A DNA stretch of 64,000 nucleotides. It comes from Blastocystis hominis. Lineage: Eukaryota; Sar; Bigyra; Opalinata; Blastocystidae. Both the position numbers and the translations under genes were made by a program. The DNA lies in NCBI RefSeq assembly GCF_000151665.1, contig NW_013171816.1, positions 481,176 to 545,175 on the forward strand. Reading direction: 5' to 3'. Below are positions 1 to 64,000 of this stretch, piece by piece (position 1 is the stretch's first letter; every line of letters begins with the position of its first letter). The notes under the pieces were generated by a model. That model was given only the letters and a program-made list of their open reading frames with translations. It was not told the DNA's origin and searched no databases.

Positions 1-3
1 TAG

Positions 4-562
4 AAATCGATCGAACTCGTCGTGGATTTCCCGCAGATGATCGTTTTAAATGAGTTTAACCGCGGGGATTCGTTTTCTTTGGCAGAGCTGGAGTCGCGGA
101 CTCATTTGCCAGAAATCGTCCTGAAAACTGCCATTCAGCAATTAACCGCGGTTTCTTCCGGTCCTCTTCTGCTCACCGATTCCACGTTTTCCACGATTCG
201 TGTGAATGAAACTCCCTCGTGGAGCGGAAACCGAATCAATTTGGTCCCGCAGGTTTCATTGCAGGTTCAGACCTCGACGACTTCCGCGGTTCTGCACGAA
301 GATCGAGCGGTGCAGTTGCTGCAAGTGGAGGCGGCGATCGTGAAGGTGCTGAAGAAAGTGAAGTTCTCGACGCTGGAAGATTTGCCGAAGTCGATTTTGA
401 GTTATTTGCAGTACAAACCGGAAGTAGGGAAGAGGGAGGAAGGCGATGGCGTAGAATGAACTGATGCAGCAGGCGGTGGATGTGCTGCTGAACAAGGAAT
501 TGATCGAGCGAGACGAGAAGGATCCGAATGTGTTGCGTTATGTTGTTAATTTGGGTGTTTGA
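4..562 (+). CDS. Cullin, C-terminal part (5' end outside window)
   Basis: Scaffold of a cullin-RING ubiquitin ligase. The window opens with TAG at 1-3, read as the end of an intron, and the frame is open from base 4. Visible parts are the end of the cullin homology domain (QMIVLNEFN) and the winged-helix neddylation domain (EAAIVKVLKKVK, then LMQQAVDVLLNKELIERD). The lysines of IVKVLKK occupy the usual NEDD8 acceptor region. A 31-nt intron at 424-454 joins YKPE to NELMQQ. The end, NPNVLRYVVNLGV plus TGA, resembles the cullin terminus. Family assignment is firm; which cullin is not decided because most of the protein is missing. Confidence 0.88.
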
Positions 563-676
563 GAGAGGAAACAAGGATGGTATGAGTGGATCGGAAAGGG
601 ATTGTGGATTGCAAGTACAAGGGACTCGAGTTCAAAATCTGGAGAAAATAAAATGAGAAAAAGAAGCGGCAGCAAC

Positions 677-696
677 AAACACACACACACACACAC
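677..696. repeat. (CA)n microsatellite
   Basis: About ten CA units just beyond the 3' end of the minus-strand membrane gene. The same stretch starts with AACAAACA (674-681), the minus-strand form of TGTTTGTT, so the repeat lies beside or within that gene's 3' signal. Confidence 0.9.
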
Positions 697-758
697 TCAA
701 ATCTGTGTGAAGCACAATGGGAAAGCATTTCATTAGTAAAAAAAACAATCCACACATC

Positions 759-2130
759 CTAAAGTTCACTCGCTTGCACCATCGATTCCCGTCGATTCTC
801 GAAAAAAGATCCGCGATGTGTCCGGAAAACAGGCTATTTCTCACTTCCCTTCCTCGCTCCTACAGTGGACACGCCCTCCCAAAACAGCAATCCGCTGAAG
901 AGAACAAACGAAACCACGTTCAGCGGATCGTGCGTAGGTTCCGTCTACCGCTCATCCATTCCCCGCGGTTCTACCTGGCTCTCATAGTTCCACATGACCA
1001 CCAACGTCAACAAAAAGGCCGTAACTTGGATACACGATCTACATTTCCACGTTTCCACGTTTCTACGTATAGCTGGGATTGCCGTAGAAGACCAAATACG
1101 AATAGACCCAATCATAGAAGAGTCCGGAGCAAAGATAGCCAATGAACGACATCCAGCTCTACAGCTGATTGGACGCACCAAATCGAACATAATCGACCTG
1201 AAGCATATCCATAAATCCGCGTCCAACGGCGTCAAAAAAGCTAAATAAATCCACGAATTGGATGGTTGTGGGGATTCGAATGGAGTAGAGAATAAAAACG
1301 ATGGGGATTGCGTAATAGCATTGGTATTTGTAAACATTGAATTCGAATTGCACCTGCATGGATGGCTATCGTTTATTAAAAAAGAATCGCAAGGGAAACG
1401 TAATTGAGAAGAGTTTTAGTGGCCATGGCGCTGCTAAAGGTGTTGATTACGACGACGATGGTGAAGATGAGAGTGGAGATAACGACGACAAGGCAGCACG
1501 TGGAGCGATTGACGTACAGAGAAATGCTGAGATTCGTCAGAAATGCTGAGAACGTACAAAATGAGGATCAGGGAGGTCAGGCCGAGTCCGAATTGGCACG
1601 AGCGAACCCATGTCCAGTCGACGAGTTTGAAGAAATACTCGACGATAGATGTGAAAACGCAGGAACACTACGTAGAAGACGGAGATGACATGTACCTGCA
1701 TTAACACCACCAAGTGGGTTGCTTGCAGATGGGGTGTCATGAGGCAGATTATTACATAGTACACAGCGCCTAGGAAGGCGATGATGCGGACTTTCGACGT
1801 GGGAACCAAATACTCGGTATACTCCAGTAAGTGATGACTCTATCGCAATTACTCGCGCGGAAAACATATACTTTTCGGGTTTGCATTTCATACATGACTT
1901 TCTTAATGATACAGTTGAAGACAAAATAAGCAAACGAAAGCATGATAGCTCCACTGAAGGTGTCAAAACAACTATTAGCTTACTTGGATTGGGTGTTGTC
2001 CAAAAAAATCTTAAAAGCTATGATTTCTGAGCAGGAAAATATAATTGTGCATAGGCCAATTAAGGTCAACTACAAATGAAACGCGAAAAAAGCGAAAACG
2101 AATAAACATTGCAAAACCCGATTTATCCAT
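759..2130 (-). CDS. Multi-pass membrane protein, unknown function
   Basis: I do not recognise the family. Reading the minus strand and removing about ten short introns (28-34 nt) gives one continuous hydrophobic protein of roughly 350 residues with 7-9 likely transmembrane segments, for example IIAFLGAVYYVIICLM, LGLTSLILIFISLYV, YYAIPIVFILYSIRI and TAFLLTLVVMW. The end, ENRRESMVQASEL plus TAG, is polar and probably cytosolic. The start (MDKSGFAMF at 2130) is the least certain part, because I could not find a clean join between the first and second exons. The intron at 1039-1066 is 28 nt of GGAAACGTGG-type repeats. The 3' motif AACAAACA at 674-681 fits the gene end. Confidence 0.6.
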
Positions 2131-2251
2131 TGCTGTGACTTATCCTCCGTCTATTGGTGCAATCAACCTCCTAGAAATACCGAAACAACAATATCGGACA
2201 TGAGATAATAGATTGTAGTTAACGAGTGGAACACAATATTGTTGTTTCTCA

Positions 2252-3197
2252 ATGAGATTTATAATTTTTGTACTCTTATTAACGGCTGTTGCTAGTGCTA
2301 GCGTAGCTTAGCTTATTGCTGCTTATGGATAGAATTCAAAGTACTCGTTGGATGTGTACATCGAATCCATCTGTGGAGATTGCCACCGCTTTGTAGCGAA
2401 CGAGTTGAAGTTCATAGCTCTTCATCCTGAGCTTCTTGACTATGTGGACTTCAACTTGCATATTTTTGGAAAGGCCCGCATCACAAGCAGATCTCCAGCA
2501 CGATTTGTATGTCAGTTTGGTGAAGCTGGCTGCACGGGCGACAAGGCTCTAAACTGCATCTACAAACACTCCACATCATTTACAAATGCTGTGAAGGTGA
2601 TGGAGTGCATTTACGAAACTGGTTACGCGTCCGAGAGTAGCATTCGCATGTGCTATGACAAGTTCTATCAGAAGAGTGCTGATGCCATCCAGTGCTTTAA
2701 ATCGGACGAAGCGGATCAATTGATGCTGGAAGCTGGAGACAACACACCTCCCCTGCGTTGGGTTCCTGCTTTTTCGGACGGAGGGGATATTCGTTTTGAT
2801 ACGCGGAATATCGTGAAGGAGATTTGTGGCCACATTGAAGGCGAGAAGCCGGCAGTGTGTGGAACGAGTCAGCACACAGTGGGAATGGACAGTGAATTGT
2901 AATTTGCAGTTTGTTGGTTACAAACACTCGATTTGTACAAGAGGGGATGAAGTGTGTGAAGTCGTTTTGGATTTGGAGAGGGACGAGTATCAGCAACCTC
3001 TCCGGAACTACGGTCTCGAATAGCAGCTCTATACTGGAATTCAGCAAAAATAATCCTCACATTTGTTCGATCTCTGGAAAAGCCGAAATTCCTGCAAAAA
3101 TTGCATCTACATCTGTAGACGATATGACAGAAGAAGCTGCAGCACGGTTCTTTGGGGTGTTGAGTTCTTCACTTCTCAAAATCACCTCGTCGATTAA
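2252..3197 (+). CDS. GILT-like lysosomal thiol reductase
   Basis: Resembles gamma-interferon-inducible lysosomal thiol reductase, which reduces protein disulfides in acidic compartments. An ATG at 2252 gives the signal peptide MRFIIFVLLLTAVASA. A 30-nt intron (2303-2332) follows, then VYIESICGDCHRF with the CxxC site (CGDC) in the right place after YIES. The family's cysteine-rich stretch follows (VCQFGEAGCTGD, LNCIYKHS). Downstream I infer a 31-nt intron near 2880-2910, a 32-nt intron at 3013-3044 and a 28-nt intron, ending TVLWGVEFFTSQNHLVD plus TAA. The C-terminal third is less conserved and its splicing is inferred from frame only. Confidence 0.72.
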
Positions 3198-3499
3198 GGA
3201 TGAGACGAGATTTTGAATCGACTGAGCCCTAAATAGAATAGGAAGTGTGTTCAGTACACATCGTTTTCTAGGTGGATCCGTGGCTTAATTCGTGCTTTAA
3301 GATCCTTTTCATATCGTTTTATCCGAGAATTCGGAATGACATGTGGAGAAGACATCTCACGAAAGATGACACTCTACATCCAGGCATGATTCTAGGGTGC
3401 TATTTTTAAATTCTATGGCCTCTAGGAAGTATCTAGACATCCACCAACAAAAGCAGATGTTTGTGTTCATTTCATATCTTTTGACAAACACCGTTTTTG

Positions 3500-3507
3500 A
3501 ACAAACA
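3500..3507 (-). terminator. 3'-end motif TGTTTGTT of the ubiquitin gene
   Basis: Minus-strand TGTTTGTT lies 38 nt past the ubiquitin stop codon and nothing else separates them. It shows that the motif marks gene 3' ends here also when a stop codon is encoded. Confidence 0.75.
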
Positions 3508-3544
3508 GACTTCACAATGTTATAGCATATTAGATGAAGGTGCA

Positions 3545-3790
<246 letters not shown>

Positions 3791-3983
3791 TTATGAATAA
3801 ATAAAATATGGGTAATCCAGAATAGAATCCAGTTCTGGAAGTTTCACTTTGTTTGATCCTTGACAAATCTTCTAGAAAATTGACGAGTTTTGTCCTGCGA
3901 TGTTAGGATTGATAGCCTTGCGTTGCAACCTCTCTTTTTACGGGTCGATACAATCGATCTTTTCTCAGGAAATAACTTGTGTT

Positions 3984-4007
3984 AAACAAACAAACAAACA
4001 AACAAAC
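3984..4007. repeat. (AAAC)n tract
   Basis: Six AAAC units. On the minus strand this is a run of overlapping TGTTTGTT motifs about 80 nt beyond the stop of the gene ending at 4085, so it may serve as that gene's 3' signal. Confidence 0.7.
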
Positions 4008-4084
4008 ACACAAACTGAAGTGAAAATAGAAAAGACACTGCTAGGAGCTCAGAACACAAGAAGACGAGGCACTGGAACAACCGC

Positions 4085-4653
4085 TTAGGTATCGATCACC
4101 GGGGATATACTGAGTTCAAGACGACCCATCGATTGAACACAACCTGTCTCGAGATTATAAAAATTGACTTCTTCTGTGTGTTCCCACTTGCCTTCTGAGT
4201 TCTCTATGGACACAAAACACATCCTTTCCAATACGTGAAAAAGATTGACATTCGATGTATGAAAATGCCACAGGCATCATGGCGTCCGGATCCACGAGTT
4301 CAAAGTACACAAACTGAGAATCCTCCCAATAGCGGAAAAAGTCTTCTAGATCGCAGGGGATAAATAGCTCCGTGGGAAAGAGGGAATCTGACTTCGATAG
4401 AGGGATCAAGACGAAATCATCAAATCCCCAAAAGCGAGCTCGGATCTATGCTGGACCCATTATGAAAATTCGAACAAACCACGAATCGAGCGTTTGGGAG
4501 AGTTGACTTTCAAATTTGGAGAATGCGAGGAATAATCTATACAGTGGATAGCCTTGAACCTATTGGCACTTATTTATTTTGCGATAAACCTACCTTGGGC
4601 GGAATCAATTTTGTCTCTAAACTACCCTCGCTTTCGCTAATAGGCTTGGACAT
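4085..4653 (-). CDS. Conserved-looking protein of unknown function
   Basis: Not recognised. An ATG at 4653 (MSKPISESEGS) leads through three introns of 34, 30 and 31 nt to a protein of about 158 residues ending SISPVIDT plus TAA. The middle is rich in aromatics and acids (RFWGFDDFVLIPLSKSDSLF, FFRYWEDSQFVYFELVDPDA), like a compact folded domain. All three introns restore frame, which supports a real gene. No signal peptide or membrane segment is seen. The (AAAC)n tract downstream supplies 3' motifs. Confidence 0.6.
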
Positions 4654-4748
4654 CTGAAGGCGGTTCAAAGCCGATTTCGATTCAAAAACTGAAATGAATA
4701 AAGAATTCCCGCGGTTCAAATTCCTTTAGTTAGAGCACATTATTTTCT

Positions 4749-7700
4749 ATGGAACAGTTTACAGCTATTGTTGTCACAGCTGCAGGCGCGAAGCAGGTAT
4801 GGAGCGCGTTCCGGTGGTGTAATGCGTTAGGCGTCTGCCTACCAGGCGGAACTGGAACATCGTCAGAAGAGTGGTTTCATTCCTGAGGATACTTTTGTCC
4901 TCGCCGTTCCAGACCCTAGCTCTGCCCGCGTTGGAAGGTTTGGCATTTTGTGAGCAATTAATCAAAGTGGTGGTGCGACGTTCAATGCAATCGTCGCTGC
5001 TTGTGAACATCTTTCTGCTCGTGCTGGGTTTGCTTCTGTTTCTCCGGATATTCTCGCAAACTCAAAGATCGTGATTATTCACTCTGGAGGCGATAGTCGC
5101 CGCTCCCCTCTCCAGAGTCTGTGTGGAAAGGTATAGGGCGATCGCACCGATCGAGCGTAGGCTTGGTCTGCTGTAAACTCTACCGAATGTGAGGAAGTGA
5201 TGACACCATTCGACTTTTTGCTCCTGAATCTGGCCAATGCCTTTAAGGACTCGCCTCCTGGCCTGATTGTTTGCAGTTCCGACGTCCTTCTGGATTTTGG
5301 CAAGTACAAGAAGGAGGACTGGGCGAGACCTGGCGTTACCGGTCTGGGCATCCCCATGGATATCGATTACGGTACTCGCCACGGTGTGTACATTCATGAT
5401 GAAAATGGGTATGTTGCATGCAGCAAGCGCGTCATCGCCTAGCCGCGTGATTGAGTTCTGCCAGAAAGCGACGGTGGAAGAGCTCCGCGCGAAGGGAGCG
5501 GTGCATCTGGTTCAGGAGAACGGGTAGGATCCATTTCTCCGTTTCTCTCTCTCTAACTTTTAGAAAGGAAGTCGAGAAGGTGGATCTGGACTCGGGCGTG
5601 GTGTTTTTCGATGCGGCCACGACGCAGATCCTCACGAACATCCATCTCTACCCGCCTCTGGACGCGTGTACCTACATGGGCGTGGACAGCGGTGCGAACC
5701 CGCTTCGAATCGAGCTGTACAGCGACATCATGGAGGCGCTCGGCGACTCCCCGCTCACTTACGACGACTACATGAACCTCCCCACCAGCGCGAAGAAGTA
5801 CGAAGCGTGGCTGCGGATCGAGCGTAGTGTGCAGGCCGTGCGCGACGCGCGCGCCATTTTCTGGCGGCATCTTCGCAAGATCCAGTTCAACGTGGCGGTG
5901 CCGGAGCAGAGCGACTTCGTCCACGTGGGCACGACGGTCCGGTTCGTCGCTCGCCGTGACGCGTAGAAAGAGAACATCGAGTTCCTCACGCAGCCCTCCG
6001 CGTGGGCGTCGCGCCTGCGTCTGTCGCGGCACGTGCAGAGCTACATCACCAACCCCGCGGCGCTGTCGGACGTCGTCGTGATGAACTCTCTGGTCTCGGG
6101 CGACGGCGAGGCGGGCTCCTGCGCGGTGATCGAGCACTGCCGGCTCTCGGGCACCTGGTCGATCGGCTCGCGCGCCTTCCTCTCGCAGCTGCGCTCGTTC
6201 TCGGACGTGTCGGTGCGCGACGGGATCGCGGTGCAGGAGATCGCGGTGTCCACGCTGAACCGCGCCTCGCCCGACGAGGGCGTGCTGACGTCGCGCCTGG
6301 AGGACTGCCACCACGCCGTGGTGATCTGCTACTCCATCCACGACTCCATCAAGGCGCAGCTCGGCACGCCGCAGGCCACTGTCTGCGGACAGTCCTGGGA
6401 GCGCTTCTTCGAGGTGTCCGGGCTCTCCGAGAAGCGTGTCTGGCCCGAGGGCGACGACCGCTCGCTCTGGTCCGCGAAGCTGTTCCCCGTGCTCACGCCG
6501 GGCGAGGACGAGCTGGACGTGGCGCTCTGGCTGCAGGACATGGCGCACGTGAACATGGAGTCGGTGAAGCGCTGGCGCGCGTGCGAGCGCATCAGTCTGA
6601 GCGACATCCTGACGTACTGCAACCCGTGCACGTCGTTCGAGTGGCGCCACCGCCTCAACCTCGAGGTCGCGCTGGCCAAGATGGAGGAGGTGCTGCGCAA
6701 CGGCGAGGACGTCTGCGTCCTCGGGATCATCCGCAAGATCGTCAGCTTCGGCGTGCTCAACGAGCTCGCCCTCGCGCGCCTCGACGCCCTCGCGACCTCC
6801 TGCGACCCGCGCCGCGTGCCTCGCATCTTCAGCACCATCGCCGACTTCCTCGCCGAGATGGCGCACAACAAGGGCGGACTCCGCTCAGGGCCCGCGCACA
6901 ACCCCGACTGGGACCTCCCCATGGCGTCGCTGCGCGCCGGCCGCCTCGCCGAGGCCGTCTCCATGATGGCCGCGCTGCGCGCGAAGTGGGTCAACTCGCC
7001 CGAGCGCATGGTGCGCGCCGCGCGGCACTACGAGGCCGCCGCGCAGGTGCTGGTCAGCGAGGTCATCTACAAGTGCGCGCGGTCCTTCCGCCGCTCCGCC
7101 GCGCCGCCGCTGGGCACCTGGGTGCGCGCGAGCTGCCCCATCCGCGCGGATCTGGCGGGCGGCTGGACGGACACGCCCCCCATCACGTACGAGCTGCGCG
7201 GCGGCGGCGTGTGCGTGAACGTGGCGATCAACCTGGAGGGACAGATGCCCGTCGTGGCCTGCGCGCGCCGGCTGAAGGACCCCGTGCTGGTGCTGCAGCC
7301 GCCCGAGGACTCGCCGTCGTCGCCGATGGTGTGGCGCACGCGCAGCGACATCGCGGACTACCACCAGCCGCTGGCGCCGGGCGCGCTGTTCAAGTGCGCT
7401 GTGGGCTTCGGGGAGAGGGACTCGAGCGTAGGTGATCGCGCTGGGACTGGTGAACCCCGCGAGCAGCCAGGAGCTGGACCAGCAGCTGAACTTCAACGTG
7501 GGCGGCGGCATCGAGGTGCGGATGAAGAGCTCGCTGCCGCAGGGCTCGGGCCTGGGCACGTCCTCCGTGCTGAGCGGCGCGCTGCTGGCCGCCATCTGCA
7601 CGGCGGTGGGCTACGAGTACGACGCGGACTCGATCGTGCACTCCGTGCTGATCCTCGAGCAGCTGCTGACCACGGGAGGCGGCTGGCAGGACCAGGTGGG

Positions 7701-8289
7701 CGGGCTGCTGCCCGGGTTCAAGTACTCGGAGTCGCCGGACCAGTTCCCCGTGGCCGTCAAGACCGAGGTCCTCCCCGCGACGCCCGAGTTCATCGAGGCC
7801 ATGAACGGCCGGCTGATCGCGATCTACACGGGCCGGCAGCGTCTGGCGCGGTCGCTGCTGCAGGACGTGATCCGCCACTGGTACGCGCGCGAGCCGTCGA
7901 TCCTGCAGGCGGTGACGGACCTGCGGCGCAACTCGGAGGTGTGCAGACAGGCCATCCGCGACGGCGATCTGGAGGCCGTGGGCCGCTGTCTGAGCAAGTA
8001 CTGGGAGAGCAAGCGCGTGATGGCGCCGCAGAGCGAGCCGAAGTTCGTGGTGGAGATGCGCGAGGCGCTGGACGACATCATTCTGGGATCGTCGCTGGCG
8101 GGCGCCGGAGGCGGCGGCTTCTTCCTGTGCATCACCAAGGAGGCGGACCAGCTCGAGGAGGTGAAGAGACGGCTGAGCAAGGTGCAGGGCGTGGACGACA
8201 TGATGTTCATGCGCGCTCAGATCAACATGAAGGGACTCGAGGTCACGATTGGCGAGGAGTGCATCGGAAACCCGCTCGTGAAGCAGTAA
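4749..8289 (+). CDS. FKGP: Bifunctional L-fucokinase / GDP-fucose pyrophosphorylase
   Basis: Makes GDP-fucose from free L-fucose by phosphorylation and guanylyl transfer. The N-terminal half is the fucose-1-phosphate guanylyltransferase domain: PDPSSARVGSGGATFNAI (split by the intron 4938-4967), then KIVIIHSGGDSRRSP and GTRHGVYIHD. The C-terminal half is a GHMP kinase: DLAGGWTDTPPITYE, LPQGSGLGTSSVLSG and the late GAGGGGFF motif. Seven introns are placed: 4797-4830, 4938-4967, 5131-5160, 5409-5442, 5524-5563, 5937-5966 and 7401-7431. Removing the last two restores HVGTT-KENIEFL and FKCA-VIALGLV. Length is about 1,100 residues, as in plant enzymes. From about 5,570 on, the exons are extremely GC-rich, unlike the 5' exons. 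TGTTTGTT lies at 8369-8376. Confidence 0.93.
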
Positions 8290-8368
8290 AGGGGCGTGTG
8301 TCTTTCTTTGGTGGGAGGCGGTCGGGTGGAAGGACACGAACTTACGAACTACTTATTTGATTGTGGAT

Positions 8369-8376
8369 TGTTTGTT
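8369..8376 (+). terminator. 3'-end motif TGTTTGTT (fucokinase gene)
   Basis: Exact motif 80 nt after the encoded TAA of the fucokinase gene; the expected poly(A) site is just upstream. Confidence 0.7.
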
Positions 8377-8470
8377 GAGAGAAGGAAGTGAGGGAGAGAA
8401 AGAGAGAGTGATCGGGGTTTGACTCATCCCCTGGAGTTTCGCTCAAACAACGAAACGAAAAAACGCGGAA

Positions 8471-8848
8471 ATGGTGGACATTCTTAGATAGAGATGACGT
8501 CTAGGCGCAAAGACAACTCATTATCGATCTGGAGAAGTATAAAGAGAAACCGCTGAGAGTCAAGATGCAGGGTGGTCGCGAAAGTACGTTTCTGGGGTAT
8601 CTCCGCATTACTTTATAGTCGTGGGTATATTAAAAGGATTTGATTCCTTGATGAACATCGTTCTCGACGAAGCTGTCGAATATATGCGTGGTTCGTGTTT
8701 TGATCGCAATTCTATGTAGAACTGGACGACCCATACGAGCTAAACGGAGAGCAGCGCACTTTGGGAATGGTGATTTGCCGAGGCACCACCATTATGACCG
8801 TAAATCCTGTAGAAGGCATGACTGAAATTCAAAATCCTTACGAAATGT
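8471..8848 (+). CDS. LSM7: LSM7, U6 snRNA-associated Sm-like protein; stop made by poly(A)
   Basis: Subunit of the LSM2-8 ring (U6 snRNA) and LSM1-7 ring (mRNA decay). The Sm fold is clear: LEKYKEKPLRVKMQGGRE, VGILKGFDSLMNIVLDEAVE, LGMVICRGTTIMTV, NPVEGMTEIQNPY. The gene has three introns: 31 nt directly after the ATG (8474-8504), 35 nt and 32 nt. No stop codon is encoded: the frame reads NPYEM and then T, followed by GCAT and TGTTTATT (8853-8860), so cleavage after T8848 and polyadenylation would make TAA. It converges on the CDK8-like gene. Confidence 0.9.
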
Positions 8849-8850
8849 GC

Positions 8851-8872
8851 ATTGTTTATTCACACAAACAAT
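8851..8872. terminator. Shared inverted-repeat 3' signal, LSM7 / CDK8-like genes
   Basis: ATTGTTT at 8851-8857 is mirrored by AAACAAT at 8866-8872. The top strand gives TGTTTATT for LSM7 and the bottom strand gives TGTTTGTG for the convergent kinase gene. Confidence 0.6.
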
Positions 8873-8899
8873 CGTAATCGTAATCGTAATCGTAATCGT
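8870..8899. repeat. (ATCGTA)n hexamer repeat
   Basis: About five perfect copies of ATCGTA between the convergent LSM7 and kinase genes. The repeat reads as (IV)n in one frame, but no gene is supported there. Confidence 0.85.
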
Positions 8900-8918
8900 C
8901 CTCCTCACAGTTCATCTC

Positions 8919-10204
<1,286 letters not shown>

Positions 10205-10226
10205 CTGTGCTTAGTAAACGATATCG

Positions 10227-10234
10227 AACAAACA
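10227..10234 (-). terminator. TGTTTGTT of the acidic membrane-protein gene
   Basis: Minus-strand TGTTTGTT exactly four bases (GTCT) after the T at 10239 that would start a poly(A)-made TAA codon. It lies only 23 bp upstream of the next minus-strand start codon (10204). Confidence 0.75.
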
Positions 10235-10238
10235 AGAC

Positions 10239-12500
10239 AATGCTCATTGAGTGAGGATCGAATCCGATCTCTTCCTCTCAACACAAAATTACATTCTCTA
10301 CACACCGTCGTCGACTTTGGATTGATGAACCCGCCTACCCGGAACCCTCTCTCCTCACCCCTACAATTAGTGCATCGCACGCCATGATCGCTCGATCGCA
10401 GCAAATCCTCGGAGCTGGCGATTTCGTCGAATCCGGGCCGCACGATGGGCGACATGGCGAACCGCGCGGAGCGTCGCTGCAGCAGTCCCATGCGCTCGAT
10501 GTCATCCAGATCATATCTAATTCCGAGTTCCCCGCGGGTCCTACAGCGTCATTTTCTTCCGTCGAATTCTATGGAATGAGACACAATTGGAAACACGCAC
10601 CGAATGAGCGAGAGCAGAAGCGAGACGATGATGAGAATGAGGATGGCGATGACGCTCATCACGACGAGATTCCCCCGATTCAGCGTGTATTTCACCTGCT
10701 GGAAGGTCACAATGCCTGTCTCTGCGAGAATCTCTACACATCATGTATCGGCATCATGCCGCTCCTTTCTGCTCATCGTCGAAAATCGAGCATTTCACGA
10801 AGTATTTCTCGCGTCCGTCCACGTCTCCGAACACCACGTGCTTCTGCGTCTGCACCGACACCTGCATCGACTTGATCTCGTTCGCTACCCGTTACCACGT
10901 TTCCACGTTTCCACATTCCTTGTCGAACAGCGAGCAAACCGCGATTTCCAGAAGGTTCGATCGAAGGTCGAATGAGATCGTCTTCGATGTGATCCGCGGG
11001 GATTCCAACGTCAGCCACGCCGACTCCGTGTGGAACACTGTTCCCTTCGTCAGAATCGCGGTGTACTGGAACCGCGGTTCTGCACGACGCGGCGCACCCA
11101 CACAAAACGCAGTATAATCGCGGTTCGGAGATAACCGCGGGAGTCGCACGCGGATCCGATCTAGTTGGAAAAAAACCGCGGGAACTACCGTCTCCCTCGT
11201 CGATTTTCGCGGTTATTCCGTTCTCGATGACCAGCGACGTCGGCAGAACCGCGGAAATTTGCCCCGCCTGGCACCAGACCTGGCGAAGATTCGTCGCGTT
11301 GATTTCCAAAAGAACCGCGGTACTCTCCAGGCTCACTACCGCGGGAATCACCGCGATTAGCCCAAGCATCGCAGACGTCGGTTCCGCGGGGGAATCCTCC
11401 TCCGGTTTCTCCGATTGGTCGGTTTCCCCGGTTTCCCCGGTTTCTCCATCGGGCGTTTCATCTTCGTCGGGAGTTTCGAGTTTGAGGGGATGGAGGGAGG
11501 GCGATGAAACGCCCCGTTTGGGAGTTTCATCATCGGTTTCCCCGGTTTCCCCGGTTTCGTCCTCGGAATTGCCGAAAATGTCGTCGTCTTTCGCGATTAT
11601 TTTTGGGTTGGCCGGGTTCCGCGGTTTTGCTTCGCTTTCATCGTCGTCGTCGTTTTCGTTTTCGTCTTCTGTCAGCTTCGCGGATTTCTTTGATTTCTTG
11701 GATGGCTTCGATGGCTTCGATGACTTGTCCGCTTCCTTCATTTCATCCTCATCCTCGTTCTCTTTTTCTTTTTCTTTTTCCTCTTTCTCATCGGGACCAG
11801 CAGCATCCTCATCGTTCTCCTTTTCCTCTTTCTCTTTCTTCTCCTTCTCTTTTTCTTTTTCCTCTTTCTCATTGAGTTCTTTTTCCTCTTTCTCTTCGTT
11901 CAACCCATTCTCTTTCTTTTCTTTCTTCCCATTGGCTTCTCTTTCTTTCTTTTCGCTGGTTTTTCCTTTCCCTTCTGCGTATTTCCCTTCTTCATCCTCC
12001 TCCGGTTTCTCCGGTTTCTCCGGTTTCTCCGATTCCTCGCTTCGAAGCTTCGACGAGGACTTCCGACTGGACTTCCGCGAGGATTTCCTTGATGATTTCC
12101 GCGGGGATGCATCGTCCGAGTCCGCCTCATCCTCCACGGAAACGCTCTGCGATGAAACGGCCGTGGAAGCAGAGTCAGAAACCGCCTCCAAAGACGGAGA
12201 AGAAGACGTGGATGATGCCGTTTTGGATTTGGATTTGGATTTGGATTTGGATTTGGATTTGGATTTGGATTCTAACGAAGTGGAAGATAGCGCGGAGGAG
12301 CTAGAGCGGACAGAACCCTCTGCATCCGTAGAATCGAAATCCTCGGTCTTTGAACGTTTGCGCTTTTCGCGTAAGACACGAAGAAGCGATCGCGGGATTG
12401 CATGCACCTCAGTCAACGGCTCTTCAGCGCTGTCTTCTACAGGCAATTTCTAGCACTAAACAATTCAAGACGAAATTACATCCCGCATTTTAGACAACAT
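10239..12500 (-). CDS. Acidic K/E-rich single- or double-pass membrane protein; stop made by poly(A)
   Basis: Not recognised. A 30-nt intron near the start joins MLSKMRD to KLPVEDSAEEP. The N-terminal 350 residues are low complexity: a (SK)n run encoded by TTGGAT repeats, then long Lys/Glu stretches. A possible membrane segment (MLGLIAVIPAVVSLE) precedes a folded region (RFQYTAILTKGTVFHTESAW). A strong membrane helix follows (MSVIAILILIIVSLLL), then a tail with CTNC...CREC, a likely zinc ribbon. Introns of 28, 30, 32, 28 and 30 nt are seen; the join before ILAETGIV is unresolved. No stop is encoded: NEH is followed by T, then GTCT and TGTTTGTT. Confidence 0.6.
12224..12271. repeat. (TTGGAT)n hexamer repeat in coding sequence
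   Basis: About eight copies; on the minus strand they encode alternating Ser-Lys in the acidic membrane-protein gene. Confidence 0.85.
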
Positions 12501-13250
12501 TGTACCACTCGAGGTGAAATTTGCTAAAAGTGACGAAATCAATGATCTGATCTTTCCTCCATCACTGTGAACAACTACAGCTAAGCACAGTCGCGAAAAA
12601 CAAACGGGTTGGAGAAGATAGTACTCCATCCACTTGGCTGGATAGTTGATCCTCCTAAATTATTAACATCATCAAATGAAAGCAAACGTTAGATAGATGG
12701 TTTCCTGCCGTTAGCCTGACACAGAAAATACCTGAAACGTTATTTTCATCCAGTTATCATATACAGAAGATATAGAACGTTACAACCAGCCTTCTCATAA
12801 TAAGTTGAAGATAACTGGTGTCCGAATGAAATACTTAATGAGAAACCTTCTTCCAATTATTGTTTTTTCAAAAGTACTGGGTGTAATATGTAATAATCTT
12901 TTTCTGATATGTGTCAAATAGGGTTAAGAAAATAAGCAAATGGAAATGATAAGTTAATTAGAACTTATCACACTTCCTTTATTCTACTGAAAAGTTACTA
13001 TTCATATTTCCTAAAACACTCTGCAAGATAATATATGTCATAATCAGGGATTTAGCAAATAATTCATCTCAAAACATCAGAAATGAAGTTTATTTCACAG
13101 AGAGTCAACTTTGCTCATCTTGGATGGAACCATTTTAGCAAATCGTGGAAAAGAAGTGTCCACGTAGTGTGCAACGTGGCAACATTTGATTGGTCCGTAG
13201 AATCTGTAAACTTTGCTATCCAAATATTCTTTTATACTCGCTTTTCTATA
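12501..13250. other. AT-rich spacer, no gene seen
   Basis: About 750 bp between divergent genes (acidic membrane protein to the left, solute-binding-like protein to the right). Short ORFs here lack conserved content and do not join into an exon chain. It probably holds both promoters. Confidence 0.6.
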
Positions 13251-14332
13251 ATGAAATCGTTTATTTTTAAGTTATTGATAGTTGTTGCACTGGTGTCAGG
13301 TAGATACTTAGTTTTTCATATTACCCATTAGCCCAGTCCTTGAAGGCTACGACAGATTCGACTGCCACAAAGAGTGCTGCGGATCTCAGAAAAGCATACA
13401 ATGCTGCTCTGGCCAGAATTATCGAGAGCGGAGAGTACTTGGATATCAAAAACAGAACCCAGATGAAGGAAGTAATCGCTTGTATCACGTGCGCTCCTGA
13501 CTCCACCCAGACGAACTATCCTGCCAAGGACAAGGTGACTGGCCGTCTGAAGGATATTTTGGACAAGAAGCTGGTGAAAATCGCCGGCCTTTATTACAAT
13601 GATATGCCTGCTGGAGACTACACTGTGAAACCCCCAGTAGGATTCTGGCCTGAGTACGCTCGTGCCATTTTTAAGCGTATTGGTGACTATTATGGAGTGG
13701 AGATTGCGATTGAGTGGGTATTGTTCACGCAGTCCAACGATATTATGGCCTCCGTTCGTAGTGGAGAGAGTGATCTGACCGATTTGTACATGATTCTTTC
13801 TTCCTTCTACAACGGAAAGGACCGTATTGAGGCTTTCTCCGTGTCCTGCTCCCCTGGTGGATACGAGTCCACCATCTCGGTAGCCAAATCTTCCAATGTT
13901 TTGAGCATGCTGGAACTGAACAATCTCATCGATCAAGGCAACAACGTGAAGGTTGGAGCTCTGTCTGCTGCTGATTTCAACTCGGTGAAGCCCTTCTTCT
14001 CTGCGAAGGCTCAGCCCGTGACGTTTGAAAGCGTGAAGATTATGCGCGAGAAGCTGCTTAGCGGCGAAATCATTGCTGGAGTTACCTCAACCAATCCTGG
14101 AGATACTGATGAGATCATTACGTTCCGTAGCGGTGTCGTGTCTCCTCGAGCTTCCATGTTCCTGGCGGATATCGATGCTTTGGAGGATCAGAACGAAAGC
14201 AAGCAACTCCCAACAATCACTTGGATTATTATCCTGGTCGTTTGCATTGTTGTGGTTCTTATTGTGGGTATTTTTGTAGGCAGATGCACGAAGAAAACTC
14301 GTGCTGCTAAGCTTCCAACGGTTAGTAGTTAG
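13251..14332 (+). CDS. Solute-binding-protein-like receptor with C-terminal membrane anchor
   Basis: A signal peptide (MKSFIFKLLIVVALVSA) is split by a 32-nt intron at 13300-13331. The body of about 290 residues resembles a family-3 periplasmic solute-binding protein: PPVGFWPEYARAIFKRIGDYYGVEIAIEWV, SGESDLTDLYMILSSFY and a late VKVGALSAADFNSVKPFF. A single helix (TWIIILVVCIVVVLIVGIFV) and a short basic tail (RCTKKTRAAKL) anchor it with the domain outside the cytosol. The encoded TAG (14330-14332) is cut by the predicted cleavage site: TA, GAGT, TGTTTGTT (14336-14343), so the mRNA would end TAA. The ligand is unknown; a role in sensing or capture is inference. Confidence 0.7.
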
Positions 14333-14335
14333 AGT

Positions 14336-14352
14336 TGTTTGTTCAAACAAAT
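14336..14352. terminator. Shared bidirectional 3' signal (solute-binding-like / LRR genes)
   Basis: TGTTTGTTCAAACAAAT reads TGTTTGTT on the top strand and TTTGTTTG on the bottom strand. It serves the plus gene ending at 14332 and the minus gene ending at 14375. Confidence 0.6.
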
Positions 14353-14374
14353 AAAATAAATAAAATACCTGGAG

Positions 14375-16709
14375 TTAGTAACGCTCAGCCCACAACTGCT
14401 CAAACATGGGAGAATCTACAAAGCATAGTTCCATTGGATACGAGTATTTTACTTTCACAAGTGAAAGACTTTGTGTATTTAAACGCAGCACACAGCCCCA
14501 ATGTCTCCAGTTTGGGCACATTCTTCACTGTTACGTTATCCATCTCCGAAAATGCCCAATCGCTGTGACTGTCAATCACCAACAGTTCGGGCAGATCTAG
14601 TTTTAATCACATGAGGAAGGCGGCAACTGATGAAATAGAGGTAATTTGGGGGTCTGTCGTTCGTTAAATTGCCGTATAACGTGCAATAGCCGATGTCAAG
14701 CTGCTTAAACATTGGGAGATCTGAGAAATAGAAGACAAATGCCCTGCTTTGTACTTTCAAATCGAGCTTCGCTCACATCCTGACAAGTGTTCTGTCCTAA
14801 ATCAACTTTCTCCAACGCTGGAAGATCTGCAAATGAATGCTGAGAGAAACACGCGACCTTTTAAGATGAATTTGGATGCAGCGCGGCAAAAGAATTCCCC
14901 GCTTTTGATCGATTGCAGTTTGGGAAGATCTATTTGGATTCAAGGCTGAAGAGTTCTACCATCGATTTCTAGCCTATTGAATTTGGAGGCTACGCGATGC
15001 CCGATAACAAGCGATTCGAAAGTAGCGTTGTGCTGAATGGAGAAAGACCCGCTCTTCACTCCGCAAAAGCAATTATCTGCGATTTGGATGGATTTCAAGT
15101 TCGGATTGTTGGTAAACTCAACCTGTGACACGAAGGCAAAGGAGCGAATTCCGATTTCAATTGCAGTGAGTTTGGAGAACTGATCGATGCGAAGGCGCGT
15201 GAATTGTTTGTCGTTCATCGAGTACTGCCCAATCTTCAGTATCTCCAACTCGCTGCTTAGATCGCAGGGATAACTCACGTAGTTGTAGAGAGTCTCGTTA
15301 TTCTCCAACATGAACTGAAAGAAATCGGGATTGTTCGTCTGCACGTCGCGAACCCACTCAAAGCGACTGCCGAACCCTTCGATTCGATTGTACTTCACAT
15401 CTATGAATCAATCAAAGATTGGAGGTAGAATCACTCTCGACGACCACGTGTCGCAATTGCTCTCCTGAGAAGCGATCAATCTGCATCACATCGATTGCTG
15501 GAAGATCTAGATAAAAAAACACGAGCACTAAAAGGCAAACCTCGAAGAACCAGAGAACCCAGATAGGGAGATGTAAGCTCGTCTTCATTGTAGAACTCGT
15601 GCGGACTGAAGCAACTCTCATGAAACACCAGTTTGGTCAACTGCGGAAGTCCTGGAAGGTATAAATCAATGGCAATCACTACGTTGAATGACGATTTGCT
15701 GGGTGTGTGAAAAGGATATATACCCAAAGTCGATTGAATTCAGTTTGGGATTATCTGCTGTTCATGATGAGATATTTTCCGTACCTTCAATTAAGCAATA
15801 TTCTCCACAGCAAAAGCTCGGTCCGAAGTGGATCATATCAAGTTGAGCACAGTCTATCAATCAACACACACCTTCAAAGCAACCTCTGCAAACGAACTTT
15901 TTGATATTGTAACAAGCATGATGTCCAAATATCACTTGTTCTAAGCAGGGACAATGAATGATATAGAGTTCACCGTCTCCAAAATCAGCATCATCGTCAT
16001 AGGACCAGACATTCGAAGACCCCACACGGAATATCTTCAATCGTGGGAAATTGATAATCAATATGGTATCGGTAGGGAGTGCAGTTTTGTTGCTCAAGGT
16101 AATCTGCTCCAGTTGATTATGCAATGACAAGAATGGATTCTTCGGGGTTACCTTCAAATTGGTTTCCTTCATTTTATGTCCATAGAGCCAAGTTCCATCG
16201 TATATCACTGCCCCTTGACGATCGTTCAACACCCCATGACCCATTCGCTCATTGTTACAGAATCCGCCTTCATATTCCACGGTCCCAAGATCAGCGTGGA
16301 ACGTTTTACCCCAGAGAACTTTTGTGCGATCAACTAAATAACCCTCATAGATCAATCTGTTCATTGAGTCGTATAATTGACCATAACCGAATGGAGTCGA
16401 GCCTTTAATCGTACCCTCCCAACGGGTACCATCATCAGATAAGTCAAGTATTACGTTCAACTTGACATCCCCATCGATATCTGGCTGTGCCAGCTCAATT
16501 CTGTCATCATAAGCTGAGTAATGTGTGAATTGACCTGCACTCGGACAATAAAGATTGCTGAAATAGGTGTGATTGTCCGTAAAATAGGCGGCAAACGTGC
16601 TGTCCGAAAAAGATTGATACGTGAGTGAAAAACCTTCAATGTCTTTGTTCCCTGCATACCACTGCTGGATAATGTCTACTCGTCCATCTTCACTAACTAG
16701 TTCTGCCAT
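14375..16709 (-). CDS. MORN-type plus leucine-rich-repeat protein
   Basis: An ATG at 16709 (MAELVSEDGRVD) opens a region with MORN-like repeats (YGQLYDSMNRLIYEGYL, GTVEYEGGFCNNERMGHGVL, VIYDGTWLYG). It is followed by irregular LRRs of the BspA kind (LEQITLSNKTALP, LKSIQIADNCFCG, LEQVIFGHHACYN). Most LRR exons begin after TAG or CAG with AT CTT CC or AT CTG CC, giving (D/N)LP at the same phase. At least six short introns are present, but several joins were not resolved. The end ENSPMFEQLWAERY plus TAA is inferred through a 37-nt intron. A paralogue lies at 33252-35091. The start is 118 bp from a divergent phosphatase gene. Function unknown; protein binding is likely. Confidence 0.6.
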
Positions 16710-16827
16710 GTGTAAAATAAAAATGAAGAAAAGAAAAAAAGAAAAAATAATATAGTGATACCAATAATAATAGGTACGATTTTTGGTTTTCTCTTTTGTA
16801 GTATCATTTTGTCTTTCATTCCCAAAA

Positions 16828-17888
16828 ATGCAACCAAGAAGAAACGATGAGAACGATCCTAGTATGTCTAGAGTGATTTGGATAACGAATAAGCCTTTGT
16901 GACGAAGCGAAGGAACCCGATCATTTTTGCACGTACAGAAACCTCTCATATCCCCAGAAACTTTCAGAGGAACCGTAATCCGGACGAATTACAGAATTAT
17001 GTATATTCTGCTCAGGATGACGGTTCTCTTCGCCAAACCCCTACTCCCTTTAGAGAAGAGGAAGAGAGCGACTCTCTGGTCCTCGACGAAGAGCCTATTT
17101 CTGTTTTCTCTTATTTTGTCGTGTTATTTTAGTTTTGGAAGCGTCTCTTTACTCTCTGTAGTCCAAAACAGAGCACGGTGGATGTTCCACAACCGGAACC
17201 CGTACCGAAGAAAAAGCAAAAGAAGTCCAGCCCAACCTATGAGCCGCCTACCGGTCCTTTCCTGGGCCCGCAACGAGAATGCGATCAGGGAAAGAAAACA
17301 CTTGTTTTAGACCTTGACGAAACTTTGGTCCATTCGTCTTTCCAGCCCTCAGACGACTGTCAATACGTAATTCCTGTGGACATTGACGGAAATATCTACA
17401 ATGTGTACGTGTATCGCCGTCCTGGCGTTTTGGAGTTCATTCGCCGCATGAGCGAGCTGTATGAAGTTGTCATTTACACTGCAAGTTTGCAAAAGGTCGT
17501 GGTAAACAGATACTTTGATTTGTAGTACGCAGATCCACTTTTGGACTTGATGGATCCGAATCATTACATTGCCAAGCGACTCTTTCGTAATTATTGTGTT
17601 TGCTCGGAAGGAGTTTTTGTGAAAGATCTTGGATTGCTAGGAAGAGATATGAAAGATGTGATTATGGTGGATAATGCAGCCATCAGTTACAAATTCCAAC
17701 CTCTTAACGGAATTGAATGCAAGCCATTTATTAACGATTTTTCAGATACAGAGCTATCTGAAATGACACCCTTTTTGGAGTACTTGTCAAAGAAGAATGT
17801 AGAGGTTAGGGGAGTGGGTAACAGATAGGATATCCGGCAATTCTCTACATTGTGGGGTGCCACTCGCGAACAGAGTCAAAACATTTAA
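16828..17888 (+). CDS. CTD small-phosphatase-like (FCP1/NLI family) protein
   Basis: HAD-superfamily phosphatase of the SCP/Dullard type acting on phosphoserine. The catalytic motif DLDETLVHSSF (both Asp present), YRRPGVLEFIRRM, YEVVIYTASLQKYADPLLDLMDP and VIMVDNAAISYKFQ cover the FCP1 homology domain. Four introns are placed: 35 nt (joins MSR to RRNPIIF), 30 nt (joins VVLF to YPKQSTV), 30 nt (joins SLQK to YADP) and 30 nt (joins SKKN to DIRQFS). An N-terminal hydrophobic stretch (VFSYFVVLFY) may be a weak membrane anchor. TGTTTGTT lies at 17924-17931. Confidence 0.88.
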
Positions 17889-18108
17889 ATATTTGATGAT
17901 TAGTAGTTGTCTTTTAATTAGCGTGTTTGTTTGAGAAAGAGTGACAAGATCTTTCGTGGATCGTTCAGAAAACGATAGAGTCGCCACACTTTAAACGAAC
18001 AAGTTATCTCGGAGGCCTTGATTATCATAGATGTCCGGTTATATAACTAAACAGCTCATCTTGTGCATTTTCTATTTTCATTTTTTGAAAAACTTGTAAG
18101 CGATAAAC

Positions 18109-18616
18109 ATGGTGGGATTCGCGATCTTGCTGTTTTATGTCGTAGTCTGGAATTACTTGCACAGATGAGATTTCTGTTTTGTATGACAAGCTGAGACTTC
18201 GCAAATACTGCAGATACATCATGCTCAAGATCGATAAGGTCAATGATGTGGAAACCATTGTTTTGGAAAGAGAGGTTTGATTACCTGAAAGATTTTGAGT
18301 GGATAGGCACCCAGAGAGGAGACTTGGGAGCAGTTTGTTGACTCGCTTCCTGCCTATGAGCCTCGCTTCATTGTCTACGACTTTGAGTTCACCGATAGTG
18401 AGAGAAGAAAGCACGCTGATCTGCTTCTGATCACTTGGTATGAGCTTATACGCGGGACTCATGAATAGGATTCCAGACAACTGCTCTGTGAAGCAGAAGG
18501 TGGTTTACTCTTCTAGCAAGAAGTCGTTCTTGACGAAGCTGGTGGGCGCCAAGATTATTGATGCTTTCGATGCTGATGACTTGCGCGAAGACGTCATTAT
18601 CAACAAGATTTTGTAA
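18109..18616 (+). CDS. ADF/cofilin
   Basis: Actin-severing and depolymerising factor. After the ATG there is an intron at once (18112-18145, 34 nt), then SGITCTDEISVLYDKLRLRK. The actin-binding long helix and C-terminal half are typical: PRFIVYDFEFTDSERRK, LLLITWIPDN, SSSKKSFLTKLVGAKIID and DLREDVIINKIL plus TAA. Further introns of 32 nt (after VLERE) and 31 nt (between ITW and IPDN). Length about 135 residues, normal for the family. TGTTTGTT lies at 18652-18659. Confidence 0.93.
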
Positions 18617-18821
18617 ATTCAGTTGGGTACGCCGGAACATATATATGGAATTGTTTGTTTAGCTAAAGGTTTGAGTGGGGATTGTGATGAATAGCACGAG
18701 AGTGAGAGGGGGTTGAGGAATGAATGAGAATGGAAAATATATATATTTGTAATTCTGCAAACGCTAGAACAACTTGTGATCTCTTGGATCAATGATGGAA
18801 CAAATCTGTTCTTAAACAGAA

Positions 18822-18825
<4 letters not shown>

Positions 18826-18852
<27 letters not shown>
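18826..18852. repeat. (TA)n tract
   Basis: About 13 TA units in the spacer between the cofilin gene and the next plus-strand gene. Confidence 0.9.
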
Positions 18853-18923
18853 GGTTGGAATCGATTATAACTATACACAGAACCACTAGATTTCCATTTT
18901 GTTTTGGCATACTTTTGGGAAGT

Positions 18924-21656
18924 ATGCTCCGTATTTTAAGGAGTACGCCTCAATTATGTTGGCAGAGGTTTCGTCTTTTTCAATGCGCCTTTTCAACAAG
19001 TGAGAGTGAATTGCGTATTCGGTGCCATATTGAGAATATCCAAGATTTATCAATTCCTTATGTACTAATTGAATCGAGTTTCTTGTCACGCTGTGAGCTT
19101 TCAGCTCGTTTCTGATAGATAGTTTGGAAACCGAATGCATGCGTTCGTGCGATGCATTTTATAGAAAAGAGTATTCGGAAACAGGGAGCCGTTCCGATTT
19201 CGCTAGGAATGATTGATGGAGACGTAAATATAGTGGAATATGTGTTAACGACTAGTTGGTTCTGGGATTAACACATGAAGAGCTGAAAAAGCTGTGTAAT
19301 GAAAATAGGAAAAAGCTTTGTTGTTATGAGTTCTTTTTTATCTGTCTGTTGCTATCTATAGAAGTACAATGTCCAGTATGTCTTTCTCCAATTCCAATGC
19401 CTTCGTGGCTCCCTCCACAGCAATGTATTGATTGATTGTTTCTTTGATTTTTTCTTTCTTTTTTTCTTTCTTTCTTTCTTTCTTTCTAATCCGTTTTAGC
19501 TATCTCAGCCAATTATACAGAATTCCCACGGTTCTCATGAGCGAGGTGTCCTGCATCCCAAACGACAGCGAAACTCCCACCGAGGAGGGAGCAGCGATCG
19601 CCTCCAGTCACTCCATTGTTTCCCCATTTCCCCGTTTCCACGTAGATGGTGTCCCTGGGTTTCCACCCCAATCAGCAAATCCAAAAAAGCCTCGATTTCT
19701 TCCAATCCAAAAATCTGTCCGTTTTTACCCTCAACAGCGAATTCCTTCCCTCCTCTCTCGGCTGTCGCAGGTTTCCCCGCGGTTTCCCCTCTCCCCTAGT
19801 TCGGTGCACTCCCCGCGGAACTTCGACCGCGAAGACCAGCTGTTTAACCGCGTGAAATTTCTTCGCTCGCGCGCGCAGTCGGCTCTGATTTTTGGCAAAC
19901 CGTATTCCGACGTGACCGAAACCGACTTGGCGCAGCGCGCCGCGCGCATTCTTCGCCGCGCCTCGGAGAAGGGCGTTTCGCCGCTGGACCAGAACCACTA
20001 TCTCCAGGCGGTGGGCGTTTCATCGGTGAATGACGCAGAGTCTGCGGTCGAGTCTGGACCCGCCGACGCGGCAGCGCGTCTTCGATCGAATGGACCGAAA
20101 CGCCTCGCTTGCCGCGCGAATCGCGACGATTTTGGCGGCATCCTCTTCGTCTTCGTCTTCGTTCGGCTTGTCATCTTCGTTCGGCTTGTCAAAACCGGTC
20201 ATGGAGTCGTCGGTGGTTCCCTCGCTTCCCTCCACGTACTCCGTTCTCTGCGTCGGAAACAAAACCGTCCAGGGCGTTGCCGCGCGCGCCCTAGTCATGC
20301 TCCCCGACGTCGCCATCCAGGGCTCCGAGCGACCCGTCAGCGAGGTCATCGGCGAGAGTAGAAACGTGGAAACCGGCCAATCGTAGCGATGACCTCGATG
20401 CTCTCCTCCAAGCTTCGTCGCACCGAAAGCGACCGAAACGTCTTCGAAACGCCCTGGAAGGCGGGCGTTTCCTCGCCTCTGGCGCTGAAAACCCCGATCA
20501 TTCCGTTCCCGGCATTGCCCACGCCGCGGCCGGGCTGTCCCGTGTTTATCACGACGTCCGTTTTGGTGCACATTGCCGCGGTTTCGCGCGGCTCTCCGCG
20601 CGCTCTTCTTCGCCCGTTCTCCGTTTCCACGAATCACGCCGCGCTGCTGACGCGCATCTTCGCTTCGCTGGTCAAAGAATCCCCGCCCTTGCACGTGTCG
20701 TTCCGCGGGAATGACGCGGCGGCGGCGCGGCTGAGCCGGCTGGCGGCGGACTTCGGGGAAACGGAGTTCGGCGTAACGGTGATCCCTGGAGGCCGCACGC
20801 CGGAGCGGAGCGTGGTGGTGGACGGGAGTGGACGGGTTTTGAACGAGGGCCGCAGCGAGCGGCTGGTTCGCCAGGCGTCCGAGGCGTTCGTGAAGAAGTT
20901 CGCAGATTACTTGCGCGTGGGGGTCCGAGGGGCGTTTCAACGTAGAAGGCTCCGCTGATCGTTTTGGAGGGAAAGATGGCTCCCGCCACGCTGCGCTATG
21001 TCGCCAAAATCGCCAAGGATTCTGGAATTCCGGTGTTTTTGGACTGCACCGAGAACGAGGAGTTTCAGAGCGTGCTGGAAAGTGGAATCGTGGAAACCTG
21101 CCAGTGGATGGTGATGAGCCAGACGAGTGCGGAGCGGTTGTTGGGCGGCTCGGCGAAGTCGCGTACTCATTTGATTGGCCGTGAATCGAAGCGATGAACC
21201 GCGGGAAAGCCGAGTTTACAGGGGAGGAAGCGATGCGATTTGTGTTGGAGGTACGGAAGAAATTGCAGGAACGGAGAAACGAAGACGAAAATGGCGGGAA
21301 AACGCCGAATATGCTGGTGTCGTTCGCGGAGCAGGGAGCATGTTTCGTGATGTCGGATAAGGAGAATGTGGAGTTGAATTGGCTAAAGGGAGACTCGGTG
21401 TTTAACCAATATTCAGGTAGGAATGATGGGAGTTGAGTTGATGTGGCTAATCATGGTAGATGTGGCTTTCGAGGGAGGATTTCTCTGGGGGCTGATGAAT
21501 CAATATCCGCTCGATCTGTCGATGAGTTTGGGGCGAATCTTGCAGGACCAGGTGAATTCGAGCAAAACAATCTTTGGGAAGTCGATTCATTCGTCCTGCT
21601 TTGCGAATCAAATTATGAAGTACATGACGGGAATTAGCTCGTTTGATTTGTTTTAG
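18924..21656 (+). CDS. Putative pseudouridine-metabolism fusion: PsiMP glycosidase-like plus pfkB kinase-like
   Basis: The N-terminus MLRILRSTPQLCWQRFRLF looks like an organelle-targeting presequence. Next comes a divergent IndA/PsiMP-glycosidase-like region: YVLIESSFLSR, KSIRKQGAVPISLGMIDGD, LVLGLTHEEL, EKGVSPLDQNHYLQASLRSSL. Then a pfkB-like region: SVLCVGN, NHAALLTRIFASL, APLIVLEGKMAPATL and, near the end, SDVAFEGGFLWGL. About ten introns are used: 28-33 nt mostly, about 76 nt with CTTT repeats near 19430-19500, and 43 nt near the end. Several conserved residues seem absent: GxK in the glycosidase and GAG before the final catalytic Asp. The enzyme may be altered or inactive. Fused glycosidase-kinases are known in fungi. 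Confidence 0.6.
19450..19487. repeat. (CTTT)n tract inside an intron
   Basis: Pyrimidine-rich CTTT repeats fill the unusually long (about 76 nt) intron that joins ...VAPSTA to IYLSQLYRIP in the pseudouridine-type gene. Confidence 0.65.
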
Positions 21657-21839
21657 TTGAAGTTGTTTGTTGGAACGTAACGAACTTGCACTCGCTAGTG
21701 TATACGAAGCAATGCATACAAGATCGCAAGCGCTCCCTGTGTAGAAAACGATATTTATCTGGAAGACCCGATTAACTCCAATTCTGACCCAATTCATTTC
21801 TACCTTCAATATTCTCTTAGATTGAATAGAATTTATAAA

Positions 21840-22153
21840 ATGGAACAGCGTATTTTGATTGCCGAGTGATAGAGTTATCGTATAGCTACTAACCTGCCGA
21901 CTGAGCAAGAATTGAAGGATGCTCGTATTCCCCCTACTTGGAGAGACAACTGCTCGCATATCTTGATTCCTCTGAACAAGTGCCGTCGCGAGCACAATTT
22001 TATGATGAACAAGTGTGTCGAACTGAAACATGCTTATGAGAAATGCCAGCACGACGAGTGGGAACTGTAAATGGATACTCAGCGTGTAGATATGAAAAGA
22101 GACAGAAGCAGTTCGAGGAGCAGGAAGCTATGAAGAAATTGCAGTCTGAGTAG
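21840..22153 (+). CDS. NDUFB7: NDUFB7 (B18), complex I subunit
   Basis: Small accessory subunit of NADH dehydrogenase on the intermembrane-space side. It shows the twin CX9C pair: CSHILIPLNKC and CVELKHAYEKC, plus ELKDARIPPTWRDNC upstream. Two introns: 36 nt after MEQ and 32 nt at 22058-22089, which joins CQHDE to YEKRQKQF and restores the family's basic tail to LQSE plus TAG. Length about 85 residues. TGTTTGTT lies at 22212-22219. It implies a membrane complex I in the organelle. Confidence 0.88.
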
Positions 22154-22310
22154 AGTTGTTAAGGAGAATAAAGCAACTGAATGTTTCGATTTATATATGA
22201 ATTACATGCGCTGTTTGTTTGGAAACGGATATCGATGTCAAAGATGCGTTCTGGCTGAACTGTTCTGAATCCTATATCTAAAGTGGTGGATATGTCAATG
22301 GTAGACAGGT

Positions 22311-22383
22311 GCCTCAATAGCTCAGTTGGTAGAGCATCCGCTTCGTAAGCGGCAGGTCGTGTGTTCGAATCCCACTTGGGGCT
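22311..22383 (+). tRNA. tRNA-Thr (CGT anticodon), copy 1
   Basis: Acceptor GCCTCAA pairs with TTGGGGC. The D arm GCTCAGTTGGTAGAGC, anticodon loop TTCGTAA (anticodon CGT) and T arm GTGTGTTCGAATCCCAC are all present. No intron. The downstream sequence is T-rich, as expected for Pol III termination. Confidence 0.93.
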
Positions 22384-22646
22384 TTCTTTTGTTTCTTTCT
22401 TTTTTGGTTCTTAGTGATAGATGATTTTATATTTGAAAGGAATATTTGTTATGGGGAATGGAGTACATTTTTGTATGGGGTGTTTTCATACGTGCAAGAC
22501 TGAGAATTGCTTCGATCATGAAGAATTGTTTGAATGAGCAGTTTGTATGTAGTAGTATAAAGTTTTAATGATTCCCTCTTCAAAGCATACTTCACTATCA
22601 TTTCAATGAATTATAGAAATAGTCATACAGAAGGTATGAATCAGGT

Positions 22647-22719
22647 GCCTCAATAGCTCAGTTGGTAGAGCATCCGCTTCGTAAGCGGCAGGTCGTGTGT
22701 TCGAATCCCACTTGGGGCT
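22647..22719 (+). tRNA. tRNA-Thr (CGT anticodon), copy 2
   Basis: Identical to the copy 264 bp upstream over the whole gene. A few flanking bases also match (AGGT before, TTCTTTT after), which suggests a recent local duplication or gene conversion. Confidence 0.93.
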
Positions 22720-22888
22720 TTCTTTTCTTTGCTTTATTTCTTTTCTATTCTATTCTGTCGAGAGTTTCACATATGAAAGAGTTTGAGCAAATCAAACAGG
22801 ATCCGAGGATCGTTTGTGCTTTTCTTCTGTAGTGAAAGAAACATGGAAATACACAAAGTAATAGCTACACGATGGTCCGTTTCAGTAA

Positions 22889-23086
22889 TCAAAACCCAAG
22901 TTCCTCTCTTTTCAATTTTTCTTGTGCCTGTTTCTTCAGCATCTCGAGCTCAGCCTATTCTGTCATGCGTTTCTCCAAACCAATTACACGATACATACGA
23001 GTGTCTTTATAAGCAAAGAAGCAGTACACCACATAAACAAACAGTGCAAAGAATATCAGCATCAACGGATTAAACGATCGTTTCAT
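22889..23086 (-). CDS. Small single-pass membrane protein, unknown
   Basis: A 54-residue protein: MKRSFNPLMLIFFALFVYVV followed by CFFAYKDTRMYR, a 33-nt intron, then AELEMLKKQAQEKLKREELGF plus TGA. One N-terminal helix with a charged, coiled-coil-like tail is the layout of small mitochondrial assembly or respiratory-chain subunits, but no family is recognised. The frame is open and the intron standard. No clear TGTTTGTT is seen downstream. Confidence 0.55.
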
Positions 23087-23118
23087 CTTAACAAAAAAAG
23101 AAATGCCCATTGAAAAGA

Positions 23119-23977
23119 TTACCCTGCCAGTCTCTTCTTCAACATCAGGTTTTCCCTCTGCAGCGTCGCCAGCAATTGTTTGTAGTTCTCAATCTCCTGC
23201 TCCTTGACATCGAGTTCCTCTCTCAGTCTCTGCAGCTCCGCAGGCAATCTTTTCAGCTGTTCCTCCACCTACAAAAAATCCACGCAGCAGAGAAGCGAAT
23301 TACCTGCTCGTACAGAGACTGTCGGATCTGAATCATTTTCTCCTCTGCGGGCTCTGCAGCCTGTGCAGCCTGTGCAGCCTGTGCAGCCTGTGCAGATTTG
23401 ACTTGTTTGGCTTGCTTCGAGGCCTTGGATGGCTGAGAAACCGACTTAGGAGCTTCCTTGGCCTCCACATGCTTGCCATGCCTCGCTACCTCCACAAAAC
23501 CGCTTTCATTGTCTTCATCCTCATAGATAGACTAGATAGTAAAAGCAAATCCTTGCATTACAGAATTGAAAGAAGCGATTACCGTAGGGCTGGTCTCTTC
23601 AACAGTTTCCTGCACACTAGTCGTCTCTTCTGCTTGTGTAGAGCCTGATGACGGCTGCGCTGCAGTATTTCCCTACGAGTTTAGGAATGGAGCTGCAGCC
23701 AATACTAATAATCAAAAAACCCTGTCAAACATACCCTGACCTTTACCCTTCTTACCCTTTGCATTCTTCTTCTTCTTCGGCGCAACAAAAGCAACACTGC
23801 GCAGATCATTTTGCTCCTTCTTCTTTTGGCTTTCTCTACTGTTCACCTTCCCTCCAGTGTTCACTTTTGCTTCTTGACTTCCTTCTTTTCGATGACGCCC
23901 CTTTCCTTGTCCTTTTCATCCCAGAAATCATCCAAATCAACAAAACGTTGACTGGTCGTAAACTTTCTCGACTGCAT
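23119..23977 (-). CDS. Lys-rich protein with Ala/Gln repeats and C-terminal coiled coil
   Basis: Not recognised. It starts MQSRKFTTSQRFVDLDDFWDE and is rich in Lys in the middle (APKKKKNAKGKKGKG). A nine-base repeat at 23348-23394 encodes AQAAQAAQAAQAA. After a 35-nt intron it ends with a clear coiled coil (LPAELQRLREELDVKEQEIE, then LATLQRENLMLKKRLAG plus TAA). About six introns are likely; the joins between KGQ and GNTAAQPSSG could not be resolved by eye. No membrane segment. An RNA- or cytoskeleton-associated role would be a guess. Confidence 0.55.
23348..23394. repeat. TGCAGCCTG nonamer repeat in coding sequence
   Basis: About four to five copies of a nine-base unit encoding Ala-Gln-Ala on the minus strand in the coiled-coil gene. 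Confidence 0.85.
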
Positions 23978-24021
23978 CGCTCTCCTCAAAAAAAAACTAT
24001 ATATATATGGTCTGTTTGCAG

Positions 24022-24029
24022 AACAAACA
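24022..24029 (-). terminator. TGTTTGTT of the armadillo-like gene
   Basis: Minus-strand motif exactly four bases (TGTG) after T at 24034. The next minus-strand start codon is at 23977, so termination and the downstream promoter share under 60 bp. Confidence 0.75.
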
Positions 24030-24033
24030 CACA

Positions 24034-26372
24034 AAGATAAACTCTTCTTATACGCCAAAATTAGATTATACACATTTTGAATACACTTCCCAATTTCAGG
24101 ATTCGAGTCGTAAAGACTTCGCAGCTGCTCCATGTACGTCGCTACGTTTGCTACATTCACCATCTGCCGAATTCCAGCCTCTATCCATCATGCCATTCCA
24201 TGGTGATGACCATCATTGGAAATGAAATCCAGGAAGAGAGCGCAATTCTGCACAACTACCTGCGATTTCTGATTGATATACATGCAATTGATAATGACCG
24301 ACACGAAGTTGCGATCCAGCAGGAACGCTCTGCACTGCGCGTCTATTCATTCAACCATCGACCAGAAAACGAGTACTTCGATACAAATTCTGGAAGAGAG
24401 GGATGATCAATGCGATGATCTCCTCGTTGCCTCCGTTGTCCTGCAATGAATCAACCAGCAGCGAAACCGCGTATCGCGACAGCAAAATCGTTGCGATCTC
24501 GTTGTCTAGTCCCCATCCCCCCGCGCCTCCTACAATACGACGACAGCAGGAACAGTGTTCCAATTGTGTTCCGCTGGATAATCACGTGCGTCGGGAAACA
24601 CTGCAGCGCGTTCAGCACCACATCCACCGCTCCGCAGTTCATGATTTGATTTCGCCCCGATTCTTGGAATTACAAAAATCATGACTTTTTTTGGCATACC
24701 ATACAGCGACACTTTCCACAGAATCCCCGTGAGAAGCGAAAACGACGTCTGCAGCTTGATGGTTGCCGCGGTTTTCACCAGCAGCGCGCAGAGATCCGTT
24801 TCCAGCAGGAGTTTCGCCGTGTTTTCTGGATGAAACGCCCTCCGGGAAAGAGATACGGTTCGAAATGAGGACAGCCAATAGATTGAGGAGGGAGGAAAGC
24901 GTGGATTCGCTTTTGAAGTTGCGTTGCATCGAGTCTTCGATGAGCGAAAAAAGTCCCGAATTTTGGATTTCGGAGATGCAGTGCGCGTCGTAATGGGACA
25001 TTCGGATTAATTTGGACAGCATGGAACATATGTACCCTAATAGCGTGCTGTCCACGTGACTTTTGAGAACGTCGCAGGCGAGCGGGAAAACGCCCTCGTC
25101 CCAGAGCATCTTGCAGACGGCCTCTTTCCCCGCGGCAAGGATCCATTCGATGGAACGCGTGCAGTGCGTGCAGATCGTTACGTTTTGCAGGTAGGACGAC
25201 ATCGTCATGATGATCGTCGCCACCATATTCTGGTCGATTACCGTCTGCAACGCCTTCTCTACGCAAGAATCCTCCGAAACAACCAAAAAACGAACGTTCC
25301 ATGGAGCACACCGATCGCATCATCTTCGTCGCTTCCTCCAAAACCGCTTCTTCCCGCTGGCAAAGATTCGTTATGCGGATCAGCAACGACACGCCTCCGT
25401 TCTGCAGCACATCGTCGCGGAAGGATTCTACATCCATGATGCGATGAAACGCTCACCGAATCGATTCATCGCGAATAAAATGCGAATTACGCAGAGACAA
25501 ATCTCCGAGTTCGCGGGGAACTGGTTGATAACCGCGGAAGCGAGCTGGAAAATGTGCTTGGATCGCAGATACTCGCATCCCACTTCTATCCATGAAACGT
25601 GGAAACCGTGGAAACCGGAGTGGGCGAGCTGCTCGCAGAGAGAAACGATGGAGAACTGAATGATTTCGTTTTGGAGGTGAAGCGTCTGGAATTCTTCGAT
25701 GTTCGATAGAATCGACGACTGCAAAAGAAGCGGATGGAGCTCTTCTAGGCGATGAGCGATGAAAGAAATATAAATTATGAATACCGTGGGAGGCGAGAGC
25801 GATGTAGTTCACGATGATTTGCTGCAGGACGCGGAGGTTCGTCAGCCAATTGCCCTCCACGCGAAGCACTGCGAGGAGGGTTTGCTCGCACACGTCGAGT
25901 GGGATCTTGATTTCTGGAGTATAAATAAGAGAAAAAAGAAAGGCAAACTTGTCATGCCGTACGCTGCCATGACGGCAAGCTCGAGCGAAAGCACGGAATC
26001 ACTGGCAATTCGGGTGATCTGAGTGCAGAGATATTCCAGCAGCTTCGTTTGGAGGGCTGCTTCCGCGCAACAAGCTACCTCTCACAGATGCCTACAAATC
26101 TTTACGGTATCGCGAATAGGCGATTAGACAATGGCATCCCAATTTTAAAATGGACTTTACAGTATTGTTTGTTTTGATAGACAACAGAACTGTCTCTACA
26201 ATAGGCAGGTCACGAATGGACTTCTCTTCGAGACCTAAAAAGTCAATAGTAGGCACCGCTTCTGACTCTCCACACACAGATCCTTCAGCATCTTCAGTCC
26301 TTCGGTTTGTGTCTTTTTATCGTCAATGGAATCTCGTAAAACATTCAGAATCGATGCAATTTTAACATTCAT
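24034..26372 (-). CDS. Armadillo/HEAT-like repeat protein; stop made by poly(A)
   Basis: A helical-repeat protein of about 620-650 residues with no recognised family name. It starts MNVKIASILNVLRDS. Repeats are Leu/Ile-rich helix pairs, for example LLIRITNLCQREEAVLEEAT, NMVATIIMTMSSYLQNV, LLVKTAATIKLQTSFSLL and NEEIIALIIPLFQNLYRS. About 14 introns of 28-40 nt are consistent; one (25586-25615) is the GTTTCCACG-type intron. No stop is encoded: the frame reads LAYKKSLS and then T, TGTG, TGTTTGTT (24022-24029), so TAA would be created by poly(A). Importin-like or ARMC-like scaffold is possible. Confidence 0.7.
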
Positions 26373-26605
26373 GGTAATAAATGAGAAAATGGAAGATAGG
26401 TACGGATTACACCTAGACTCTATGCTGAAAATCGTCCTGTATTACTGGCTGTGATATGTTTCGTTTCTAGAGGGATATTCCTTCCCTTTGATTGCAAACC
26501 CCTGAAAAATGTGGCAAAATGTGGGGATTCCCGCGGTCATAGCATCGTTTTCTCTTTTGCTGTTTCTCCCAATTATCATTTCAATCTCTTTATTGTTAAA
26601 ACAAA

Positions 26606-27804
26606 ATGCTCGCATTGAGTAGAGCTGCCCGTTTATCTGGATGCTCCATAGTAAACTTGCGGCTGCGTCTGGGTTACTTTGTAGATTCGCACTTTCTCTG
26701 CAGGCGCGGTTGCAAACGTAGCCTCTCGCTAGATATCGCATAACTGCGTAGATGACTGTGCGAGATGCTCTGAATTTGGCAATGGACGAGGAAATGGCTC
26801 GTGATCCGAAGGTGTTTTTGATGGGTACATGGTGAGTGGGTTGGAATGACTCTCAGGAGAAGAAGTGGGAAAATACCGTGGAGCATACAAAGTGTCTCAA
26901 GATTTGTACAAGAAATACGGCCCTGAGCGTGTCATCGACACGCCCATCACCGAAATGGGTTTTGCTGGATTGGGTGTGGGCGCTGCCCAGAAAGGCCTCC
27001 GTCCTATCATCGAGTTCATGACGTTCAACTTCTCGATGCAGGCCATCGACCAAATCGTCAACTCCGCCGCCAAGAGCTATTACATGTCCGGCGGCAAGAT
27101 CCACGTCCCGATCGTCTTCCGCGGCCCGAACGGCGTGGCCGCGAGCGTGGCCGCGCAGCACTCGCAGTGTTTCGCCGCGTGGTACAGCAATGTCCCCGGA
27201 TTGAAGGTGCTGGCTCCGTACAGCTCCGAAGACGCGAAATGCATGCTGAAAGCGGCCATCCGCGACGACAACCCGGTGGTCTTCCTGGAGCACGAGCTTC
27301 TGTACGGCGAGACGTTCCCGATGTCGGAGGAAGTGCTGTCGCCCGACTTCGTCTACCAGATCGGAACCGCCAAAATCGAGCGGGAAGGCGAAGACGTGAC
27401 GCTGGTGAGCTTCTCGCGCGGCGTGGGACGCTGTCTGGAGGCGGCGAAGGAGCTGGAGAAGGAGGGCATCCGCGCGGAGGTGGTGAATCTGCGGTCGCTG
27501 CGGCCGCTGGACCGGAAGACGATCGTGGATTCGGTGAAGAAAACGAATCACATCGTGACCGTCGAGGAGGGATGGCCGCAATGCGGAGTCGGTGCTGAGA
27601 TCGCGGCGCTTTGTATGGAGAGTAGGGTGGAGGGAGGGTGAGTGAGATGTAGCCGATGCGTTTAATTATCTGGATGCGCCGCTGGAGAGATTGTGCGGAG
27701 TCGATGTCCCGATGCCGTACGCGTTCAACTTGGAGGCGCTGGCGGTGCCGCAGGCGAAGCATGTGGTGAACGCGGTGCATAGAGTGCTGGGAAAGGCGAA
27801 GTAG
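26606..27804 (+). CDS. PDHB: Pyruvate dehydrogenase E1 component, beta subunit
   Basis: Part of the thiamine-dependent E1 of the pyruvate dehydrogenase complex. A presequence ([20 protein letters not shown]) is encoded across a 34-nt intron; a second 34-nt intron precedes [18 protein letters not shown]. The body is canonical: [80 protein letters not shown] and VGAEIA. Introns of 32 nt (after VFLMG) and 31 nt (after CME) complete the gene, which ends HRVLGKAK plus TAG. TGTTTGTT at 27839-27846. The presequence places it in the mitochondrion-related organelle. Confidence 0.95.
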
Positions 27805-27867
27805 TGGACGAGGAGGACGAGGAGGAGTTGATTTGGGATGTTTGTTCATACATGCGTTCGAGGTAGA

Positions 27868-29401
27868 ATGAATGGAGTCGCAATGAACCGGACGGTCGGA
27901 CGGGAGGAGTTGCAGTACATCATCTCCAATATTACCGAGCATAACTTGGAAGATGAGGCCAGCTTCTACTCGTTCGGCGTGATCATGGCAGTCTCCCTCC
28001 TGAGTCTAACCATCGGGTCGTTTGGTGCGGAGAAGAGTTTAGGCCTAGATTGGCGATTCGGAACCGGTCGCCGTGGTTTCCCATCGTATTCGTCTTTCTG
28101 TGTGCAGGGTACATCCTGCAAGCGCTGCTGGTGTTCCTCTTCCCCTCCGAGGAATGGAAGCCGCAGCAGCTGATGCACAGCACATTTTTCCACATCTTTA
28201 AGTTTGGAATCATCCCCTTTCAAATGTTTCGCTACGGGTAGCTCGTGACGCCGAATTCACGCGCTGTAGATTCCAGCTCAACATATTCCACATCCGGTCG
28301 AATCTCCGCTCTGTCCTTTCTCTGGCGGTCGGCGAAAACCTGCTCTTCATATTCCTCTTCTCCTTTCTCTGGTATTCTCTTCCTCCCTTCTTCGGCCTCC
28401 AATCCTTCAATCCCTGGAACTGCCTCGCTTTCTGCGCCGCCATCATCGCCTCCGATTCCTCCGTTTCCATCACCTTCTTCCGCCAGCGGAACTGTTCTTC
28501 TCGCCTAATGGCCCACATGGAGGCCGATACCATCCTCAGCGAGATCATCGCCATCCTCCTCTTCCGCTCCCTCATCGAGCTCCAAATCGCCGATTTCGGC
28601 GTCTCCTCGCTTTCCCACGGTTTTCTGCGCACTCTCACCGTCCTCGCTCTCACCGCGGGAATCGGCCTCCTCTCCGGCATCGCCTCCTCCCTGCTTTTCC
28701 GCTGTCTTCCCCGCTCCCCCGCCTTCCAATCGCGGGAAATCCTCATTTTCGTCGCGGTCCCCATCGTCGCCTACATGTGCGCCGAAGGCTTCCACTGCTC
28801 AGGATCCATCGCCGTTCGCCTCTGCGGCGTGCTCATGGCGCGCTACACGCGGTATAATTTGGGTTCGACGACGCGCCGCCTTTTAGACAGCGTAACCGCG
28901 ATTCTCGGCTCGTTGGCAGATTTCGGGGCTTTTTTGTGCGTCGGAATGCTGACGTTTTTCTTCTTCCCGCTGAGCGTGGACTGGCGGTGGCTGGCGTTAA
29001 TCGCGGGGATTACGGTGGTGGCGCGGTACGCGTCGATTGCCACGGTTTTTTACGATTTTTGGCAGGAGAAGCAGCGTAATGAATTTTGGAAGATGTCGAG
29101 ACAGACGTATTTGATGTATTTTATGTTCCACGGGAGCGTGGCGTTGACGCTGGTGATGCGGATGGAGGGAGAGCTGCTGGACACGCGCGATGTGGGGATC
29201 ATGTTGCGGCTTGTGCTGTTTATGATCTGGATGGGCGTGATTGAGATTATTTTCGTGGCGCATCCGCTGATTCAGAGCAAGGGATACCAGCTGGTGCGAC
29301 ATGAATCGTATTTGGAATGGCAGAACTCGGAGAAGGAGAGAGTGGAGAAAGACGCACTTTTTCCGTATTTGGTGCGACGGGAGAGTAGTTGCAGCATGTA
29401 A
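27868..29401 (+). CDS. CPA1-type sodium/proton exchanger-like protein
   Basis: Multi-pass transporter with about 11-12 helices. Two 32-nt introns join SLTIG to LAIRNRS and MFRYG to FQLNIFH. Family features are IASDSSVSITFFRQ (position of the usual TDPV), FHCSGSIAVRLCGVLMARYT (SG and late G), GAFLCVGMLTFF, and MYFMFHGSVALTLVMR. The normally conserved Asn-Asp of the ESLLND motif reads as SEIIAILLF, so transport coupling may be altered. It ends RRESSCSM plus TAA. The start codon choice (27868) is the first ATG in frame, but an upstream exon is not excluded. Confidence 0.72.
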
Positions 29402-29494
29402 AAGTGGGTGGCGAAGACGAAAATCGACAAGGAAAGTTTCATTTGTTTTTGTTCTATTTTTGTTTTTTTCCAAACCATCGCAGATATTACACGG

Positions 29495-31354
29495 ATGCCT
29501 GAGCGTTCAGGGAGTTTTTATAGCTTGTTTTATCAACTTCGTACCAAGAAGAAGCTGTTTTTCTATCTCGGCATCCTTGCTTTCTGTTTTCTTGTTTGCA
29601 TGCCTCTGAGGAGTCTACAAGCAAGAGTGATTCATTGTGACCATTCAAATAGTCGGTTTAGGGTCTCCGCGAGATTTGTTTTTCAAGATGGAAAGTGCCA
29701 AGCCTTAGGACCTCTACAACTCTTTTGGAGGTCTCTGAAAAGAGTATATCGTGTTAACGGAAATACGGACGTGGTTCTTCTTCCAAGAGATGGTATTTCG
29801 GAGAAGAAGTCCGTTTTTATTAATAACCGGCTCACCTTGATCCGGAACTACAAGATCAGGAAGTTAATCCAGAAGAATTGGAACAAGACGGCCATCCAAC
29901 GGGCAATTCAATATGGCCGGAGAGTCAATGAGACACTGAATCATTTCAGTCGTGTAAAGCTCAAAGAACGGTTCGATTCTTTGGAGAATAGAAAGAGCAG
30001 TCATTTATGTGATGGATGCTTTTTAAAGCGTTCTTTGTACATTCCCGCAAAGCCGTACATCAACGGAGAGTTGTATCGTAAATTTGTGGGGGGAGTCGAG
30101 ACGAACCAAATTTATAATATTTCGAATCGTTCGAACTTTTTGAGAGTGTTTTTAACGCGTAGCCATCTATGCGCCCGCCAATAGTTCGTACGATGTGACG
30201 GCGATCTACGCTCTCTATGGGCTGAATCGGATGTTCACAATCCGCGAATTGCTTTACCGGTACAAAGGGTAGACATCATTTCCACTTTTTTCTCATCCCC
30301 AGAAAAATGATATTCGTGGTGAAAGGCGACGCAGAAAACGAAACCTCCTACATGGATTTCATCCAATCCTACTATTTCCCGCCTCGCGTTACCTTCATCT
30401 TCTACCTCGTTCAGCCGACCCATCCGCAATACCAGCGCTTCCCCATGAACTTCCTCCGCTCTCTCGGCATCAGTAACGTCGAGACCACGCACTACATCGC
30501 TCTCGACATCGATCTCCACCCCACCAGTAATCATGCATCTCCATCTCCTACCCCCAGCCAACCTCTACAGCGAGCTCACTCACCTTCCTCGCTCCGTCTA
30601 CGCCAATCCTCGCGCCGCCGTGATCCTTCCTGTCTTCTTCTACCGCCACGTTCTCGATCGCTGCGACTCGCTTGCCTCCTGCGCCCACTTGTTTCCCCTG
30701 TTTCCCCTTTTCTCCGCAGAGCCAGCGCCATCCACCCCGAAACCATCGAAGAACTGCTCGTCTGCGTTCGGAACGGCGTCTGCGACTCGAACAAAAACGG
30801 CTTCCGCATGCATGTTCGGGTTTTGATCATATGAAACGCAGTTTTACATCATGCCAGAATGGTACCTTCCCCCGTTCCCCGCCGTCTCGCGCGTTCGCTG
30901 CTTCATCACGGACATGATGGAGCCGTATTTGATGGTGCGGCACGCGCCGGCGACGCCGCGGTTCGACGCGCGTTTTGGCGACTACGGATTTGATAAAATT
31001 TCGTACGTGGAGGAGCTGCGAGAGCGAGGATTCGAGATGTTCGTGCTGCGGAGAGCGTTCGCGATGGATTATCCGCATCCGATGTAGGCGAGAGGGACGG
31101 AGAGGACGCGTAGATCGACGTTTAAGAGGAAGTACATCGAGGATTTCGCGTCGAACGCGATGAGGAGGGAGTTCTGGAAGTTCTTGGAGGAGCTGGATGG
31201 GAAGTGGAGGGAGACGAAGCACTTCCCGATCTGCAAGAAGCTGCAGAAGAAGTATTATGAGGATGTGGAGGAAGAGGAGAAGGGGGAGGAGAAGGAGAAG
31301 GAGAGGAAGGAAGAATTGGAGTGGAAGAGTGATAATAATAATAGTAAAAAGTAG
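29495..31354 (+). CDS. GT49 (LARGE/B4GAT1-type) glycosyltransferase
   Basis: Type II Golgi enzyme: short basic N-tail, then FFYLGILAFCFLVCM as anchor. The catalytic domain shows IALDIDLHPTNLYSEL (DxD metal site), YANPRAAVILPVFFY, PYLMVRHAPATPRFDARF, DYGFDKISYVEELRERGFEM and RRAFAMDYPHP, all typical of GT49. Introns of 37, 34, 31, 29, 28 and 30 nt restore the frame; the 29-nt one (30691-30719) is of the GTTTCCCC type. The tail is Glu/Lys-rich and ends DNNNSKK plus TAG, with TGTTTGTT at 31362-31369. It probably extends glucuronyl or xylosyl-type glycans; the exact acceptor is unknown. Confidence 0.85.
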
Positions 31355-31369
31355 TTGAGAGTGTTTGTT

Positions 31370-33251
31370 GAAGCAAGGAGACAATGAATGGGTCGGATTG
31401 CAGCTTTTATTATTAAAATACTTTCGACCCAAAATAGGTTTTGGCTGGTGGACAAGATGAGCAATCTGGTTTATTGGAGACACAAAGAAGGAATGAAATG
31501 GTTTGACGTGGCCAATTGTAAAACTTCTGAATCAATCATATATTGATATTTATAAAAACGAATGGCTATGATTGTTCTTGTTCAGTGCCAGATGTAAATT
31601 GTGTGAATCAATGAATAGGGGGTGAATTGAAATAGATTTCAAATATGATACATAATGGAATCTGCATGGAATTGAGGGCAGATTCATCGATATCAGAATT
31701 CGAGTATTGTTGAGTATTTTTGAGTTTCATTTCATTTCGTTTTGATAGATGCTTATGCTATATTCTATTATCCGCTCAAGTAATAATAATTGACTTAATT
31801 AAAGGGAATTCAGTTCTATAGGCACAATATAAAGTTATACAATACGGTTGATTGTACAATATCGTGAAAACTGAAATTACTGTATCAAATTGAAGGAAAA
31901 TGATTTATTGTTTTAATGGCTAAAATGGATTTTAAAAATATTCAAGCTAAACTTAAATATGGAACAATCAAAACGAATTTTAACTTGTTATTCTACGAAA
32001 TTGTAATCATTCCTTTCAAGATCATGAATACCAAAGTGATCAAATGGTATTCAATATACTGAAATAGACCGATGAATAATGTGGATGATGATACAATAAT
32101 AATAATAATGATGATGATGATGAATGGAAATCGAAAACTAACCAAATACGCACCATTCATTCATTCAATGGATCAATGGATCGAAGAGCCTTTCTATTCT
32201 TATCAGTATTATTGAGTGTGAATGATGAATTGATTCTTTACGATATTCAACATTTATTTGCATTTTGAATCAGCTATCTTTCATCCATTGATTGATTGAA
32301 TGAGTGAGTGAATGAGTGGTTTGTGTGATATTGAAGAATACGACATTCCATCCAAATATCGAATTGTGAAACCACGATTGATATTACTACTAATTACAAC
32401 TATCAAGTATCAAACACATCCGATTTGATTCCATTATTATCAAATTGATAAATCCATGTTTTGTGATTCATTGATAAACAAACAAACAAACAAACAAATG
32501 ATAGTTGGATTGATTGAATGGTGAATCCAATATGATTTCCAATGCTATTCAATCGGATTCTATTCTATTCTATTCTATTCTATTCTAGTTTCATTGCCTT
32601 GTATTATCCATTTCACCTCTATTTGATTCTACTCTATGTATACAGTGATCGATTCCTATTCAATAAGTCAAAATCAATATCCTAATTCAATATCAATCAT
32701 TCTATTGTATTATCTACCGATTTAACAATGGATTCACAAATGTGAAGAATCATCCAATATCAATCGATTCCAACCATTCCATTGTGTCACTATCAAATCC
32801 AATCTTATTATTCATTATGATTATGATGATTAATATTATTCGAAGCAAGCAGTTTCCTATCAATATTGAACAAATCCTAGTTCAAACCTATTCAAACCAT
32901 CATTTGTATATTACTATTATTATTATTATTATTGGTAGATTGGATTCATCATTTGTGAATGTTCAATATGTGATCATTGGGTCATTGGTAATAATAATAA
33001 TAATAATGATGATCGAAAGCAATGATTGATTGATTGATTGATTGAAACAATAATCATAATTCAGTATCATTGTTAAAATGGTAAAGAAGAACATCATAAT
33101 AATCAGGCAGGATTGATATTTTGATAATTATAGAATCATGAATTGTGATCAAGAATCGGTTTCAAACAAACAAACAATCAATCAATCAATGGAAATGTTC
33201 CTAAACAATGACGAATCACTGAACAAATCAAATCAAATCAAAATTATAGAT
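31370..33251. other. AT-rich intergenic island with simple repeats
   Basis: Nearly 1.9 kb with no credible exon chain. It has many short A/T-rich repeats: AAT/GAT triplets around 32096-32122, CTATT pentamers at 32557-32586, ATT triplets near 32915-32935 and TTGA tetramers at 33024-33040. It lies between convergent genes, so it holds no obvious promoter pair. Confidence 0.6.
32557..32586. repeat. (TTCTA)n pentamer repeat
   Basis: About six copies of TTCTA in the AT-rich island. Confidence 0.85.
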
Positions 33252-34267
33252 TTAATGCTTGATTTGGACACGATCAGCGAGAATGGAAGAAACATCTATG
33301 AATCAAATCAAATCAATCAAACTATACTCGAAATTGATTTCGATCGAACTTTCCAGAATGAAGTAGGTAGGTTGACATTTTGAAGATTTGGAATATCTAA
33401 ATACTATCAATACTCAATATGCAGAAATACTTGCCAATGTCACTACACGAGGATAATGGAAACTCCAATCTTTGGAAGTTATTGATGTTAGATTTGGAAG
33501 ATCTACAAAACAAATCATAACCAATCAACTCATTATTACTTCGCATTACCAATGAACTTGAATCATCATCTCTTCCACGAAGTGCACCTCCACCGAGTTG
33601 AATGGATTGTAATGATGGAAGATCTACATCAATCATTTCATTCGAATTCATTCAATACTTTCAATTATGGTTGAGAAGGGAACAAGGAATACCCAATCAC
33701 CTAATGTAATGGATTGTAGATTTGGAAGATCTATGCATCATTCAAATATTCAATATCATATCAATACCTCGAATCACAAATGAACTACCATAAAAATTGG
33801 TTGATTGACTTCCAATTGTCCCAATTTGAATGGATTGTAATTGTGGTAGATTCTTCAATTCAAAGTCGCCTCCAAAATCACCAAAACTATATTCACCAAT
33901 TTGAATGGATTCCAATGATTCACAATTTAATATGTGGAATGATTTGCACTGTTTACTGTTTTGTTGCCATTCAGTATCTGAATGGCCATTACTTAAGAAC
34001 TCTTTTTCCAATTTATTGAACGAATTTTTCCCAATAGTCAAGTTTTTCAATCGATTCAATCCATCGATTTTGAATGTTTCCACTGATCCAAAACATTCAT
34101 CGCCGATTTCGATAGATCGTAGCCACTCGAATCGATTCAGATCCAATGCATTCAAATCGTTACAGCAATTCGATGAAATCTTCAAATCGGTCACTTGCAA
34201 ACTCACATCGGTCCATTTTGTAGATCCAGTGACGCTGAATCGAAGAGGAGCAGGTTCTTCGCGTTTT

Positions 34268-34311
<44 letters not shown>

Positions 34312-35091
34312 CATCGGAGCGGGTTTGGGTTTGGGTTTGGGTTTGGGTTTGGGTTTTGGAGTTGTGGATCGAGTGTACCATCCATCATAGAGATCTCTTC
34401 CACTCACTTCCACTCCATCTTTCCATTCCACTTCGCGAGTAGCAATCCGAGTTTCTTCATCGATCCAGTATCCTCGACCATTTCGAAGAAACGATTCTTT
34501 CGATTCATCATACACGAATTCACCCACATAGAGGGGAATTCGATTCGAAGCGATGGTGTTGTTACCGCTTCGCTTGAACTCGATCATAATGGTTCCTTCG
34601 ATCTTGCGGATGATCTCCACCAGCTTGTTTCCCTTCCACATCCCTTCGAGCAGCATGGCACCCGTTTTTTCGTCATACGCGATGCCCCATCCTTCCCTCT
34701 CTCGCTTCTCGTTGAACTCACCGTGATATATCAGGTGATCACTCGCATGCGAATAGATTTCCATACGTTCGCCTCGGACATGGTTTATAATACGATGAAA
34801 ATTCTTTCTGTCCCAGATTTCATCATAGGACTGCACAAAAGCGACGCATCCTTTTTCAAATCTTGTAAAGTCACCGATTTCGCTCCCGTTCGCATCCACC
34901 TCGTAATACATTTTTAGTATGCCATTTTGGAATAGACAAACCTTCCCAGCTCTCGTCAACGTGTATTCATCCTCGTGATTGCCTTGATAATATTGGAGGC
35001 TATACTTGCAGCCGCCAATAGTGATTTCCTTTGGTTCACCACGCGTTATGTAACCGTTCAGGAGAAATTCGCTTCCCTTAAGTTCTTCCAT
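33252..35091 (-). CDS. MORN-type plus proline-rich plus LRR protein (paralogue of the 14-16 kb gene)
   Basis: An ATG at 35091 (MEELKGSEFLLNGY) opens a MORN-like half (YYQGNHEDEYTL, HLIYHGEFNEKREREGWG, MLLEGMWKGN). This is followed by a Pro hinge of (KP)n and (PA)n, then BspA-like LRRs: LRSIEIGDECFGSVE, LKNLTIGKNSFNKLE, LESIQIGEYSFGDFG, LQSIQIG. The last LRRs are one per exon, each beginning AT CTT CCA or AT ATT CCA after a TAG acceptor. I infer the stop TAA at 33252 through a 32-nt intron. AACAAACA at 33165-33172 gives the 3' motif. The hinge is encoded by hexamer repeats and may vary in length between strains. Confidence 0.68.
34259..34312. repeat. (GGAGCA)n hexamer repeat, coding
   Basis: About eight copies; on the minus strand they encode the Pro-Ala part of the hinge in the LRR gene. 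Confidence 0.85.
34319..34357. repeat. (GGGTTT)n hexamer repeat, coding
   Basis: Five to six copies of a telomere-like unit, but inside an open reading frame; on the minus strand it encodes Lys-Pro repeats. It is therefore not evidence of a telomere. Confidence 0.85.
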
Positions 35092-35905
35092 TCTACCTAT
35101 TTGGAATCACATATCCTGAGCCTCTACTCTTTGAATCCGTAATTTGTAACCAAATATAAAGAATTTATGAAGAAAACAGAGAGATCAGTTTATTTCCTTA
35201 CACCTAAGTATTCTTCATATTTAAAAATTATGATAGAGTGCTACCATATACACATTGGATCCAAGATTTCCAAGTGAAGTACTCACTTGTGTTTCGCATC
35301 ATTTTGTTCACATTTTTGTGGTTGAAATAGTTCGGAGGTATAGATATATATAATATTTTAATAATAATAATATCAGGATTGTTTGGAAACACTCAGAATG
35401 GAAAAGTCCATTTTGTTGTCTACTATGTCTGTATAGGTTGTATATTTATGATATCATAGTGAAATCGTGTTATGAAGCAAGGATTTGGTTGTTCACTCCA
35501 CTTTGTCTAATAGTCTGTTTTATCTTATAGCTTCCTTTGATCAAATCCATCCATTCTTCATTTAGAATGTCAACCTAATGTATCAAAAAGCACTCGTATC
35601 GACTATATTCATTACTCCTCCAACATTCCATTTTCTGGATTGGCAAAATTGTATTGTCTCAACACAGTCCAGCTTTTCCATGCAGATACCATCCATATTG
35701 GACAATAATAGTAGTAAAACCTTTTCTTTTTGCCAATGAAACACTACCTTTGGAATTCGCTTTTGTATCGCACATTCAGTGTACATAAATTCATAGAATA
35801 GTCCAATATCTAATCTTCATAACACAATATAATGCTAAAAACACAATTATTTGTTGATTGGATCCAACGGTATTTGTTTCGTGTCTAGTTTGTTTCCAAG
35901 TGTGA
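35092..35905. other. Spacer between divergent genes; possible relic ORF
   Basis: About 800 bp, AT-rich. A minus-strand ORF at 35583-35786 has a segment (MEKLDCVETIQFCQSRKW) faintly like the LRR paralogues but no start, exon chain or 3' motif could be assembled, so I do not call it a gene. It should contain promoters for the LRR gene (-) and the BEACH gene (+). Confidence 0.45.
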
Positions 35906-38900
35906 ATGGATCCAAAAATAGAAGTTGTAGGAGTAATAGTGATATGCTTACTCCTCTAGTCTACTATTGTTATTCCTGATATTAATGACATTGACCCACC
36001 GGATGATTTATATTACTGGGAGTAAGCACCACCAAAGTTCTCTCATTTGCTAGTTCGCTTAATACAGCGTCTGTTTTGCAGCCATTGTTTGAACAATTTA
36101 AAGATGCGATGAATAATGAAGATATTGTATGGAATTCTAGTTCTTTGCCATCTAGTCATCAAAGTCGCTTTTCAATGCATTTGCCACTTCTTTCATCAAT
36201 CTCTATAAGGGTTGGAGCCCTCGTACCGATCCAGAAACAAAATGCCATCCTACCGAAGTATGTACGGTGTTCAATACAGTATCCTATGAATCTATTCTCT
36301 CATCATAGTGGCTCAGCATCGCTGCTCACACAAGCGTACCGGTCGATGCGCTCACCACCGAGTTCCTCGTTCTCGAGATTCTCTCTCGTTCCTCGATCAA
36401 TCGCCGCGCCCTGCGCGCCACTCCCTTCCCCTCCGTTCTCCACCACTTCCTCCGCGAGCTCCTCAAGAACTTCCCCAAAGAGGAAGATTCCTTTCTTCTC
36501 TTCGATCAAACCTCCAAGCCGATCGACGAGCCGCTCTTCAAGCAGTGCCTTCGCCTTCTGTTCACCATCGCCGAGCACTGGCTGCGTCTCCCCTACCCTG
36601 TCTCCGACTGCGCCGGCGTTTCCTCGCTCCTGAGCAGCTGTGACCGCGGGGATTGCAGCACGGAGTTCGACGTCTCCATCGAGTGCGGCCTGCTCTTTCT
36701 CTACTCGCTGAATCGCGGCTGGACGGACGACTTCAACCTCATGACTCGCGTGGTTTTCGGCAGCGTGGGCGTCCGCGCCTCGGTTTCGCGTCGCATTCAG
36801 TTCGAGAAAGTGCTCCGCAGCCTCTACGCCGTGCTCAACGCGCGGCTTCACCTCAATCTCAGCGCGCTCACCGCGGGAGGAATGAGTTTGCCGGCCTTCG
36901 AGGAGTGTCTGCAGCGCACTCCGGAATTTCTGAGCGTGTCGACGCTGCGGATGCGCGAAGAACGACGCAGAGAAGTAATGATCGAAGCGCTCAGCGCGCT
37001 GACGCACCACAAATCGCCGCATTGTCTGCTCTCTCTCATCGCCACGAACGGAGAAGCCTTAAAACCCGAACAGGCCGTGTCCGCGCTGCTCGCCGCGCTG
37101 CCCGACGGCGAATTCGACGTCCGCGTCCACGTGCTCGTCGTGCTCTTCCTGCTTGCGCGGCAAGCCGGCTTCGCCGCCGTCCTCGCCGATTCGCTCACCG
37201 TCGACACGCTGGCCATGCTGCTGGGACCGGCGAGCTCATCGGAGGGTCGCTGCGATGAAACGCCCGAGCAGTTGTGGGTGCTGCAGATGCTCTTCCTTTC
37301 GATCTGTACCGGCGATTTAATCGCGGGAATCGCGCTCCCGGCGCTGCCTCTGGCGACGACGTGGCAGCTCCCCGCGGTTGTGGAGATCGAGAAGCAGCAC
37401 ATTCGGCATTTGCGGTTATTTTCGCTTTGGTGCGAAGCGAATCTGGCGAACGACGCGGCGATGGAGGTCGTCGGCCGCCTCACCGACCCCAGCCGGCCTT
37501 TGGGACGCGCGAACGCGGTGCAGCTGCAAGCGATCTGCAGTCTGTTCCTCCACCACGCCAGCGAGACGGCGCCGATCCGCGGGATTTTGCTGAATTTGCT
37601 GGCGCAGTCCGCGTCGCCGACGTTCGTTTCGATCCTGCTGAACGAAATCGCGCAGCACTCGGAATTGCTCAGCGTTCTCTCGGCCATTCCCACGCCGAAG
37701 CACTCGAATCCTTGTCTCATTCTCTCTCACAGCGATTCGGTGCTCATCGCCTTCGAGGAATCCGCGCAGCCGCTTCTCACGATCCACGCGAGTCGCTCCG
37801 TTCCCATCGAGCTTCTCCCCGACCACACCTCGCTTCTCTACCAAGAACCCATGAAACTACCCAAGTGTTCCGCGGTTATTCTACAGGGAGAGGACGACAA
37901 CCCCGTGGAGATCCTGGGGGTCGAGCTCTCGCTGCACGGACGCCCCTGGGGCAAATTTACCCCCACGCTGAAAGCGAATTTGGTGCTGGATCCCGAGCAG
38001 CCGCCGATTTCGGCCACGATCCGCGGGAATCCGGTGCTCTGCAAGAACACGTCGCTCCCCGCGGCCATCCGGTCCCTGGGGGGCGTTTCATGTTTGTTTC
38101 CGCTGCTGCAGTTGGAGCCGGAGAACCGCGATTATCTGAAGAATGTGTTGGATTTGCTGGCGTCTCTGTTTTCGGAAGTCAGCGAAGATGATTGGCTGTT
38201 GTTCTCTGAGTTATTGTGTTCCCTGGATCCCGCGGTTCTCAACGCGTTGCTCCCCGGGTTCACCGCCAAAACCCGATCAAACGGATCGAAGGCGCTGCTG
38301 AACCCGCACCTGCTGAATCGCCTGACGGTTTCGCTGTCTTCGCTGGGGTTCCGCGGGGAAAGCTGCGAAGAGGAGATCCGCCAGTTGGTGATCTGCAGTC
38401 TGATGGAGGAGGAGGACGTTTCGGCGGAGTTACGCGCGGCGTTTCATCAGGTGAAGGCGTGTGTGAAGTGGAATCAGGAGTTGGTGACGCTGTGCCCCCC
38501 GAGTGCGGATTTGATGATTCGCATGGCGATGAAGGGCGAGTTCCGCGATGATTTGTTCCTGAAACCCGCGGGGGAGATCGAGAAGGCGATCTGTGAGAAT
38601 GGAAACGTGGAAATTTTGATGGATCAGCTGGAGTCCCGCGGGAACGACACGATCGCGATGTGGATTCCGTTTTTGTTGAAGGCGATCGAGTCGAGCGAAT
38701 TGGAATTGCGAATGCTTTTCATCGCCAAATTGAAGCGATTGTTGACTGCCAAAAATCACCCCTTTTTGCGGGAAGAGCCGGTTTCCACCTTGGAAATGTG
38801 TCTTCATCCGATCGAGATTGGGTCTCCGTTTTTCTCGGAGGTTCTCCAGTTTCCCCATTTTGAAAGGTTGTTCCTCGTTCCTCCGCCTTCGCAGTCGGAT

Positions 38901-41900
38901 TGGCTGCGCCATCTTCACCAGCTCATGCAGCTAAAGACTTCCAATCCTTCCCTTCTTCAAAACCCGTCCATTCTACCGCTTTTGAAAGTCTTCTGCGCGC
39001 AGTTCGAGGCCTTCTGGATCTCCGATTCTACCAATGGTTCCACGAATGGTTCTACGAATGGTTCTACAAATGGTTCTACCAATAGTTTCTTAGGTAATTC
39101 CTCAGATATTTCCACAGTTTCCACGAATGGTTCCACAAATGGTTCCACGAATGGTTCCACCCATAGTTTCTTACATAATTCCTCAGGTGTTTCCACGGTT
39201 TCCACAGTTTCCACAGTTTCCACGAATCCTCCATCGAATTCGACGGAAGTGCTCCTCACGAACTGGAGTTTCGTCCGCTCCTTCCTCGCGGTTCTGCTTC
39301 TGTTCCCCGCGTCCTCGGTGGCTCCGCATCTGCAGACCGTCTTCTCCCGCTTCCTCCCGCTCTTTTCCGCGCTCCCCGCGGCCGACGAGGAGGACCTCCT
39401 CTTCGTCAGTGCCCAGCCCGCCTCGGGCATTGCTCCGTCCGTCCAGAAGTCCATGCAGAACGCGCTGGCCGCGCTGGTCTCGCAGCTTCTCCAGGTCTGC
39501 GACGCGCCGCACATCGCTCTCCTCTACACACAATTAACCGCGGTTCGACCGCCCATCGATCCAGCACTCCCTCAACGCGCGCTCCTCGCCCTCCAGGCTC
39601 GCCACTCCTCCCTCCAGACCGCGCTGGCCGCGGGAATTCCCGCATGGACCGCCGACGAAACGCCCGACTGTTTGTGTCTCGCCGAAACGCCCGCCTCGCC
39701 GCACTGGCGGGAGCTCTGCGACGTCGCGCTGACGCGCGTCCTCCTCCAGTAGTCCCCGGTTTCCACGTTTCCCCGTAGGATGGAGCGGATCCGCCAGTTG
39801 ACCCGCGGTTATTTCGCCAAAACGCGGAGTCCGAATAGTCCCTGGACGCTCCGGGAAACGCCCAGCACGGTGGGCATTGCCCAGCAGGTCTCTTCGGCAT
39901 TCCTCCACAACCTTCTCGTCGCCCAGCCGGGCGTTTCGCGCCACGAGCAGGCCTCGGTGTGGAACGTCCCGACCCCCGTTTCCCCGACCCCCACAACCCC
40001 CACCATCCCCGCGGAACACGCCTCCGCCGCCATTCTGCACAACGCGCAGATCGCGTTTTCCGCGGGAGCGGTGCGTGTGACGCCGATGGACCAGATCCGC
40101 GGGACTGTCGCGATTTTGGCGAACGTTTTGTATTTCACGCCGGATCCCGCGGAAATCGAGCGCAGGGAGCGGAAGGTCGCGTTCTACGACGAGAAAATTG
40201 CCGCGGGGAGGGCGGGGGAAAATGTGGCGCGGCTGCTGGGCGAGATCCGCGGGGAAGAGCAGAAATTGGCGCTGCTGACGAGCGAGGAGTTTCGTTCGTA
40301 CCGAGTGGGAGAACCGCGGGGAATTGACGGGTAGTTGCGAGGAACCGCGGTGGAGTTGTTCTTCGCGTCGGGCGTTTCGCTGTTCTTCGCGTTCGATTCG
40401 CCGGCGGTTCGAAAAGAATTCCACGCGGTGCTTCGCTCGCTCGCTCTCCCGCGGTTAGAGCCGTTCCTCGGCGAAACGGCCGCGGAGCGGTGGTCACGTG
40501 ACTCGAGCGAAGCCCGTTGGCACCGCGGGGAACTGAGCAATCTGGAGTACGTTCTTCGCGTGAACCGGCTTGCGGGACGGAGTTACAACGACTTAAGTCA
40601 ATACCCGATCGTTCCCTGGGTGCTCAGCAACTACACGTCGCCGCTGCTCGATCTCCGCAACCCCGCCAATTTCCGGCGGCTCGACCGGCCCATGGGCGGG
40701 CAATCGGAGAAACGCTTCTCCGCCATGCAGGTTTCCCCTTTTCCGGGCGTTTCATGCAGCAAAAATTCGAGATGATGCGCCAATTGGAGGCGGAGGAAGC
40801 CGCCGACCCGCTCGCCGACCCGCTGCGACTTCTCTGCCCTCCCCCGCGGCACCACGCCACGCTCCCCTCCAGCAGCGCGACGGTCCTGTGGTCCCTGCTG
40901 CGCCTGGAGCCCTACGCCACGCTGCACGTCGTCCTGCAGGGCGGCCGCTTCGACCGGCCCGACCGCCAGTGCGCCTCCGTCGCCGGCGCCTGGCGCGGCG
41001 CCTGCGAGAACGAGAACGACTGCCGCGAGCTCGTGCCCGAGTGGTACGCGCTCCCCGCGGTGTTCCAGAACGTCAACAAGTGGGCGTTTCGTCGGAGTGG
41101 CGAGTAGATTCGATCTGGGCCCGCTGCAGGGAGCGGCGGAGCGGCTGGGCGCGATCCGCCTGCCGGACTGGGCGTCGTCCGCGTACGACTTCGTGCTGTC
41201 CATGCAGGACGCCTTCGAGAGCGAGTTCGTGGGATCCCACCTCCACCAGTGGATCGACTTGGTCTTCGGGGCGCTGCAGCGCGGCGCGGGCGCGGAGAAA
41301 GCGGGCAACGTCTTTCCGCATCTCGCGTATCTGACCGAGGCCCAGGCCGAAGCGCTGGCGCGCGACCAGCCCGATCTCTACCTCCAGGCCGCCGAGATCG
41401 TCGAGAACTTCGGGCAGATCCCCGCGCAGGTCGGGTTCCCCGCGGAAATCGAGCGTAGATCAGCACCGCGCCCCACCGCGCACGGAAAGCGCACGGGTTC
41501 TGCAACCGCGTGATCGGCGTGCGGTCCGACTGGCGGGCGCAGGGCTGCGTGGCGCTCTTCTACGACGCGCACGGAGCCAAGCGAACCCTCCGATTTCTGG
41601 AATGGCGCGAATTCGGGGTCATCGACGCCGTGGCAAAAAACGAGGGGATTTTCGCACTCACCGAGTCCGGCGCCATTCTCCACTTCTCTCTCCCCAAATC
41701 CCCGCGGAAGCAGGCCGAAACGCTCACTCTTGACGGACAGCGCGGGTCTCTGCTGATTCCCGCGGGACTGGCGTCGAGCACGACGATTCTCGCGGGGAAC
41801 GGTGACTTTTTGCTGTCCTGCGCGTTCGGCGGCGTGCGCGTGGTTTCGCTGCAGGAAGATCCCGCGGGAGAGAGCGCGTGGGAGAGCTGGCGCGGCGGCG

Positions 41901-42379
41901 AGACGGTAAAGAAGATGGCGAGCGACGGGTCGAAGCTGGTGGCGGTGAGCGACGAGGATGACGTGTGGGTGGCGTCGCTGCTGACGAGTCGGCCGCAGCT
42001 GGAGTTCGAGCTGCGGCTGAAGAGCGCGTCGGTGCGCGACGTGGCGGTGAGCGCGCGGAGCATGCTCGTGGGAGTGCTGGGGACGGACGGAGGCGTGCAT
42101 TTGTTCTCGCTGTTCGATGGAAGCTTCTTGAGGACATTGCACGGGAAGGGCGTCGTGAGGCTGTTCTGCGTCACGCACACGAGCTCCGTGCTGATGGTGT
42201 CGGAGGGCTCGCGGACGCTGCAGCACTATGATCAGTTGAATGGATTGATCGGCGAAGTGAGTCTGTCGTTTGATCCGGATCGGATTAAAACGACGGAAGA
42301 CGCGCGATTGGTGATTGTGGAAGGAGAACGCGGCACCGAGGTGCGTGATTTGAAAGATTTGAAAGTGTTTCAAGGTTAG
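35906..42379 (+). CDS. BEACH-domain protein with PH-BEACH and C-terminal WD-type region
   Basis: Very large protein, about 2,050 residues, of the LRBA/neurobeachin/LYST class that acts in membrane traffic. A long helical N-terminal part (DPKIEVSTIVIPDIN onward) precedes a PH-BEACH region (LRGTAVELFFASGVSLFFAF). The BEACH domain follows (LAGRSYNDLSQYPIVPWVL, RLDRPMG, VLQGGRFDRPDRQ, CRELVPEWYALPAVFQNVNK, GSHLHQWIDLVFG), then a WD-like tail ending LKDLKVFQG. Introns near the start are 33, 32, 29 and 30 nt; later ones are 39749-39778, 40305-40334, 40731-40759, a 28-nt and a 29-nt intron. An Asn-Gly-Ser-Thr repeat lies at 39030-39240. TAG (42377-42379) sits exactly four bases before TGTTTGTT. Confidence 0.92.
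39030..39240. repeat. Degenerate 12-base repeat encoding NGST / STVST, coding
   Basis: Repeats of a GGTTCCACGAAT-type unit and of ACAGTTTCC encode two NGSTNGST blocks and an STV run in the BEACH protein between the helical region and the PH-BEACH module. The frame is kept throughout. Confidence 0.85.
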
Positions 42380-42383
42380 GAGG

Positions 42384-42391
42384 TGTTTGTT
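42384..42391 (+). terminator. TGTTTGTT of the BEACH gene
   Basis: Exact motif four bases (GAGG) after the TAG stop, so the predicted 3' untranslated region has zero length. Confidence 0.75.
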
Positions 42392-42443
42392 TTGAAAGAA
42401 AGGAGGATTGGGAAGGAATGAGCGGAGAACCCTCACAAACAAA

Positions 42444-42699
42444 TTCTGTCTTCCTGCAAACCATGTGATTTCGCCCGAATACATAGCGCGGTTGAGAGTC
42501 AATGGCGGGAACACTCCAGATCTGCACACCTTGCTATGTTTACATGGATTCTAATGAGCTGAGTTTGAATCAATTTGAATTCCTCCGAGGCAAATCCATC
42601 CCGTGCATCCAATACATGCTGTGAACAGAAATAGAAGCCAATGGAATTCCTGTATGGTCACGGCAGAATCTCCAATGTGTCATTAAAGACACGACTCAT
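42444..42699 (-). CDS. Small hypothetical protein
   Basis: A short minus-strand exon chain starting MSRVFNDTLEILP, then (after an intron of about 44 nt) HVLDARDGFASEEFKLIQTQ and, after a short intron of about 22 nt, IWSVPAIDSQPRYVFGRN. No family recognised. TGTTTGTG on the minus strand at about 42433-42440 would end it, without an encoded stop in this frame. Intron sizes are unusual, so the model is tentative. Confidence 0.35.
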
Positions 42700-42869
42700 C
42701 TTCAAGTTCTTCTCAGAAAAGGCTTTTCAAATTCCTTTAGCTTAGTTGTAGGTATTGGTAATCCGAGTTCTAGCGATAGCCGGAAAGAGGATATCCTAGG
42801 GCTTGCGAAATTATCCTTTCGTTCATTTTTTCTTATTTTGTGTAGAAAACACCTGTCAATTGACCTAGG

Positions 42870-43626
42870 ATGAATTCTGAATAGTAAGTAGTGTGTTATA
42901 GCATGAAATAACGCGTGTACCTAACCTAATTATAGCGACTATTTATTCAAGCTTCTTCTTATCGGAGATTCCGGTGTCGGTAAGTCTTGCTTGCTGCTGA
43001 GATTTGCTGATGATCAGTACTCTGATTGCTACATTACGACTATTGGAGTCGATTTTGTAAAGATCACTTCGGTATCGATTAGTCTGTAGAAGATCCGCAC
43101 TGTGGACCTGGACGGAAAGACCGTGAAGCTTCAGATCGTGTGTTTTGCTAAAAAAACAGTAACTGTGTAGTGGGATACGGCAGGTCAAGAGCGTTTCCGT
43201 ACGATCACCTCCTCGTACTACCGCGGAGCGCACGGAATTATTATTGTCTACGATGTGACGGATCTGGATAGCTTCAACAACGTGAAGACCTGGCTTCACG
43301 AGATCGATCGCTATGCGAACGAGAACGTGGTGAAGCTGCTGGTCGGTAACAAGGCCGATCTGACCGCGAAGAAGGTGGTTTCGTACGAGACGGCGAAGGA
43401 GTTTGCGGACAGTCTGGGCATTGAGTTCGTGGAGACCTCTGCCAAGAACAGCACGAACGTCGAGACTGCCTTCATGACCATGGCTCGGGAGATCATGCAG
43501 AAGTGGGTGTGAGGAGAGGGAGTGATGAGCAGGAACGCGTCTGTCCAGTCTGGACCGAAGGGTGCGAAGCCTACGGTGGTCCCCTCTGCTGCGAAGAAAG
43601 AGAGCAAGGGTTGCTGTGGAAAGTAA
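42870..43626 (+). CDS. RAB1: Rab1-type small GTPase
   Basis: Regulator of ER-to-Golgi traffic. Start [20 protein letters not shown] as in Rab1. G motifs: [20 protein letters not shown] (effector), [22 protein letters not shown]. Introns: about 52 nt after NSE(Y), then 33, 33 and 30 nt; the last joins EIMQK to NASVQSG. The C-terminus is KESKGCCGK plus TAA, so the two cysteines are not the last residues, which is unusual for a doubly geranylgeranylated Rab. The gene ends 35 bp before the UPRT start. Confidence 0.95.
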
Positions 43627-43661
43627 AGGTTGTTATTGTTGTTGTACATATTCTTTGTTTG

Positions 43662-44498
43662 ATGGACAAATATCCGAACTTGGTGGTGTTGAAGAATAAG
43701 GTGGGTGGCGAGGATGACGGTCACCTGTAGAGCATTCGCGCCTTGATGAGCGTTCTGCGCGATAAGAACACGCAGACGCGGGAGTATAGAACGTACGCGC
43801 AGAGGGTCCACACGTAGGTGTTGCATAGGTTTTTCTTGACGCGTGCAGCATTTTGGTGGAGGAGGGTGTATGCGAACTTCCTGGCAAGGAAATCGATGTC
43901 GAGACGCCTTGTGGGGTTTTTAAGGGGATTGAATATCCGAAGAATATTTGTGCCGTGTCGATTATGCGTTCGGGTAGTTCTTTGTGGCTGCTCTTTATTT
44001 TTCTAGGTGACTCTCTTCTCCAGGCTTTCACTGATCTCTATCCGGACGCTCCAATCGGGAAGGTTTTGATTCAGCGCGATGAAAGCAGTCCTACAAAGGA
44101 AGCTCGCGTAGAAGTCATTGGTGTTTTTGATCTAGTTTTACTACAGCAAGCTTCCGAAGGATATTTCGAACATGTATGTTTTCATCTGCGATCCGATGCT
44201 TGCAACGGGCGGCAGCATTTGCGAGGCGATCCATGTGTGGTTAGCGTGCGGTTCTGAGTGTAGCTCTTGAAGGAACAGCAGGTCCCTGAAGATCACATCG
44301 TGTTTTTGAACGTGGTTTCTGCGCCTGAGGGAATTGATCGGGTTTTTGCAGAGTATCCGGAGGTTCGTGTGGTGACGTGCGCAGTGGACGAGCGGCTGAA
44401 CGACGACAAGTATATTGTGCCAGTGGGAGTGGGAGAGAGAGAATGATGCGTAGGGAGTGGGCGATTATGGCGATCGATTCTTCAACACTTGCAATTGA
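43662..44498 (+). CDS. UPRT: Uracil phosphoribosyltransferase
   Basis: Pyrimidine salvage: uracil plus PRPP to UMP. Start MDKYPNLVVLKNK, then SIRALMSVLRDKNTQTREYR, CAVSIMRSGDSLLQAF, RDESSPTKEARFYYSKLP, the PRPP-binding ICDPMLATGGSICEAI, DHIVFLNVVSAPEG, and the uracil-binding end VPGVGDYGDRFF. Six introns (30, 35, 33, 28, 29, 31 nt) restore one frame to TCN plus TGA. All catalytic landmarks are present. Its ATG lies directly after a TTTGTTTG sequence that probably ends the RAB1 mRNA. A (TTTG)n tract follows at 44512-44534. Confidence 0.95.
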
Positions 44499-44511
44499 TT
44501 TGAATGGTTCT

Positions 44512-44534
44512 TTGTTTGTTTGTTTGTTTGTTTG
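44512..44534. repeat. (TTTG)n tract at the UPRT 3' end
   Basis: Five to six TTTG units contain overlapping TGTTTGTT motifs just past the UPRT stop codon and probably act as its 3' signal. Confidence 0.75.
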
Positions 44535-44842
44535 AAACGAGAAATGAAACGAGAAAGGAAAGGAACGAAGGAAGGAAGAGAGAGAGAGAAGAGGAAAAGG
44601 AGCGAACAGGGAGCACGAGAGAGTGACAATTCGATTGACTGAACGCACTGCGAATGATTGATGGAATGCGAATTCGCTTGCTTCGCAAGTTGATTGATCT
44701 TTTCTGTTGAGGAAAAACCTGGATAAAAGGAAAATCGTTCACTGAAGAGAATGCATTCCTTCCATCGTTTCACTGCTCCATCCTCCAACTATCGACGATT
44801 CCCAATCCCCTATTTTCACCCTCCTTTCTCTTTCCTTTTTCC

Positions 44843-44850
44843 AACAAACA
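44843..44850 (-). terminator. TGTTTGTT of the MAPK gene
   Basis: Minus-strand exact motif about 70 nt past the TAG of the MAPK gene. A (CTT)n tract lies between them. Confidence 0.7.
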
Positions 44851-44920
44851 CTCAATCCTTATATTCTCACGTTCGCACGGTTCCACCTTTCCTTCTTCTT
44901 CTTCTTCTTCTTCTTTTCCT

Positions 44921-46136
44921 CTACTCATACTCCATGGCCACCTCGTAGAACAAATCCTACGCCTCACAGCCCCTCCATTCCCTCACTCGCAGCTTCTCGA
45001 TCGTCATCGTGTTGTAATCCACGTCCAATTGAAAAACCCGATCACACACCGGCTCGTACGCCTCATCGTGGAACTCCGCGAAGTACTCGTGGTTCAGCGC
45101 CTCCTCCACCGTAATTCGCTTCTGCGGGTTGATCACCAGCATGCGGCGCAGCAGGTCCAGACACTGCGGTGATGCCTACATCACATCATCTCCCTCGCTC
45201 CCACCCCCGGGAACTCCTCCTTGAAGTCCTTCGCCTTGAACTTCTGCTGCTTGATGTACTTCAGGCCCTTCTGGTTCGTGATAAACGTCAGATCTTCGTC
45301 CGGCGGGCAGCCCAGCAAGCGGCAGTACAGCTCGATTTGGTGCAGGTAGTTGCTCCCCTTGAACAACACCTTCCGCTTCAGCAGCTCGCCCATGATGCAG
45401 CCAAGACTCCAGATATCCACTGCGCGCGTGTACTGCTGCGATGACAGCATGACCTCGGGAGCGCGGTACCAACGGGTTTGCACGTATTCCGTGAGCGTGG
45501 AGCCCAGTTCCTCGCGGGCTAAGTTGAAATCGCAGATCTTGAGATCGCAATTTCGATTGACCAGGAGATTGGAGGGCTTCAAGTCGCGGTGGATGATGTC
45601 GGCGGAGTGGAGATACTTTAGGCCACAGAGAACTTGGTAAATGAAGTATTGAATGTGCTCATCGGTCAAGACTTGGGTACTGTATATTACACGATACAGA
45701 TCCGTCTCCATTAGCTCCATGATCATGTATCTACCGCTAAGGGAACATAAGAATCACAACAAATCCGTAAAGTCTCGATTGTTGGGAACAATCGACACAT
45801 TTGTTAGCGAGAGAATATTCGGGTGGTTGCAGTGGTTCATGATCTTGATTTCGCGGTAGACACGAAAACCATTCCCCAGATCGTCCAGAACATTGGGGAT
45901 CTTTTTAATCGCAACCTTTTCACCCGTTATAGTATCATCTACAGAAATAACTACCCCATAGCTTCCCTCCCCTAACTATGAGGCAACTGTTCATAGTGTA
46001 TACCTATACACTTAATGAGTGAATACCTGCTGTCCACAATAAATTCCATTCCTCCATCGGTCTTAATCAGTGTCTTTGAAGAGGATGAATCCGCTTTCTT
46101 GTCTGGAATGATTGATTCCTTTCCTTCTTCCGACAT
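44921..46136 (-). CDS. Mitogen-activated protein kinase (TEY type) with DFN in place of DFG
   Basis: ERK-like kinase. It starts MSEEGKESIIPDKK; the glycine loop GEGSYGVVIS is completed by a 32-nt intron; VAIKKIPNVLDD; HRDLKPSNLLVNRNCDLKIC; DFNLARE; STLTEYVQTRWYRAPEVML (TEY activation loop); VDIWSLGCIMGELLKRK; LLRRMLVINPQKRITVEEAL. Introns also at 30 nt (DL to YMIM), 29 nt (PG to ASPQCLD) and 30 nt (KLR to DLFYEVAMEYE, then TAG). The Gly of DFG is replaced by Asn; the rest of the catalytic set is intact, so activity is still likely. Confidence 0.92.
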
Positions 46137-46421
46137 TGAGATACTGGATCTTTCGTGAAAGAAAAAGATGACATTTCGAACAATTCAGAGTCAATTTGAC
46201 AAAGAATCTATTTACAATCATATCTATCCATCATAAGGTTTGGGTTGTTTGACAAGTGAAAGGAACATTACCGACGAAAGTTTTCCAACGTGAGTTTTTT
46301 ACCCTCTCTTTTCTGTTGACGCAATTGTATATGCATCCTCTTCTTTCGAACCTTCTTTTGGAAAACGGGCGTTTCAATTTCCACTCCAAGGCAATTATTA
46401 TTAATCAAATTGCAATCAAAT

Positions 46422-46810
46422 ATGGTAAGGAATGGAACACTGTGTGCTTACTGCATAGAACAAGATCATTCCCCTTGCTGATAGAGTGTTAGTGAAGAGA
46501 CTCGTTGCCAAGGCTCAGGTACACATTCCAGTTGCGTACGAAGTGTAGACTGCCACGGGAATTCTGCTTCCCGAAACTTCGGTCGCGAAGGCGAATCAGG
46601 GCAATGTACACTCTTGGACATGGCATGCTAATGGCATAGGTGATTGCCGTGGGTCCTGGCCGCATGGACAACAATGGAAAATTGCTGCCTATGAACTGCA
46701 AGGTCGGTGATCGTGTGTTGCTCCCTGAGTATGGAGGCACCCCTCTGAAGATGGGAGAGGAGGAATACACTCTGTTCTGCGACTGTGATATTCTGGGAAA
46801 GTTTGAGTAA
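46422..46810 (+). CDS. CPN10: Chaperonin 10 (HSP10/GroES)
   Basis: Co-chaperonin of the mitochondrial-type HSP60. The intron 46425-46458 (34 nt) lies directly after ATG, followed by NKIIPLADRVLVKRLVAKAQ. Introns of 30 and 34 nt split the mobile-loop region: TATGILLPETSVAKANQGN then VIAVGPGR. The end KVGDRVLLPEYGGTPLKMGE and ILGKFE plus TAA is typical. About 100 residues. It supports a mitochondrion-related organelle. TGTTTGCA follows at 46819-46826. Confidence 0.95.
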
Positions 46811-46818
46811 TTTTGCAG

Positions 46819-46833
46819 TGTTTGCAACAAACA
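46819..46833. terminator. Shared near-palindromic 3' signal, CPN10 / MBF1
   Basis: TGTTTGCAACAAACA: top strand TGTTTGCA after CPN10, bottom strand TGTTTGTT for MBF1. The six-base arms TGTTTG and CAAACA are perfect. Confidence 0.65.
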
Positions 46834-46892
46834 GCTGGAAAAACGGACAAAAACAATACTTTTATAACGATGGCGACTTAGTAGAGACAAGT

Positions 46893-47378
46893 TCACTTTT
46901 TAGGGTCACGTAAACGAACACCCAAAACCTTCTCCATCTTGGAGATCAGAGCCTGGTTCGGAATCACCTTTCCAGACTCGTAGTCCTGAATGACGGAAGC
47001 TTTGACGTTCAACTTCTGTGAATGAGCGATACGAACAATAGACGCCTACCACAGCTAGATCTTTCTGGGTCATCTGCTTCTCCTGACGAGCGCTTTGCAG
47101 ACGATGCCGGAACGAAAGGTTAACCTTAGGAAGGGTGAAAACCTCATCTTCCTCTTCAACCTTTCTAGCGTACAGCGCTGGAGCGTTTACAATATTCTTG
47201 TTTTTTCCAGCATCATCTACAAGTCAAGGAGAGCGCCGAATCCCATACACTTCGCAGTTGTTTCGACAGCATTATCTAGTCTGCGGGCGGTATTTACCTG
47301 CTTCTCGCGAGAAACAGTAGGCTTCTTGCCTCGCTTATCCCAACCTGCAGGTGTCCAGTCTTGATATATAATAGACAT
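46893..47378 (-). CDS. MBF1: Multiprotein bridging factor 1
   Basis: Transcription coactivator and ribosome-collision factor. N-terminal MBF1 domain MSIIYQDWTPAGWDKRG, then VNTARRLDNAVETTA and YDAGKNKN (32-nt intron between), and a Cro/C1 helix-turn-helix: LQSARQEKQMTQKDLA, then (34-nt intron) KLNVKASVIQDYESGKVIPN and MEKVLGVRLRDPKK plus TGA. About 130 residues, normal. Convergent with CPN10; the two share a 3' signal. Confidence 0.93.
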
Positions 47379-47525
47379 TTTTCTTAGATAAAATCTTTCA
47401 AAAAAATAATAACAACGATGAAAACTTAAGAGTTGTTTGACCCTTTCTTTGATCTCTTATAATATGCAAGAATAATCCTGGAAATTTCTCTGAAATTCCA
47501 AAAATCTGGTCCATTTCTTTAGAAT

Positions 47526-49280
47526 ATGGAAAAGAAACAACTCGCAGAGCAGTCTTCTGCCGAAGGACCGACTCGCTCTACTGCCGCACCTCATGACAAA
47601 ATTCCGGTTCGGGTTCTGGATGTTTCTAATTTGTAGGAGTCGGCGTTGTGCATGAGTTGTTTCAGGCCCTTTTGTGACCTCCGTTGCAAGGGTATCATTT
47701 GCTGTTTTCTTTGAATTCATAGGACCGTGTATGCGTTGCTACCACAGTGCATGTGTTCGCCACCAAGGCGAACGACTAAAATCATGGAAATGTAGTTTGT
47801 GCCAAAATAAGGAAACTGATGTAGTTCGCTGGGGTTCGTTCTTTTGAATAGAAATTCTCAAAAATGCTGCGATTTGCCAAGGAAGAGTGCCAGAAACGGC
47901 ACGAGTTTCCCGGTTCGGGCTTCAGTGAGCTTTTGTTGCTCGACACGACGGTTCCTATCAAAAAGCGTGACAATGTAACGGCCAAAGTGGCTCTTAATTT
48001 GAATTTGCGTGACTTTCCAGGTTGTAAAATGCAGTGAGTGCGACAAACACATCCGCAGCCAACTTTTACGCTGCGTCACTTGCGGTTCTCTTTATCACCG
48101 AGGCTGCCTTCCCCTGAACAGCATCGTTCTATCCAATCGTTTCATCGTGTACATGATTCGTTAATGATTCTCTCCTATAGTTGTCCCAATCACTACCAGA
48201 GTTTTTCTTCTTTTTTCTTTCTTATTACGCCTAGACAGCAGCAACAACTACCTCCTCTCTCTTCTTCTCGACCAATTCGACGTTTCTCTGTTTCCACGTT
48301 TCCACCGTAGAAACTCAAAGGTACCCCCGTTTCCTCCAAGCGCGACCTCCACGGCTTCCGCAACCGCAATCGCTGCCGCATTCACGTCGTACCTCTCCAT
48401 TCCCGCGGTTATTCCTAGGGTCCGAGTCGGAACCGCGGAGGACGCGGCGGGAAGCGTCTGTACGCGCGATTCCTGCGATGACGAGTAGATCGCATTTAAT
48501 CGCATCGGACCCGACGCTGTCGTACGGGTGCGCGTCGACGGTGTGCGCGCGGTGCGGGAAGCGGCGCGTGTTTCCGTCGTACATCGACCGGAGCTACCTG
48601 AAGGAGCCGTGGACGTGCGAGCTGGACGTGTGGGACAAGGAAGGCATGACGTGCGACTGCCCTGAGAAAGAAATGCGGTTGAAGAGCGTCGACGAGGCCG
48701 CGTCGCGGCTGAAGCTGACCACGCCGGCGATCTGGGGAGGAAACAGCATGAAGACGGTGAGGCAGGACGCGAGGGATGAGCGGTAGAACAACAAGTTCGT
48801 GCCGTCGGCGCTGAACGCGATCGAGATCATCAACTACACGTACTTCAGCAAAATCGCGCAGAAGGCCACGCAGCGCGTCAATTATCTCGGGTTCGTCGCG
48901 AATTCCTTCGCTTTTGACCACCATCTCGAGACCGAGCGTTCGCTTTTTGATAAAAACCCGATCCGTCGTAGAGAAGGCCGCGTTCTCGGAGAGTTCGCCG
49001 GTGGCTCGCGCGGCGAACGCGCTGCTGCGGGCGTTTCAGGGCGCGACGACGCTGACGGTGAAGAAGATCGCGCAGGACGAAGCGTTTATGAAGGCGACGT
49101 TCGACGGAGAGAAGTCGGCGTTGGTGCAGTGCGTGCGGTTTATGATGGAGCAAGGCGTGGTGGCGCTGGTGGAGGAGGGAGCGCTCACGGAGGAGAGTGT
49201 GTTTGTGCTCAAAGACGGGAAGGAGGATAAAAGAAATGTAAAGGAATTGCGCCTGGCGAGGTTGTTCCAGGCTCATGAGT
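47526..49280 (+). CDS. PHD-type and CW-type zinc-finger protein; stop made by poly(A)
   Basis: Likely chromatin reader. First zinc cluster: CMSCFRPFCDLRC, CMRCYHSACVRHQG, WKCSLC. Second, after an exon MLRFAKEECQKRHEFPGSGF: VVKCSECDKHIRSQLLRCVT, then CGSLYHRGCLP and VCPNHYQ. A CW-type finger follows: CARCGKRRVFPSY, PWTCELDVWD, GMTCDCPEKE. The C-terminal part is helical. About 11 introns of 28-34 nt fit, including one of the GTTTCCACG kind at 48282-48310. No stop is encoded: FQAHE is followed by T, GCGA and TGTTTGTG (49285-49292), giving TAA by poly(A). The combination PHD-PHD-CW resembles histone-methylation readers; targets unknown. Confidence 0.78.
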
Positions 49281-50167
49281 GCGATGTTTGTGTTGAATCA
49301 CTTGACGGCGCGCGGTGGGGAGAGGCGTGGGTGTGGTGGCGGTGTTTGTGGCGGTGCTGGCGATGGTGACGATGCTCGCTGTCGGAGTGATGGGAATGCG
49401 AATGCGAATGGGAATGGGCAGTATGTTCAGCACGCCTAGCATGCTCAGCACGCTCCGCTTGTTCGAGTTTGGCCTCTTGGAGTAGCTGCTTCATTCGCTC
49501 CACTCTACAAATAACACACAACAACAAAAAAGAAAGAAGTACTTGCTATTCGAACGTTGCTCTTGGAGAGGCTTGAAAGAGCGAATTGGGTCTTCTCGGA
49601 TCTATTCATCACATAACACAATCAAAACCACTCGACTTTGCAGCTCCAAATTCAAATCACCAGTCACAGTATATTTACACTCTGGATCACCTGCTCGATG
49701 ACCATAACACTAGGTTTCACGCCAATCCCACATATAATACTTTGCAACGATAACACTGAACTACATAGATGGTTTTTCCAAAAGCAGCTCCATGACCAGT
49801 CAATGGCATCGAGCGTAAAAAGTCTCGAACGCGCTTATTCTCTGGGATATCCGGGATGTTCCTCTCGGGCTTTCCGTTACAAACTCAAAACACCCCGTAC
49901 ATGGTCCTCCACATCGAGTTGCTCCACTGTAGTAATATCTCCGTTCGATTCGTGAAGTGCTTCATCTCGCTCCAACCTACAGTCGATTCTCACTGCAATA
50001 TTTACCCTCCCACGACTCGGTCGATAAACTTCGTTCGATCCGCCTCTTCTTCCGCAGACTTCACGTTATCCCCTTCTGTCACTCCCTACTTTTACTCCAT
50101 CTTTCAGTTTTTTCTTCAAAATGAGCGCATCGATTTTGGAAGAAGGATGATATTCGCGACGGATCAT
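49273..50167 (-). CDS. Unknown protein with membrane-like core and His-rich tail
   Basis: Not recognised. It starts MIRREYHPSSKIDALILKKK; introns of 31 and 29 nt lead to ADRTKFIDRVVGGWSEMKHF and LLQWSNSMWRTMYG. One or two internal joins are unresolved. Next come WSWSCFWKNHLCSSVLSLQ and IICGIGVKPSVMVIEQVIQ, then a coiled stretch (ERMKQLLQEAKLEQAERAEH). The tail is very rich in His (HSHSHSHSHHSDSEHRHH), a possible metal-binding region. The end overlaps the last bases of the convergent PHD/CW gene. No 3' motif seen. Confidence 0.5.
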
Positions 50168-50217
50168 ACAAAAAATGGTTTCAAACCAGAGTCAAATAGA
50201 AAAGAAAAGCAAAAAAG

Positions 50218-50290
50218 CTCCCATGCCGGGACTCGAACCCGGGTCGGCGAGGTGAAAACCCGCTATCCTAACCTGCTAGACTACATGGGA
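50218..50290 (-). tRNA. tRNA-Glu (TTC anticodon)
   Basis: Minus strand: acceptor TCCCATG pairs with CATGGGA. The anticodon loop TTTTCAC gives anticodon TTC, and the T arm CCCGGGTTCGAGTCCCGG is standard. No intron. It lies between two divergent protein genes. Confidence 0.93.
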
Positions 50291-50355
50291 CCTGTTTTCA
50301 TTTTCTATGGAGTACTAATAAGCCACTGCACAACTCCAAGGTTTTTCTTCAGAAA

Positions 50356-50882
50356 TATGGAACACTTACCCACTCTGTTGGACGCTGTAGAGAAGAAGTG
50401 TCCGAAACTGCGTCCAGTGTTTCTTCCAAACGGCATTAGCGAGAAGGAAGCGATCCGCAAGTATTCCGAAAAGCACGCATTGCCAAAGCCAAATAAAAAG
50501 TGCGATATTTGCGGAGACAAAGAGGGCGAGTATGTTCCTCAAGTTTTCTGCACTTATGACTTGAAAACGAGAAAATGTATCATTACGGAAGTGAAGGTAG
50601 TCTCTGCCACGTAGTTTTTGAATTAGAATGTGTGTCAGCAGTGTAAATTCTCGATGAACATTCAGAAGATTATGGAACTCTTGGTGAAAGCCAGCACGAG
50701 TACCGAGGAGGTAGGTGTGATGAATTCAATGTCAAGGGCAGGAAGATCGGTTTATTCGCCATTTTTTGCTGGTTAACGGCTACAACCCGGAGAATCGCGC
50801 CCTTCTGGAGGAGTTGGTCTCTTGCTGCTACTCGCTGCACGTGGTGCTCCGCAACTATTTGACTGGTATCCATTTAGCTTAG
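50356..50882 (+). CDS. Small Cys-cluster (zinc-ribbon-like) protein, unknown
   Basis: Start MEHLPTLLDAVEKKCPKLRP. Cysteine pairs CDICGDKEG and CQQCKF flank a region with FCTYDLKTRKC, likely one zinc ribbon. Introns of 30 and 31 nt join TEVK to NVCQQC and STEE to EDRFIRHFLLVNGY. The end is helical (ALLEELVSCCYSLHVVLRNY), closing at LTGIHLA plus TAG. About 155 residues. I do not recognise the family. The shared 3' signal TGTTTGTAACAAACA follows at 50888-50902. Confidence 0.65.
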
Positions 50883-50887
50883 TGGCT

Positions 50888-50902
50888 TGTTTGTAACAAA
50901 CA
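50888..50902. terminator. Perfect palindromic 3' signal shared by two convergent genes
   Basis: TGTTTGTAACAAACA: seven-base arms TGTTTGT and ACAAACA around one base. The top strand serves the Cys-cluster gene; the bottom strand gives exact TGTTTGTT for the acyltransferase-like gene. Confidence 0.65.
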
Positions 50903-50943
50903 CAAAAACTATCGAGTCGCTGCATGCCTAATTCCACTACACA

Positions 50944-52311
50944 TCACACCCCTCGCTCGTCCCTACCTTCAACCGGTTCTTCGTCCCGATGTCCGCAATC
51001 AATCTCGTTCTGCACCTCCTTCAACGGCCCATAAATAATCGCTTTATAATCTGTCTTGCTATACTGCTTATCAAAGAGCCACAGCAGAATCCTATTAACC
51101 TGATGCTCCATAGAACAGCGGAATTCGAAGTGCTTCCAGAGCTCCGTGATCCCGATCGCTGCAAACGCGAGCACGACCATGAACAACACGATGACGGGCC
51201 AGGTCCACAGGAGCTCCTTCTTTTCGCTGTCGATCAGCTGTCCGAAGAAAAACTCAAAAATCACCAGCATGTGCTTGTTGAACCATTTCTGAAGAATGAA
51301 AATGGTAAACGACAGCACGCTGAGCTTTCGCAGATATGACGTGCGTTTCAAAGACCCCCTTCTTCGCAGTGCCAATCGTCTTTTGTCATCGATCAGCAGG
51401 ATCAGAACCAGGATCAGAACGGCCTCGACTCCCATGGAAATGAACTCGAATCCTTCGGGCTTGAAGGCTTCGAACAACTCAGTGACGAAGTCGTCGATCG
51501 AATAGAGATACACCATGCCAATGATACAATTCACGCAAAAAACGATGCTCGAAAACCAAATCAAATGCAAAAGACTGACTCCAGAGTGGAGAATGATGGC
51601 CACGGAGGCGCCCAGAAGACCGAATGGCCACAGCTGAGGAATCTGATCTGTGCCACTGCTCATCTTCGAAAAGCAATATTCCAAAATCGTAAAATGCTGC
51701 GTTTTGCACCAGTCTGTAATCACCAGACAACCTTCAGAGATCCATCTCGAGAAAATAGTGAGCACAATAGAGAGGATGTAGAGAAGGTAAATCTGAATTC
51801 GATAGTCTCGAAGGAAAGGAATCAGGCGAAGCAAATAAACGACTAAAGAAATACTCCAACTATTAAAGCCAATGCAGTCAATCACGTTACTTGAAAAAGG
51901 GATAGGAACTACAGGCAGCTGCAACGTACGTGTTTCGACAATATCATAGTCTGTCGACCAACTAACCCAGAAACATTCGATCGCGCGCAATAGAATTCCA
52001 AAAACACACTTCATCATCAAATAGCGCCAGACAACCTTCCATCCCTTTTTTGATATATCCAAAAAAGACAGGGTGTTACAGATAGCTGATAGGAACACAA
52101 AAAATGATCCCATATTTCCTATCACACCCAAAGGAACGAATATACAATACCACACGATTTTTGGAATACCTTCTGCAACATTTAGAAAAAAGAGAGAGTC
52201 AACACTGGAAAGCGAACCCAGGAAGGGATGCGACAAAATCATAAGCAATATGCCTAAACCTTTCGCGACATCTAAAGAATAATAGCGCATTCCCATTTGA
52301 GAGAAGCACAA
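50944..52311 (-). CDS. Multi-pass acyltransferase-like membrane protein, intronless
   Basis: A single uninterrupted ORF of 455 codons. The N-terminus RYYSLDVAKGLGILLMILSH has the pattern SLDvaKG..ilLMi..H of the acyltransferase-3/DUF1624 and HGSNAT-type membrane enzymes. About ten hydrophobic segments follow (for example IVWYCIFVPLGVIGNMGSFF, IYLLYILSIVLTIF, VEAVLILVLILLI). The true start may be the internal ATG before GMRYYSLD (near 52296). The tail is charged and ends VEGRDERGV plus TGA. Absence of introns is notable among intron-rich neighbours. Substrate unknown. Confidence 0.7.
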   Translation of the reverse strand: MCFSQMGMRYYSLDVAKGLGILLMILSHPFLGSLSSVDSLFFLNVAEGIPKIVWYCIFVPLGVIGNMGSFFVFLSAICNTLSFLDISKKGWKVVWRYLMMKCVFGILLRAIECFWVSWSTDYDIVETRTLQLPVVPIPFSSNVIDCIGFNSWSISLVVYLLRLIPFLRDYRIQIYLLYILSIVLTIFSRWISEGCLVITDWCKTQHFTILEYCFSKMSSGTDQIPQLWPFGLLGASVAIILHSGVSLLHLIWFSSIVFCVNCIIGMVYLYSIDDFVTELFEAFKPEGFEFISMGVEAVLILVLILLIDDKRRLALRRRGSLKRTSYLRKLSVLSFTIFILQKWFNKHMLVIFEFFFGQLIDSEKKELLWTWPVIVLFMVVLAFAAIGITELWKHFEFRCSMEHQVNRILLWLFDKQYSKTDYKAIIYGPLKEVQNEIDCGHRDEEPVEGRDERGV

Positions 52312-53215
52312 TTTGTTATTATATAATAATAATAATAATAATAATAAAGTGAACCGTTAGGTAGTATTTTAAAACGATGCTTCCTATTTCGAAGGTAATT
52401 TGGTACGGATTCTATATTTCCAAAATCTAAATTGTTTGTTTCGCCGTGATTGGCTATTCAATTTATAAAAACAACGAGGTTTCGCCACTGAATGAAAACT
52501 CACTTTAAGTTTTCAGTTCCGCACCATTTGTAAAGTCGTACAATGCATTTTCACGAAAAGAACACTTGCAAGACAGATCGAGAAATTTGGTACTATTTGT
52601 ATTGGGGGGAAATAGAAACACACACCCTATTTTGATTTTTAGCATTCTGCTCTTTGTTGTTGTTTGCTTTTTAAAAATCCTTTTGGATTGAAATTTTGAA
52701 GGATAGAATATATATATATATATTGGTTATTTCAGTATGGTTCGCATTGTGATTTTATAATAATTATAATATCATAATAATTGGGGATCATGCTTGATTC
52801 AAAAGAGTTTAATTTTACTCGCCTCTCTTCTTCCTATTCCAAGTTACACCATTTTGCTTAGTTACAAATTGTCCATGAATCATCCAAGCTTTTCTGTAGG
52901 ACAAAACACACAATTATCAGAATTAACCTTTCTGTACCGATCTTAGAGTGAATTCTTCTGTATTCATAAAACGTTGCTAATAACGATTCGAATATCCGAT
53001 TTGTGATTCATCAACATGACTAACAACTAGATAGGATCCAATATCGCCCTGCCTATTTACCAAGAAGCAGGCTGATAACAATTTCTAGGGGGTACAAATA
53101 AATTATAATGCGTATTTCAGATCCTAGATCGTGATCGGGTTTTAATCATGCTATTCTGCCTTTCCCTTAGAACCATTATTGTAGTATTCACTACCATTGC
53201 TTGAACATTCAAGAA
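52312..53215. other. AT-rich spacer between divergent genes
   Basis: About 900 bp with (AAT)n at 52324-52347 and (TA)n near 52710-52722. No exon chain found. It should contain promoters for the acyltransferase-like (-) and RRM (+) genes. Confidence 0.55.
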
Positions 53216-54053
53216 ATGTCGGAATCTCTTCTGGATAAAGAACCCTCAATAAAGCCATGGGACTTGGATGATAATGAGGAATCTGGAGACGACAGTCAAT
53301 CTGAAAGCGAGTTTTTTCATTTTTATATACATAATGCACTAGAGACGCTGGTAATGGTCTCGCTCGAGAGGTAGACAGACTGCTTGATGAAATCAAGGCA
53401 CATCTTCACTCTGACTGCAACGCTGTAATGGAAAGTGATATCAGTTACTTTTGTAGTTGGAATTGAAGGATGTACCTCCATATATAAGTCAAGAGGCAAT
53501 TGCCACCTTTTTCGAGGAAAGAGATGATAAAGTACGAGTAGTCCGTTGCCCTTATTTTGCAGAAGATGGAGATTTGTGATCCGAGCCCTCACAACAAACG
53601 CGACGTCATCGTCTATTTCTATGATAAGGACGCTTTCTGCAACGCCCTTCGTAAAAATGGAAGTCAAATGCTGAGTTACACCTTTGACGCTCTCTACAAC
53701 CCGTACTCTTCTCCTTCCTCTCTCTTTCCCTTAGAAATCTTCACAGACCTCCCCATCGGGGCAGTCATCCCAATCACATGGTCTCAGAAGGCAACCGGAA
53801 AGTCAAAGGTCCAGGCGGCCGCAATCGAACTGGCAATCGAGGCGGTGGTCATCACGCTGACAGACCGCGTATAAATAATGACGTCCGCAAGGTTTGAACG
53901 CGTGTGGGGTGTGAGGGGTAGCAAGACTCCATGAATAAAGGAGGAAACGGGTATCAGCGGAAGCAGGGCAACAACATGGGAACAAAGAATCGGCAAATGG
54001 GCAGTCAGGTGAAGATACACGCGACGAACCGGTTTGGAGGTCTTTCGGATTAA
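53216..54053 (+). CDS. RRM protein with Gly/Arg/Asn-rich tail (eIF4B/eIF4H-like layout)
   Basis: Start MSESLLDKEPSIKPWDLDDN. After a 32-nt intron comes DAGNGLAREVDRLLDEI, then an RRM: LELKDVPPYISQEAIATFFE (after a 32-nt intron), KKMEICDPSP (31 nt), VIVYFYDKDAFCNALRKNGS. The tail is rich in Arg, Gly and Asn (GPGGRNRTGNRGGGHH), with a 32-nt and a 30-nt intron, and ends ATNRFGGLSD plus TAA. The layout resembles translation factors eIF4B/4H, but orthology is not proven. TGTTTGTT at 54067-54074 overlaps the 3' end of convergent ARMC7. Confidence 0.72.
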
Positions 54054-54066
54054 GAGAGAGAGTGTG

Positions 54067-54082
54067 TGTTTGTTGAAAACAA
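54067..54082. terminator. Shared 3' signal, RRM gene / ARMC7
   Basis: TGTTTGTTGAAAACAA: top-strand TGTTTGTT for the RRM gene, bottom-strand TGTTTTCA for ARMC7. The two coding ends are only about 33 bp apart. Confidence 0.55.
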
Positions 54083-54085
54083 GGC

Positions 54086-54729
54086 ACAGACGAGACAGTA
54101 TGCATGATGCCATGTTCGCTATCTTGGCATTCTCGCAGGTGGAGTAGGTAGTAAGCGCGGTTTGGACAGAAGCCTTCGAAAGGACTAAAAATGAGGAGGA
54201 AAAAGGAAAACGAACTGGTTAAACCTTGAGGATAGTCCATTAAATAATAAAGAGTCGCCATCGCAGAGATCAACGTGTTTTCATTCGTGCTCGATAATAG
54301 GCGTATCATGTTCTTCAAATTGGCCTTTTCACTGACCACTAATTCCGAAAAGGCAGGGTCTACAAAACAAATGGAGCATATAGGCATACAGCAAATACAG
54401 TTACAAATACCCCCAATTGCAAATTCCACTATCAGTTCATCCTCCTCTTCCAGTCCATCCAAAAAGAGGTCAAGCTACACACTGAATCCAGTAAGAGAGT
54501 TCGTTACGATATTCAATTCGCTCATTATGGCATAATTGTATGGGTCATAAGCAAAGTTGGCTAAATTCGCGATGATTTGTCGCCTCGCCTCTACCGTCGA
54601 TTCCCTATCCAGCACCCTACCTTGCTTAGACGTGTCTTGATACTCCGTTATTAACTGTTGCAAATAGTCAAAACGAGATGTTCCACGACCACCCTTACGC
54701 GATTGAACGTAACTTTCCGTAGCAAACAT
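54086..54729 (-). CDS. ARMC7: ARMC7, armadillo-repeat protein; stop made by poly(A)
   Basis: Spliceosome-associated armadillo protein. It starts MFATESYVQSRKGGRGTSRF. Conserved blocks: RFDYLQQLITEYQDT, RRQIIANLANFAYDPYNYA, LDLFLDGLEEEDELIVEFAI, GGICN and RLLSSTNENTLISAMATLYY. Introns of 30, 33, 39 and 40 nt restore the frame. The encoded frame has no stop: MASCILSRL is followed by T, GCCT, TGTTTTCA, which would give TAA on polyadenylation. Start codons of this gene and the divergent hydrolase are only 26 bp apart. Confidence 0.87.
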
Positions 54730-54755
54730 CGTATCGTCTGACCTAAAAAAAATAA
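54730..54755. promoter_or_regulatory. 26-bp bidirectional promoter gap
   Basis: The whole space between the start codons of ARMC7 (-) and the MBL hydrolase (+). It includes an A-run (CCTAAAAAAAATAA). Core promoter elements must lie here or inside the genes. Confidence 0.5.
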
Positions 54756-55792
54756 ATGATGTTTGTGTCCCGGGCTCTTCGATCCTCTGCTACGCTTCTC
54801 CGGCGTGTCACTCCCTCTTCGATAACAGTTCGACTTCATCATGGCTGTGGCTGTGGAGGTTGTGGTTGTGGAGGTCACAGTGGTGGTAATTTGTGTTTTG
54901 GGTGCTACTATTTTAGGTGTACGATTACACAGTTTCAGTTACCCCTAGTGTGGAGGCGATTGCGATGATTGCGGCGACTGCGGCGACTGCGGCGGTGGCT
55001 GCTGTGGAGGACACCGTCCTGCTATGCTCAAGGTTTTCATGATTCCCAACGGCGTCTACCAGGAAAATGCGTACTTGATGTGGGACGACTCGCTCAAATC
55101 TGGTAGGTGCATTTAAAAATGGAAGATAACACGTAGGCGCTCTCGTTGATCCAGGTGAAGAGCCTGACAAAATTGTCGATGCGATCGAGAAGTGCGGTGT
55201 AAACATATCCTATATTCGATTGTTGGAGAATGATTGTTATGGAGTTCTTTCACTGTCAAATCGAAAAGATTTTCCTCACGCACGGCCATCATGATCACTG
55301 CTCTGGTATCGCCAAGCTGCTGAATTCGATCGGCGAAATTCCCGTTTATATGAACCAGAACGATTTCCATCTATTTAAAGGCGTTGTCGAGGAGGGCAAA
55401 ACGCTCGGATTGAATGTCCATGGAATGAAGCTTCTTGAGGTCTAGATTCCGATGAATTTTGTGAATGACAATGATCTCGTCTCTGTGGGAACGCGCGAGG
55501 GACGCGTCATCACCACGCCTGGACATACACAGGGATCCTGCTGCTATCAGTTTGGAACCTTTTTGTTTACGGGAGACACGCTGTTCAAGAGATCGATCGG
55601 ACGCACCGATTTAGAAGGAGGCGAGTATGAGGCGATTTGCGAGACTTCCTTGTAGTTCACAGGCGATCATGGACTCCATTCAGAAGAAATTGTTCTTGCT
55701 GCCCTACGCCACTACAGTGCTGTGCGGCCACGGACCCATCACTACTCTGGCGGAGGAAATGGCAAAGAATCCGTATGTGGGTTTAGGAAACT
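54756..55792 (+). CDS. Metallo-beta-lactamase-fold hydrolase with Cys/Gly-rich linker; stop made by poly(A)
   Basis: Glyoxalase-II-type thiolesterase fold. Presequence MMFVSRALRSSATLLRRVTP suggests the organelle. Next is a run of Cys-Gly (HHGCGCGGCGCGGHSG and CGGDCDDCGDCGDCGGGCCG), then KVFMIPNGVYQENAYLM. The metal motif is LTHGHHDHCSG; later TTPGHTQGSCCYQFG, LFTGDTLFKRSIGRTDLEGG and VLCGHGPITTL. About six to seven introns; the linker has 31 and 30 nt introns separated by only two bases, and the join before IEKIFLTHG is unclear. No stop is encoded: YVGLGN is followed by T, GGAG, TGTTTGTT (55797-55804), giving TAA. Confidence 0.82.
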
Positions 55793-55796
55793 GGAG

Positions 55797-55804
55797 TGTT
55801 TGTT
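55797..55804 (+). terminator. TGTTTGTT of the MBL hydrolase gene
   Basis: Exact motif four bases after T55792, the predicted cleavage site. A tRNA-Leu gene begins only 34 bp further on. Confidence 0.78.
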
Positions 55805-55837
55805 ATATATACCATAAAAAGAAGCTGGAAGTAACGA

Positions 55838-55920
55838 GCACGTTTGCCCGAGTGGTCTAAGGGGGTGGATTCAAGTCCCACTGTACGGAGTACTCGTGGG
55901 TTCAAATCCCACAGCGTGCA
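55838..55920 (+). tRNA. tRNA-Leu (CAA anticodon)
   Basis: Class II tRNA: acceptor GCACGTT pairs with AGCGTGC; D arm GCCCGAGTGGTCTAAGGG; anticodon loop TTCAAGT (anticodon CAA); long variable arm TGTACGGAGTACTC; T arm GTGGGTTCAAATCCCAC. One anticodon-stem position is mismatched. No intron. Confidence 0.88.
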
Positions 55921-56213
55921 TTTTTCGATCCTTTTTCTTTTATTATTATTGTTATTACTATAAAATATAATATTTCTTCTCCCTTTTGGGGTAATTCCCT
56001 CTCATTGCACTCTAAACCTTACAGTACAACCAGCCATATTGACAATTTTTGTTAAAGAAATCTATTTCACAATAGAATAGTTGATTCAAAATTGAACCCC
56101 TTGGTGCCATCGAACTATGTGCGAATTAATAGGTTTTCACTTGACCCCCTAGGTCCTATTTTCCAATAACCCAGATTACCTTGAATACTGTGGTTTTACT
56201 GAAGTAGATAAGT

Positions 56214-57080
56214 ATGAAGGTAAGTAAATTGGGCATGGAAGACAACGCAATCATTTGTTTTGTGAACCCCGGACTCATTGTGTTTTAGCTTAACATCTGC
56301 TATCCCGCTCTCGGTTCTCAGAAGCCTATTGATATTGATGATGAGAACAAGCTGTACGAATTGTGTTTTGCTCGTTTATTGCTAGCCGTTGTCTGATGGA
56401 CAAGAGAATTAGCCAGGAGGTTGAGGGAGACCTTCTCGGAGACGAGTTCAAGGGCTACGTCTTCCGGTAGGGGTTTTGCGTGTATTTGCTCATTTTTCAG
56501 CATCACTGGAGGAAACGATAAGCAGGGTTTCCCCATGAAGCAGGGAGTTCTCTGCAACTACCGTGTGCGTCTTCTGCTTGCCGACGGCATGTCCTGCTAC
56601 CGTGCTCGTCGCGACGTTGGTTCGGAATCTTCATTTCACGTCTAGGGTGAGCGTAAGCGCAAGTCCGTGCGTGGCTGCATCGTGGGTTCGGATATCTGCG
56701 TCCTGAACCTGATGATCGTGAAGAAGGGCGAGCAGGAGATTCCGGGTCTGACCGACGAGGCCTCCGCGAAGCCCCGCCGCCTGGGTCCCAAGCGTGCCAG
56801 CCACATCCGCCAGCTGTTCGGTCTGAGCAAGAAGGACGACGTCCGCAAGTTCGTGGTGCGCCGCCAGTTCGAGCACAATGGCCACAAGCGCGACAAGGCG
56901 CCCAAGATCCAGCGTCTGGTGACCCACCTGCGTCTCTGCCACAAGCGTGCGAACGAGCGCGCCATGAAGCTGTCCCGCGAGAACTCGCGCCAGGAGGCCG
57001 CTGCCTACAAGCAGCGCATGGAGCAGCTGAAGAAGGAGAAGAAGGAGGCCCGCTCCACCCGCAAGTCGCACCACGAATAA
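56214..57080 (+). CDS. RPS6: Ribosomal protein eS6
   Basis: 40S subunit protein. MK, then a 69-nt intron (56220-56288), [20 protein letters not shown]. Typical blocks: [103 protein letters not shown]. Introns of 32, 34 and 30 nt follow the long first one. The C-terminal tail is basic and ends RSTRKSHHE plus TAA; the S6-kinase phosphosite cluster is reduced to a few serines. TGTTTGTT lies at 57123-57130. Confidence 0.97.
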
Positions 57081-57179
57081 GGCGATGGCAGTATGATCAC
57101 AGTAAGAGGATATATTTTGGAGTGTTTGTTGGAGGAAAATGGAGGGAACGGAACGAGTGACAGATTTTGTTGCGGAAGT

Positions 57180-60100
57180 ATGGATATGGATAGTGCGAGT
57201 AAGAAAGAACACGTTATTCTTGACCTGGACGCGTTTTCACTCTCATCCCAGAAAAAGGTGGGGAAATCGAAGAGAAATTATTCGCAGAGGTCAAAGCGAT
57301 CGTCAACTACATTTTCACGGAATTCAAACACACAGTAGAGGCAATTCGTGTCATCATCACAAACAGGAAAGGCTCAAAGCGTGTAGCTTCGGAATCAAAT
57401 CGAGAGTATGCATCGGAGTCGTCCAAGGAAGAGAAGGACGATAGTGAACCTCATTGCATCATTTCGATTTGTGAAAACCGGGCTCATGAGATTGGAGTCG
57501 CAGAAATTGACCTCAATCGGCTCCACACCTTCGAACTCACCCAGTTTTCCGACTCCTCTTCCTATTCTCTGATCTCTTCTCACATTCTACAGTATTTCTC
57601 ACATCACCTGCTAATTTAGACGCAAATACCAAGTGGTTCTGTTCCCCAACAGCCAGAAAAACTCCCATCTCTACAAGACCTTGGAATCCACCCTCGCAAA
57701 CCATTCCGACTACCAGCTCCTGCCCGTGGCTCGCAAATACTACGACGAAACCGAGGGGCAGAAGCAGATTAGCGAGTTAATGGTTGTCTGGTGTCGGATG
57801 TGTCTCACAGACAGAGTCCCACGAGTTCATTCACTCTGGAAAACGACATGGAGAAGAAATACCTCGCGCTCGCAGCCGCTGTAGGTTTCTCCATCGGTAT
57901 CGACGTAGTGCTGCGTGTTGAAGTATCTGCAGTTCACAAAGGGGATCCTCCTCCACGCAAACAGCGTTCTTGTCGAGTGGAAAAGTCGCTTCTTTCCGCA
58001 CCCTGCACTCTCTAGACCTGCTCAACACGCTCCATCTGAGCTTCGCCACGATCTCGCAGCTCGAACTGCTGTTCAATCGCAAGACGCAGTCCACGAAAGG
58101 CTCGGTCTTCGAATCGATCAATCGCACCGTGACGCCTGGAGGCAAGCAGATGCTCCGAAGCTGGCTGCAAAGCCCGTCCGCCGAAGAAGTGGGCCAAAGG
58201 CTTTCAATGGGAACTAGGCGACGATCAACGGGCGACTGGACGTTGTGGAGGAGTTGCTGCGAAGTCCGGAGAAGCGATCGATGCTTCGCGAGGTAGAATG
58301 AGAGAGAGAGAAAATGAAAGAAAGCTGCTGCAGCTCTACGGAAACGTGGACGGCGTGCTCTCCAATCTGGTGAATAAGAGCTCGGAGAGTTCGGTGCGCG
58401 CTTCTGTGCGATTGGTGAAGAGCTATCTGCAGCTGATTCGCAACTGCGAGCTCGTAGTTGAGGGATTGCAATCGATGAGGCGAAGATGGGTCAGCTGAGC
58501 GAGTGTCTGAGCGACTGCAGCAGCGAAGTTGCGCGAGCGATCGGTCGGATCTGCGAACGGCGCGAGTGGAGCGATCTCCACGCGCTGCTGAGTCAGTATT
58601 TCGATCCCAATTTCAAGTTTGGATTGCGCGAGAGGAGTGAAGGGAAGCTTCTCGATGAACGGCGCGTCGAAACATCAGCTGTGTCTGTGTTTGAAGGCGG
58701 GGATCGACGCCAGTCTGGACGTCAATCGCTCCGTGTATTTGCAGGCCGTCGACGACACGGTGCTGCTGATCAAGGAGTATCAGCAGCAATGTAGCGATGG
58801 AGAGAAGGGTCCAGTGCAGACACGTTCGATTTGAAAATGATGAATACGGTGTCCCGCGGGTATTACCTCGTCGTGGCTTCCAAAAACCGCGGACTGCTCA
58901 GCGAGTGGTGGACTGGAAAGGGCTTCCATTCAGCGATTTCTTCGAGTTGGGGAAGGAAAAAGGCGCGCAGATCGCCGTCAGCACGCAGGACTTGATGTCC
59001 CTCAATCTCAAGTACCTTCCTTTTCTTTACGCTCCTTCTTTTCAGATGTACGGAGTGCCAAACCACCGTGTTTCGGATTGTCAACGACGTACCCTTCCCA
59101 TCTTCTCTCCTCTCCAGCTTCTCGCCGAGCTCGCCGACTCGCTTCGATCCTTCATCGCGCTTTTATGCAAGGCATGGGTTCCTTCCATCGCTTCATCCCA
59201 GGGCAACGACGCTCTCTCTCTCCTCGACATTCTCTCCAGCTTCGCCGTTCTCGTCTCCCAATCCTCCATGCCCTGGTCTCGGCCCAAATTCAACTCCGGG
59301 AACGTTCTTCCCTTCTCTCTCTCCCTCATTCTCTAGATGATCGCATTCAAGCAAAACTGGCGTCGCTGCGCTCCATTCCCTCCATTCTAGACCCCCTCGC
59401 TGTCTCCGACTCCGTCATTTCCAACGATCTCCTCCTCACCGCCTTCACGCCCCACCAGCTCGTCCTCGGTCCCAACTGCTCCGGCAAAACCACCTTCATC
59501 AAGCAGATCGGCGTCGCCTGCGTGCTGGCTCAGCTCGGCTGCTTCGTCCCCGCGCAGTACGGCCACGTCCCGATCTTCGAGAGCCTGGCGATGTGCGGAG
59601 GCGAGGAGGAGTCGATCGAGAGCGGACTGAGCTCGTTCGCGCGCGAGGTCCGGTGCATTCGAGACGTGTTCGACGGACTGAGCGGATGCAGCTTGCTGCT
59701 CTGCGATGAGTTCGGGAAAAGGTAGGGAGAGAGGGAGGAGAGGAACGTAGCACCTCGCTGGAATGCGCTTTGTCGCTGCACTGGTCGCTGCTGGAGTTCT
59801 GCTCGACGCGGCCTGCGCTGTTCTCGCTGTTCTCGACGCATTTCATGCCTGTGGGGCGATCGATGATGGAGGATTCTGCGTAGCTCGCGTCGATTCGCAA
59901 TTGCTACACGACGGTGAAGACGTCCTTCATGAAAACCGCCTTCGATCCGTCCAACGCTCCGCGTTTTCTGTGCTCGATTGCTGTGTTGGGCGATGGGGTC
60001 TAGATATAAAAACGTGCTGGTGTCGAATAGCCAGGACGCCGTCGCGAAGGAGTTCAAAGATGAGATGGATCGGCATTACGGAATCATCGCAGCGCGGCTC

Positions 60101-60346
60101 TGCGGGCTTCCCGAGTCGCTGGTGTCGCAAGCTGAAGCGATCGTGCCTTCGATTCGCGTGAAAACGTTGCGATGCGATGACCAGGACGGAGTGCAGCGCG
60201 TGCTTCTGCGCCAAGAAGTGATGCAACGGCTGACGCCACTGGTGTCGTACTCCTCGCTGAAGGGAGATGGAGTGAGAGAAATATGGAGAGAAGCTGAGTC
60301 GTAGCTGAAGTCCTATCTAGAAACGCTCAAGAACAAGTATAAGTAG
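57180..60346 (+). CDS. MSH5: MutS homologue, MSH5-like (meiotic)
   Basis: In other eukaryotes MSH5 pairs with MSH4 and stabilises crossover intermediates. Start MDMDSAKKGGEIEEKLFAEV (after a 53-nt intron). Domain order: KYQVVLFPNSQKNS; core LLNTLHLSFATISQLELLFN; ATINGRLDVVEELLRSP; LLDERRAGIDASLD; RPKFNSGN-MIAFKQNWHPL; Walker A GPNCSGKTTFIKQ; ESIESGLSSFAREVRC; Walker B LLLCDEFGKRSTSLE; STHFMP. C-terminal GIIAARLCGLPESLVSQAEA. DEFGK and the ESI.xGLS block fit MSH5 better than MSH4. About 18 introns, mostly 28-34 nt; a few joins are approximate. TAG lies exactly four bases before TGTTTGTA. Confidence 0.85.
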
Positions 60347-60350
60347 AGGA

Positions 60351-60365
60351 TGTTTGTAAGAAACA
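60351..60365. terminator. Shared 3' signal, MSH5 / nitroreductase
   Basis: TGTTTGTAAGAAACA: top-strand TGTTTGTA for MSH5, bottom-strand TGTTTCTT for the convergent nitroreductase gene, whose stop is three bases away. Confidence 0.6.
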
Positions 60366-60367
60366 CT

Positions 60368-61007
60368 TCACTTACAATACGTAAACGTATCTTCAAAGAC
60401 TCTGGGATATTTCTTTACACGCGATTTTTTATCGTACCCACACGCCTGAATTCCCACAGGTCGGAAATGGCTGGGGATGTTCAGAATCTTCTTGACCTTC
60501 GATTCGTCAAACCCTCCAACCCAGCAAGAGCCTAATAGTAATACAGTTGCGACACTCCATACGAAGACCCTCTTCTTGCACTGCCAGCAATGCATAGGTT
60601 TGGGCGATGGCCGCATCTTGAATATACCACAAGGAAATTGCCCGATCACCCCAAGAGCTGTCTTCACACTCGCTACAGAAAACAAAGAGCAGTGGCGCCT
60701 AAGCATAATCATGCAAATCGAGCACCTACAGACTTCACCCAGTTCTGGCCAGAAGCACTCGTGATTTTCTCAATCAAATCTCTGTTTGTTACAACATAAG
60801 TATGAAATGACTAACGATTATTTGAAAACCGTACAAACCTACATGAGGACCGAAAGAGTTAGGACACAGATCGATTCTCTTCACGATACGGCTGATTATT
60901 TCATCAGAAACGGGAGCACTGTCGAACCTAAGAATAAGTCAGTACAAAAAAGGAAACATTCTACAACTATGTCTCTCCTCAATGATCTCGTCAAAAGTTT
61001 TACTCAT
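60368..61007 (-). CDS. Nitroreductase-family flavoprotein
   Basis: FMN-dependent oxidoreductase fold. It starts MSKTFDEIIEERHSCR, and a 30-nt intron gives MFDSAPVSDEIISRIVKR. Next are INNER blocks QIIVNLIEKITSASGQNWVK, APLLFVFCSECEDSSW, IQDAAIAQTYALLAVQEEGL and, after a 31-nt intron, SCWVGGFDESKVKKILNIP. The start RHSCR corresponds to the family's R-S-x-R phosphate-binding motif, and GSCWVGGF to the late G-x-G-x-x-W-x-G-x-F segment. About 170-175 residues, ending FEDTFTYCK plus TGA. The family is common in anaerobes; a bacterial origin is plausible but not tested. Confidence 0.82.
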
Positions 61008-62454
61008 AATAGTGGGGTCAAACAAAAAATGAGGAGCCAATCCTATTCTGGAAATAGCCACGATTTTTGTACTTCCTTTCTGTGGGTGTGTTCGGCTTCC
61101 TAATAGTATTCGAAATGAAGATTACGTAATGTGCAATGTATACGACTATTCGAAAAATATTCTCTGACCAGAATTTTGGAAAAAAGGAAGCGAGAGGGGA
61201 TAGAAGCGTTTCTTCGTTAATAAGGCTTGAAATGCATGTCTGTATACTTTTGCAGTGTATGTGATGCTTTTCATAATGTTTAGACATAGAGAGGTAACTA
61301 ATGATGAAGTTGGAAAGTAGGAGAAATGTAGATAACACCCTGCGGTTTGTGTACTGTTAAGAATAAGATAAAAAAGGAAGGGAATACGATCCACTGTGGT
61401 TGAATTGGGAATTACGGAATTTTTCTTTCCAGTGTGTGAATATGTGAAGTTACATCTCTGACTTCACAATAAATGCTAATAGTAAACTTTTCTCTGAAAT
61501 CGTTAGGGTTTATGAGGTAGTGTAACCATGTCAAACAGGTTCGTTAGGGAATGATTTGTACAATTCGAGGTAGTGTATTATTAAAAGTAAACATTTGCAA
61601 TGTGTAACCATAAAAACGGAAGTGTTATCCATAACAATGGCACATTGTTTTCATTCACTTGCTTATTTTGCTTTGTACTTTCTATTTACAATACTATTTT
61701 AACCTGCAATCGATATTTTCTCATACAGTGAATGTATATCATATATATATATATATATACTCACAGCTATGGTAAAAGAAGCTTACACTATTATCAACCA
61801 AAATCATAAATATAGGAGAGAAATCAAATGAAATGAAATCACACTAATTTATGTATTCTTCATGCTTTTAATCTTTTACGATCTTATATTACTGGCATTT
61901 TTGTCTTCAATATATATCGTACTATCACTTGTATCCATTCCAAGAAAAGCTCATATTCATTACACATTCATTCAACCAATATGTCGGACTGTATCAAATT
62001 CTACAATCTAGTCAAGAGTTCAAATCAATCTATCTTGTACATAATGCGTCGAAATCACCAAAGTTACCAAATCCATCAAAAAAATAATTCACTGAATGTA
62101 TAATGTTCATGCTACCAATAATTACTCATATCCCCAACTTTATTTATTCAAATAATACATGACTCTTTACGAAACTCAATTGGAATGTCGAGATATGTGA
62201 ATTGTTTCGCGAATGCCTACGTAAGCATATGGAATATTATCGGATGGGTTAGAAATTTACTACAAAATAAGAATCAGATTGAGAATAGAACAAAGCAAAG
62301 TCATGTGTAAAATGAGCATTTCATTAACTTTCGTTTATTATACCTTTTTAAGCAGGTTACCTTTGCACAATATTTGATCGTATCATACAATATTATACAT
62401 TCTTTATGTTGTTAAATTAACAGAAAGTAATCTCTGTTTATAAAAACATTACTG
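61008..62454. other. AT-rich spacer, no gene seen
   Basis: About 1.45 kb between divergent genes (nitroreductase -, cyclophilin +). It has (TA)n at 61740-61758. ORFs here are short, AT-driven and lack conserved content. Confidence 0.55.
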
Positions 62455-63153
62455 ATGCGGTATCATTCGGTCTTATTTGCTCTACTCGCACTTGCTGTCT
62501 GCTTTTCTGTCGTGGAGGCACGCTCTAGAGGAACGGTGGGGTTTATGTTATTTTACGTTATGTCCAGAAAAGAGAGCCTAGGATCACGAAAAGAGTCTTC
62601 TTTGATATTGAAATTGATGGCCAAAAGGTCGGCAGAATTGTTATGGGCCTGTTTGGATCTTTATTGGTTTTCATTGTAGATTTGGAAGAACTGCCCCTAG
62701 AACTGTTGAAAATTTCCGTGCTTTGTGCACTGGAGAGAAGGGAATCGGCAGGAGCGGAATGCCGTTGCATTACAAGGGAACCGTTTTCCATCGTATCATT
62801 CCGCATTTGATGATTCAGGGCGGTGATATTACTGCTGGAAATGGAACCGGAGGTGAGTCCATTTATGGCCACAGATTCCCGAACGAAAACTTTAGAATGA
62901 AGCATGTGGGTCCTGGTTTGCTGTCGATGGTCAATTCTGGACCGAATGCGAATGGATCTCAGTTCTTCATTACTACCGTACTGACTCACCTAATCCATTT
63001 CACTCTTAGGTTAAAGCCCAGTGGCTGGATCGTCGTCATGTTGTTTTTGGCAGAGTCATTGAAGGTATGAAGATCGTGAAGATGATCGAAGCTCTTGGAA
63101 CAGGCAATGGAACGCCTCTGAAGTATTTGAAGGAGTGGTTGTATAATGTTTAG
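62455..63153 (+). CDS. Secretory cyclophilin (peptidyl-prolyl isomerase)
   Basis: Cyclophilin-B-like foldase of the secretory pathway. Signal peptide [20 protein letters not shown], then a 32-nt intron, [20 protein letters not shown]. Canonical core: [78 protein letters not shown], then a 32-nt intron and [18 protein letters not shown]. Catalytic Arg (FHRI) and QGGD are intact. The join between VMGLF and GRTAPRT lacks an obvious GT...AG pair. It ends KEWLYNV plus TAG; TGTTTGTT at 63190-63197. Confidence 0.9.
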
Positions 63154-63197
63154 GAAGGTTGTTATTGCTGACAGTGGAGAGCTGTGAATTGTTTGTT

Positions 63198-64000
63198 AAT
63201 ACTAATAATAAAGTTGAGTGAAAATAGATTTTAGAAACAATAATGAATCATTTATGTATGTATAGTAAAATAGGTGGTATGTTAGTTTATGTTATAAATG
63301 ATAATGCTTCCTATACGATTCATTTATTCATTCTTTTTCTTTTGGATCAATTAAGTCTTTGCAGATCACTCCTAATACGGTCATCACTCTTTTCATAAAT
63401 CAACAGCATAGTCAGATTGATTCTATGGTTCAAAAAAAAGCCATTCACTCCTCGTCTCAGTAATCCGAATTCAGACAATACTTGCATTTATGTTATTGGT
63501 TTCTTTTCAGAATCTTCTGTATTCCATTGTTTTTGATTTCGTCTCTATCTGAGATTCTGTAGGCTTTCTACACCATTCTCTCTTACATTACTTACCCATA
63601 GCCCCATTTCTTCTTTATTCGCTTTTCACAACGAATGACTTAACACCAACAATCACCATACACACCTACAACCTTCAGGATTATTGGAATCTCTATCAGG
63701 TAGTATAAATCTCATTGATCTAAAAAATAGATATATACTCTCTATCCTCTCTAATGTGTGAATTACCAACCTCCAATCCACCCATCCATTCTATTCGTTG
63801 CCTCCCTTCACTCCGTGTATAACCACTAATTTACTAACAAAATCAATCCTCTATGAATGAAAAGCACTATATTCAAGCAAAAACAAGTTTGCAACAAACA
63901 ATGAACTCACTCAGCCATCCCATGAAACAAATTAGCCATCTCGAAATATAAGGTAATTGAGCTTTGTCAGTCGCTACTTCAGCAAGCATCGATGACTCAC
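63198..64000. other. AT-rich end of window, no gene seen
   Basis: About 800 bp after the cyclophilin 3' motif. No exon chain or RNA gene recognised. Confidence 0.5.

Follow-up and report, generated by a model that had tools for sequence, protein, structure and literature searches.

The introns of Blastocystis hominis that share GTTTCC-type words are, with a probability of roughly 0.6, ordinary minimal spliceosomal introns whose interiors have been overtaken by words that also occur in the exons of the same genes. At the same probability, we ascribe this to a word bias of gene bodies that acts at the level of DNA, is most visible in introns and has a driver that we infer. The words are clearest in introns because the needs there are limited to the initial GT, the branch-point region, the terminal AG and a length of about 30 nt.

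The starting point was a set of ten stretches in the window, i.e., the whole 64,000 nucleotides of DNA analyzed here, which the initial annotation had described as introns made almost wholly of this word or its reverse complement:

1039..1066, minus strand: putative intron, GGAAAC type (coordinates; weak frame support)
10885..10914, minus strand: intron, GGAAAC type; host gene protein-kinase-like by eye (gene finder)
19618..19645, plus strand: putative intron, GTTTCC type (coding score)
19771..19799, plus strand: putative intron, GTTTCC type with CCGCGG (coding score)
20358..20386, plus strand: intron, GGAAAC type (gene finder)
25586..25615, minus strand: putative 30-nt intron, open in frame, GTTTCC type (coding score)
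30691..30719, plus strand: GTTTCC intron of a glycosyltransferase family 49 gene (gene finder, LARGE1 alignment, paralogs)
39749..39778, plus strand: GTTTCC intron of the BEACH gene (gene finder)
40731..40759, plus strand: GTTTCC intron inside the BEACH domain (gene finder, alignment)
48282..48310, plus strand: GTTTCC intron (gene finder)

All ten are present in the window sequence at these positions, measure 28–30 nt, start with GT and end with AG; read in sense, three carry GGAAAC and seven carry GTTTCC or close variants, as had been noted. The description as almost wholly word-built holds for some of them, while others contain one or two copies followed by an ordinary 3′ end. The eight host genes counted originally become seven, the one at 1039 included, in our gene models, which stem from two versions of our own gene finder working on sequence alone and in which some exonic matches resemble missed introns. 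The first version recovered five of the ten introns exactly, the second six (10885, 20358, 30691, 39749, 40731, and 48282). Moreover, GT-AG ends and precise excision are supported by homology in the form of alignments to solved proteins: At the junction of 40731–40759 the BEACH alignment is ungapped, with an 11-residue gap opening about ten residues beyond; the LARGE1 alignment at 30691–30719 is weak. The gene finder read through 19618–19645 and 19771–19799; with both excised the coding score is slightly higher (48.4 vs 44.3), and stops appear if either is excised singly. The 11 codons of 25586–25615 rank with the bottom 6% of windows across that gene, and a protein search with the gene (23119–25970) returned no match and thus no homolog to check this intron. 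The weakest of the ten is 1039–1066, where no gene was called and where the best-scoring flanking frames are compatible with excision, yet contain one stop each.

The word itself is far more abundant than chance predicts: The window contains 21 copies of GTTTCCMCG versus 0.99 expected, a count equaled in none of 100 shuffles. Ten of these matches lie inside eight of the ten introns (30691 and 40731 contain GTTTCCCCT in its place) and eleven lie outside, several of the latter being coding tandem repeats. Nor is it the only such word. At least three are enriched, namely GTTTCCMC, CCGCGG with preferred flanks, and GGGCGTTTC, and they mark further introns, exonic arrays, and whole gene bodies of the window:

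10517..10544, minus strand: CCGCGG-word intron
11161..11188, minus strand: CCGCGG-word intron (gene finder)
40305..40334, plus strand: CCGCGG-word intron of the BEACH gene (gene finder)
41080..41107, plus strand: GGGCGTTTC-word intron of the BEACH gene (gene finder)
48389..48418, plus strand: CCGCGG-word intron
58873..58901, plus strand: CCGCGG-word intron (gene finder)
11422..11439, minus strand: exonic tandem GGGGAAAC words, 9-nt period, encoding GET repeats
11536..11553, minus strand: exonic tandem GGGGAAAC words, 9-nt period, encoding GET repeats
39189..39224, plus strand: exonic tandem array of GTTTCCAC words, 9-nt period, encoding VST repeats
8932..12403, minus strand: word-rich gene body, kinase-like by eye
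19537..21656, plus strand: word-rich gene body
36242..42379, plus strand: BEACH gene body, the richest in words

The BEACH gene region (36,000–42,500) alone holds 57 word matches at 45 places, with no clear period in their spacing by eye. Genome-wide, the dimer GTTTCCMCGTTTCCMC is found in 366 copies and its reversed pattern in none; for AACCGCGGGGA the corresponding numbers are 491 and 1. On contigs 1 and 2 two word families occur in close proximity to each other, and the words are concentrated in some genes, with a 228-kb gap on contig 2. The contig 1 loci were chosen for carrying the dimer, and word densities there are inflated for that reason.

Evidence for our reading comes from the coding exons, in which we compared word counts with within-gene codon shuffles, setting word-rich genes against the next 200 kb. 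In word-rich genes CCGCGGTT occurs 71 times versus 2.3 in shuffles (next 200 kb: 2 vs 2.7), GTTTCCAC 29 times versus 2.3 (11 vs 3.8), and GGGCGTTT 29 times versus 2.1 (4 vs 1.8); GTTTCCAC is thus elevated even in the word-poor next 200 kb. CCGCGG-type words number 64 in the exons of the window (1.91/kb) versus 7 in those of the next 200 kb (0.07/kb), and 5 between genes in each (0.19/kb and 0.05/kb, respectively). As a palindrome, CCGCGG is the sole GC-only one clearly raised in word-rich exons (156 vs 47.8), TATATA reaching a similar ratio on 6 copies; GTTTCCMC and GGGCGTTTC are non-palindromic. Some genes accumulate 8 to 15 words per kb of coding sequence, and across 68 genes, with perfect-dimer introns dropped, exon word density correlates with the share of word introns (rho 0.63). 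Along gene length, 300 matches distribute over successive tenths as 11, 21, 32, 41, 42, 45, 52, 30, 13, and 13, i.e., with a mid-gene peak, and the 500-nt flanks hold 10 matches. Gene GC content was rejected as the cause, word density tracking it weakly at most (rho 0.02–0.29).

Could the coding sequence itself demand these words? Simple VST, GET, or KPE repeats are encoded by some of the exonic copies, and the codon frames (all three of which are occupied by the two main words) are used unevenly, as might be produced if certain genes were biased in their codons or amino acids. Codon shuffles are, however, exceeded up to 31-fold, the words stand on both strands of exons in near balance (26:26, 53:49, 35:36, and 11:14) and they fill introns too; this excess excludes codon bias as the sole cause, and we give the explanation next to no credence. 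An element recognized in RNA during splicing or at the branch point, the second reading offered by the initial annotation, would suit the ordinary TGAN...TAG 3′ part in which word introns otherwise end. It fits poorly with both orientations being used, with the varying offset of the word and with exon enrichment on both strands; moreover, 8 of 234 unbiased introns contain GTTTCCMC in either orientation, most introns being free of the word, and we hold such an element to be very improbable. Strand balance, clustering by gene, and sparseness between genes would also be expected if the words were sites in gene bodies at which a regulatory or chromatin protein binds and which selection maintains. 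Within 300 nt upstream of genes CCGCGG is somewhat raised (4 vs 1.0 expected), but GTTTCCMC is not clearly so (3 vs 1.8); between genes, the CCGCGG words are few, yet likewise in excess, AACCGCGG reaching 5 versus a Markov expectation of 0.4 and CCGCGG 5 versus 2.6. As the words also occupy conserved coding sequence at a density that seems excessive for ordinary sites, we regard binding sites as rather improbable.

A further reading is that of introners, a family of elements of 28–30 nt that would spread by self-copying and give rise to a new intron at every insertion. The intron 10885–10914 and an intron on contig 1 (C1:260587, in a gene that is Lon-like by eye) are 30-mers that differ by one base and reside in unrelated genes, and the GTTTCCMCGTTTCCMC dimer is mostly intronic: On contig 1, 25 of its first 30 copies fall within predicted introns of 28–35 nt. 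Two word introns lack a counterpart in the examined paralogs: The one in an ABC transporter gene is missing from all four covering paralogs, and for 40731–40759 match lengths give no sign of an intron in five of five BEACH paralogs, clearly for the nearest and less surely for the others. Intron gain may have occurred in places, for instance at these two. In 40731–40759, furthermore, exon end and intron end both read CATGCAG, a direct repeat of 7 nt, which arises in 91 of 2000 shuffles. Such repeats are not general, however. Neither a target-site duplication, which not all introner families need to show, nor an AG/GT flank signal emerged as a general feature among 44 introns, in 42 of which direct-repeat runs at the ends stay below 4 nt (the remaining two being 40731 with 7 nt and one with 4 nt at locus L019); the mean end repeat is 0.682 versus 0.551 with 40731 included, a value equaled in 1.5% of shuffles, and without it does not rise above shuffles (0.535 vs 0.509). 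The 3′ halves of GTTTCC-type introns resemble each other more than those of 33 pyrimidine-rich controls (0.491 vs 0.388), but GGAAAC-type halves show no gain over 13 purine-rich word-free introns (0.564 vs 0.554). The offset of the word within the introns varies, and single words enriched in exons mean that the sequence is not confined to intron copies.

The intron 30691–30719 is the single GTTTCC intron whose position is comparable across several paralogs: Six of seven informative paralogs have an intron at this site, with unrelated intron sequences, and the word intron occupies an old position. The initial annotation had named positional conservation with unrelated sequences across subtypes as speaking against mobility; this pattern is found here, between paralogs instead of subtypes. 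Elsewhere, the intron of a TPS paralog and the corresponding word intron are 6 nt apart, and a second DRG1 copy with an identical protein stretch has, by match lengths, an apparent intron of 30 versus 31 nt. Because of the shared old position, the lack of a general target-site duplication, and the words in exons, the introner reading is weakened, and in spite of the two introns without paralogous counterparts, the 7-nt repeat, and the 3′ likeness of the GTTTCC type, we consider it unlikely.

A gene-body word bias thus remains the best fit among the three readings proposed at the outset, albeit in a gene-restricted and multi-word form that had not been described. Equal word frequencies in exons, which the initial annotation had also named as a refutation, are not seen for the strongly intronic tandem dimer; single words are enriched in exons as well. 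The strong intronic bias of the 16-mer dimer exceeds what a plain gene-body bias needs. Also counting against our reading are the features that favor introners at the two introns without paralogous counterparts and in GTTTCC-type 3′ halves, the excess of CCGCGG words between and upstream of genes, and the raised GTTTCCAC count in the word-poor 200 kb. The driver would act on DNA and not on RNA or protein. Most likely it would be a repair or conversion process, directed by sequence and biased, through which near-matches within gene bodies become matches, a mechanism also put forward for the HIP1 words of cyanobacteria. Local tandem duplication might then multiply GTTTCCMC, in exons mostly in a frame-keeping manner: Exonic copies at most 20 nt apart are spaced by a multiple of three in 23 of 32 cases, or 23 of 28 after dropping four copies that are bait dimers. 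An 8-nt tandem period in introns was discarded, as 25 of the 28 (out of 30) supporting spacings come from introns fetched with the 8-nt-period dimer; we do not claim it since without these introns three spacings at 8 nt and two at 9 nt are left. More tentatively, self-reinforcing words may be rewriting many gene bodies through biased repair or conversion, making introns alike without moving them.

This matters because similarity of introns across unrelated genes serves as evidence for introners, and in Blastocystis it probably results, at least in part, from change in place, a warning for introner surveys. If the driver is biased repair, a common gut protist would harbor a eukaryotic counterpart to the iterated words of bacteria, with both protein and intron evolution being bent by it. 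Among the matches listed in searches of mostly non-subscription literature on Blastocystis introns, intron gain, and repeat motifs, we found no report of such words, and likewise none among those listed for introners (stramenopile, tandem, and short introns) and over-represented gene-body oligonucleotides. Protein and pattern scans found no other Blastocystis DNA in viral contigs; a protein scan of prokaryotic genomes for such DNA gave five haloarchaeal matches.

Several known systems invite comparison. DNA uptake sequences and Chi sites are over-represented words of bacteria that can spread by molecular drive; the Blastocystis words share the over-representation, but not the bacterial setting. 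Another is HIP1 of cyanobacteria, for which a repair ratchet that yields words without functional selection has been discussed (PMC4390886). It, too, is short, rich in GC, and present throughout the genome in numbers well beyond chance, and it is a palindrome (PMC4390886), as is CCGCGG, whereas the Blastocystis words are nuclear, eukaryotic, several in number, non-palindromic in two cases, and found in some gene bodies, the HIP-type spread of about once per kb not being seen. With introners they have in common the occurrence of similar introns in unrelated genes (PMC9860276); they differ in being exonic too, in the one old position and in the absence of a general target-site duplication. The survey of introners compared introns together with their flanks by BLAST at a cutoff of 1e-5 and discarded families of low complexity (PMC9860276), so that word introns of 30 nt would probably have been missed. 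Finally, the accessible portions of the reports on the short spliceosomal introns of Blastocystis give length, number, and types rather than shared words (PMC5608401, PMC3129679), and it is these known introns, as far as described there, that the word introns resemble in their length of about 30 nt and their GT-AG ends.

The window lies in a genome of 18.7 Mb in 40 contigs, with introns near 30 nt and many TGTTTGTT motifs in the spacers between genes; all three features, size included, agree with published descriptions of Blastocystis subtype 7 (PMC3129679, PMC5608401). The initial annotation had proposed ten introns of 28–30 nt built from a GTTTCC-type word, and all ten stretches are present as it described them; the word exceeds chance by far (21 matches in the window vs 0.99 expected). 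Genome-wide, GTTTCCMCGTTTCCMC occurs in 366 copies versus 0 for the reversed control.

Introns were called by a purpose-written gene finder, trained on 264 kb (the window and the next 200 kb) and given neither homology nor transcripts as input. An intron length peak near 28–36 nt arose from a flat length prior, and the second version, in which splice-site weights were added, predicted six of the ten introns exactly. In word-rich loci of contig 1, picked by a tandem pair of the word (a 16-mer dimer), 25 of the first 30 dimer copies fell in predicted introns, four in exons and one in intergenic DNA, whereas of 5844 random positions taken from the same loci 347 fell in introns. The unbiased 264 kb contain GTTTCCMC in 8 of 234 introns of 27–38 nt; any word is found in 15/92 introns of the window, itself picked by the initial annotation, versus 3/142 elsewhere. 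Densities per kilobase of introns, exons and intergenic DNA over the 264 kb are 1.65, 0.30 and 0.06 for GTTTCCMC, 1.10, 0.53 and 0.08 for CCGCGG-type words, and 0.83, 0.11 and 0.008 for GGGCGTTTC. Intergenic CCGCGG words are few, yet some exceed Markov expectation (AACCGCGG, 5 vs 0.4).

Judged by protein alignment, the word introns are spliced out: We aligned the spliced proteins across six of them to solved proteins, and the junction is gap-free in ELP3, RBG1, poly(A) polymerase and the BEACH domain of the window, where a gap follows some 10 residues on. In DIS3 a gap of a single residue lies shortly ahead of the junction, by a few residues, and LARGE1 aligns weakly across its word intron. 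Two RBG1/DRG1 copies (C36:470162-470836 and C1:517477-518152, on other contigs) encode the same protein across the query, with introns of apparently 30 and 31 nt.

The word introns are not simply introners, that is, introns spreading by inserting their own copies. Target-site duplication is absent as a family feature among 44 introns compared. An exception that matters is intron 40731-40759, where CATGCAG ends both the left exon and the intron; such a seven-base run arises in 91/2000 shuffles. Similarity of the 3' parts gave a split result because the GGAAAC orientation equals its purine-rich word-free controls (0.564 vs 0.554), whereas the GTTTCC orientation exceeds its pyrimidine-rich ones (0.491 vs 0.388). 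The strongest evidence against insertion comes from the family-49 glycosyltransferase, whose relatives are numerous (82 matching stretches in the genome) and of which eight paralogs were fetched: At the site of 30691-30719, six (L057, L058, L059, L060, L061 and L063) carry a same-phase intron, and these introns score 3–9 of 25 against 30691-30719 by global alignment. L056 has no intron there and carries a CCGCGG-word intron at a different shared site; the L062 alignment stops short. For two other word introns, gain would be a simpler reading than loss: That of the ABC transporter at locus L018 is absent from each of the four paralogs that cover the site, as judged by spliced alignment in two and by match length in the other two, and 40731-40759 gives no sign in five of five BEACH paralogs by match length. 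Its absence is clear in the nearest, on contig C18 (50% identical, open frame of 1647 codons), and less sure in the other four, whose match lengths fall short of what the matched residues require by as much as 45 nt or exceed it by as much as 36 nt.

Words also abound in exons. Exonic matches are partly missed introns (a possible surrounding intron for 13 and 5 of the 40 and 19 shown, respectively) and partly coding tandem repeats. 12-nt coding tandem repeats encoding STNG lie at 39014-39180 of the window, with units resembling the words; a predicted gene at C2:597972-598915 (116797-117740 of the 264 kb; C2 is the contig of the window) is nearly all ACCTGT tandem, more than 100 copies encoding (YR)n. 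The window also has a pair of tRNA-Thr(CGT) genes spaced by 336 nt, in 98-nt stretches (22306-22403 and 22642-22739) that are 95% identical. When codons are shuffled within each gene as a control, the words prove to be in large excess in exons and strand-balanced, with the word-rich gene set defined after the data were seen; by this measure CCGCGG words show no excess over the next 200 kb and GTTTCCAC still does (11 vs 3.8).

The words co-occur by gene (rho 0.43–0.58), with little influence of GC, and concentrate mid-gene (300 matches, many from the BEACH gene). The two word families lie nearer to each other than circular shifts allow (10 vs 1.7 and 11 vs 1.8 within 1 kb on contigs 1 and 2, for contig 2 among the matches listed, up to 1.69 Mb). 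C2 529,465-757,868 holds neither exact word, at a probability of 0.0006 under uniform placement, a lenient test because words cluster by gene. Beside word-rich neighbours, the gene at 4799-8289 of the window (GC3 0.88), which encodes a fucose pyrophosphorylase domain and a GHMP kinase domain, has zero words. Several words encode residues of conserved proteins at gap-free aligned positions (VETG in ELP3; KTAV, LPAE and FPAG in DIS3), which suggests substitution over insertion. Nearby exonic copies keep the frame in 23 of 28 cases, excluding dimers from loci fetched for them.

A DNA-level process seems to put the words into gene bodies: In exons it would be held back by frame and protein, and in introns it would meet few limits. 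The closest known thing is HIP1, the iterated palindrome word of cyanobacteria, for which its author proposes a ratchet via biased mismatch repair (PMC4390886). By analogy, a HIP1-like ratchet of this kind would be the likeliest driver of the gene-body words of Blastocystis.
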